Positions 1 to 30,973 of a stretch of DNA of 30,973 bases are shown one piece after another. The stretch lies in IMG/VR virus record IMGVR_UViG_3300026097_000684, positions 1 through 30,973 of that record. One strand, given 5' to 3'. Numbering within the stretch: the first letter of the stretch is position 1; the number at the start of each line of letters is the position of its first letter. Source of the stretch: a virus. The notes beneath the pieces were generated by a model. The model searched no databases. It was not told the origin of the DNA and saw only the letters and a list, made by a program, of their open reading frames with translations. The position numbers were made by a program, and so were the translations under genes.

Positions 1-357
1 ACTGCTACAATTACTGCTACAAAAAATACATTTTAAATTGCAAAGATTACTAAACTTAATTTCTAACAGCTCTGGAATTTTTACAAAATCTTGTTTAACG
101 TGTTTATGTGCATAATCCATTTTTAAGACTTGACGATAACTTTTAGATTTGTCTTTTTCTGCGTCCCAGCATCTCCAACAAGTAGGATGTTCGACATTTT
201 CACGAAGACGTTGTCGTTGATCTACTAATTCATCATGATTAAAAAAGTTTAAGTCATTAAGAGGCTTATATTCAGCTCGCGGACAACTTCGCCACCAGCC
301 GAAGCCAGTATCTATGCTATACATGTGCCATGGAAAAGCGCATAATTTATCTGTCAT
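1..357 (-). CDS. Radical SAM protein with N-terminal twitch, partial (C-terminus beyond window)
   Basis: The first 119 residues of a radical SAM enzyme run off the left edge of the window with no stop. The N-terminal cysteine segment has C6 in a CAFPWHM context, C25 and a C60/C63 pair (TCWRCW). The core CxxxCxxC follows at C106, C110 and C113 (LCNLKCIFC), which binds the 4Fe-4S cluster that cleaves S-adenosylmethionine. This order matches the siblings to the right, though a single SCP replaces their PCC. The ATG at 357 overlaps the end of the SDR-like gene by 11 bases, so the two are probably translated together. The GGE motif and the rest of the barrel lie outside the window. Substrate unknown. 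Confidence 0.88.
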   Translation of the reverse strand, partial: MTDKLCAFPWHMYSIDTGFGWWRSCPRAEYKPLNDLNFFNHDELVDQRQRLRENVEHPTCWRCWDAEKDKSKSYRQVLKMDYAHKHVKQDFVKIPELLEIKFSNLCNLKCIFCSSNCSS

Positions 358-913
358 GTTGTATCGGATCCACACTTAAAAAATTGATGTTAATTTCCTT
401 AGGTTGCTCTATTATCCATTCCACATAACTTGCAACTAAATCCATATCAAGACAAATTCTACCAGGATTATCATCTGATCTGTTTTCCATAGTACCGATA
501 CTTAGGTGTGTTACTTTTGGTTCATTACTCCATACACCGGCTATAGAAAACCCGTTACTCCACTCTTTTAGAGCAAGTTTTTCATAATGATATCTATTTG
601 TTTTTCCTCGGCGTACATTATCAGTGGTACTGCCAATATTTATAATACGCTTATGTCCTTCATTTTGTTCAGACCAATAATGCCATAAATTGTGTGCAAT
701 TAATGTTTGTCTAAAAAAGAAGTTAGCATATAAATTAATAAAAATATCTGCATCTTCTACAAGTTCTACTATTTTCTTAATATTTCCGTCATCGTTGAAA
801 TCTACGCCAGTTTCTCTACTAAAGCATACGCATTCATGCCCCTTAGCTTCTAGCCTATCTACAATATATTTGCATAGGTCCTTGTTTCTGTTGCCGGTCA
901 TGGCTATTTTCAT
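347..913 (-). CDS. Short SDR-like NAD(P)-binding protein
   Basis: A 188-residue protein that reads like a compact short-chain dehydrogenase/epimerase. It opens with a beta strand and nucleotide-binding turn (MKIAMTGNRN), has a strand plus acidic turn near residues 53-62, a serine in INIGST (S95), and a YxxxK pair at Y108/K112 (YHYEK). These are the usual SDR catalytic positions. The glycine pattern after TG is degenerate, and the protein is shorter than typical 240-350 residue members, so cofactor use is uncertain. In glycan pathways such enzymes reduce, oxidise or epimerise sugar nucleotides; that role is inferred from neighbours. The stop overlaps the next gene by 11 bases, and the start forms an ATGA junction with the upstream radical SAM gene. 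Confidence 0.6.
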   Translation of the reverse strand: MKIAMTGNRNKDLCKYIVDRLEAKGHECVCFSRETGVDFNDDGNIKKIVELVEDADIFINLYANFFFRQTLIAHNLWHYWSEQNEGHKRIINIGSTTDNVRRGKTNRYHYEKLALKEWSNGFSIAGVWSNEPKVTHLSIGTMENRSDDNPGRICLDMDLVASYVEWIIEQPKEININFLSVDPIQHDR

Positions 914-2010
914 AACATTTCCTTTGAAATTATATTTTCTATATTCTGTTGTCTAGCATTATCAAGGTATTTAGTAATATTTATAAACTGGTTATACAAA
1001 TCGTCAGATGTGTCTCGTAACATAAAATTATAAATATTATCTATTTTATCTAAATGTTTGCCAAATACACTTTTGTTTTCTAAATAAGTATTGTAAATTT
1101 TTTCTTTATATTCTTTTTTTAAATTATTCACACACAGATAGCTAGGTAACATAAGCGTGATATAATTAATTTTATCAGAAGTTTTTATTAGTTCTTTATG
1201 TATTAAATGTAATTGATGTATATTTAAATTTTGAACCGTTACATTAAATCTTAAATTAATGTTAGGTAATTTTGAAAACTTTTCTATATTAGTTACACAC
1301 ATTTCATAAGTAAAATCTTTACTACCTCTAATATAATCAAAAGTATCAGTTATACCGTCAATGCTAACAATAAGTTGTAAATCTGCTATTATGCTAGCTG
1401 CTGCAACTAACCAGTTAGGTACTATTGTTCCGTTTGTAACAATTAATAAAGTTATCCTATTAGCATTAGGTAATTTTAAAAAGGAAGATACAAGTCGTTC
1501 AGTTTCTGGCATAATAAGAGGCTCACCGCCTTTTAACTCAATAAAAACGTTTCCCTTAATTGTACTAATAAACTCTACTAATTTATCTATGTCAGCATTC
1601 TTAAGCTGGTATGCTTTATTATCATCTTTCTCTTCTATCAGATTTTCTGCAACTAAACCAGCATGATCTTTATACCATTGTGTGCTATTCCTAGGATTGC
1701 ACATTCTGCATTTTAAATTACAAAAGTTACCCATACTAATGTCTATCATAAAGTCATCTGGTGCTACCATAGGAACAGCATCGTAATATTGGCGTTTACT
1801 TCTAATGCCTCTGTCTTCGTCTAATTTACACCTAAAGCAACTTTCAGGAAAGTTATTATTTTCTAGTTCATTAGCAATGTCTGTAAATTTTATAGCATCA
1901 AAGTTTTTATATTCTGTAATATGCTTTTGTCTAACTTTGTTACGAGCGCACGGTCTAGTATACCCCTGAGGGTCTATCCAAAATCCGTTTGTGCTTGCAA
2001 AGCATTTCAT
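910..2010 (-). CDS. N-terminal-twitch radical SAM protein
   Basis: A 366-residue radical SAM enzyme. The N-terminal segment is shortened compared with its siblings: it starts directly at C3, followed by a G-Y-T-R-P-C stretch (C21) and the C58/C61 pair. The core CxxxCxxC is C97/C101/C104 (FCNLKCRMC), and GGEP, which contacts the SAM amino group in this superfamily, is at 161-164. A SIDG strand and DYIRGS follow. PCC of the siblings is PCA here, so the auxiliary cluster may have a different ligand set. The C-terminal end lacks the D.FPE tail seen in many siblings. It starts 1 base into the stop of the gene at 2010-3122 (TAATG). Substrate unknown. Confidence 0.9.
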   Translation of the reverse strand: MKCFASTNGFWIDPQGYTRPCARNKVRQKHITEYKNFDAIKFTDIANELENNNFPESCFRCKLDEDRGIRSKRQYYDAVPMVAPDDFMIDISMGNFCNLKCRMCNPRNSTQWYKDHAGLVAENLIEEKDDNKAYQLKNADIDKLVEFISTIKGNVFIELKGGEPLIMPETERLVSSFLKLPNANRITLLIVTNGTIVPNWLVAAASIIADLQLIVSIDGITDTFDYIRGSKDFTYEMCVTNIEKFSKLPNINLRFNVTVQNLNIHQLHLIHKELIKTSDKINYITLMLPSYLCVNNLKKEYKEKIYNTYLENKSVFGKHLDKIDNIYNFMLRDTSDDLYNQFINITKYLDNARQQNIENIISKEML

Positions 2011-3122
2011 TACAATTTCCTTTTAGGAATTTTGCTATCGGCGCTACTTACACAATTAGGAGTTGAGCAAATCATAGGTTTATCAAATAGTTTAAATCCT
2101 GTTTCGATATTTCCAAGAGGCACATCGTGACAACTATAACTTCGTTTAATACTTCCGTCAGGTTCTCTAATAATAATACCTTGATATCCGCTATTACATT
2201 CCCAGCCGTTGAAGTTATTAAAGTTAAACGCATTAAATCGTTCAGCTTGGTCCATATACCATTTTTTGCCGTCTTTATCTTCAAACTCAACTTGCATGTT
2301 CCACGGAACACTAGCATCATTTTTTCCGTGTATACCTTTTGGTACCTGAAAGCTAGGCTTTGGTCTTTCTGCCCATTTGCGTTTTACGTCAGTATATCCT
2401 CGTTGCGGCATACCATTCCATAACGTTTTAAGCATTTCGTCAGTATAGCCATCTACAACTCGACTAGCTGTAGGGTCGCTTTGAGGCTTTAGTGTTACGT
2501 TTATGCCTTGCTCGTGAAAGAATAAGGCGTTCTCCCAGTCACGTTCAAACCAGTCTGGAACCATGACCATGTTAATAGTAACTTGTATATCGTGTTCTTG
2601 ACACAGAATTAATTTGTTTGCAAAATCTTGCATCTTTTCTTTTGTAGTTAGGTGCTCTGTGTGCAGGCTTGCTGTTATACTTGCTCTGTGAAACGGTTTA
2701 ACTGCTTCTACATATTCTTCAAACCATTTCATATTGCGAGAGCAGTTTGATGTCATATGAACACTAGTGTAATTAGTATTACCAACATCATCAGCTAAAT
2801 GCTCCAAAATATCCAAGTAACCGGGGTGAAAAGTAGGCTCACCGCCAGATAAGCTAAAATGAAAGCTATTAAAACCGTTATCACGAGCTTGCCTCTTTAT
2901 TTCGTCAATTGTTTTTAAACATAATTCTGTAGGTCTATGATCCTTACGATCGCTTCTTGCATAAGGCCAGCAGTAGCTACACTTGTAATTGCAGAAACGA
3001 CCAAGTAACCAACTAACGGTGAATAAGTCTCTGTAAAGGAGTGTACGCTGGCCGACACGTACGATATCGTCAAACGGAATTTTAGTAAAATCGTAATTGG
3101 ACCATTTTAAATCTTCAGACAT
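2010..3122 (-). CDS. Radical SAM protein with C-terminal auxiliary cysteines
   Basis: A 370-residue radical SAM enzyme of a different layout from most of its neighbours. The core motif comes early (FCNYKCSYC, C44/C48/C51), followed by LSGGEP at 91-96, and the accessory cysteines are at the end: C309, C331, C352 and C357, with a PDGSIKRSYSC strand typical of SPASM/twitch domains. Its closest relative in the window is the protein at 12568-13560, which has the same order. It is joined to the gene at 910-2010 by a TAATG overlap. A strong promoter-like site lies just upstream and may give a leaderless message, since its -10 box ends only 5 bases before the ATG. Function beyond the enzyme class is not visible. 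Confidence 0.9.
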   Translation of the reverse strand: MSEDLKWSNYDFTKIPFDDIVRVGQRTLLYRDLFTVSWLLGRFCNYKCSYCWPYARSDRKDHRPTELCLKTIDEIKRQARDNGFNSFHFSLSGGEPTFHPGYLDILEHLADDVGNTNYTSVHMTSNCSRNMKWFEEYVEAVKPFHRASITASLHTEHLTTKEKMQDFANKLILCQEHDIQVTINMVMVPDWFERDWENALFFHEQGINVTLKPQSDPTASRVVDGYTDEMLKTLWNGMPQRGYTDVKRKWAERPKPSFQVPKGIHGKNDASVPWNMQVEFEDKDGKKWYMDQAERFNAFNFNNFNGWECNSGYQGIIIREPDGSIKRSYSCHDVPLGNIETGFKLFDKPMICSTPNCVSSADSKIPKRKL

Positions 3123-3127
3123 AATTT

Positions 3128-3155
3128 ATTGTAACACCTTACATATTTTTGTCAA
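3128..3155 (-). promoter_or_regulatory. Sigma-70-like promoter before the gene at 3122
   Basis: On the minus strand, TTGACA (3150-3155) and TACAAT (3128-3133) are separated by 16 bases. The -35 box lies inside the last codons of the aminotransferase-like gene. A start about 6-7 bases after the -10 box falls on or next to the ATG at 3122, so the message would have essentially no leader. Confidence 0.6.
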
Positions 3156-4026
3156 GTTTATAGAAATGTTTAACTAAATTTCTAACACCTAATAATTTTC
3201 TATTATACTTTGCTACATGTATACAAGAGGTTTGTTCAAGATCTAATAGTGTACACATTTTATCATATGCGCCTTTGTATTTGTTATTAATGTAATCAGG
3301 AGAAAATTTATTCATTTGCCATATGCCAATTTGCATATTAGATTTTACCAAATGCTGATATTCATTTTGCTGACGTATGTAACCGTCTTCATAATTTGAA
3401 AATCTAAGTCCAGTTCTCATGTTTCCTAGCCCTATACCTTTGCTTAAACTAAAAGCAACTTCTTTTATAGCAGGACTTGAAAAATCAAAAGTTATATTAT
3501 TACACGTTCCAAACCAAGCACAATCTAACAAAATAGGTATATTTTTTTCCTCTGCGTCCTTTATCATGGTATTATACATTTTTGAAATGCTTCCGTTTCC
3601 ACTAAAGGGCAGGCTTACAATAACCCAGTCGTCTTGTTCTAACGGCACGTACTTATCATTTTGATCTAATGGCATTATTTTGACAGATCTGCGATGATAA
3701 CCGTATTCTTTAGAAAATACTCTTAATCTTTGTTTACTATATCTCAAATACGCTTCATCAAATGCCTGTGTTGTTCCAACAGTAACATCTTTAAAATTAA
3801 ATCTTTCTAAATTTTTTATCGTATTGTTTTCAGTTGATAAAATCCAATTAGAAAATAAATCAACGTATTCGTCGTAAACTTCAAAATAACCTGGCTGAGA
3901 TAGCCATTCATTCCAGGGTGCTGCTGCTAAATTTATCTGAAATTGATAATCATAAAGGGCCGGGTGTTTTTCCGGTGTTATTAATTTCTGTTCTATATAA
4001 TCATTTATTTGTAGAGTATAATTCAT
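3139..4026 (-). CDS. PLP-dependent aminotransferase-like protein (fold type I)
   Basis: A 295-residue protein that resembles a short fold-type-I PLP enzyme. It has a phosphate-loop-like VTVGTTQA (about 82-89), an aspartate in PILLDCAWFG (D168) where the pyridine nitrogen partner sits, and SLSKGIGL (K196) followed by R204 in NMRTG, the usual context of the PLP lysine. It is shorter than the usual 350-400 residues. I chose ATG at 4026; a TTG at 4056 would add ten residues, but the segment MNYTLQ begins a normal N-terminus. A GAGGT lies 13 bases upstream, a rather long spacing. It overlaps the upstream radical SAM gene by 26 bases. It may supply an amino-sugar or amino acid group; substrate is inferred only. 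Confidence 0.68.
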   Translation of the reverse strand: MNYTLQINDYIEQKLITPEKHPALYDYQFQINLAAAPWNEWLSQPGYFEVYDEYVDLFSNWILSTENNTIKNLERFNFKDVTVGTTQAFDEAYLRYSKQRLRVFSKEYGYHRRSVKIMPLDQNDKYVPLEQDDWVIVSLPFSGNGSISKMYNTMIKDAEEKNIPILLDCAWFGTCNNITFDFSSPAIKEVAFSLSKGIGLGNMRTGLRFSNYEDGYIRQQNEYQHLVKSNMQIGIWQMNKFSPDYINNKYKGAYDKMCTLLDLEQTSCIHVAKYNRKLLGVRNLVKHFYKLDKNM

Positions 4027-5224
4027 AAGGATATTTGTTACCTCTAATATTATCAAGTTCTGTTACATATCTTATAAGTTGATCATAATTACTGCTCCAG
4101 TCTTCGCTATTCATATATGTAAGCACATAGTTCATCTGTTCTTTATACTGAGTATTTTCTACTGTTTCTAAATGACTTTTTATCTTATGTGTAATTTTTT
4201 CTTTTGCGTATTTAGGCAAAACACGCATGTTGAGATGGTCAGGATCATATACTATATCAGGAGCAATATGAACTCCGTCATACCAAGATGCTTTGCCGAT
4301 CTTTTTAAAATTTGAGTGCGCAATGTAATTATAAAATTCAGGTATATATTCTATGTTAAGAGCACTTACCGCAGTATTAACTCTTATGTTTATATGCTCA
4401 GTAGTGTTGTCTAAAATATTTAAAGAATCTACCATGTCTTGCCATTTACTAGGAAAGCGTATATAGTCATTAAGTTCATCCAGTCCGTCTAAACTACACC
4501 ATAAATCTACTCGTTTAAATTCATTCCACAATTCAAAAACTTTATTAGGCAGTTTTGTTATATTAGTATTATACTTTATAAAAATATTTTTACTGTATCC
4601 TTTTTCTACTAACTGCTCTAAAAGCCTATAATGTTTTTTGTGTAGTAGAGGTTCGCCTCCTGCGAATTGTAACATTCTTAACTTATTACCGTTCTCTTCT
4701 AGATAATTCCAAAGTTCATCTAACTCGGGCCATTTGAGATTAGGCAAACTATGATGAGAGAATCCTGTATTTTTATACTTGTCAAGTATTGCTGTGTCTT
4801 CTAACCACTTGCTAGAACTGTTTGGATTACACATTACACATTTTAAATTACATAAATTACCTAGTCTTAGATCATAACTAACAATGTTATCTTCTACACT
4901 ACCATCGGCGGCTGTGCTATTGATTAGTTCGTCGATATTAAAACGTTTTTGCCAATTTGCTAGTTCTCCAAGACGCTTACTATGCGTATCACCGTTTGCT
5001 TCTTTATCCCAGCAGGTAAAACAAATATCTGGTCGTTCTCCGTTTAGCATTGCCTGACGTAGTTTTCTGACGTGTTCGCTGTTCCAATATTCTTTTATGC
5101 CTTCTTTGTGTATTTTATATCTATGTTCAAACTCTTTCGAAACACAGCAAGGGCGCAATGTTCCTGTAGTGCTAGCAAACAGGTGTATCCAAGGTAATAT
5201 ACAAAATGTATTTTTACTTGACAT
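4001..5224 (-). CDS. N-terminal-twitch radical SAM protein
   Basis: A 407-residue member of the main radical SAM set here. The N-terminal segment has FCILPWIHL (C8), RPCC (C26/C27) and ICFTC (C68/C71). The core is LCNLKCVMC (C125/C129/C132) and AGGEP at 188-192. A SLDG strand followed by NDYIRFPSKW is shared with four siblings (5214, 7062, 11213, 13560). The C-terminus ends LDNIRGNKYPYELY, a weaker version of the common tail. The gene overlaps the aminotransferase-like gene downstream by 26 bases and the radical SAM gene upstream by 11, so it is one link in a continuous operon. Substrate unknown. Confidence 0.92.
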   Translation of the reverse strand: MSSKNTFCILPWIHLFASTTGTLRPCCVSKEFEHRYKIHKEGIKEYWNSEHVRKLRQAMLNGERPDICFTCWDKEANGDTHSKRLGELANWQKRFNIDELINSTAADGSVEDNIVSYDLRLGNLCNLKCVMCNPNSSSKWLEDTAILDKYKNTGFSHHSLPNLKWPELDELWNYLEENGNKLRMLQFAGGEPLLHKKHYRLLEQLVEKGYSKNIFIKYNTNITKLPNKVFELWNEFKRVDLWCSLDGLDELNDYIRFPSKWQDMVDSLNILDNTTEHINIRVNTAVSALNIEYIPEFYNYIAHSNFKKIGKASWYDGVHIAPDIVYDPDHLNMRVLPKYAKEKITHKIKSHLETVENTQYKEQMNYVLTYMNSEDWSSNYDQLIRYVTELDNIRGNKYPYELYSTNK

Positions 5225-6572
5225 ATTCTTTTATGATCTCATATAATTCTGGAGCAACATCTTTAAAATTCTCATTTCTTATATTATCCAAACGCATTGT
5301 ATATTTCCAAAATTTGTCTAATTCGTCACTCCAATCTTCGGCTATCATCATATCATAATAAGATTCTAGTATCTTTTTACTGGCTTTTTTATAAGCATCT
5401 TTCATAGTTTCGTCTAAATTAGCAGTCATTAGATAATTATCTAACCAAATATAATATTCATTGTATTTTGTTTTTACAAAATCTTTTGCTTCTTTAGGTA
5501 ATATTTTAGTATTAAGAAATCTAGGATTATGCAAAGGATGAGGATTGAGTATCGGCTTGCTTGTATTAACACCAATTTTTTTAAAATTTTGCTGTATAAT
5601 CCATTTCATAAAGTCGGGCAAATAAGCAACATTATAAACTTGAATAGTGCAAGCTATCCAGGCTCTAATATCGCCAGGGGAGTTGTCTATTTTGTGTAAG
5701 TTTTCAGCGAGCTTTTGAAAATTACTAGGATTTCTGATATAGTCATTTAAATCTCCTACTGCATCTATACTAATACCTAGTTGCACTCTTTTAAATTTAG
5801 GCCAAATATCCCATGCACGTTTTGGAACATTAACTAGATTAGTATTATATTCAACAATTATATCTTTTGCATAACCTAGATCTATGCATCGTTCTAATAG
5901 ATCATAATGTTTATCTATTAACAACGGCTCGCCACCTACTGTGTGTATTTGCCTAATATTAGGAATATTTTTATCAATCTGTTGCCAAAATTCATCGCTA
6001 TCAAACCAATTATAATCATCATATTTTACAATATATCGGTTTTTTTCGTTTTTTATTAGCTCTACTTTTCCATGGCTATCGTCAAAAGTCTCCTGTCCCC
6101 AAACTTTTACATGATCCTCATACCACTGATGGCTGTCTGTGGGTCCACACATTCTACATTTGAGATTACAAAAATTTCCAAACCTCAAATCATAATACAT
6201 AACCGGTACTTCTTCAGTATTAATTGATCCGTCAGATTTTGTTATTGCCTTTGCTTTGTCAAAATTAAATCTATTATTCCATAATTCATTTTCATATTGT
6301 CTACGAGAATTAACACCGCTTGCATCTTCTCTATCACATCGTATACAAGCTTCATGATCAGTGCCTTTTAGCATACTTAAACGTACTTGTTTAGCTAGAT
6401 CTGAATTCCTAGCTTCGTCTAAATTATCGTATTTTGCGTTGTAAGCGGTGCCGTCTTTTTTACGATGTATACCTTTAGATATACTAGTGTTTGCTTGACA
6501 GCAAATTCTGATATCGCCATTATTGCGCACTGCTTCGAAAATCCAAGGTAACGGACAAAATTTATTATTCAT
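5214..6572 (-). CDS. N-terminal-twitch radical SAM protein
   Basis: A 452-residue protein with FCPLPWIF (C6), RICC (C24/C25) and ACIRC (C76/C79) ahead of the core FCNLKCRMC (C135/C139/C142) and VGGEP (212-216). The segment between the first and second cysteine pairs is about 10 residues longer than in the protein at 4001-5224, and an insertion of roughly 25 residues follows the core (about 160-185). SIDAVG with NDYIRNPSNF and the C-terminal tail LDNIRNENFKDVAPELYEII are family features. Overlaps its neighbours by 11 bases (downstream) and 8 bases (upstream). Enzyme class is clear; reaction is not. Confidence 0.92.
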   Translation of the reverse strand: MNNKFCPLPWIFEAVRNNGDIRICCQANTSISKGIHRKKDGTAYNAKYDNLDEARNSDLAKQVRLSMLKGTDHEACIRCDREDASGVNSRRQYENELWNNRFNFDKAKAITKSDGSINTEEVPVMYYDLRFGNFCNLKCRMCGPTDSHQWYEDHVKVWGQETFDDSHGKVELIKNEKNRYIVKYDDYNWFDSDEFWQQIDKNIPNIRQIHTVGGEPLLIDKHYDLLERCIDLGYAKDIIVEYNTNLVNVPKRAWDIWPKFKRVQLGISIDAVGDLNDYIRNPSNFQKLAENLHKIDNSPGDIRAWIACTIQVYNVAYLPDFMKWIIQQNFKKIGVNTSKPILNPHPLHNPRFLNTKILPKEAKDFVKTKYNEYYIWLDNYLMTANLDETMKDAYKKASKKILESYYDMMIAEDWSDELDKFWKYTMRLDNIRNENFKDVAPELYEIIKEYVK

Positions 6573-7065
6573 ATATATGCACCCATGGTCCTTTTAAATA
6601 TTCACATTTTACATCTTTTATTGCAGATAATACTTTCTTTCGTTTACGTTTTTTTTCAATATTAGAGTTTGGTAAGTTTAAAAATATGTGATCATAAGTA
6701 AATATATTTTCAAAAATTCTTGTTAAATTGTCAAAGTCTGACCCTACATCTATGACTATTAAATTATAGTGCATCTTTTCATTACGATAAGACTGAAATG
6801 AATTCAATATCACATTTACATTTGAATTTAATTTCGAATATCTGCGTTTCCATTTATCAAAATATTTAAAGTCTGTTAAATAGTGCTCGTCAAAGTTATC
6901 ATAGGTAGTAATTCTTGAATTAATAAAAGTATCTTGCAATACCAATGTATAATCAAAGCATAAATGACCTATTTCTAATTTATCATGAAAATTAAAATAT
7001 TTTTCATATTGCGAGTGTAGATAATCGTAATCTGCTCTCATACCGTTTAGTATATTGTAACTCAT
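6565..7065 (-). CDS. Unrecognised 166-aa protein, possibly methyltransferase-like
   Basis: I do not recognise this protein. It is real by context: an ATG at 7065 in an ATGA junction with the upstream radical SAM gene and an 8-base overlap downstream. Residues 31-60 (KLEIGHLCFDYTLVLQD) look like a motif-I strand, and 100-110 (YNLIVIDVG) look like the later acidic strand of a class I methyltransferase, but the G-x-G pattern is missing. It could be a degenerate methyltransferase or a small Rossmann-type partner protein. It is rich in aromatic and basic residues and has no signal peptide or membrane segment. Confidence 0.6.
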   Translation of the reverse strand: MSYNILNGMRADYDYLHSQYEKYFNFHDKLEIGHLCFDYTLVLQDTFINSRITTYDNFDEHYLTDFKYFDKWKRRYSKLNSNVNVILNSFQSYRNEKMHYNLIVIDVGSDFDNLTRIFENIFTYDHIFLNLPNSNIEKKRKRKKVLSAIKDVKCEYLKGPWVHIYE

Positions 7066-8468
7066 TTTAATATCTCATCAAATATTGGGAAGATATTTAC
7101 AAATTTATCTTCCCAACCTCTTTGTTTATTAATTAAAGTCAGATACTCACGTGTTTCTGGTAGTCTAGCACTCCAGTCTTCTGCGTTCATAAAATTTATA
7201 ATACCTTTAAATCTTTTTAAACCATAAGGTGCATTTAGGAATTCTTCTTTTGTAATGCCTGCTTCTTTAACTCCTGTAAATTTATCCCAATTATCTTCAA
7301 TCCAAGGATAAAACTCATTTTCATACTTAGCTTGTATTTGCTGTTTGATGTGTGGCGGTAAAACTTTAACATTTAATTGAGGTGGCCAATATGCAAAGTG
7401 CATGTTAATTCCGCCGGCGCCAAATGGCCATTTGTTAATTTTTCGAAATCCCTGTTCTACTTTCCATTTTGTAAATTCAGGTATATAAGGAACATTTAAT
7501 GCCATAAGTGTTGTAGCTGTAGTTATTTCTACATTGTCTGTTGTTTCGTCTAGTTGCCAAAATACTTCTTCTTGATGTTTCCATTTAGAAGGATAACGTA
7601 TATAGTCATTTTGTTCACCGTAAGCATCTATACTATAATGTAATCTTACTCGTTTAAATTCAGCCCATATATCAAATAGATCATCGCGCCATTCTACAGC
7701 GTTTGAATTATATCTTAGTTCTATATTTTTTGCATATCCACGCTTAATACATTCTTCTAATAGTTCATAATGTTCGTCAATAATTAAACTTTCGCCGCCT
7801 GCAAAGTAGAGCTGGTACATATTAGGCACTTGATCCATAAGTTCGTTCCAGAACCGAGAGTTATTTTTGTGCCAATTATAACTTGCACCGTGATTACGTC
7901 CTTTATTATCCCAGCCGCTTGTGCCTTTAAGGTTTTCATTTTCTATTTTGGGATAGATATCTTTCCAATCCTTTATCCAACCACTGCTATCGTGCGGACT
8001 ACACATAACACATGCAAGTTGACATTTTGTTCCCATTCGTAAGTCGATGTAGCGAATTTTAGTAGGTATACTCCCGTCTTCCTGTGTTTCAGAAATTAAT
8101 TGCTCAAGGTCATATCTATTTCCCCAGTATTCAGTTTCCCAATTTCTTTTACTTAGGTGTCCAGATTCTTCTTCTTTATAGCATTTTAAACAACTAGGAG
8201 GCTTTTCTCCACGTAACATCATTTTCCTAACATTACGCATATACGAACTGTTCCAAGCTTCTTCTAAACTTGTGTGATTAAAATTTGCAGGAGTACCGTT
8301 GTCGTTTTTAACTACTCCTACTTCACCGCCGCCGATCTTTTTAGAGCTGTTTGGATCTTGTACACTACTAGCATTACTAGTGCAACAGGTTCTCATTTTA
8401 CCATCAGGTCTACTACTTAAATGAAGCCAAGGCAAAGCACAAAATGTTTTAGAAATATTACTGGTCAT
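7062..8468 (-). CDS. N-terminal-twitch radical SAM protein, GGES variant
   Basis: A 468-residue protein with FCALPWLHL (C10), RTCC (C28/C29) and SCLKC (C93/C96), then the core KCQLACVMC (C149/C153/C156). The usual GGEP is GGES at 224-227. A glycine-rich insertion (about 36-60) separates the first cysteine segments. SIDAYG followed by NDYIRYPSKW is conserved. The C-terminal tail reads INKQRGWEDKFVNIFPIFDEIL, the common D/N.FP form. Upstream lies a 71-base gap (8469-8539) in which I see no promoter, RNA or terminator; the Shine-Dalgarno match before the ATG is weak. It leads into the 166-aa gene by an ATGA overlap. Confidence 0.92.
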   Translation of the reverse strand: MTSNISKTFCALPWLHLSSRPDGKMRTCCTSNASSVQDPNSSKKIGGGEVGVVKNDNGTPANFNHTSLEEAWNSSYMRNVRKMMLRGEKPPSCLKCYKEEESGHLSKRNWETEYWGNRYDLEQLISETQEDGSIPTKIRYIDLRMGTKCQLACVMCSPHDSSGWIKDWKDIYPKIENENLKGTSGWDNKGRNHGASYNWHKNNSRFWNELMDQVPNMYQLYFAGGESLIIDEHYELLEECIKRGYAKNIELRYNSNAVEWRDDLFDIWAEFKRVRLHYSIDAYGEQNDYIRYPSKWKHQEEVFWQLDETTDNVEITTATTLMALNVPYIPEFTKWKVEQGFRKINKWPFGAGGINMHFAYWPPQLNVKVLPPHIKQQIQAKYENEFYPWIEDNWDKFTGVKEAGITKEEFLNAPYGLKRFKGIINFMNAEDWSARLPETREYLTLINKQRGWEDKFVNIFPIFDEILK

Positions 8469-8539
8469 ACAATTACTTATGTTATTAAAACAGATTTAAT
8501 GGATAAATTGATTGCTATTCTTAAAGCCTCTAAATTTAT

Positions 8540-9625
8540 TCATTTGTATTGTGATCCTACTAAATCAAATTCTTGTGAACATTTCATTGCACACACTTTA
8601 AGTTTGCCATTTGAGCAACCTTTGGTTGACCAACTTTTTTCTATAGCTTCAAAAATACCTGTGTCAAAAACTTTTTCAAGTCCTACCTTTTTTGCATTAA
8701 TAGAATCTTTACCGCCAGCCTTGTTTATAAATTTCCATATTTGTTCTACTTTAGGATCTTTGTGCCACCATTTATACATACGGCCGGCTGTCCAGCAACA
8801 GGGCAATGCTAGTCCTTCTGCACTTATATATAAACTACCTGTTGATTTAACCCTACAAGTAATTTCTGATACATCATAAAAATTGTCCATAGATCCGTAT
8901 TTTTCTAATATTAAATCTCGTTTTTGTAATGCTTCGTTTTTTAAGCTTTCTTTTTTTGGTTCTTTTAAAAGTGTTGTTTTTTTACCTTTTCGATTAATTG
9001 CTTGATGTTCGTCTTTTTTCTCTGACGAGTGGCTAGTTATAAATCGAGCACTTTTCTTTACAATAAATTTTTCAAAACCCCACTCGTTAGACATTTGACG
9101 GGCTTCTTCAATTTGATGTTCGTTATAATCAAACACAAGAAAATCCCAACGTGCCCTGCCGCCAGCACCTATAAAACTGTCAATGGCACGTTTTACTTTG
9201 TTCCATTGTACACCTTGTCTGTATAAATGATTAGTATCTTCTAACCCATCGACACTGAAGATAACTGTACCGTGTCTGCCAATAGTCTTAGCTAACTCTT
9301 GCCACCATTGTTCGTCTCTAGCGCCGGCGTTTGTATTCATACTAAGCCATATATTAGGATTATGTTTTCTAAAATATTTAAAAGTTTCTAATAAATCTTC
9401 AGCAATAATCGGGTCGCCGTGGTTTCCGCACATCTGTATTGATTCTAATTGTAATATAAAATTAGGAGAAAACATATTTTTAATATCTTCGATTTTTAAT
9501 TCATCAAGATTCAAATAAGGATTTAATTCTCCTCCATTCATATTTCTATCACACATACTACAAGCTGCTTGACAACGCTGTGTGATCTCTAAATGTATTT
9601 GTCTGATATCTTCTAATTTATACAT
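8540..9625 (-). CDS. Radical SAM/SPASM protein with six C-terminal cysteines
   Basis: A 361-residue enzyme of classical order: core RCQAACSMC (C18/C22/C25) close to the N-terminus, then a GNHGDP motif (67-72) in place of GGEP, and a C-terminal SPASM region with C257, C276/C277, C337, C345 and C349. The segment SAEGLALPCCW is typical of SPASM domains, which carry two auxiliary 4Fe-4S clusters. SPASM enzymes usually act on peptides, proteins or small sugars; which applies here is not visible. The protein is unlike its twitch-first neighbours, so it probably has a separate origin. It overlaps the small gene upstream by 8 bases, and is followed by the 71-base gap. Confidence 0.9.
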   Translation of the reverse strand: MYKLEDIRQIHLEITQRCQAACSMCDRNMNGGELNPYLNLDELKIEDIKNMFSPNFILQLESIQMCGNHGDPIIAEDLLETFKYFRKHNPNIWLSMNTNAGARDEQWWQELAKTIGRHGTVIFSVDGLEDTNHLYRQGVQWNKVKRAIDSFIGAGGRARWDFLVFDYNEHQIEEARQMSNEWGFEKFIVKKSARFITSHSSEKKDEHQAINRKGKKTTLLKEPKKESLKNEALQKRDLILEKYGSMDNFYDVSEITCRVKSTGSLYISAEGLALPCCWTAGRMYKWWHKDPKVEQIWKFINKAGGKDSINAKKVGLEKVFDTGIFEAIEKSWSTKGCSNGKLKVCAMKCSQEFDLVGSQYK

Positions 9626-9851
9626 CGTGTACCAACTTTATATTCTTGCCAGGGCCAACTTTACTTGGTAAGTTACCATATTCTTCTATATACCATTCTA
9701 TTACAGCGCGATACCAATTTTGACTATCGTGATGTGCTTGTTTATTAAACTGCCAAATATTGTTATTAGTTGCTTGTATTGTAGCTAAAGCACGAGCACT
9801 TTCTTTTTGCAATTCTCTAAGACTTAAATCTTTTATACTACTTTTTTCCAA
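9618..9851 (-). CDS. Small 77-aa protein, TTG start, unknown function
   Basis: A charged, helical-looking 77-residue protein without cysteines, signal peptide or membrane segment. Residues 5-30 are predicted coiled or helical (SLRELQKESARALATIQ), and a W-Y rich stretch (46-55, NWYRAVIEWY) follows. No internal methionine codon exists, so the start must be non-ATG. TTG at 9851 has a GAGGT nine bases upstream, inside the end of the methyltransferase gene. It overlaps both neighbours (14 and 8 bases), which supports it being translated. It could be an adaptor or substrate carrier for the enzymes on either side, but that is a guess. Confidence 0.65.
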   Translation of the reverse strand: MEKSSIKDLSLRELQKESARALATIQATNNNIWQFNKQAHHDSQNWYRAVIEWYIEEYGNLPSKVGPGKNIKLVHDV

Positions 9852-10521
9852 TTAGCATGTACCTCGAATATTTTTCTAATTCTAATTCACCTGAATAAAT
9901 TAATGTAGACATCGATGCCATTTCTTTGAAGCTATCTATACTATCTACACAATTTACATGTTCTTCGACTTCATAAAAATTATTACTTTGTAGTACTACT
10001 AGCTTACCATCTGGAATTTTATCATACCATTCTGCAAAGTTTTTAATATGCTCACAACTAGTGTTAATAATAGTGTCAGGCATTTCTGTTAATTCTAAAC
10101 TTGTGCCATTTGATCTGTATGTGGTGTGAGTTGTAGGGAAATCCATATCTAATATATCAAGTGTACTTGCTTTAAATTGCCAGCCATTCATTACCCAAGG
10201 ACGATTCATTGTATCAGCAACAGATGCACAGCTTCTGTCAATATCAAAACTTCTAATTTTTTCAAATTTATCTATTGCCTTTTCAAACATTAACGCTGCT
10301 AGTGTTCCGTACCAGCCTGCACATATAAAAACCGTTCCTAAGTTATCTGGTAGATGTTCTATTAACCATAGTTTGCTTTTTAATTGACCCAAACTAAAAG
10401 CATCAACCATTGCTGTTTCACTTTGAGGGAATTTATTTAAAGTTCTTTTCATTTGAGAAATAGCTTGATTGGTCGGATATAAAAATTCTAAACCGTTAAG
10501 TAAATTAACTGTATTGCTCAT
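9838..10521 (-). CDS. Class I SAM-dependent methyltransferase-like protein
   Basis: A 227-residue protein with the outline of a class I methyltransferase. A hydrophobic strand and glycine turn (VFICAGWYGTLA, about 64-75) form motif I, SFDIDRSC (91-98) gives the acidic residue that holds the SAM ribose, DMDF (about 126) follows, and the strand DTIINTSCEHI (about 148-158) leads to the active-site region. It would transfer a methyl group to a small molecule, glycan or protein; the acceptor is not visible. Start ATG at 10521 overlaps the upstream glycosyltransferase gene by 17 bases; its stop overlaps the TTG-start gene by 14 bases. Confidence 0.75.
   Translation of the reverse strand: MSNTVNLLNGLEFLYPTNQAISQMKRTLNKFPQSETAMVDAFSLGQLKSKLWLIEHLPDNLGTVFICAGWYGTLAALMFEKAIDKFEKIRSFDIDRSCASVADTMNRPWVMNGWQFKASTLDILDMDFPTTHTTYRSNGTSLELTEMPDTIINTSCEHIKNFAEWYDKIPDGKLVVLQSNNFYEVEEHVNCVDSIDSFKEMASMSTLIYSGELELEKYSRYMLIGKK
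9861..9865 (-). promoter_or_regulatory. Shine-Dalgarno GAGGT for the TTG start at 9851
   Basis: GAGGT on the minus strand, with 9 bases before the TTG. It decides the start of a gene that has no ATG in frame. The site overlaps the last codons of the methyltransferase gene. Confidence 0.5.
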
Positions 10522-11188
10522 TAAATTGCTCTCTTAAAAATTCAAAGTCATTTATTCTATGTAAATCGTTCGGAGATTCTCTATAAGTTTCTCCGTATTT
10601 TGTGCCAGCAAGCGAACCTTGGATAGCATACTCTCCAAAAGGACGATCTTTACCTATAGTTTGCCATATGTGTAATCTTTTATTAGTTTCATTGTCCTTT
10701 TGTCTATCAATTACTTTCGAACTTAATTTACAACATTCTCTAAATGCACTTTTCCATGTATTAAACGGATCTGTATTAAACATTGTAATATTTGATATTT
10801 CATGTACAGGTTTAAACTTGTCTGAAATACTTGTAGTCATATCAGGTTTTGACGTATCCATATTTTTAGTCATTCTAGTTGGAAATAGTTTTACACCACC
10901 ATAGCCGTACACTAGATCATTAACAGGATTAATACTACGCCACACATGAACCGTATCTAGATTCCATGGGCCTGCGTCATACTCAAAGTTAAAATCATCA
11001 ACTATCTGTGCATCGCCGTCAACGATCCAAAACATTTTAGTAAAACATTTTTTAGCAGCGGCGATGTGTGCTTGATGTATGCCTTTTACACCATGCACTC
11101 GTTTGGCCATAGGAAACTTTGCTTTTAATCTTTCAAAGTTTTCGTCAGCATTTGGTTCTTTATAACTAATAAATACTATATCATACAT
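10505..11188 (-). CDS. GT-A-type glycosyltransferase-like protein, short paralogue
   Basis: A 227-residue protein with an N-terminal GT-A nucleotide-sugar fold (MYDIVFISYKEPNA) and a DGD metal motif at 57-59 (IVDGDAQI). It is clearly related along its length to the protein at 23776-24705: shared EPNA..N, AKR.HGV.G, the DGD strand, FRE.CK, RL.IWQ and a closing DF.FL. It is about 80 residues shorter, mostly at the C-terminus. The likely role is transfer of a sugar to a glycan or protein. A near-perfect promoter lies just upstream, and its predicted start coincides with the ATG, so the message may be leaderless; no Shine-Dalgarno is present. It overlaps the methyltransferase gene by 17 bases. 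Confidence 0.75.
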   Translation of the reverse strand: MYDIVFISYKEPNADENFERLKAKFPMAKRVHGVKGIHQAHIAAAKKCFTKMFWIVDGDAQIVDDFNFEYDAGPWNLDTVHVWRSINPVNDLVYGYGGVKLFPTRMTKNMDTSKPDMTTSISDKFKPVHEISNITMFNTDPFNTWKSAFRECCKLSSKVIDRQKDNETNKRLHIWQTIGKDRPFGEYAIQGSLAGTKYGETYRESPNDLHRINDFEFLREQFNEQYS

Positions 11189-11194
11189 TATATT

Positions 11195-11223
11195 ATTATA
11201 CTGCCGTTTAGATTATTTGTCAA
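11195..11223 (-). promoter_or_regulatory. Consensus sigma-70 promoter before the gene at 11188
   Basis: On the minus strand, TTGACA (11218-11223) and TATAAT (11195-11200) are separated by 17 bases, an exact match to the bacterial housekeeping consensus. The -35 box lies in the last codons of the upstream radical SAM gene. Only six bases (AATATA) lie between the -10 box and the ATG at 11188, so transcription should begin at the A of the start codon. Confidence 0.75.
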
Positions 11224-12571
11224 GATACTTTTGCATCCATGGAATGTAGTCTAATATGTCAACACCTCTAAACTTATCAGACCGTTTTGTATTTGTTAAA
11301 AATGCCTGCCATTGTTTTTCTTCTCGCGGCTGATTAACATAACTTTTTAAGTTTAAAATATCAATCACAGGATCTTTTGCCCAATCGGGTACTAAATCAG
11401 TATTAATATAAAACTCATACTGCTCATCTAGCATAGCATTTACTATTTCTTTTTCTTCTTCTGGCAAATGACATACATTTAAATAAGTAGGCTCAGTAAC
11501 CATGTTAAAGCTAGGTGTTAATTTTTGAAAACCTATATTTGTGTGTAATTCACTGCTATAAAAGTTTCGAGTTTTAAAGTTTTTCATGCTCCAATTTAGT
11601 AGTTGAGGCAAATCGTGGATATTTAATAAACTAATTGTAGTATGTAAGTGAACGGTTAATTCGCCTCGGTGTTGTGCATAGTCTGCTAGTTTTTGACTAT
11701 TACGTTCAATGTTTTTCCACTTACTGGGAAATCTTACATAATATGCCAAATCTCCGTAAGCATCAACACTAAGTCCTATATTAATACTTTTAAAGTTGTC
11801 CCATAAGTCTAACAATGTATCTGGAACGGTTGTTCCGTTAGTATTATAAGTTAGACGAATATTTTTAGCATACCCAGACTCTACTATTTTTTCTAACCAA
11901 TCATAATGTTCTTTTACAACTAATGGTTCACCGCCTATAAAGTTAATACCTTTAAGATTAGGCAGTATACTTGCAAAGTAGTCATTTTCAAAGCTATACT
12001 TATACCAGGGCTCGCTAGCAGTTTTTTCAATATGTTTGTAACTGAATAAATCCCATTTAGTTTCTTCAAATTCTACATTTTTTGATTCTTCGATCCAACT
12101 ATGACTACAATAAGGGTTACAACTACGGCATTTAAGATTACACTGATTTCCTAGTGTTATATCTAGATATTCAATAGCGTCTTCTGTAATAGATCCATCT
12201 TCGTTCATTTTTTCAAAATTAAAATCAATGCGATCTTGATTTAATTCGTTATGACTTTGTCTATAACTTTTTATACCAGATTCTTCCATTTTTTGGCATG
12301 CACTACAAATGTCAGGCCATTCACCGTTTCGTAATTGTTGGCGTACTTTTTTTAACGCAGCAGTATTAACAAAGTCATTAACGGTGTGTGCTATTTCATA
12401 TTTTCTATGTGGCGGTCCTAGATTTTTGTTTCTTTCTTCATCGTATTTGGTTGTGTAAGTGTCTATGTCAAACAGAGCTGGTGCTGCACAACATGGGCGA
12501 GATCGACCATCAGAAGTAATACTTACTCCTTGCATAGATTGATAACAATATAACGGTTTCTTTTTACTCAT
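11213..12571 (-). CDS. N-terminal-twitch radical SAM protein
   Basis: A 452-residue protein. The N-terminal segment has LYCYQSM (C9; no PW here), RPCC (C27/C28) and ICSAC (C89/C92). The core is QCNLKCRSC (C144/C148/C151) and IGGEP lies at 212-216. An insertion of about 30 residues follows the core (160-190). SVDAYG with YYVRFPSKW is a family segment, and the tail ends RGVDILDYIPWMQKYL, a variant of the D.FPE ending. It is the last gene before the strong promoter at 11195-11223; its stop lies 24 bases before the next start, one of the few gaps in the cluster. Joined upstream by an ATGA overlap. Confidence 0.92.
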   Translation of the reverse strand: MSKKKPLYCYQSMQGVSITSDGRSRPCCAAPALFDIDTYTTKYDEERNKNLGPPHRKYEIAHTVNDFVNTAALKKVRQQLRNGEWPDICSACQKMEESGIKSYRQSHNELNQDRIDFNFEKMNEDGSITEDAIEYLDITLGNQCNLKCRSCNPYCSHSWIEESKNVEFEETKWDLFSYKHIEKTASEPWYKYSFENDYFASILPNLKGINFIGGEPLVVKEHYDWLEKIVESGYAKNIRLTYNTNGTTVPDTLLDLWDNFKSINIGLSVDAYGDLAYYVRFPSKWKNIERNSQKLADYAQHRGELTVHLHTTISLLNIHDLPQLLNWSMKNFKTRNFYSSELHTNIGFQKLTPSFNMVTEPTYLNVCHLPEEEKEIVNAMLDEQYEFYINTDLVPDWAKDPVIDILNLKSYVNQPREEKQWQAFLTNTKRSDKFRGVDILDYIPWMQKYLDK

Positions 12572-13560
12572 GAAATAAGACCTTCGTATCCGGGTTTAGC
12601 TTTTGCTATATTAAAATCTGCTGCACAATGGCAATGTCCTTTAGGGCATATGATAGATTTAGTACTAGCCTCGTCAAATTTACCTTGTACTATGTTTCCT
12701 ACAATAGGGCCGACACCACAACTTGCCTGTTGTATTTTACCATTTGGGTGTATATGTAAACTTTCGTGTATATTACATGTCCATCCTTTAAAAAAATTCT
12801 TGCGATCAACAATTATTTCATTTGTATCTATATCGCCAATTGTATCATCTTCATAATGAATTCGTGCCCAGGCATAGTTAGACATTTTTTCTACAGGTAT
12901 AGTTTGTTGTGCATCAGTTGTATGTGTTTCAAAGAACTTGATATGCTCTGGATCATCGTAATGATACGGTTCAGTACTGGGTCGTAATTCGTCATATACA
13001 GGCGCATATTCAATGCGATAGTTGTCGCACTCTGTTTTTAATCTTTCTGCAATATCTATGCACTGCTGAAAATAGTCTTTGTGCATCATAATACGACTGC
13101 ATAGATAATTCTTTTTGTCTTGTAAAAACTTATAAGTGTCTACGTACTTGTCGTCTTTGGACCATTCAGCATGGTAACTTGCAACTACATCATCAAACAA
13201 ATGATGATTTTCTTCCCACCAACTCAAAGGTTTTGAAAAGTTTGTGTTAATGCCTACACAACTGCCTGGAAACTCTACTAGTTCTCTAAAACGTGTTACA
13301 ACAGGAATAAGACCTTTCCAAAACGTAGGTTCGCCGCCACTAAGGAATAGTTTAAAATATTTAAAGCCCCGTGATTGATAGTGTACAATAATGCGTTCTA
13401 GTGTTTCTACAATTAGGTCAACGTCTTGTTCATTTTTATTACGACCTGCCCAATTCCATTCACTGCAATATGTGCAACGAAAATTACACCAGTCGTTAAC
13501 TTGCCAAACTAGGTTGACCCACTTTTCTTTTGCATGCACAATTGCTTTAAAATCTTTCAT
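12568..13560 (-). CDS. Radical SAM protein with C-terminal auxiliary cysteines
   Basis: A 330-residue protein of the same layout as the one at 2010-3122: core early (WCNFRCTYC, C25/C29/C32), LSGGEP at 73-78, and accessory cysteines at the end (C262, C281, C305, C310, C312), in WTCN...IHPNGKIQQASC and CPKGHCHC contexts. The start of the core region, SGGEPTF and the final domain are similar to the paralogue, while the middle differs. It sits between two twitch-first radical SAM genes with ATGA (downstream) and TAATG (upstream) junctions. Substrate unknown. Being placed between enzymes of the other type suggests a joint pathway, which is inference. Confidence 0.9.
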   Translation of the reverse strand: MKDFKAIVHAKEKWVNLVWQVNDWCNFRCTYCSEWNWAGRNKNEQDVDLIVETLERIIVHYQSRGFKYFKLFLSGGEPTFWKGLIPVVTRFRELVEFPGSCVGINTNFSKPLSWWEENHHLFDDVVASYHAEWSKDDKYVDTYKFLQDKKNYLCSRIMMHKDYFQQCIDIAERLKTECDNYRIEYAPVYDELRPSTEPYHYDDPEHIKFFETHTTDAQQTIPVEKMSNYAWARIHYEDDTIGDIDTNEIIVDRKNFFKGWTCNIHESLHIHPNGKIQQASCGVGPIVGNIVQGKFDEASTKSIICPKGHCHCAADFNIAKAKPGYEGLIS

Positions 13561-14768
13561 TATAAATCCAATACGTCCTTAAACTCTGGGAATATATCGT
13601 TAAATTTAAACTTTCTATATTTGTCATTTATAGATATAAACTGCTTCATTTTTGTTAAATGTTCTTCAGAGTATTTATCGGTATTAAGTGTGTAGTTAAT
13701 TATTCTCTGTACAGCATCTTTATGACGCAATGTGTTTAGCTCTTGTAGCTGTCTAACGGTCTCGTCTCTAATTTCTTTGGGCCACACACAGCTATGTATC
13801 TGATCCGGATGCTCTAAAAATAAAGGAACAAAATCTATACGTCTAGTTTGTTGAGACTCAACCCATTGAATTAAGCGAGCAACATCAAAAACATTCCATG
13901 CTTGATATACAAAATATATTTTAAGCTGTACTTTACTAGGAAGTTTCTGTGCTAGTGCAAAGCTCTGTTCTACTTTTTTCCAGTCTGTCGGATAACGAAT
14001 ATAGCTATTTCGCATACCGTAACCGTCAATACTCATCTGTATTTCGCTTTGGTTAAAGAATTCCAATTTATCATAAAACTCACTAGGCCATGTGGTCATA
14101 TTAGTTGTCCAACAAACATAACAATCTTTGTTGCCAACTTCTACTAATTTATCTATAACATATCTATTAGCATCAATAAGTGTAGGTTCTCCGCCTGTAA
14201 GATATAAACGCTTTAGTGTAGGTGCAACAGCATCAATAAAGTCTCTAAATTCTTGTGTTTCAAACCATTTCCAATCAAATGCTTCTACACTTTTAATTTC
14301 ATGATTCCATTGATTAGCAAGCCACTCAGGTACTTGCTCTTTACTCATAATCTTTTTGCGTTCTTTATAAATGTTATCGCTACTGACACTCCAACAACTA
14401 TTACATTTTAAATTACAATGATTGCCAAGACGTAACTCTAAATGTGTAGGATTATAAACTTCTGTATTAGTAAGAGGATAAGTTTTGTTTGCCCACTGGC
14501 GACTGCTTTCTAGGCCTTTTTGTTCGTGTTCATAGCAACGATTACATTCTTTAAGAGGCAAGCCTTTTAACATACGATCACGAACTTCTTGCATATGCGT
14601 ACCGTACCAAATTTCTTTCCAGCTGTCTTTACCTAGTACAGCAGGTTTGTCATCTACTTCGATATAATCTTCGCTATAGATGTGACAACATAACTTACAT
14701 CTACCATCTGTATTAGTATGTAAGTTTATCCACGGATATACACAGAATGTGTCTTTTATCTCGTCCAT
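13560..14768 (-). CDS. N-terminal-twitch radical SAM protein
   Basis: A 402-residue protein with FCVYPWINL (C9), an extra cysteine C24 ahead of C27/C28 (CKLCC) and ECNRC (C75/C78). The core is HCNLKCNSC (C118/C122/C125), and TGGEP is at 191-195. SIDGYG plus NSYIRYPTDW is conserved, and the tail is FKFNDIFPEFKDVLDL, a full example of the common ending. It overlaps the B12-type radical SAM gene upstream by 13 bases and the gene downstream by one. C24 could be an additional cluster ligand. Enzyme class clear; reaction not. Confidence 0.92.
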   Translation of the reverse strand: MDEIKDTFCVYPWINLHTNTDGRCKLCCHIYSEDYIEVDDKPAVLGKDSWKEIWYGTHMQEVRDRMLKGLPLKECNRCYEHEQKGLESSRQWANKTYPLTNTEVYNPTHLELRLGNHCNLKCNSCWSVSSDNIYKERKKIMSKEQVPEWLANQWNHEIKSVEAFDWKWFETQEFRDFIDAVAPTLKRLYLTGGEPTLIDANRYVIDKLVEVGNKDCYVCWTTNMTTWPSEFYDKLEFFNQSEIQMSIDGYGMRNSYIRYPTDWKKVEQSFALAQKLPSKVQLKIYFVYQAWNVFDVARLIQWVESQQTRRIDFVPLFLEHPDQIHSCVWPKEIRDETVRQLQELNTLRHKDAVQRIINYTLNTDKYSEEHLTKMKQFISINDKYRKFKFNDIFPEFKDVLDL

Positions 14769-16945
14769 TTACCAGAACCCTGCCAATCATATGTGAAACT
14801 AAAATCTAATTGTCTAGTTTTAATAAAGTCTTCACTAATATTCCAAAATGCTTCTTCGCTCCACGCATTGTGCGGATCTAGACCTTTTTTATTAGGATCG
14901 CCCTTCCACGCAAGTTTTCTTGCTCTAACAGCACTATTACTAGTATCTTTAGTAAAAATTGTAATTTGCCAAACTGGGCCTTCAGGATCAGCAGATACAT
15001 ATTCTTTACCTTCATGATCAGTCCAGCGTATGTCGTTATACTCCTCTTCTGGCTTTACTTCTTGTTGAAAATCCCATTTAAAGTCTGCATTCCAATTACC
15101 ATTGTCGTCTATTTCAAATAAGTACTCTGCATCTAAAGGTATACTGCCGCGTTTACCCCATTCTTCTACATCAAGTTCCTTATCAAATATTAGTTGAAGT
15201 TTATATCCGCCACGGGTTCTCCAAAGAGCTCTTAAGAAAGGCCATATTTCATTTACTAAACTATCAGCAAAATTACTAATATTAGGTTTTATAATATCAT
15301 AGTCAAAATCTTCATAATCGTATTCTATATCATACAATCTGTCAGGGTCATTAAATTCTATTCGATAGTGGTCTCTAGCAAGATTAGGTCTAGTAGGTTT
15401 ACTACATGTAAGATCAGTTTGTAAAAAATCAGTATAGATACTAAAACATTTATTTTTAATCATTTTATGAGCAATACTTGCTTTAAAATCTTTAGTAATC
15501 CAATGATTATAATAATAGTACGGAAGGAGATTAAACTTCTCAAAGTTCTGTCCTACAATAGTATCAACACCTACTATGAACCCTGTTCCTTGACTAATTG
15601 ATATCAGCCCTTGATTTCTAATACGATACATAAATGTTAAACTATCTTCAAACTCTTTCGGACCTTCATTTGGAAAACCTACAATCCAATTAGTCATTGC
15701 TTGTACACCGGCAGCATGTCCATCACGGAAGTTGGCTTCCATTTCTTCTATCTTAACACGCTTGTCCATTAAATCTAAAACTTTTTGACTGCCGCTTTCG
15801 ATTCCATAGTTAAGTACTTCACAGCCTCCTGCTTTTAAGTCTCTAAAATACTCGGCGTCCATACGTCCGTCACATCGAGAATAGCCAGTCCAATGAATAT
15901 CTAGACCTTTTTCTGCAACACCTTTTACAAATGCACGCAATTCATGGAGATTACCATTTACAAGGCTATCGATAAACCAAAACACATTTGTACCATGTTC
16001 GTAATACATATATTCTACTTCTTTTAAAGTGCTTAATGCATTACGCTGTCTATATTTCCAAAAATGTGTTTCTTCACAAAATGTACATTTAGCTGTACAT
16101 CCTCTAGAAATTTCGCAAAGTGCGCCATTAGGAAACTTGTATTGATTAAAATCAAAATCGCTGTAGTCAGGCAACGGCAAAGTGCTTAGATTATAACGTT
16201 GATTTTCAGGCTGACGAACAAACTTGCTGTTTTCATTCTGATCGTTGTATTCAATATCTTTTTTATCTTCTATTGATTGTAGTATATCTAAGAATGCCTT
16301 TTCGCCTTCACCGTTCACAACATAATCAAAAGTTTCATGTCCTTTAAAAAAACTATGATGTGTTGCACTTCCGCCTACTACAATAATTAAATTAGGTTTA
16401 CGTTTTTTTAATTCTTTTGCAACGTAAACCGAAGGTTCAAAATTACAATAATATAAACTCATTCCAACAACATCAGGATTTTTTTCTAGTATTTTATCAA
16501 TCATACTATCAAAATATGGTTGTAGTATGGGATGCAAATCTTGGTAGTACAAATCGCCAGTCCAATGAAAATCACGCAATGGATCCCATGGAAAGAAATC
16601 TATTTTATCTTGGCAATTATCTAAGAAGTAATTATATGCTCCAGCATTTAAGTCATAACTTTTACACGAATAGCCTGCATTTTTTGCAGCAGCGGCCAAC
16701 TTTGCTATGTTATATGGCGGGAAGTTAGGGTCCCATTCAGGCAACATAGTAAGTGCAACTTTTGTATGCCGATTAATATCATATTCTATTTTTAGCTCGT
16801 CTAATCCTTTTTGTACAGGGCGACTATATTTTTCAATTACTTTAAGTGTAGCAACATGCTTATCTTCTTCAACAATAGGAGAAGATTTAACAGGCTTTTG
16901 TCTATTTTTATCACTTAAATCAAAGAATGTTTTTGTTTTTGTCAT
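14756..16945 (-). CDS. B12-binding-type radical SAM protein with extra C-terminal region
   Basis: At 729 residues this is the largest protein here. Residues about 60-225 look like a cobalamin-binding Rossmann domain: a strand at 62-68, PPYNIAKLAAAAKNAGY, DVVGMSLYY (158-166) and IIVVGGSATHH (187-197). The classical DxHxxG that supplies the lower cobalt ligand is not seen, as in many relatives. The radical SAM domain follows with RGCTAKCTFC (C283/C287/C290), FWFIDSLVNG, GYSRCDGRMD and YGIESGSQ. About 500-729 is unassigned, rich in aromatic and acidic residues (YDIEYDYEDFDYD). Relatives include radical methyltransferases acting on unactivated carbon or phosphorus, and non-methylating members such as ring-closing enzymes. 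The start is ATG at 16945 in an ATGA junction. Confidence 0.88.
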   Translation of the reverse strand: MTKTKTFFDLSDKNRQKPVKSSPIVEEDKHVATLKVIEKYSRPVQKGLDELKIEYDINRHTKVALTMLPEWDPNFPPYNIAKLAAAAKNAGYSCKSYDLNAGAYNYFLDNCQDKIDFFPWDPLRDFHWTGDLYYQDLHPILQPYFDSMIDKILEKNPDVVGMSLYYCNFEPSVYVAKELKKRKPNLIIVVGGSATHHSFFKGHETFDYVVNGEGEKAFLDILQSIEDKKDIEYNDQNENSKFVRQPENQRYNLSTLPLPDYSDFDFNQYKFPNGALCEISRGCTAKCTFCEETHFWKYRQRNALSTLKEVEYMYYEHGTNVFWFIDSLVNGNLHELRAFVKGVAEKGLDIHWTGYSRCDGRMDAEYFRDLKAGGCEVLNYGIESGSQKVLDLMDKRVKIEEMEANFRDGHAAGVQAMTNWIVGFPNEGPKEFEDSLTFMYRIRNQGLISISQGTGFIVGVDTIVGQNFEKFNLLPYYYYNHWITKDFKASIAHKMIKNKCFSIYTDFLQTDLTCSKPTRPNLARDHYRIEFNDPDRLYDIEYDYEDFDYDIIKPNISNFADSLVNEIWPFLRALWRTRGGYKLQLIFDKELDVEEWGKRGSIPLDAEYLFEIDDNGNWNADFKWDFQQEVKPEEEYNDIRWTDHEGKEYVSADPEGPVWQITIFTKDTSNSAVRARKLAWKGDPNKKGLDPHNAWSEEAFWNISEDFIKTRQLDFSFTYDWQGSGKWTR

Positions 16946-18144
16946 TGTAAACCTTGTAGTTCTGGAAATATATCAAATACATCTTCATTGCGAAGCTTGT
17001 CTAATCGTTGTGTTTTAAAACGCCACATAGGAATTTCTTTAGTTCTGTCTGTTTCAAGATATTGTAAAATATTTTTATAGTCTTGTTTTACACTATCTAT
17101 ATTTTCAAATTGATCTAGATAGATTAAATGTTCGTCATATCTTTTGCGTATCACATCCTTTTCTGCTTCAGGAAGAATTTGTAAACGCATGTATGTAGGG
17201 TCGAGTAAAATATTAATACGTATGTTTTGAGGTTCTAATAATCCTTCTTCAATCCATTCTTTGTGGAAGTCAGGTAAATTAAGAACATTATACACGCTTA
17301 CCGTAGGCGTTAATTCAAAGTATACATGGGGACATTGTTCTAACATATCTTTTCGATTTTGAACAACTTGTGACCAATCCATGTTTTTGCGTAAATATTC
17401 TGCTCTGGCATGATTTGCATCTAAACTTGCTGCAACTCTTATATGCTCAAAACTATTCCAATATTCAAATGCTGTTTTGCGTTTGTAGAACATTTGTGTA
17501 AAATTAGTAGTATAGTCCATACGAACATCACGATTGCCCATTTCAATCCATTTGTCTAGGATTTGATAATGTTCTTTTGTAATTAACGGTTCGCCGCCTG
17601 CCCAATAAACACGTTCTACACTTTCGAGAAGTGGATCTAACTCGTCCATAAAGCTTTTCATTTCGTCGCGAACTTGTAGAATCTTAGGATGTCCCGGGTC
17701 GCCATGAGTAGCTTTATGATCTTCAAACCAACTACTACTAAACTGCGGGCCGCAACTGCGACATTTTAGATTACACAAGTTACTGAATCGTATATCCATG
17801 TAGTTTAAACTTACATCGCCTGCACTACCGTCAGGTCCTGTCTGCATTACTTTATCCCAATGATGTTTAAAATTTTCATTAGAGCTTAATCGCAATGTAT
17901 TCATATTGTTTTCTTCAAGTTCATAACAACGTCTACACTCGGGAGAGGCTGCACCGTTTAGCATATTAAGTCGAAGCTGACGCATTTTGTCACCGTTCCA
18001 AATATCTTGCAACGATTCTTTTTGTGTATCTCCTACAGGTAAGTCTGGATCAGCTAAACAACAGGGATATGTTGTTCCAGCAGGCCAAAGATGCATATGC
18101 ACCCACGGTAACATGCAAAATACCTTATCCTCTTTTTTAATCAT
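16942..18144 (-). CDS. N-terminal-twitch radical SAM protein (tandem set, copy 1)
   Basis: A 400-residue protein with FCMLPWVHM (C10), YPCC (C28/C29) and ECRRC (C70/C73). The core is LCNLKCRSC (C124/C128/C131), followed by GPQFSSSW and AGGEP at 182-186. SLDANHARAEYLR is the family strand. The tail reads LDKLRNEDVFDIFPELQGL. The cysteine positions are the same as in the adjacent protein at 18137-19336, and the core context (SNLCN.KCRSCG..FSS.W) is shared; they look like tandem duplicates. It overlaps the neighbouring copy by 8 bases and the B12-type gene by 4. Confidence 0.93.
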   Translation of the reverse strand: MIKKEDKVFCMLPWVHMHLWPAGTTYPCCLADPDLPVGDTQKESLQDIWNGDKMRQLRLNMLNGAASPECRRCYELEENNMNTLRLSSNENFKHHWDKVMQTGPDGSAGDVSLNYMDIRFSNLCNLKCRSCGPQFSSSWFEDHKATHGDPGHPKILQVRDEMKSFMDELDPLLESVERVYWAGGEPLITKEHYQILDKWIEMGNRDVRMDYTTNFTQMFYKRKTAFEYWNSFEHIRVAASLDANHARAEYLRKNMDWSQVVQNRKDMLEQCPHVYFELTPTVSVYNVLNLPDFHKEWIEEGLLEPQNIRINILLDPTYMRLQILPEAEKDVIRKRYDEHLIYLDQFENIDSVKQDYKNILQYLETDRTKEIPMWRFKTQRLDKLRNEDVFDIFPELQGLQ

Positions 18145-19336
18145 ATAACTCTCTCATTTCTGGAAACACATCTACAAAATTTTCTTTTCTTTTCTCGTCA
18201 ATACGTTGCATTTCTCGTTTAAATTCAGGAATTCTATCACTATTATCATTTGCCCACATAAAATCAATAACTTTTTGTAGACTATCACGCATATGGTCTT
18301 GAGAACCTTGATCCATTTGTTCGTATTTAGAAAAGTCTTCTATTAAGTTTATTATACGCTCTTCTGCAATATTTTTCAAGTGTTTTGGTAAAATTGTGCA
18401 ACTTAAATATTCAGGAGTAATTAATAAGTTGTTAATATTCATTTGAAAGTTATAAACAAAATTATTATCAAAGCAGTATCTAATGATATCAGCTAAGTCC
18501 ATTATATTTAAAACACTAATAGTAGGATTAGGTTTGAGTTTTAAGTTAGGAACATTGTCACGCATCCACAATAAGTTATCGTAAATTTTTTGCCAAGGCT
18601 GACCATGTCGTGTGTATTCTGCTTTTAGACCGATTTGATCAAAACTTACATAATAATCTATTTTATCAAAATGTTTCCAATAGTCTTTAATATGTTTATT
18701 TTTAAGACCTAGTCTACTAGCATTACTATTATAAGTTAATCTAGGTTTATGTCCCCGTTCGATTAACATTTCTAAAAGTCGGTAATGCTGTTCCATGAAC
18801 ATACTTTCGCCGCCTGTAAAATAGACCTCTTCGATATTAGGAAGTAGTTCTTCTATTTCTTCCCAAAGATTAGGATGGTTAATTTCAACAATATGCGGTT
18901 TACCATACTCGTCTTCGCCCCATTTACTACTAAAATGAGTGCCGCAACTGCGACATTTCATATTGCATAAATTCGAAAATCTTACATCAAAGTAACTAAT
19001 GTTAAGTTTATCTACTGTACCGTCTGCCTGAGTGGTATCAACAAGGTCTTTATGATGTGCATAGTCTTTATTCATTTTGTGGCGATAGGACAATATTCCC
19101 TGTTCTTCGTACATAAAACATTTACGGCATCCTTCAGTAGGTGTATTCTCTAACATTTTAAGACGAAGTTCTTTCATCTTTTTACTATTCCACACACCTT
19201 TTAAACCGCCTTCGTTAATATTTCCAATAGGCGTTTGCCAATCATATATACAGCAAGGATAAGCATCCCCTGTTTGCCAGACACTCATATGCACCCAAGG
19301 AGCCATGCAAAAGTGTTTTTCAAATTTATTCTTCAT
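18137..19336 (-). CDS. N-terminal-twitch radical SAM protein (tandem set, copy 2), GGES variant
   Basis: A 399-residue protein with FCMAPWVHM (C10), YPCC (C28/C29), GCRKC (C70/C73) and the core LCNMKCRSC (C124/C128/C131). All cysteines are at exactly the same residue numbers as in the downstream copy. GGEP is replaced by GGES at 175-178. SFDQIGLKAEYTRHGQPW replaces the usual SIDA...YIR segment. The tail is KRKENFVDVFPEMREL. A linker next to the core is about 8 residues shorter than in copy 1. It overlaps its neighbours by 8 and 11 bases. Function beyond the enzyme class is not shown. Confidence 0.93.
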   Translation of the reverse strand: MKNKFEKHFCMAPWVHMSVWQTGDAYPCCIYDWQTPIGNINEGGLKGVWNSKKMKELRLKMLENTPTEGCRKCFMYEEQGILSYRHKMNKDYAHHKDLVDTTQADGTVDKLNISYFDVRFSNLCNMKCRSCGTHFSSKWGEDEYGKPHIVEINHPNLWEEIEELLPNIEEVYFTGGESMFMEQHYRLLEMLIERGHKPRLTYNSNASRLGLKNKHIKDYWKHFDKIDYYVSFDQIGLKAEYTRHGQPWQKIYDNLLWMRDNVPNLKLKPNPTISVLNIMDLADIIRYCFDNNFVYNFQMNINNLLITPEYLSCTILPKHLKNIAEERIINLIEDFSKYEQMDQGSQDHMRDSLQKVIDFMWANDNSDRIPEFKREMQRIDEKRKENFVDVFPEMRELYD

Positions 19337-20645
19337 TTAGCCACCTTTGTTTATGTTCTTTAGACACATATGTCTCATAGATATATTTAAAATGTGGTAT
19401 TTCCTTCCATTTATCTGTATACCATAACTTATAGCTGATTTCTATAGCAAAATATTTTGGATCAAATGTATCCTTTTCATTCATAAAGTTAATTAAGTTA
19501 TACATTTTACTAGAAATATCATCAATTGCGTAATGGCTTACATTATTATGCATGTCGCGTGTTTTGATTTGTTCAGCCCAACGAGAAAGACGTTCGGACA
19601 TATCTTTCTTAACTTCAGGAGGTAAACTAGTAATACTAAACGGAGTAGGAGTATATGCTATGTTTGTTGTAAACCAAGTGTCTTCTTTTACGAGATTATG
19701 TTCTAGTATATAATCGTACATAGTAGTAATATGATCTATATTTAATATAGAAATTGTACTATCATAATTTAGTCTTATGTTTTCATAAGGTAATAGAGTT
19801 TTAATATTTTCTTCTAGTATGTTCCAGTTAGTTCCGTGCCTAATTAAATTTGCACGTTCACCTACAGCATCGATACTCATGCCTAGCTCTATATTATTAA
19901 AATTTTTCCAGTATTCGTAAATTGGTTTCTTTTTATAATATAGATTACTTAAATTAGTGTTATAGCGAAGTTTAGTGTCAGTAACCTTTTTTTCTTCTAG
20001 CAGTTCAAGTAACTTATAATGATCGTCCATTATTAATGGTTCGCCGCCTGCAAAGTAAATCTGATGACTATCTTTTAAGTGCGGTTCTAATTGCTTAATA
20101 ATATCTACTTTTGAATGATTGTTAATTTTGCTATATTTGTGTTGAGAGTTAAATGTTCTTCCGTTTGCTTCGGCATTTTCTTTTGCCATTTGTACCCATT
20201 TTGTACTAAACACTGGGCCACAACTAGCACACGCAAAGTTACATTGATTACTAAATCTAACATCTATATATTTTAATTTAAATTTATCAACAGAACCGTC
20301 ATCATTCGTTTCATCAATAATATCAACATATTGTCCAAAATCTCCGTTTGCAAAAGTTCGATAGCTAGGAGATCCAGATTCTTCTACTCCATGACATCGT
20401 CTACAAATAGGGTTTTTTATTCCATTCAGCATATCCAAACGAAGTTTATTCCAGTCATCGCTATTGAATATTTCTTCAAGAGTCTTATCTTTTGTATTTT
20501 CGTTAATAGTATCTTGTTCAACGGTACAACACGGAAAGGTTCTGCCGTCGGGTTCAGTATACATATGAATCCAAGGAAAGATGCAGAAACTGCCGTCTTT
20601 CACTGCATCAAGAAAGTCAGCTTTTTGTTCGTCACTATATTTCAT
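19326..20645 (-). CDS. N-terminal-twitch radical SAM protein (tandem set, copy 3)
   Basis: A 439-residue protein with FCIFPWIHM (C21), FPCC (C39/C40) and ICRRC (C81/C84). The core is QCNFACASC (C135/C139/C142), then GPVFSTKW and AGGEP at 199-203. SIDAVGERANLIRHGTNW shares RHG..W with copy 2. It has a longer N-terminus (11 residues) and a longer insert after the core (about 155-180) than the other two copies. The end (WYTDKWKEIPHFKYIYETYV) lacks the D.FPE form. It joins the glycosyltransferase-like gene upstream by an ATGA overlap. Confidence 0.92.
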   Translation of the reverse strand: MKYSDEQKADFLDAVKDGSFCIFPWIHMYTEPDGRTFPCCTVEQDTINENTKDKTLEEIFNSDDWNKLRLDMLNGIKNPICRRCHGVEESGSPSYRTFANGDFGQYVDIIDETNDDGSVDKFKLKYIDVRFSNQCNFACASCGPVFSTKWVQMAKENAEANGRTFNSQHKYSKINNHSKVDIIKQLEPHLKDSHQIYFAGGEPLIMDDHYKLLELLEEKKVTDTKLRYNTNLSNLYYKKKPIYEYWKNFNNIELGMSIDAVGERANLIRHGTNWNILEENIKTLLPYENIRLNYDSTISILNIDHITTMYDYILEHNLVKEDTWFTTNIAYTPTPFSITSLPPEVKKDMSERLSRWAEQIKTRDMHNNVSHYAIDDISSKMYNLINFMNEKDTFDPKYFAIEISYKLWYTDKWKEIPHFKYIYETYVSKEHKQRWLNEE

Positions 20646-21847
20646 GACGTAGCTCTTAACAATTTTTCTTCAATCGGCTTCCAACTAATTTTGCGTGTCA
20701 TAAAATTATTCCAATTATGTTCTATACATTCCCAGTACTTATTTTTAATTAGATACTTAAAATTATCTAATGGTCTTTTTTCTAAAGTTCTAATTAACGT
20801 TACAGCATCTTCGTATGTTTGAATTGTTTCCATGCCAAAAAAACTTTCAAATGTTTTATATCCTCTAGCTCTTAACGTTTCATTCATTGCCGGATTACCA
20901 ACAAGTATAAACGGGTGACAATGTACTATTGCCTTAAAAGTTTTTTCAGTAAGAAAGTTTTCTACATCTAGACTTTCTGTAATAATACTTATTAAGCTGT
21001 TGTGATAATACGGTAAAACTGAATCACTATGCCATATTACTTGGTCTGAAGGTTCATCTAGTTTTCTATCTTGGTAGATTCTTGGTTCATTTACAATTTT
21101 TTCTGTTAAATTACTAGGCATTTTTTTGCATTCGTTTCTAATCCATGCTACTAAACTATCTTTGGTATAATTTTCAGATTTGGCAATAGACGGAATATGA
21201 TAGCTGACATAGCTGTCATCTATTAATTTAGTATCTAATAAACTTTGATACCACCACAGACGATGACCTTTTAAATTCCTATTTAAAGTTAGCGCCTTTT
21301 TATTAGCAGTATCAATTGTTTTAAGCTTTTCCTCTGGAGTTATAAACGAAACGTCAGAAAAGTGTTTTAAGTGGTGTCTGTATTGTGCTTCCCACCATTC
21401 CGGGACACTTACAAATTTTAATCCATTAACAATTTTGTTATTATATTCTTCACTACTACAAGTAAAAATAATTTTTTCTTTTTTTATTCCAGACTGATCA
21501 ATAATTTCATACAATTCATCTGGCCTAAATGTAGCTTCGTGTGGACTATACATCCACAGATAACTATTGCTATCATTATTAATTGTATCAATAGTTTTTT
21601 TGTCGTTAATCCATATATTAGGACTAGCGTCAGGAAAATAGCATAAATTAAAATAAAGTTTTAAGTCAGTTGCTGGAAGTAAAGGTAATAAATCTTTTTT
21701 TACTAAGCAATTATAATCAAAATCAGTATAAAAGCCTAGCACGGTTTCTATACTCATCACAGCCCAATCGGGAACTTTTACACTAGACGAACTATAAATG
21801 TCATTGTGTACATTTTCAACTATAATATGTAGCTGTCTTTTATTCAT
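20642..21847 (-). CDS. Putative GT-B-type glycosyltransferase
   Basis: A 401-residue protein without a recognised N-terminal signature, but residues 287-333 carry a segment common in GT-B enzymes such as the fucosyltransferase-like GT10 group: SIITES, NFLTEKTFKAIVHCHPFI, then LVGNP and GYKTF. Here the E-K pair of TEKTFKA (about 300-306) and the GNP turn would lie at the donor-sugar site. The N-terminal half has a weak alternating strand/helix pattern (LHIIVENV, YLWMYSPHE, IIFTCSSEE), as expected for the first GT-B domain. No membrane segment. The ATGA junction with the radical SAM gene and the 8-base overlap upstream tie it to the pathway. A related non-GT fold is possible. Confidence 0.55.
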   Translation of the reverse strand: MNKRQLHIIVENVHNDIYSSSSVKVPDWAVMSIETVLGFYTDFDYNCLVKKDLLPLLPATDLKLYFNLCYFPDASPNIWINDKKTIDTINNDSNSYLWMYSPHEATFRPDELYEIIDQSGIKKEKIIFTCSSEEYNNKIVNGLKFVSVPEWWEAQYRHHLKHFSDVSFITPEEKLKTIDTANKKALTLNRNLKGHRLWWYQSLLDTKLIDDSYVSYHIPSIAKSENYTKDSLVAWIRNECKKMPSNLTEKIVNEPRIYQDRKLDEPSDQVIWHSDSVLPYYHNSLISIITESLDVENFLTEKTFKAIVHCHPFILVGNPAMNETLRARGYKTFESFFGMETIQTYEDAVTLIRTLEKRPLDNFKYLIKNKYWECIEHNWNNFMTRKISWKPIEEKLLRATS

Positions 21848-22382
21848 TAAGGAAGCCGCTAATTTGTAGAGTTATTTTTGGTTGTAACCCTATATTGCCG
21901 CTTACATGAAGAATACCACTATCCCAAAGCCAACCTTCTCCTTGTTTCCAATGAGTATGACTCTGCCAGTCTTTGTTTGTGTCTTGATATTGTATTACAT
22001 GCCCGACTTTCCAGTCTTCTAAATACATATTAGCACGTACTTTAGTACGAGTATCATCAGGATACATATTATTAATTTTAAAGAATGTATCTCTGTGTAC
22101 CGTAATTACATTTCCAGGAGGTTGCAGTATACTACTCACGGTTACAACTTCCATATTCATTTGACGGCCTAGTTCTTCGTAATCAACTTGATCTTTATCC
22201 CACCATAGTTGTTGAATACGTGTGTTGTCTTCATGATAGCTTTTTGGAAAGCCACCAGCAGACTCGTGTATATCTTCTTGTTCTCTTACTTGATACGAAA
22301 TACAACTTCCGTAATGTTGATCATAATCTGCATTTAAAAATACATCAAAATCGTAATCTAAATTAACTGCTCTAAGTAACAT
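21840..22382 (-). CDS. 2-oxoglutarate/Fe(II) oxygenase-like protein (aspartyl hydroxylase-like)
   Basis: A 180-residue double-stranded beta-helix protein. The iron facial triad is visible: HRD at 96-98 (H96 and D98, after NVITV) and H159 in SGILHVSGN, followed by a basic residue (K169) in PKITLQISG where the co-substrate carboxylate is usually held. The stretch EGWLWDSGILH is typical of the aspartyl/asparaginyl hydroxylase type. These enzymes hydroxylate or halt at desaturation of protein side chains or small molecules; which applies is not visible. The start ATG at 22382 has a good AGGAG six bases upstream, at 22389-22393. It overlaps the glycosyltransferase-like gene by 8 bases. Confidence 0.7.
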   Translation of the reverse strand: MLLRAVNLDYDFDVFLNADYDQHYGSCISYQVREQEDIHESAGGFPKSYHEDNTRIQQLWWDKDQVDYEELGRQMNMEVVTVSSILQPPGNVITVHRDTFFKINNMYPDDTRTKVRANMYLEDWKVGHVIQYQDTNKDWQSHTHWKQGEGWLWDSGILHVSGNIGLQPKITLQISGFLNE

Positions 22383-22402
22383 GCTTATCTCCTGAATATT
22401 AG

Positions 22403-23776
22403 TTATTTATTTGCTGCTTTCTTACACTGATGGAAAAATTTAGCCATTTCAGGAAATGTATCTTGATAGTTGATATTTCGACGACGGTCTTGTTCTTGGA
22501 AAAAGTTATGAAAGTCTTTTCTGCCTTCTTGAATACGTTCTTCTGGGTACTCTGCTGTACGCATGTAGTCAACTACACGGCGAAACTTTTCATATTCTAG
22601 GGTACTAAATGCATGTTTGCTGTCATCATCTAAATTGTCTTTAATAAATTGTAAATGACTTTCCATATAAGGCATGTAATCTTCTTTAGGAAGAATATTC
22701 ATATCATATTGTAGAGGTTCTTTGAGATAGGGTGTATCGAAATGAATACGTTGCCAGCGATGTGTTTCAATATTATTATATTTTTTACGCCATTCTAAAA
22801 TCTTTTCTAGCAGGCTTTGGAATGTTGTAACACTAAAAATATTAAATGTAATCATAAATGTTAAAGGAGCAGTAGTATTTTCTAAGAAGTAATCCATGTT
22901 ACGTTCAAATACTTCAATATCTAAACCATCTCGAATGTATTCTGCACGTTCTCCCCATGTGTCAACACTAGTAAACAACTTAAATTGTTTAATTTTATCT
23001 TGACTTAATAAGCTGTTTACACTATCAGTAAATTTTTCTAGTTGTTTGGGCTTGCCGCCTAGGTTAGTATTAACATTAAGTTCTAGATGCGGCTTGGGAT
23101 CTTTTTCTAGTAGATCAAACAATTTGTAAGTACTGGTTTGAATAGTTGCTTCGCCGCCTGTAATACGCAAAATGTTTAGTGTTTTACTAACTTCAGGCCA
23201 CCATTTCCACCATGCATCTAGATAAGGGTTTGATTCTTCCTCATAAATGTTGAACCAATCAATATCACAGCGGTGATTATTGACCATATCATACGGACCA
23301 AACTTTTTTATTTCATTATAAAATCGACTACTTGCTTTTGGATGGCAATATCCGCATCGGAAGTTACACTCGTTACCGAAACTAACTTCTAAATATTCTG
23401 GATTAACATTAAAATCTGGTTCTTTAGTAGCAACTTCGTTTAGCCTGTCGTTGCTATAAATGCTACTACTGCGTATATGTCTATCACTAACATAGTCTTT
23501 GCCCATGTTTTCAACGTTCCAGCAGTATTGACAACCACTAGTCTGAACACCGTTGAGCATTTCCATGCGTTCTTGTTTTTTAATCATAGTGTTGTGTAAT
23601 GCACTAGGATTTTCTTTGATTTCATCAACATCAATTGCATGTGGTGCAGGATGATAGCAGCTATGTGTTTCGCCTGTTTGAAAATAGATATTGGCATGAT
23701 ACCATTTGGCAAAACAAAACGTTTTACTAAAATGTTTATCAGTTAACTCTCGAACTTTTTTTAATTTTTCGTCCAT
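22403..23776 (-). CDS. N-terminal-twitch radical SAM protein, divergent (GGEA)
   Basis: A 457-residue protein that is the most divergent of the twitch-first set. It keeps FCFAKWYHA (C21) and GCQYC (C82/C85), but the usual PCC is SCYH (C40 only). The core is ECNFRCGYC (C137/C141/C144), and GGEP is GGEA at 207-210. A tryptophan-rich stretch (about 188-196) lies before it. SVDTWGERAEYIRDG and the tail RRNINYQDTFPEMAKFF are family features. It is the first radical SAM gene in reading order, after the glycosyltransferase at 24705 with a TAATG junction. A 20-base gap follows before the oxygenase-like gene, containing its Shine-Dalgarno. Confidence 0.9.
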   Translation of the reverse strand: MDEKLKKVRELTDKHFSKTFCFAKWYHANIYFQTGETHSCYHPAPHAIDVDEIKENPSALHNTMIKKQERMEMLNGVQTSGCQYCWNVENMGKDYVSDRHIRSSSIYSNDRLNEVATKEPDFNVNPEYLEVSFGNECNFRCGYCHPKASSRFYNEIKKFGPYDMVNNHRCDIDWFNIYEEESNPYLDAWWKWWPEVSKTLNILRITGGEATIQTSTYKLFDLLEKDPKPHLELNVNTNLGGKPKQLEKFTDSVNSLLSQDKIKQFKLFTSVDTWGERAEYIRDGLDIEVFERNMDYFLENTTAPLTFMITFNIFSVTTFQSLLEKILEWRKKYNNIETHRWQRIHFDTPYLKEPLQYDMNILPKEDYMPYMESHLQFIKDNLDDDSKHAFSTLEYEKFRRVVDYMRTAEYPEERIQEGRKDFHNFFQEQDRRRNINYQDTFPEMAKFFHQCKKAANK

Positions 23777-24705
23777 TAATTCTCTCGATCAACTATGCCA
23801 TTGGCATTTCTTGCTGGGTTTTGGTACACAATTTTAAAAAACTTACTTTCAGCCTTGCCTAGTGGCTGCGGACTAATCGGAATACCTAGATCATTAATTA
23901 AAACTCTACCCATGTCTTCAGTTTTAGACATTAATTCTTCTTCACCGATCTTCGATACTTCGTCGTCCCATAGACTATTTAGATATTTAAAGTCTCTAAC
24001 TTGTATATAGTCCCAGTCAGTCAACATAGTCATGTACAGACCTTGACGTGCGCCGTATAATGCCCATAATCCGTTTGTTGCGTCTGCACCTACCATTTGC
24101 CAAATATACAATCTATGCAGATTCTTCCAATGAGTATCATGGAATGCTTGAATACTGCTAGGTTTAATTCCTCGATCTAGTGCCATTTTGCAGCCTTCAC
24201 GGAACCCAGCACGCCATGCTTGTTGTGGCGTAGCGTTATTTTGAATAGTACTATAACAACTATTCATTTGAATGTATTTGACGTCCCAACAAAAGTCAAC
24301 TTGTGCATGTTTATTTTTTGGATCAGCATTTTCATGTGTACGCATGTTTAGTACATATTCTTTGGGCCAGCATTTGATGCCGCCATTGCCGTACATAAGT
24401 CCGTTAATACTATTTTCAGCAGCCCAACTAATAACACAACGGTCCAAATCTTCATGTTTAGAAAAATCAATTTCTTGGTTTAAAAATCGTTCGTCAATTG
24501 TATTGTCGCCGTCGATTGTAATAAATCGATCTGTTTCACTTAGATTAGCACATGCTTTGTGTGCTGCATCACTACCTTCTACACCGTGTATACGTTTAGC
24601 CCATGGAACTTTGCTACACAAATCTGCATAGTTTTTTTCTGCGTTAGGTTCATCATATGAAAGATAGATGATATCATAGTCTACTGGTTTAAATTTATTA
24701 GTCAT
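23776..24705 (-). CDS. GT-A-type glycosyltransferase-like protein, long paralogue
   Basis: A 309-residue protein with the same GT-A outline as that at 10505-11188: DIIYLSYDEPNAEKN (11-25), AKRIHGVEGSDAAH, the metal motif DGD at 65-67 (FITIDGDNTI), NGLMYGNGGIKCWP (aligned with YGYGGVKLFP in the paralogue), AGFREGCKMAL, RLYIWQMVG and DFKYLN. It has an additional C-terminal portion. Sugar donor unknown. It leads directly into the radical SAM gene at 22403-23776 (TAATG). A promoter-like site lies about 147 bases upstream, inside the gene at 24698-26068, and could give a separate transcript for the downstream cluster. Confidence 0.75.
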   Translation of the reverse strand: MTNKFKPVDYDIIYLSYDEPNAEKNYADLCSKVPWAKRIHGVEGSDAAHKACANLSETDRFITIDGDNTIDERFLNQEIDFSKHEDLDRCVISWAAENSINGLMYGNGGIKCWPKEYVLNMRTHENADPKNKHAQVDFCWDVKYIQMNSCYSTIQNNATPQQAWRAGFREGCKMALDRGIKPSSIQAFHDTHWKNLHRLYIWQMVGADATNGLWALYGARQGLYMTMLTDWDYIQVRDFKYLNSLWDDEVSKIGEEELMSKTEDMGRVLINDLGIPISPQPLGKAESKFFKIVYQNPARNANGIVDREN

Positions 24706-26068
24706 TTACAATCTCGTGTGCATAGTTGTTAAAGTATTTGGGTGTAAACAAGCTCAGTTCTACACCTTCTCGTTCAACGTCGTATTTAAAAGGAACAATC
24801 TGTTTGTTATCTTCTATTAGATCGCCTAGCTTAAACTCAAATGTTCTATATAGTATATGAGGATCATATTTATTTGTCAAGCTAAAATGTACGTAGTCTT
24901 TGGGATAGAATCCAGAACTCTTTAGATACTTTCTAGTTCTAGGATTTAACTCAATTTCCCAATAACCTTGTTTTAAGTTTTGCACAATAATTAAATCATA
25001 TGAATGGTCTATTTTTGCAAGATACATGCCTTTGCCTATTATAACTTTTTGTCCTGACATAAAGTCATCAGGTTGAGCTATTTTAATATCATCTTTGATC
25101 CAAAATTCTTCTTGTGTATTAAGATTAATGCCCTTCCAAGTTTTTGCGTCTTCGTTATACGATACTATAGTTGTTTCATTTGCATAAAATAAATTATCTT
25201 GTATCTCACGAGGAGTTGGTGTTTCTATTTTTTCTAACACAACACGCTCTATTCTGTTGTTGTTTAAAATTAAATCTCCGACAGAAACCGACTTTGCAAA
25301 TTCTAAATCTTTGTTTGCATCTGAAAACAATTTTACATTGCTGACAATCAATTCAGAATTTTCGTAATCAAAGAGACTATTTGCAGTATAGTTCTTAGTG
25401 AGTCTATATACATTGTTGTTTAACCAAACATGTTGGTCTTTAACATGTGATAGTTCTTTATACCAAATATCTATTTTTGGAATACCTTCAAACTCATGTT
25501 TGTACTCAATATAATCAAAATTAATATTCGCTTGCGGTTTATCTACAAGCACAACATCTTCTTGATATATTTCAAAATAATCTAGATCAAACTCTTCTAG
25601 CACAGGACAATCTTTGACGGTTTTATATATATTATGCTGATAATATACTAGCATGCCTTGGACATAAGAAAATCCTGGAACATATATGTAAAATTTTGCG
25701 CCATCGAAAACAGGAATAAAGTGTATATGTTTATAAAAATCTTGTTTGTAACCGCCTCGTTTTACTATCGGTATCTGGTGGATGATATCTAATTCACTAC
25801 TATAATTATCTTCCCATGTTTGTTCTTTGACTATTAGATTTTTTAATGCACTATCATAATTAACTCTAAAGTCGCTAAGTTTGCGCTCTCCATTAATAAT
25901 AGTTTGTACATGAGCAGTTGGAACTTCTAAAATATCTAAAGTTGGTTCTTCAATGTTTTTATTAGATACTTTGGTAATTTTGCCGGTACTATCATAATAC
26001 ACAAATGACGTTGCATCTTTAGTGTTTTCAACTTTTAAATTTTTAATTAGATCTAATAATTCACTCAT
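24698..26068 (-). CDS. Fibre- or virion-like protein with repeated modules, 456 aa
   Basis: I do not recognise an enzyme here. The protein is made of strand-rich segments. One module (about 198-280, with DIWYKELSHV, QHVWLNNNVYRLT and NNRIERV) matches residues about 28-110 of the glycosyltransferase encoded next (26061-27197), which has DVWYDSLEHF, QHVWYKNNIYVLT and NNKIMLC. A shorter copy is at about 138-149 (GMLVYYQHNIYKT). Similar GD.V.Y.N..Y.C stretches are in the structural protein at 28458-29690. The likely place is a virion fibre or an accessory that presents or recognises a glycan. No signal peptide or membrane helix. Overlaps both neighbours by 8 bases. A promoter-like site lies in its 3' part. 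Confidence 0.6.
   Translation of the reverse strand: MSELLDLIKNLKVENTKDATSFVYYDSTGKITKVSNKNIEEPTLDILEVPTAHVQTIINGERKLSDFRVNYDSALKNLIVKEQTWEDNYSSELDIIHQIPIVKRGGYKQDFYKHIHFIPVFDGAKFYIYVPGFSYVQGMLVYYQHNIYKTVKDCPVLEEFDLDYFEIYQEDVVLVDKPQANINFDYIEYKHEFEGIPKIDIWYKELSHVKDQHVWLNNNVYRLTKNYTANSLFDYENSELIVSNVKLFSDANKDLEFAKSVSVGDLILNNNRIERVVLEKIETPTPREIQDNLFYANETTIVSYNEDAKTWKGINLNTQEEFWIKDDIKIAQPDDFMSGQKVIIGKGMYLAKIDHSYDLIIVQNLKQGYWEIELNPRTRKYLKSSGFYPKDYVHFSLTNKYDPHILYRTFEFKLGDLIEDNKQIVPFKYDVEREGVELSLFTPKYFNNYAHEIVND
24852..24880 (-). promoter_or_regulatory. Sigma-70-like promoter inside the 456-aa gene
   Basis: On the minus strand, TTGACA (24875-24880), a 17-base spacer and TATACT (24852-24857). It lies within coding sequence about 150 bases before the glycosyltransferase start at 24705. 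The -35 and -10 boxes are the same as at 28417-28445 and 29714-29742. Chance inside AT-rich coding sequence cannot be excluded. Confidence 0.5.
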
Positions 26069-27197
26069 TAACTAATGCCTTATATCTTTCTACTACAGGA
26101 GTTTTATCTACAAAGTCATTTTCTGTATAATGCAATATGCCTTTTTGTAGATAGTTTCCGATCTTGATTTCACACGACGGAGAAATATATGTTCCGACTA
26201 ATTGTTGCCATGCCTGTGGTGATTTTTTCCAACCTTGAGAATGTGCTTTGAGATGTGTAAAACGAGCAATTTCTTGTTTTGAATTTGTTATTGCGTCTTC
26301 ACAATCCATTATTAGTGTAACTATTGCTGCACATATGTCAATGCTCGGACGCGGAGGTCGAGTATCTGCACGTAAAAATATTTCATAAAAGCTTTTCCAG
26401 TTTTGTACTACAATTTCTAACCATTTATAAAATTCTTGTGCAAAGTCACTTTTTTCAAAATAGTGCATTCCACTATACAAGTTAGGCAAATTATTTTCTA
26501 TAAAGGCATGTCTATAATAGCTGTTGTCCGAAACATCTCCTCTATAGGTATAAACTTTACTAGTAAAATATAGTTTGTATTTTTCAAAAAATTCCCACCA
26601 GGTACTAATATCCTGTAGTACTAATACATCAGTATCTAATACTAGTGTTTTCTTATAAGGAGTGCAGTGATACAATTTCCATCGATTTTCAATTTTCCAT
26701 TCACTCAATCGTGCATCATCTTCCCACGGAATAGGAATAATCTCATCAAATAAATTTTTATATTCGTCCGGAACAGGGTCATCAGTAACTAAACTAATGC
26801 GTTCATTAGGGTTAGTTAACTTTAGACTCATAGCTAGTACACATGCTTGCAATACGTAATTGTCTTTGCCTGCATAGTGACATAACATAATTTTATTGTT
26901 TACTAGCGACAATTTACCCGTTTGCGGTGTATCAAATTTTAGAGATTTATTTTCATCTGCTATTAATAACACATCTCTTATTAGTATGTTAGTAGAGTCT
27001 AAAGAAAATGCTGTTCCAGCTGGTTGATTTTCTGTTAGCACATATATGTTATTTTTGTACCAAACGTGTTGTCCTTTAAAATGTTCTAGACTATCGTACC
27101 ACACATCAACCTGCGGAATTGATTTATACTGCCGCTCGTATTTAGGTTCATTGTTATACGAATTTTGTGCAAGTACTAGTATACCTCTATCATTCAT
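26061..27197 (-). CDS. Glycosyltransferase (GT8-like) with N-terminal fibre-like module
   Basis: A 378-residue two-part protein. Residues about 28-110 form the module shared with the 456-aa protein. Residues about 103-360 look like a GT-A enzyme of GT8 type: LCHYAGKDNYVLQACVLAMS, the metal motif DTD at 188-190 (LVLDTDVLVLQD), LPNLYSGMHYF (acceptor-side loop) and a late histidine in GILHYTEND, which often binds the metal. GT8-type enzymes usually retain the anomeric configuration. I chose ATG at 27197 because AAGGAG (27205-27210) lies 7 bases upstream; a TTG at 27215 would add six residues but has no better signal. It overlaps the upstream glycosyltransferase by 8 bases. Confidence 0.8.
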   Translation of the reverse strand: MNDRGILVLAQNSYNNEPKYERQYKSIPQVDVWYDSLEHFKGQHVWYKNNIYVLTENQPAGTAFSLDSTNILIRDVLLIADENKSLKFDTPQTGKLSLVNNKIMLCHYAGKDNYVLQACVLAMSLKLTNPNERISLVTDDPVPDEYKNLFDEIIPIPWEDDARLSEWKIENRWKLYHCTPYKKTLVLDTDVLVLQDISTWWEFFEKYKLYFTSKVYTYRGDVSDNSYYRHAFIENNLPNLYSGMHYFEKSDFAQEFYKWLEIVVQNWKSFYEIFLRADTRPPRPSIDICAAIVTLIMDCEDAITNSKQEIARFTHLKAHSQGWKKSPQAWQQLVGTYISPSCEIKIGNYLQKGILHYTENDFVDKTPVVERYKALVNE

Positions 27198-28047
27198 TTG
27201 TTGACTCCTTGTCAATCATCCTTCCAAGACTAAACTTGTTCATAACATGAACGTTCATTCCTTTGGTTTTTATCGGAGTGTATTCGCCTAAGAATTTTTT
27301 CTTTTGTACTAATAGTAGTAATTCGTCATCTTCCATTTTCCAAAGTATGTCTTTGTCAGTGCTATATATCATTTTACCAGGTAAATGTTTAACAAAGTCT
27401 CCGTTTTCAAAACCATTGATTATATGAATAGCAATACTAAACACAAAGTCATTTCTAAACATAGTAGAATCTAATCTGTAAACTCTTCTGTAGTGCGCCC
27501 ATTCTGATTCAATATGTTTAACTAGATCAAAGAATATTTGATTTTGCTCAGTTTTTCTAAAAAATACTACCGTGGCCCAATAAAAATCAATACCAACATC
27601 ACTAATGTGTGTAAACTCTCGTTCGTCTCTTACTTTTGCAATGTCTTCGCTATCTTTATAAATCATAAAGTCATACGCACTATCAAAAACATTTTTCAAT
27701 ACATCATTGCAGATTAGATAATCAGTATCCATTAGCAAAGTATCATCAAAGGGACTAAGATCGTAAACACTCGATCTGTTTGCATTTTTAAAAGTATCTT
27801 CTCGTTGACTCATAGAACCGTCAAAGTAAACTCGAGAATTCCTGCCTTCGTGATACTCTAGAGGAATAATATGTTCAACATTTTCTAGATCAAATGCGTT
27901 TTTAAGATAATCGGGACTATCTGTAGCAATAGCAACAGGTACATTTAAATATTTTTTAATTCTTTTTGCTAAATGAACTGCTTGTTTTACATAGTCAGTG
28001 TGTTTATTATTTTTAGCAATAAGAAATACACCTTTAGTTTTTGTCAT
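27190..28047 (-). CDS. GT-A-type glycosyltransferase-like protein
   Basis: A 285-residue protein with a nucleotide-sugar-type N-terminus (GVFLIAKNNKHTDYVKQAV), an ATDSP turn (41-45), and the metal motif DTD at 107-109 (LLMDTDYLIC). FYWATVVFF and RLDSTMFRNDFVFSIAIH follow, as in phage-encoded glycosyltransferase-like proteins of the GT-A fold. The late motif GMNVHVMNK may supply a metal ligand. It differs from the next gene by having no fibre-like module. Whether it modifies a protein or a glycan is not shown. Overlaps the upstream 119-aa gene by 14 bases and the downstream gene by 8. Confidence 0.7.
   Translation of the reverse strand: MTKTKGVFLIAKNNKHTDYVKQAVHLAKRIKKYLNVPVAIATDSPDYLKNAFDLENVEHIIPLEYHEGRNSRVYFDGSMSQREDTFKNANRSSVYDLSPFDDTLLMDTDYLICNDVLKNVFDSAYDFMIYKDSEDIAKVRDEREFTHISDVGIDFYWATVVFFRKTEQNQIFFDLVKHIESEWAHYRRVYRLDSTMFRNDFVFSIAIHIINGFENGDFVKHLPGKMIYSTDKDILWKMEDDELLLLVQKKKFLGEYTPIKTKGMNVHVMNKFSLGRMIDKESTNE
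27205..27210 (-). promoter_or_regulatory. Shine-Dalgarno AAGGAG for the ATG at 27197
   Basis: AAGGAG on the minus strand with 7 bases before ATG at 27197. It favours this start over the in-frame TTG at 27215. Confidence 0.7.
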
Positions 28048-28393
28048 AATCTACCAATGCTTCAACACTTCTTTTTTTCTTTAGATCGATATACTTAGAA
28101 TGAAATTCATTTGATGCACTAAAATATGTATCCATGATATCACTTAAAAAGTCTTCGGTATCTGAAACCAAACACGGAATGCCGTTATCGTCAATAAGAA
28201 CAACATTGTCTGTTTGATCTTTGTCAACTAGCATACTTACAAAAGTAACCAATTCTTTTGTAACCGTAAACTGACAACCGGCATGAAAATAAAGAAGATC
28301 TTCTTGATATTTTTCGTTTAATAATCTTTTTTGATTATTAAGAGTGACCATATAATTAGAAAACTCTAGTGCCTTTTCTAAACGCTCGTCCAT
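28034..28393 (-). CDS. Small conserved-looking 119-aa protein, unknown function
   Basis: A 119-residue soluble protein without a recognised domain. It is helix-rich at both ends (residues 1-30 and 80-110), with a central strand pair and DDNGIPCLVSD (about 68-78). It begins the long transcript that carries the glycosyltransferase and radical SAM genes: a consensus promoter lies 24 bases upstream of the ATG, and AGGAG lies 7 bases before it. Its position just after the structural genes suggests a fibre chaperone or assembly factor, but nothing in the sequence shows this. Confidence 0.7.
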   Translation of the reverse strand: MDERLEKALEFSNYMVTLNNQKRLLNEKYQEDLLYFHAGCQFTVTKELVTFVSMLVDKDQTDNVVLIDDNGIPCLVSDTEDFLSDIMDTYFSASNEFHSKYIDLKKKRSVEALVDYDKN

Positions 28394-28416
28394 ACATATA
28401 CTCCTGTTTTTATAGT

Positions 28417-28445
28417 AGTATATAACAATTTTTGGAGTTTGTCAA
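28417..28445 (-). promoter_or_regulatory. Consensus sigma-70 promoter for the glycosylation/radical SAM cluster
   Basis: On the minus strand, TTGACA (28440-28445), a 17-base spacer and TATACT (28417-28422) lie in the 64-base gap between the 410-aa structural gene and the 119-aa gene. The start should fall about 17 bases before the ATG at 28393, leaving room for the AGGAG. This is the best placed promoter for the whole cluster. Confidence 0.75.
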
Positions 28446-28457
28446 CCGTGAATGTGG

Positions 28458-29690
28458 TTATAGTCCGATGACTTCGATACCTACTGGTGCTGGAAGCTCT
28501 ACGGTGGTGTATCCAGTGCCATTAATTGTAACATTGCCACTGGGTCTAAAGAGGGAAAAAATACTAGTAAAATCGCCTTGTACATTTTCGTCTGTGTAAT
28601 AATAAGCAGCAGTCGGAACACTATCAACAAACTCTATTTTAAATCGAATAGTATCATCTGTTAAACTTAGTGCATAGACATCATAAGTATTTTCGTTGTA
28701 TACTGCACCACCATTTTGTCGATAACACAATTGATATGTGCTAGTAAGTTGAAAGTTTCCTGTTGTGGAAAAACTGCCTGCGCCAACATTACTTATAGTT
28801 TCTTGGGCTTTAAAACTAATTGTACCCATTTGATTTAATTGATCTTGCCAGCTTACCGTTTTAGCTTGTGATCCTGCATAACTTACACTTGCACTAAATC
28901 TAATTTCGCCGCCTGCGTTAAAAAAATGTCTACGAGCTGCTGCATCTGTAAATTCTACATCTACAATATGAGATAGTGTACCGTTCCAGTCACCGCTAGA
29001 TGCATTATCATAAGTGCTTGTGATATCTACACTAGATGAGTTTTTCAAATATTCAGCTTCGCCTTGAGTTGAATCAATTAAAAATCTATCAGTGTCGAGG
29101 TTAGTTGCTAAAGACTCTAATCCTAAAATATATGCTTCTTCTACTTTGTCAACTACCACTTCCCATTTTGTTAAATCAAAACTGCCAGTTGATGTATACG
29201 ATTGAATACATCTATAAAGTGTATTATTATAATGGACATTGTCGTTTAAATTAAAAGCTATAACGTTCCATTTACTTATATCAAACGTTAATGTAGACGT
29301 ATGATCTTCTATGCATTCGTACAAGTAAGTATTATAATAGACTATATCTCCGATCTTATAATCATAAGAGCTACTAACCCACTCTGTTAAATAATTATCT
29401 GTATTAGTTGCATTAGCTTCATAATTACCTACTACAAATTCGTCAATTGCAACAGATATGCCAACTTGATGAGCTCTTGCTCGAATAATATCAATATATA
29501 AGTCTCTATATTGTTCTGATGTTATTTTGTCAGAACCTTGTAATCCTGTTTCGGCAGTTCCTGAAACCGTAGATGTACTAGTGCTTTGACCATAGCCATA
29601 CATAGGATCAGACACATTGCTTGTGCCTAATACCTTGTTTACTAAATTAATTAGATCGTTATATCGTTCATTGACTATAAGTGTCGGCAT
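28458..29690 (-). CDS. Virion structural protein-like, 410 aa, with tandem carbohydrate-binding-like modules
   Basis: This protein is related to the one at 29750-30754. Both begin with a helix region and a Y-G-x-G-Q turn (MYGYGQ), share an (I/L)YxDI(I/L)R segment followed by R/K-x-(H/K)-Q, a DRFLI..TQG stretch, and RRHFFN.GGE.RFSA (253-267 here, 169-183 there). The remainder is strand-rich. Between about 104 and 179 this protein has two tandem segments with the same pattern (GDIVYYNTYLYECIEDHTS...F...W and DNVHYNNTLYRCIQSYTS...F...W), which resemble CBM5/12-type modules; the other paralogue lacks them. The likely role is a tail or capsid surface protein. The promoter is at 29714-29742. Confidence 0.72.
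   Translation of the reverse strand: MPTLIVNERYNDLINLVNKVLGTSNVSDPMYGYGQSTSTSTVSGTAETGLQGSDKITSEQYRDLYIDIIRARAHQVGISVAIDEFVVGNYEANATNTDNYLTEWVSSSYDYKIGDIVYYNTYLYECIEDHTSTLTFDISKWNVIAFNLNDNVHYNNTLYRCIQSYTSTGSFDLTKWEVVVDKVEEAYILGLESLATNLDTDRFLIDSTQGEAEYLKNSSSVDITSTYDNASSGDWNGTLSHIVDVEFTDAAARRHFFNAGGEIRFSASVSYAGSQAKTVSWQDQLNQMGTISFKAQETISNVGAGSFSTTGNFQLTSTYQLCYRQNGGAVYNENTYDVYALSLTDDTIRFKIEFVDSVPTAAYYYTDENVQGDFTSIFSLFRPSGNVTINGTGYTTVELPAPVGIEVIGL
29154..29381 (-). repeat. Tandem module repeat within the 410-aa structural gene
   Basis: The coding region for residues 104-179 encodes two copies of about 35-41 residues each. Shared positions are Y/N at the start, GD/ND, V.Y.N.(Y/L)Y.C, a Y/H.TS turn, FD, and a final KW. 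The two copies are diverged at the amino acid level. The pattern resembles sugar-binding CBM5/12 folds. It is absent from the sister protein at 29750-30754, so it was gained or lost as a unit. Confidence 0.6.
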
Positions 29691-29713
29691 GTAATTGGAA
29701 TCTCTTTTATACT

Positions 29714-29742
29714 AGTATATTTATCGAAACCCGTTTTGTCAA
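29714..29742 (-). promoter_or_regulatory. Consensus sigma-70 promoter before the 410-aa structural gene
   Basis: On the minus strand, TTGACA (29737-29742), 17 bases, and TATACT (29714-29719). A perfect 12-base palindrome, TATACTAGTATA (29708-29719), overlaps the -10 box. The sequence GATAAATA next to it also resembles the T4-type late motif TATAAATA. The ATG at 29690 would have a leader of about 17 bases. Confidence 0.65.
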
Positions 29743-29749
29743 GAGTTTT

Positions 29750-30754
29750 TTAATATACAGGTTGGTAGACACCTGGTTCGCCTGTGTCTGGATTACCAAA
29801 TACACTTAGTGTTGTTGAGTTAAAATATGTAGGAGCAGGAACACTAACTACATCACCAGTTGATCTATATTCTTGTACTACACTTTCTAGTCTTCCGTCT
29901 ACGTTATCATCTGTTGCACCATCTGAAACAATATCATAAAATTCTATTCTGAAAACAATAGTTTGTTCGTCGTCTTCTCTAGCTTTTAAATTGTACTGGT
30001 TTCCTGCATATACATTACTATATGTGCCAGAACCTGCTTTATCATAAATTGTTTGAAATGCTGATGTTAGATCATAATTTCCGAGATTAGTACCATTACC
30101 GTCTCCAGTTGAGATTGTACTGTTATGATTAAAAACAACGGTACCGATATCTCTTAATAGTGTAGCCCAATCAAGGCCTTTGCCTTGAACAGAGTTACTA
30201 TTATTAGCACTAAATCTAAGCTCGCCGCCTGTGTTGAAAAAATGACGTCTATGATCGGCATTTCTAAAAGTAACTTTAATTTCGTGGAATATTAATCCGT
30301 TCCACGAATTAGTTCTAACACTAGAAACAGCCTGAGTTAGAGTACCCTGAGTTGGATGTATCAAAAATTTATCAGTTTCAACACCGTCCATGATTCGTTC
30401 GTAATCGGCAATACCTTTAAATGCACCTTCTGGGTCTGGTGTTTCAGCACCTTCACTTGATACATTATAACTTGTTTCTTCTGCAACTACGGTTAAATTT
30501 TCTACAACTTGTCTAATATCCGGATCACTAGGTCCAGCTTGGTGTATCTTTGATCTTAAAATATCTGCATAGATGTTATTAATATGTTCTGCTTGTACAA
30601 TATCAGTGTTTTTATCAACAGGATAACTTGCTACATCAGCGCCATATCCTTCGGTTCCGTTTTGTCCGTAACCTGAATCTCCGGCACCATTACCGAGTAT
30701 AAGTTCTACTCTAGCCTGTAGATTGTTTAATCGTGCTGCGCTAATATCTGCCAT
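29750..30754 (-). CDS. Virion structural protein-like, 334 aa
   Basis: A strand-rich protein with a short N-terminal helix region (residues 1-22) followed by a glycine-rich turn (YGQNGTEGYG, about 29-38). The DKFLIHPTQG (about 128-137) and RRHFFNTGGELRFSA (169-183) segments are shared with the 410-aa protein, indicating that the two are paralogues. No enzymatic motif was seen. I judge it a virion surface protein, as similar proteins are common in marine T4-like phages; that resemblance is from memory. AAGGA lies six bases before the ATG at 30754. It starts nine bases after the stop of the gene at 30764. Confidence 0.7.
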   Translation of the reverse strand: MADISAARLNNLQARVELILGNGAGDSGYGQNGTEGYGADVASYPVDKNTDIVQAEHINNIYADILRSKIHQAGPSDPDIRQVVENLTVVAEETSYNVSSEGAETPDPEGAFKGIADYERIMDGVETDKFLIHPTQGTLTQAVSSVRTNSWNGLIFHEIKVTFRNADHRRHFFNTGGELRFSANNSNSVQGKGLDWATLLRDIGTVVFNHNSTISTGDGNGTNLGNYDLTSAFQTIYDKAGSGTYSNVYAGNQYNLKAREDDEQTIVFRIEFYDIVSDGATDDNVDGRLESVVQEYRSTGDVVSVPAPTYFNSTTLSVFGNPDTGEPGVYQPVY

Positions 30755-30763
30755 GTTAAGTCC

Positions 30764-30973
30764 TTATACTTTAAGTACACATTCTACTAGCTTTTCGTCC
30801 TCATTGCTATTGCTTTCTAATGCAACACCTACTAAACTTCCGCCGTTGATTGCTGTACTTGCGCAACCGTTGTCGTCTACATAAACTGCTTGACCTTTTT
30901 TAACTGCTCCAACAACACGTACAGGCAAACGACCTTTAAGACCAATGTATTGACCTTCTGCTTCGCTGTTCAT
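30764..30973 (-). CDS. Capsid- or tail-associated protein, possibly partial at the window edge
   Basis: Sixty-nine residues with the order GRLPVRV, VKKGQAVYVDDNGCAS and SLVGVALES. This pattern (a beta strand, a K.GQ.VY turn, then G.AL.S) is typical of the ends of small phage decoration, DUF2190-like or tail-spike proteins. An ATG falls on the last three bases of the window, so it may be the true start or only an internal methionine of a longer protein that continues outside. I cannot decide between these. Confidence 0.5.
   Translation of the reverse strand: MNSEAEGQYIGLKGRLPVRVVGAVKKGQAVYVDDNGCASTAINGGSLVGVALESNSNEDEKLVECVLKV

Follow-up and report, generated by a model that had tools for sequence, protein, structure and literature searches.

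The window, by which we mean the whole 30,973-nucleotide stretch of viral DNA analysed here, encodes 14 complete radical SAM enzymes and part of another, in an array in which several gene modules are concatenated. The module is ordered and conserved across many viruses. It runs from a tail fibre through a small protein, two GT8-like proteins and one GT-A-like protein to 2–8 radical SAM enzymes of the N_Twi family and variable sugar-modifying genes (in short, f F m T T (q) A N...), and the same order was found in dozens of other viral contigs. This recurrence indicates that the array is no chance pile-up, and since smaller gene sets in the same order occur in dozens of viruses, it is probably machinery for building an unusual coat, for which a glycan is the likeliest candidate. 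We tentatively read the array as the expanded 'host recognition' island of a large virus with T4-like relatives, in which glycosyltransferases would build a virion glycan and radical SAM enzymes would tailor its sugars.

Profile searches (Pfam and NCBIfam) confirmed all 14 complete proteins as radical SAM enzymes: 10 belong to the N_Twi_rSAM family (NF033640), two are short, one is of an 'R' type and one is B12-binding (Table 1). Eleven of the 14 pass the Pfam PF04055 cut-off; the three that fall under it (starts 7062, 16942 and 22403) nevertheless score 418, 399 and 302 bits against NF033640, whose curated cut-off is 170 bits. The ten complete N_Twi proteins score 212–418 bits, and scores so far over the cut-off exclude chance motif matches. 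The profile scores and ORF coordinates bear out an earlier note on this DNA, which had recognised fourteen complete enzymes and one cut by the edge. Its ascription of a GGEP-like motif to all fourteen was too broad, as the translations have CGNHGDP in the 8540 protein and no GGE in the 14756 protein. Its total of fifteen for the region, every one of them confirmed, is an undercount: a second contig from the same virus (G001; 9 mismatches in 26.5 kb against the window) adds 10.3 kb and brings the matches to 20 in 36.8 kb. The island in G001 has 14 N_Twi members, and the enzyme cut by the window edge is whole there (9538–10716, 392 aa). Both contigs are fragments.

Table 1. Features of the window, in order from its right-hand end.
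Feature	Coordinates	Strand	Evidence
Tail-fibre protein f, C-terminal end, cut by window edge	30764..30973	-	family f C-terminal end, E 1.3e-18
Tail/virion-associated protein F, first copy	29750..30754	-	family F, 52 loci
Second F copy, CBM5/12-like insert	28458..29690	-	PF02839 8.3e-7; family F profile 210 bits
Conserved small protein m	28034..28393	-	56 loci, same position
GT8-like protein T	27190..28047	-	family profile vs glycogenin chains E about 5e-4; 61 loci
Second GT8-like T	26061..27215	-	T profile 258 bits; PF01501 0.0018, under cut-off
Protein at position of small protein q	24698..26068	-	7 loci, 29-44% identity; q profile borderline, E 0.005
Conserved predicted GT-A-like glycosyltransferase A, DGDN motif	23776..24705	-	fold match; family in 68 loci
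N_Twi N1, positional orthologue, adjoins A	22403..23776	-	NF033640 302 bits
Putative oxygenase-like protein (2OG/Asp-hydroxylase type, by eye)	21840..22382	-	homologues 52-67% identical in phage arrays
Predicted GT-B-like glycosyltransferase G	20642..21847	-	predicted fold
N_Twi radical SAM	19326..20645	-	NF033640 344 bits
N_Twi radical SAM	18137..19336	-	NF033640 378 bits
N_Twi radical SAM	16942..18144	-	NF033640 399 bits
B12-binding radical SAM B, putative methyltransferase	14756..16945	-	PF02310 + PF04055
N_Twi radical SAM	13560..14768	-	NF033640 297 bits
Short radical SAM s	12568..13560	-	PF04055 30.8 bits; 66-73% identical in L016-L020
N_Twi radical SAM	11213..12571	-	NF033640 317 bits
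Second A-type predicted glycosyltransferase, start of block 2	10505..11188	-	69% identical to G005 copy
Putative methyltransferase-like protein (by eye)	9838..10521	-	36-51% identical in block-2 phages
Conserved 77-aa protein	9618..9851	-	74% identical in G005, 54% in L069
R-type radical SAM, CGNHGDP replacing GGEP	8540..9625	-	PF04055 34.7 bits; phrog_21308 72 bits
N_Twi radical SAM	7062..8468	-	NF033640 418 bits
Protein without assigned function	6565..7065	-	relatives: none found in searches
N_Twi radical SAM	5214..6572	-	NF033640 377 bits
N_Twi radical SAM	4001..5224	-	NF033640 387 bits
PLP aminotransferase-like protein	3139..4056	-	only NF006964, E 0.0032
Short radical SAM s	2010..3122	-	PF04055 59.5 bits
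N_Twi radical SAM	910..2010	-	NF033640 212 bits
Putative SDR-like protein (by eye)	347..913	-	sequence reading
N_Twi radical SAM, edge-cut	1..375	-	NF033640 79 bits over 125 aa

The virus is uncultured and probably related to large T4-type phages, and a gp23-type (T4-type) major capsid gene is present in 9 of 14 long array-bearing relatives. Origin from a host genome fragment is disfavoured by the tail-fibre end in the window and by the same module in gp23-bearing contigs. One member of family f matched Pfam Peptidase_G2 over the cut-off, and the first F copy is distantly similar to proteins that PA5oct-like jumbo phages encode close to a virion structural gene. By the earlier note's own criterion, relatives with just one or two of these genes in random places would have undone its single-pathway idea; they carry 2–8, in conserved order, beside tail genes, and the test did not refute it. 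Neighbouring genes in the relatives serve to make or modify nucleotide sugars; among their products are carbamoyltransferase, NAD epimerase/GDP-mannose dehydratase, UDP-glucose dehydrogenase, DegT aminotransferase, GT7 and RmlC/RmlD, and A-type Fe-S carriers occur in 6 of the 14 long contigs. The window has no recognisable nucleotide-sugar synthesis genes, a point against the glycan reading. Pfam searches with the oxygenase-like and methyltransferase-like proteins gave no match, and the SDR-like protein gave none over cut-off. The aminotransferase-like protein looks similar to a G001 protein (1280–2140) that matches Aminotran_1_2, and the N-terminal module of the second T resembles part of the 24698 protein.

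Sequence comparison of A and G with the PDB was uninformative, and predicted folds were examined instead. The AlphaFold model of A (pLDDT 90.5) has SunS/ThuS as its top Foldseek PDB matches (E 1.5e-4), and that of G (pLDDT 88.5) matches SPY/OGT and GT10 fucosyltransferases (E about 8.8e-5 to 5e-4); the TM-scores of these models are low (0.3–0.45), which counts against the glycan reading. The A family has an invariant DxD-like D65/D67. By fold and active-site motif, A and G are predicted glycosyltransferases of GT-A-like and GT-B-like type.

An alignment of the ten window N_Twi paralogues shows no variation at GGE, at the three radical SAM cysteines or at the four N-terminal cysteines. Searched against the PDB, the N_Twi profile resembles BtrN in its N-terminal cluster domain and BlsE, among others, in its core (E about 5e-5 to 8e-5). 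BtrN is an aminocyclitol dehydrogenase and BlsE a sugar-acid decarboxylase, and both act on sugar-like rings; the relationship to BtrN is distant, its cluster domain being C-terminal whereas that of N_Twi is N-terminal. The best PDB match is the peptide-maturing SkfB, with viperin also among the best, and both tell against the glycan reading. Profile libraries and literature searches yielded no named function for N_Twi. For the 910–2010 protein, ahbD heme b synthase (TIGR04545) was rejected at 26.7 bits against a cut-off of 500, and all other named radical SAM functions in NCBIfam also scored under cut-off. The 14756–16945 protein is a B12-dependent radical SAM enzyme by its domain matches (PF02310, 47.8 bits; PF04055, 58.2 bits), and it also matches TokK (E 6e-10). 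Bacterial N_Twi neighbours are mixed, mostly other radical SAM genes and a few glycosyltransferases. One N_Twi gene in Paenibacillus lies inside a fatty-acid/acyl-carrier-like operon, so the family is not confined to glycans; this operon and the weak glycosyltransferase signal among the bacterial neighbours also speak against the glycan reading.

SPASM/twitch radical SAM enzymes frequently act on peptides, and an unlikely alternative is RiPP-like chemistry, with the window enzymes altering amino-acid side chains in a phage peptide or in a tail or capsid protein, which the glycosyltransferases would then decorate. The SkfB match agrees with this, as does the B12 enzyme, which is nearest to the RiPP C-methyltransferases TIGR03975 (118.9 bits, under the cut-off of 282) and ApyD; SunS and ThuS, the top matches of the A model, are peptide S-glycosyltransferases. 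Against a peptide product stand the sugar-nucleotide enzymes neighbouring the arrays of relatives and the lack of a precursor-like gene among small ORFs outside the large genes, a search in which the sole additional small ORF (9618–9851, 77 aa) has no cysteine-rich or repeat core and by which a full-size protein could still serve as substrate.

Lipid-linked initiating transferases (PF02397 or PF00953) and flippases (PF01943) were absent from 15 contigs in profile searches that found the three families in 9, 12 and 13 of 14 control genomes, respectively. The result points to an acceptor in the cytoplasm, a tail protein for instance, rather than to an exported host polysaccharide. Remodelling of the host envelope polysaccharide during infection, blocking superinfection, is accordingly quite unlikely, and the array genes are tightly linked to tail genes, while no more than 11 of the 1080 proteins encoded near arrays appear to be membrane proteins. 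In its favour, GT8-like, carbamoyl- and epimerase-type tailoring enzymes are also found in LPS pathways, and such remodelling has been proposed for the glycosyltransferases of the pelagimyophage host recognition cluster, for which host O-chain modification is favoured (PMC7029224). Phages could borrow the host lipid carrier and flippase, a possibility that weighs against the glycan reading. Of the two products proposed in the earlier note, a virion glycan or a modified peptide, the glycan is the better supported, by neighbour genes, glycosyltransferase folds and the lack of export machinery.

Among N1 enzymes, those adjoining A, the best match is another N1 in 46 of 57 cases, as compared to 7 of 324 for other N enzymes; the window N1 is 72–76% identical to the first-position N in L072, L066 and L083. 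The closest relative lies inside the same locus for only 8 of 381 N enzymes, which rules out recent gene amplification and marks them as old specialised paralogues. The tested paralogues are under purifying selection (pN/pS 0.2–0.4 in most pairs tested, with synonymous sites near saturation). The window array combines at least three blocks in mosaic fashion, and these turn up apart from one another in other phages. It is improbable that these are several unrelated auxiliary metabolic genes (for cofactor or tRNA metabolism, for example) with no shared pathway: hypervariable islands do gather unrelated genes and block 3 has few close relatives, but gene order and position-specific orthology are conserved in dozens of contigs and one subfamily supplies 10 of the 14 enzymes. 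A mobile or selfish expansion, in which recombination multiplies copies with little function, would suit a density of 20 genes in 36.8 kb, far over that of other loci, but is highly improbable for copies that share 23–35% identity with the first aligned sequence, keep their catalytic cysteines and are under purifying selection. The dedicated multi-step pathway suggested earlier is partly supported: the tail-linked order is conserved, but the array is not a fixed single pathway, the blocks being separable; judged from sequence, the array may be one pathway or several parallel tailoring routes.

Under the host-recognition glycan reading, the acceptor would be a virion protein, in the simplest case a neighbouring tail protein, and glycosyltransferases would build the glycan on it directly, within the cytoplasm. 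Each radical SAM enzyme, equipped with an additional iron-sulfur cluster, would serve a single site or step, using radical chemistry to tailor the sugars or the glycan as it grows. Such reactions could include dehydrogenation, epimerisation and deoxygenation, with C-methylation by the B12 enzyme, and the oxygenases, methyltransferase and aminotransferases would work alongside. Exchange of blocks between phages would alter the glycan and hence host binding or evasion. It is possible, if somewhat doubtful, that the island is a combinatorial radical-chemistry glycan factory, in which block exchange diversifies tail glycans without lipid carriers and yields a fast-changing recognition or evasion coat.

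Radical SAM enzymes come at a cost and are sensitive to oxygen, and 20 of them side by side in a virus suggest a product that strongly affects fitness. N_Twi proteins are encoded by more than 590 viral stretches. In an isolated-phage collection, A and T had zero matches at 1e-3 and the 18137 protein zero at 1e-5; N_Twi had only distant relatives there, in Vibrio phages K566, K567 and D479 and one marine fragment. With no function found for the family and A and T unmatched in isolates, a large area of virus chemistry seems to lie unexplored here. With its conserved order, the module gives concrete partners to test (A with N1) and would replace the vague label of 'auxiliary metabolic gene' by a testable virion-modification system.

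Multi-radical-SAM T4-like phages and islands of this kind have been reported before, and the window island is an extreme variant. The pelagimyophage 'host recognition cluster' is likewise a hypervariable island of T4-like phages, where radical SAM cassettes and GT8 glycosyltransferases accompany tail fibres (PMC7029224). Tail fibres and glycosyltransferases also share one variable island here (gene order; fibre end at 30764–30973), but the window virus has far more radical SAM genes. The pelagimyophage cluster is bounded by VrlC and gp14 (PMC7029224), and the window contig ends before those genes. The T4-like environmental viral genome TARA_ERS488813_N000010, in which 12 radical SAM genes accompany an Fe-S carrier, is similar in its many radical SAM genes, and A-type Fe-S carriers also occur in relatives of the window virus; in the part of the source consulted it is given as an Fe-S gene count without a tail-linked module (PMC5332604), whereas the window virus has 20 within 36.8 kb, linked to tail genes. 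Glycans on mycobacteriophage capsids and tail tubes are an established precedent (Freeman 2023, cited in PMC12619734); radical SAM enzymes are unmentioned in the portion of that account consulted (PMC12619734). The family model NF033640 ('twitch domain-containing radical SAM protein') names no function; the window N_Twi proteins share its N-terminal four-cysteine domain and radical SAM core, and the window virus combines its many members in a single island with other radical SAM types.

The window spans an entire linear contig of viral origin (30,973 bases), and its 29 main genes all lie on the minus strand, most of them overlapping. Profile searches found 14 complete radical SAM enzymes, most of them in the twitch-domain family N_Twi. 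A search profile built from the 10 complete N_Twi proteins was run against viral sequences and matched at least 593 related viral stretches. The recurrent gene order in the best 80 loci, which were picked by similarity and so are biased towards rich arrays, is tail fibre, F (tail or virion-associated), m (small protein), T, T (GT8-like), (q, also a small protein), A (GT-A-like) and then the N_Twi genes. These loci include near-duplicates such as L020 and L095, and gene calling in them simply took the longest ORF. Over all loci examined the tallies were A 68, G (GT-B-like) 65, T 61, m 56 and F 52. This gene set, from tail fibre to N_Twi, is a conserved module. Leaving aside the window's own virus, most loci have 2-8 N_Twi genes, and each of the long contigs (106-347 kb) encodes 7-20 radical SAM enzymes. 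A T4-type gp23 capsid gene is present in 9 of 14 long contigs, and several have a Peptidase_G2-type fibre gene near the array. A-type iron-sulfur carriers, which possibly supply clusters to the radical enzymes, are encoded in 6 of the 14 (G006-G010, G016), four of them with gp23.

Contig G001, 36,813 bases long, belongs to the same virus (9 mismatches to the window over 26,472 bases) and reaches 10.3 kb past the window's left edge. The extension adds further N_Twi enzymes, one short and one B12-binding radical SAM, oxygenases (Pfam Asp_Arg_Hydrox and 2OG-FeII), an aminotransferase and, by eye, acetyltransferase-like and kinase-like proteins and a terminal fibre-type protein on the opposite strand, bringing G001 to 20 radical SAM matches. 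The window's array is a mosaic of blocks with separate relatives. Because such modules occur singly elsewhere, collinear with these blocks, the exceptional array size seems to have arisen by their joining.

Radical SAM genes, blocks and other features of the window
Feature	Start or range	Remarks
N_Twi_rSAM (NF033640)		10 complete
Eleventh N_Twi	1-375	cut
Short radical SAM	2010; 12568	2
R-type radical SAM (CGNHGDP in place of GGEP)	8540	1
Radical SAM with B12-binding domain	14756	1
Block 0	22403-30973	matches L072, L066, L083, G005, L014
Block 1	11213-22382	collinear with L016-L020 and L095, 32-79% identity
Block 2	7062-11188	collinear with G005, L069, L088, L091
Block 3	below 7065, plus G001 extension	few close relatives
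77-aa gene, TTG start	9618-9851	between R-type radical SAM and methyltransferase-like gene; conserved, 74% in G005
IDIWY...QHVWxNNxYxLT module	24698-27215	by eye

By eye, the IDIWY module occurs both in the 24698 protein and N-terminally in GT8-like protein 26061, as though the two had a binding domain in common.

The N_Twi paralogues are, by their sequences, old, specialised and functional. Only 8 of 381 N_Twi proteins have their closest relative within their own locus, and N1 proteins (those adjoining A) match another N1 best in 46 of 57 cases; the remaining N_Twi proteins do so in 7 of 324. All 10 window paralogues retain the GGE motif, the three cysteines of the radical SAM core and four more in the N-terminal part without variation, and pN is well below pS in 15 gene pairs with relatives, with synonymous sites near saturation.

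The partners A, G and T are predicted glycosyltransferases, at fold level only because TM-scores are low. The confident model of A (pLDDT 90.5) matched SunS/ThuS glycosyltransferases best in Foldseek, and viral glycosyltransferases also; the G model (pLDDT 88.5) matched SPY/OGT and GT10 fucosyltransferases, and the T profile matched glycogenin (GT8). Relatives' arrays also hold carbamoyltransferases, epimerases, UDP-glucose dehydrogenase, DegT aminotransferase, GT7, RmlC/RmlD and SufE. Near the L086 array a GT7 galactosyltransferase domain is fused to a laminin-G-like lectin domain (Pfam), with similar sequences near the L093 and L028 arrays.

From these neighbours we infer that the radical enzymes tailor a glycan. 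A peptide substrate is a serious rival: the N_Twi profile's matches to solved structures, weak and mixed, include SkfB, which acts on a peptide, alongside viperin (nucleotide) and BtrN and BlsE (sugar-like rings). Initiating lipid-linked transferases (PF02397, PF00953) and flippase PF01943 were found in 0 of 15 contigs, most of them incomplete; control genomes were positive in 9, 12 and 13 of 14, respectively. Of 1080 proteins encoded near arrays, only 11 look membrane-bound by hydropathy. These results and the linkage to tail genes favour an acceptor in the cytoplasm, for instance a tail protein, although the host could still supply export.

Bacterial N_Twi relatives (L106-L180, e.g. L143, L153, L155) are concentrated in the predatory Bdellovibrionota, some with 7-8 copies within 17 kb. 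The L153 arrangement, B-N-A-N-s-A (B, B12-binding; s, short), resembles phage blocks and suggests gene exchange. Six contigs filed under bacterial MAGs (L109, L110, L111, L113, L128, L131) contain the tail-plus-array module of the phages and appear to be phage contaminants of those genomes. In a Paenibacillus genome (L117) an N_Twi gene lies within an acyl-carrier/fatty-acid-like operon, pointing to action beyond glycan or phage contexts too. The window N_Twi protein at 910-2010 reached 26.7 against ahbD, far below the cut-off of 500, so the numerous 'ahbD' auxiliary genes reported in a virome paper (PMC9301287) may be mislabelled N_Twi enzymes.

A 2017 paper describes 12 radical SAM genes in the genome of a T4-like virus (PMC5332604), and a 2020 paper (PMC7029224) reported radical SAM cassettes in pelagimyophage host-recognition islands that also hold tail fibres and glycosyltransferases. 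Virion glycosylation is known in mycobacteriophages, according to work cited in PMC12619734. As far as our searches show, what is new is a defined, conserved, tail-linked module with position-specific orthology of its radical enzymes, together with mosaic construction and an extreme radical SAM count in a single island.
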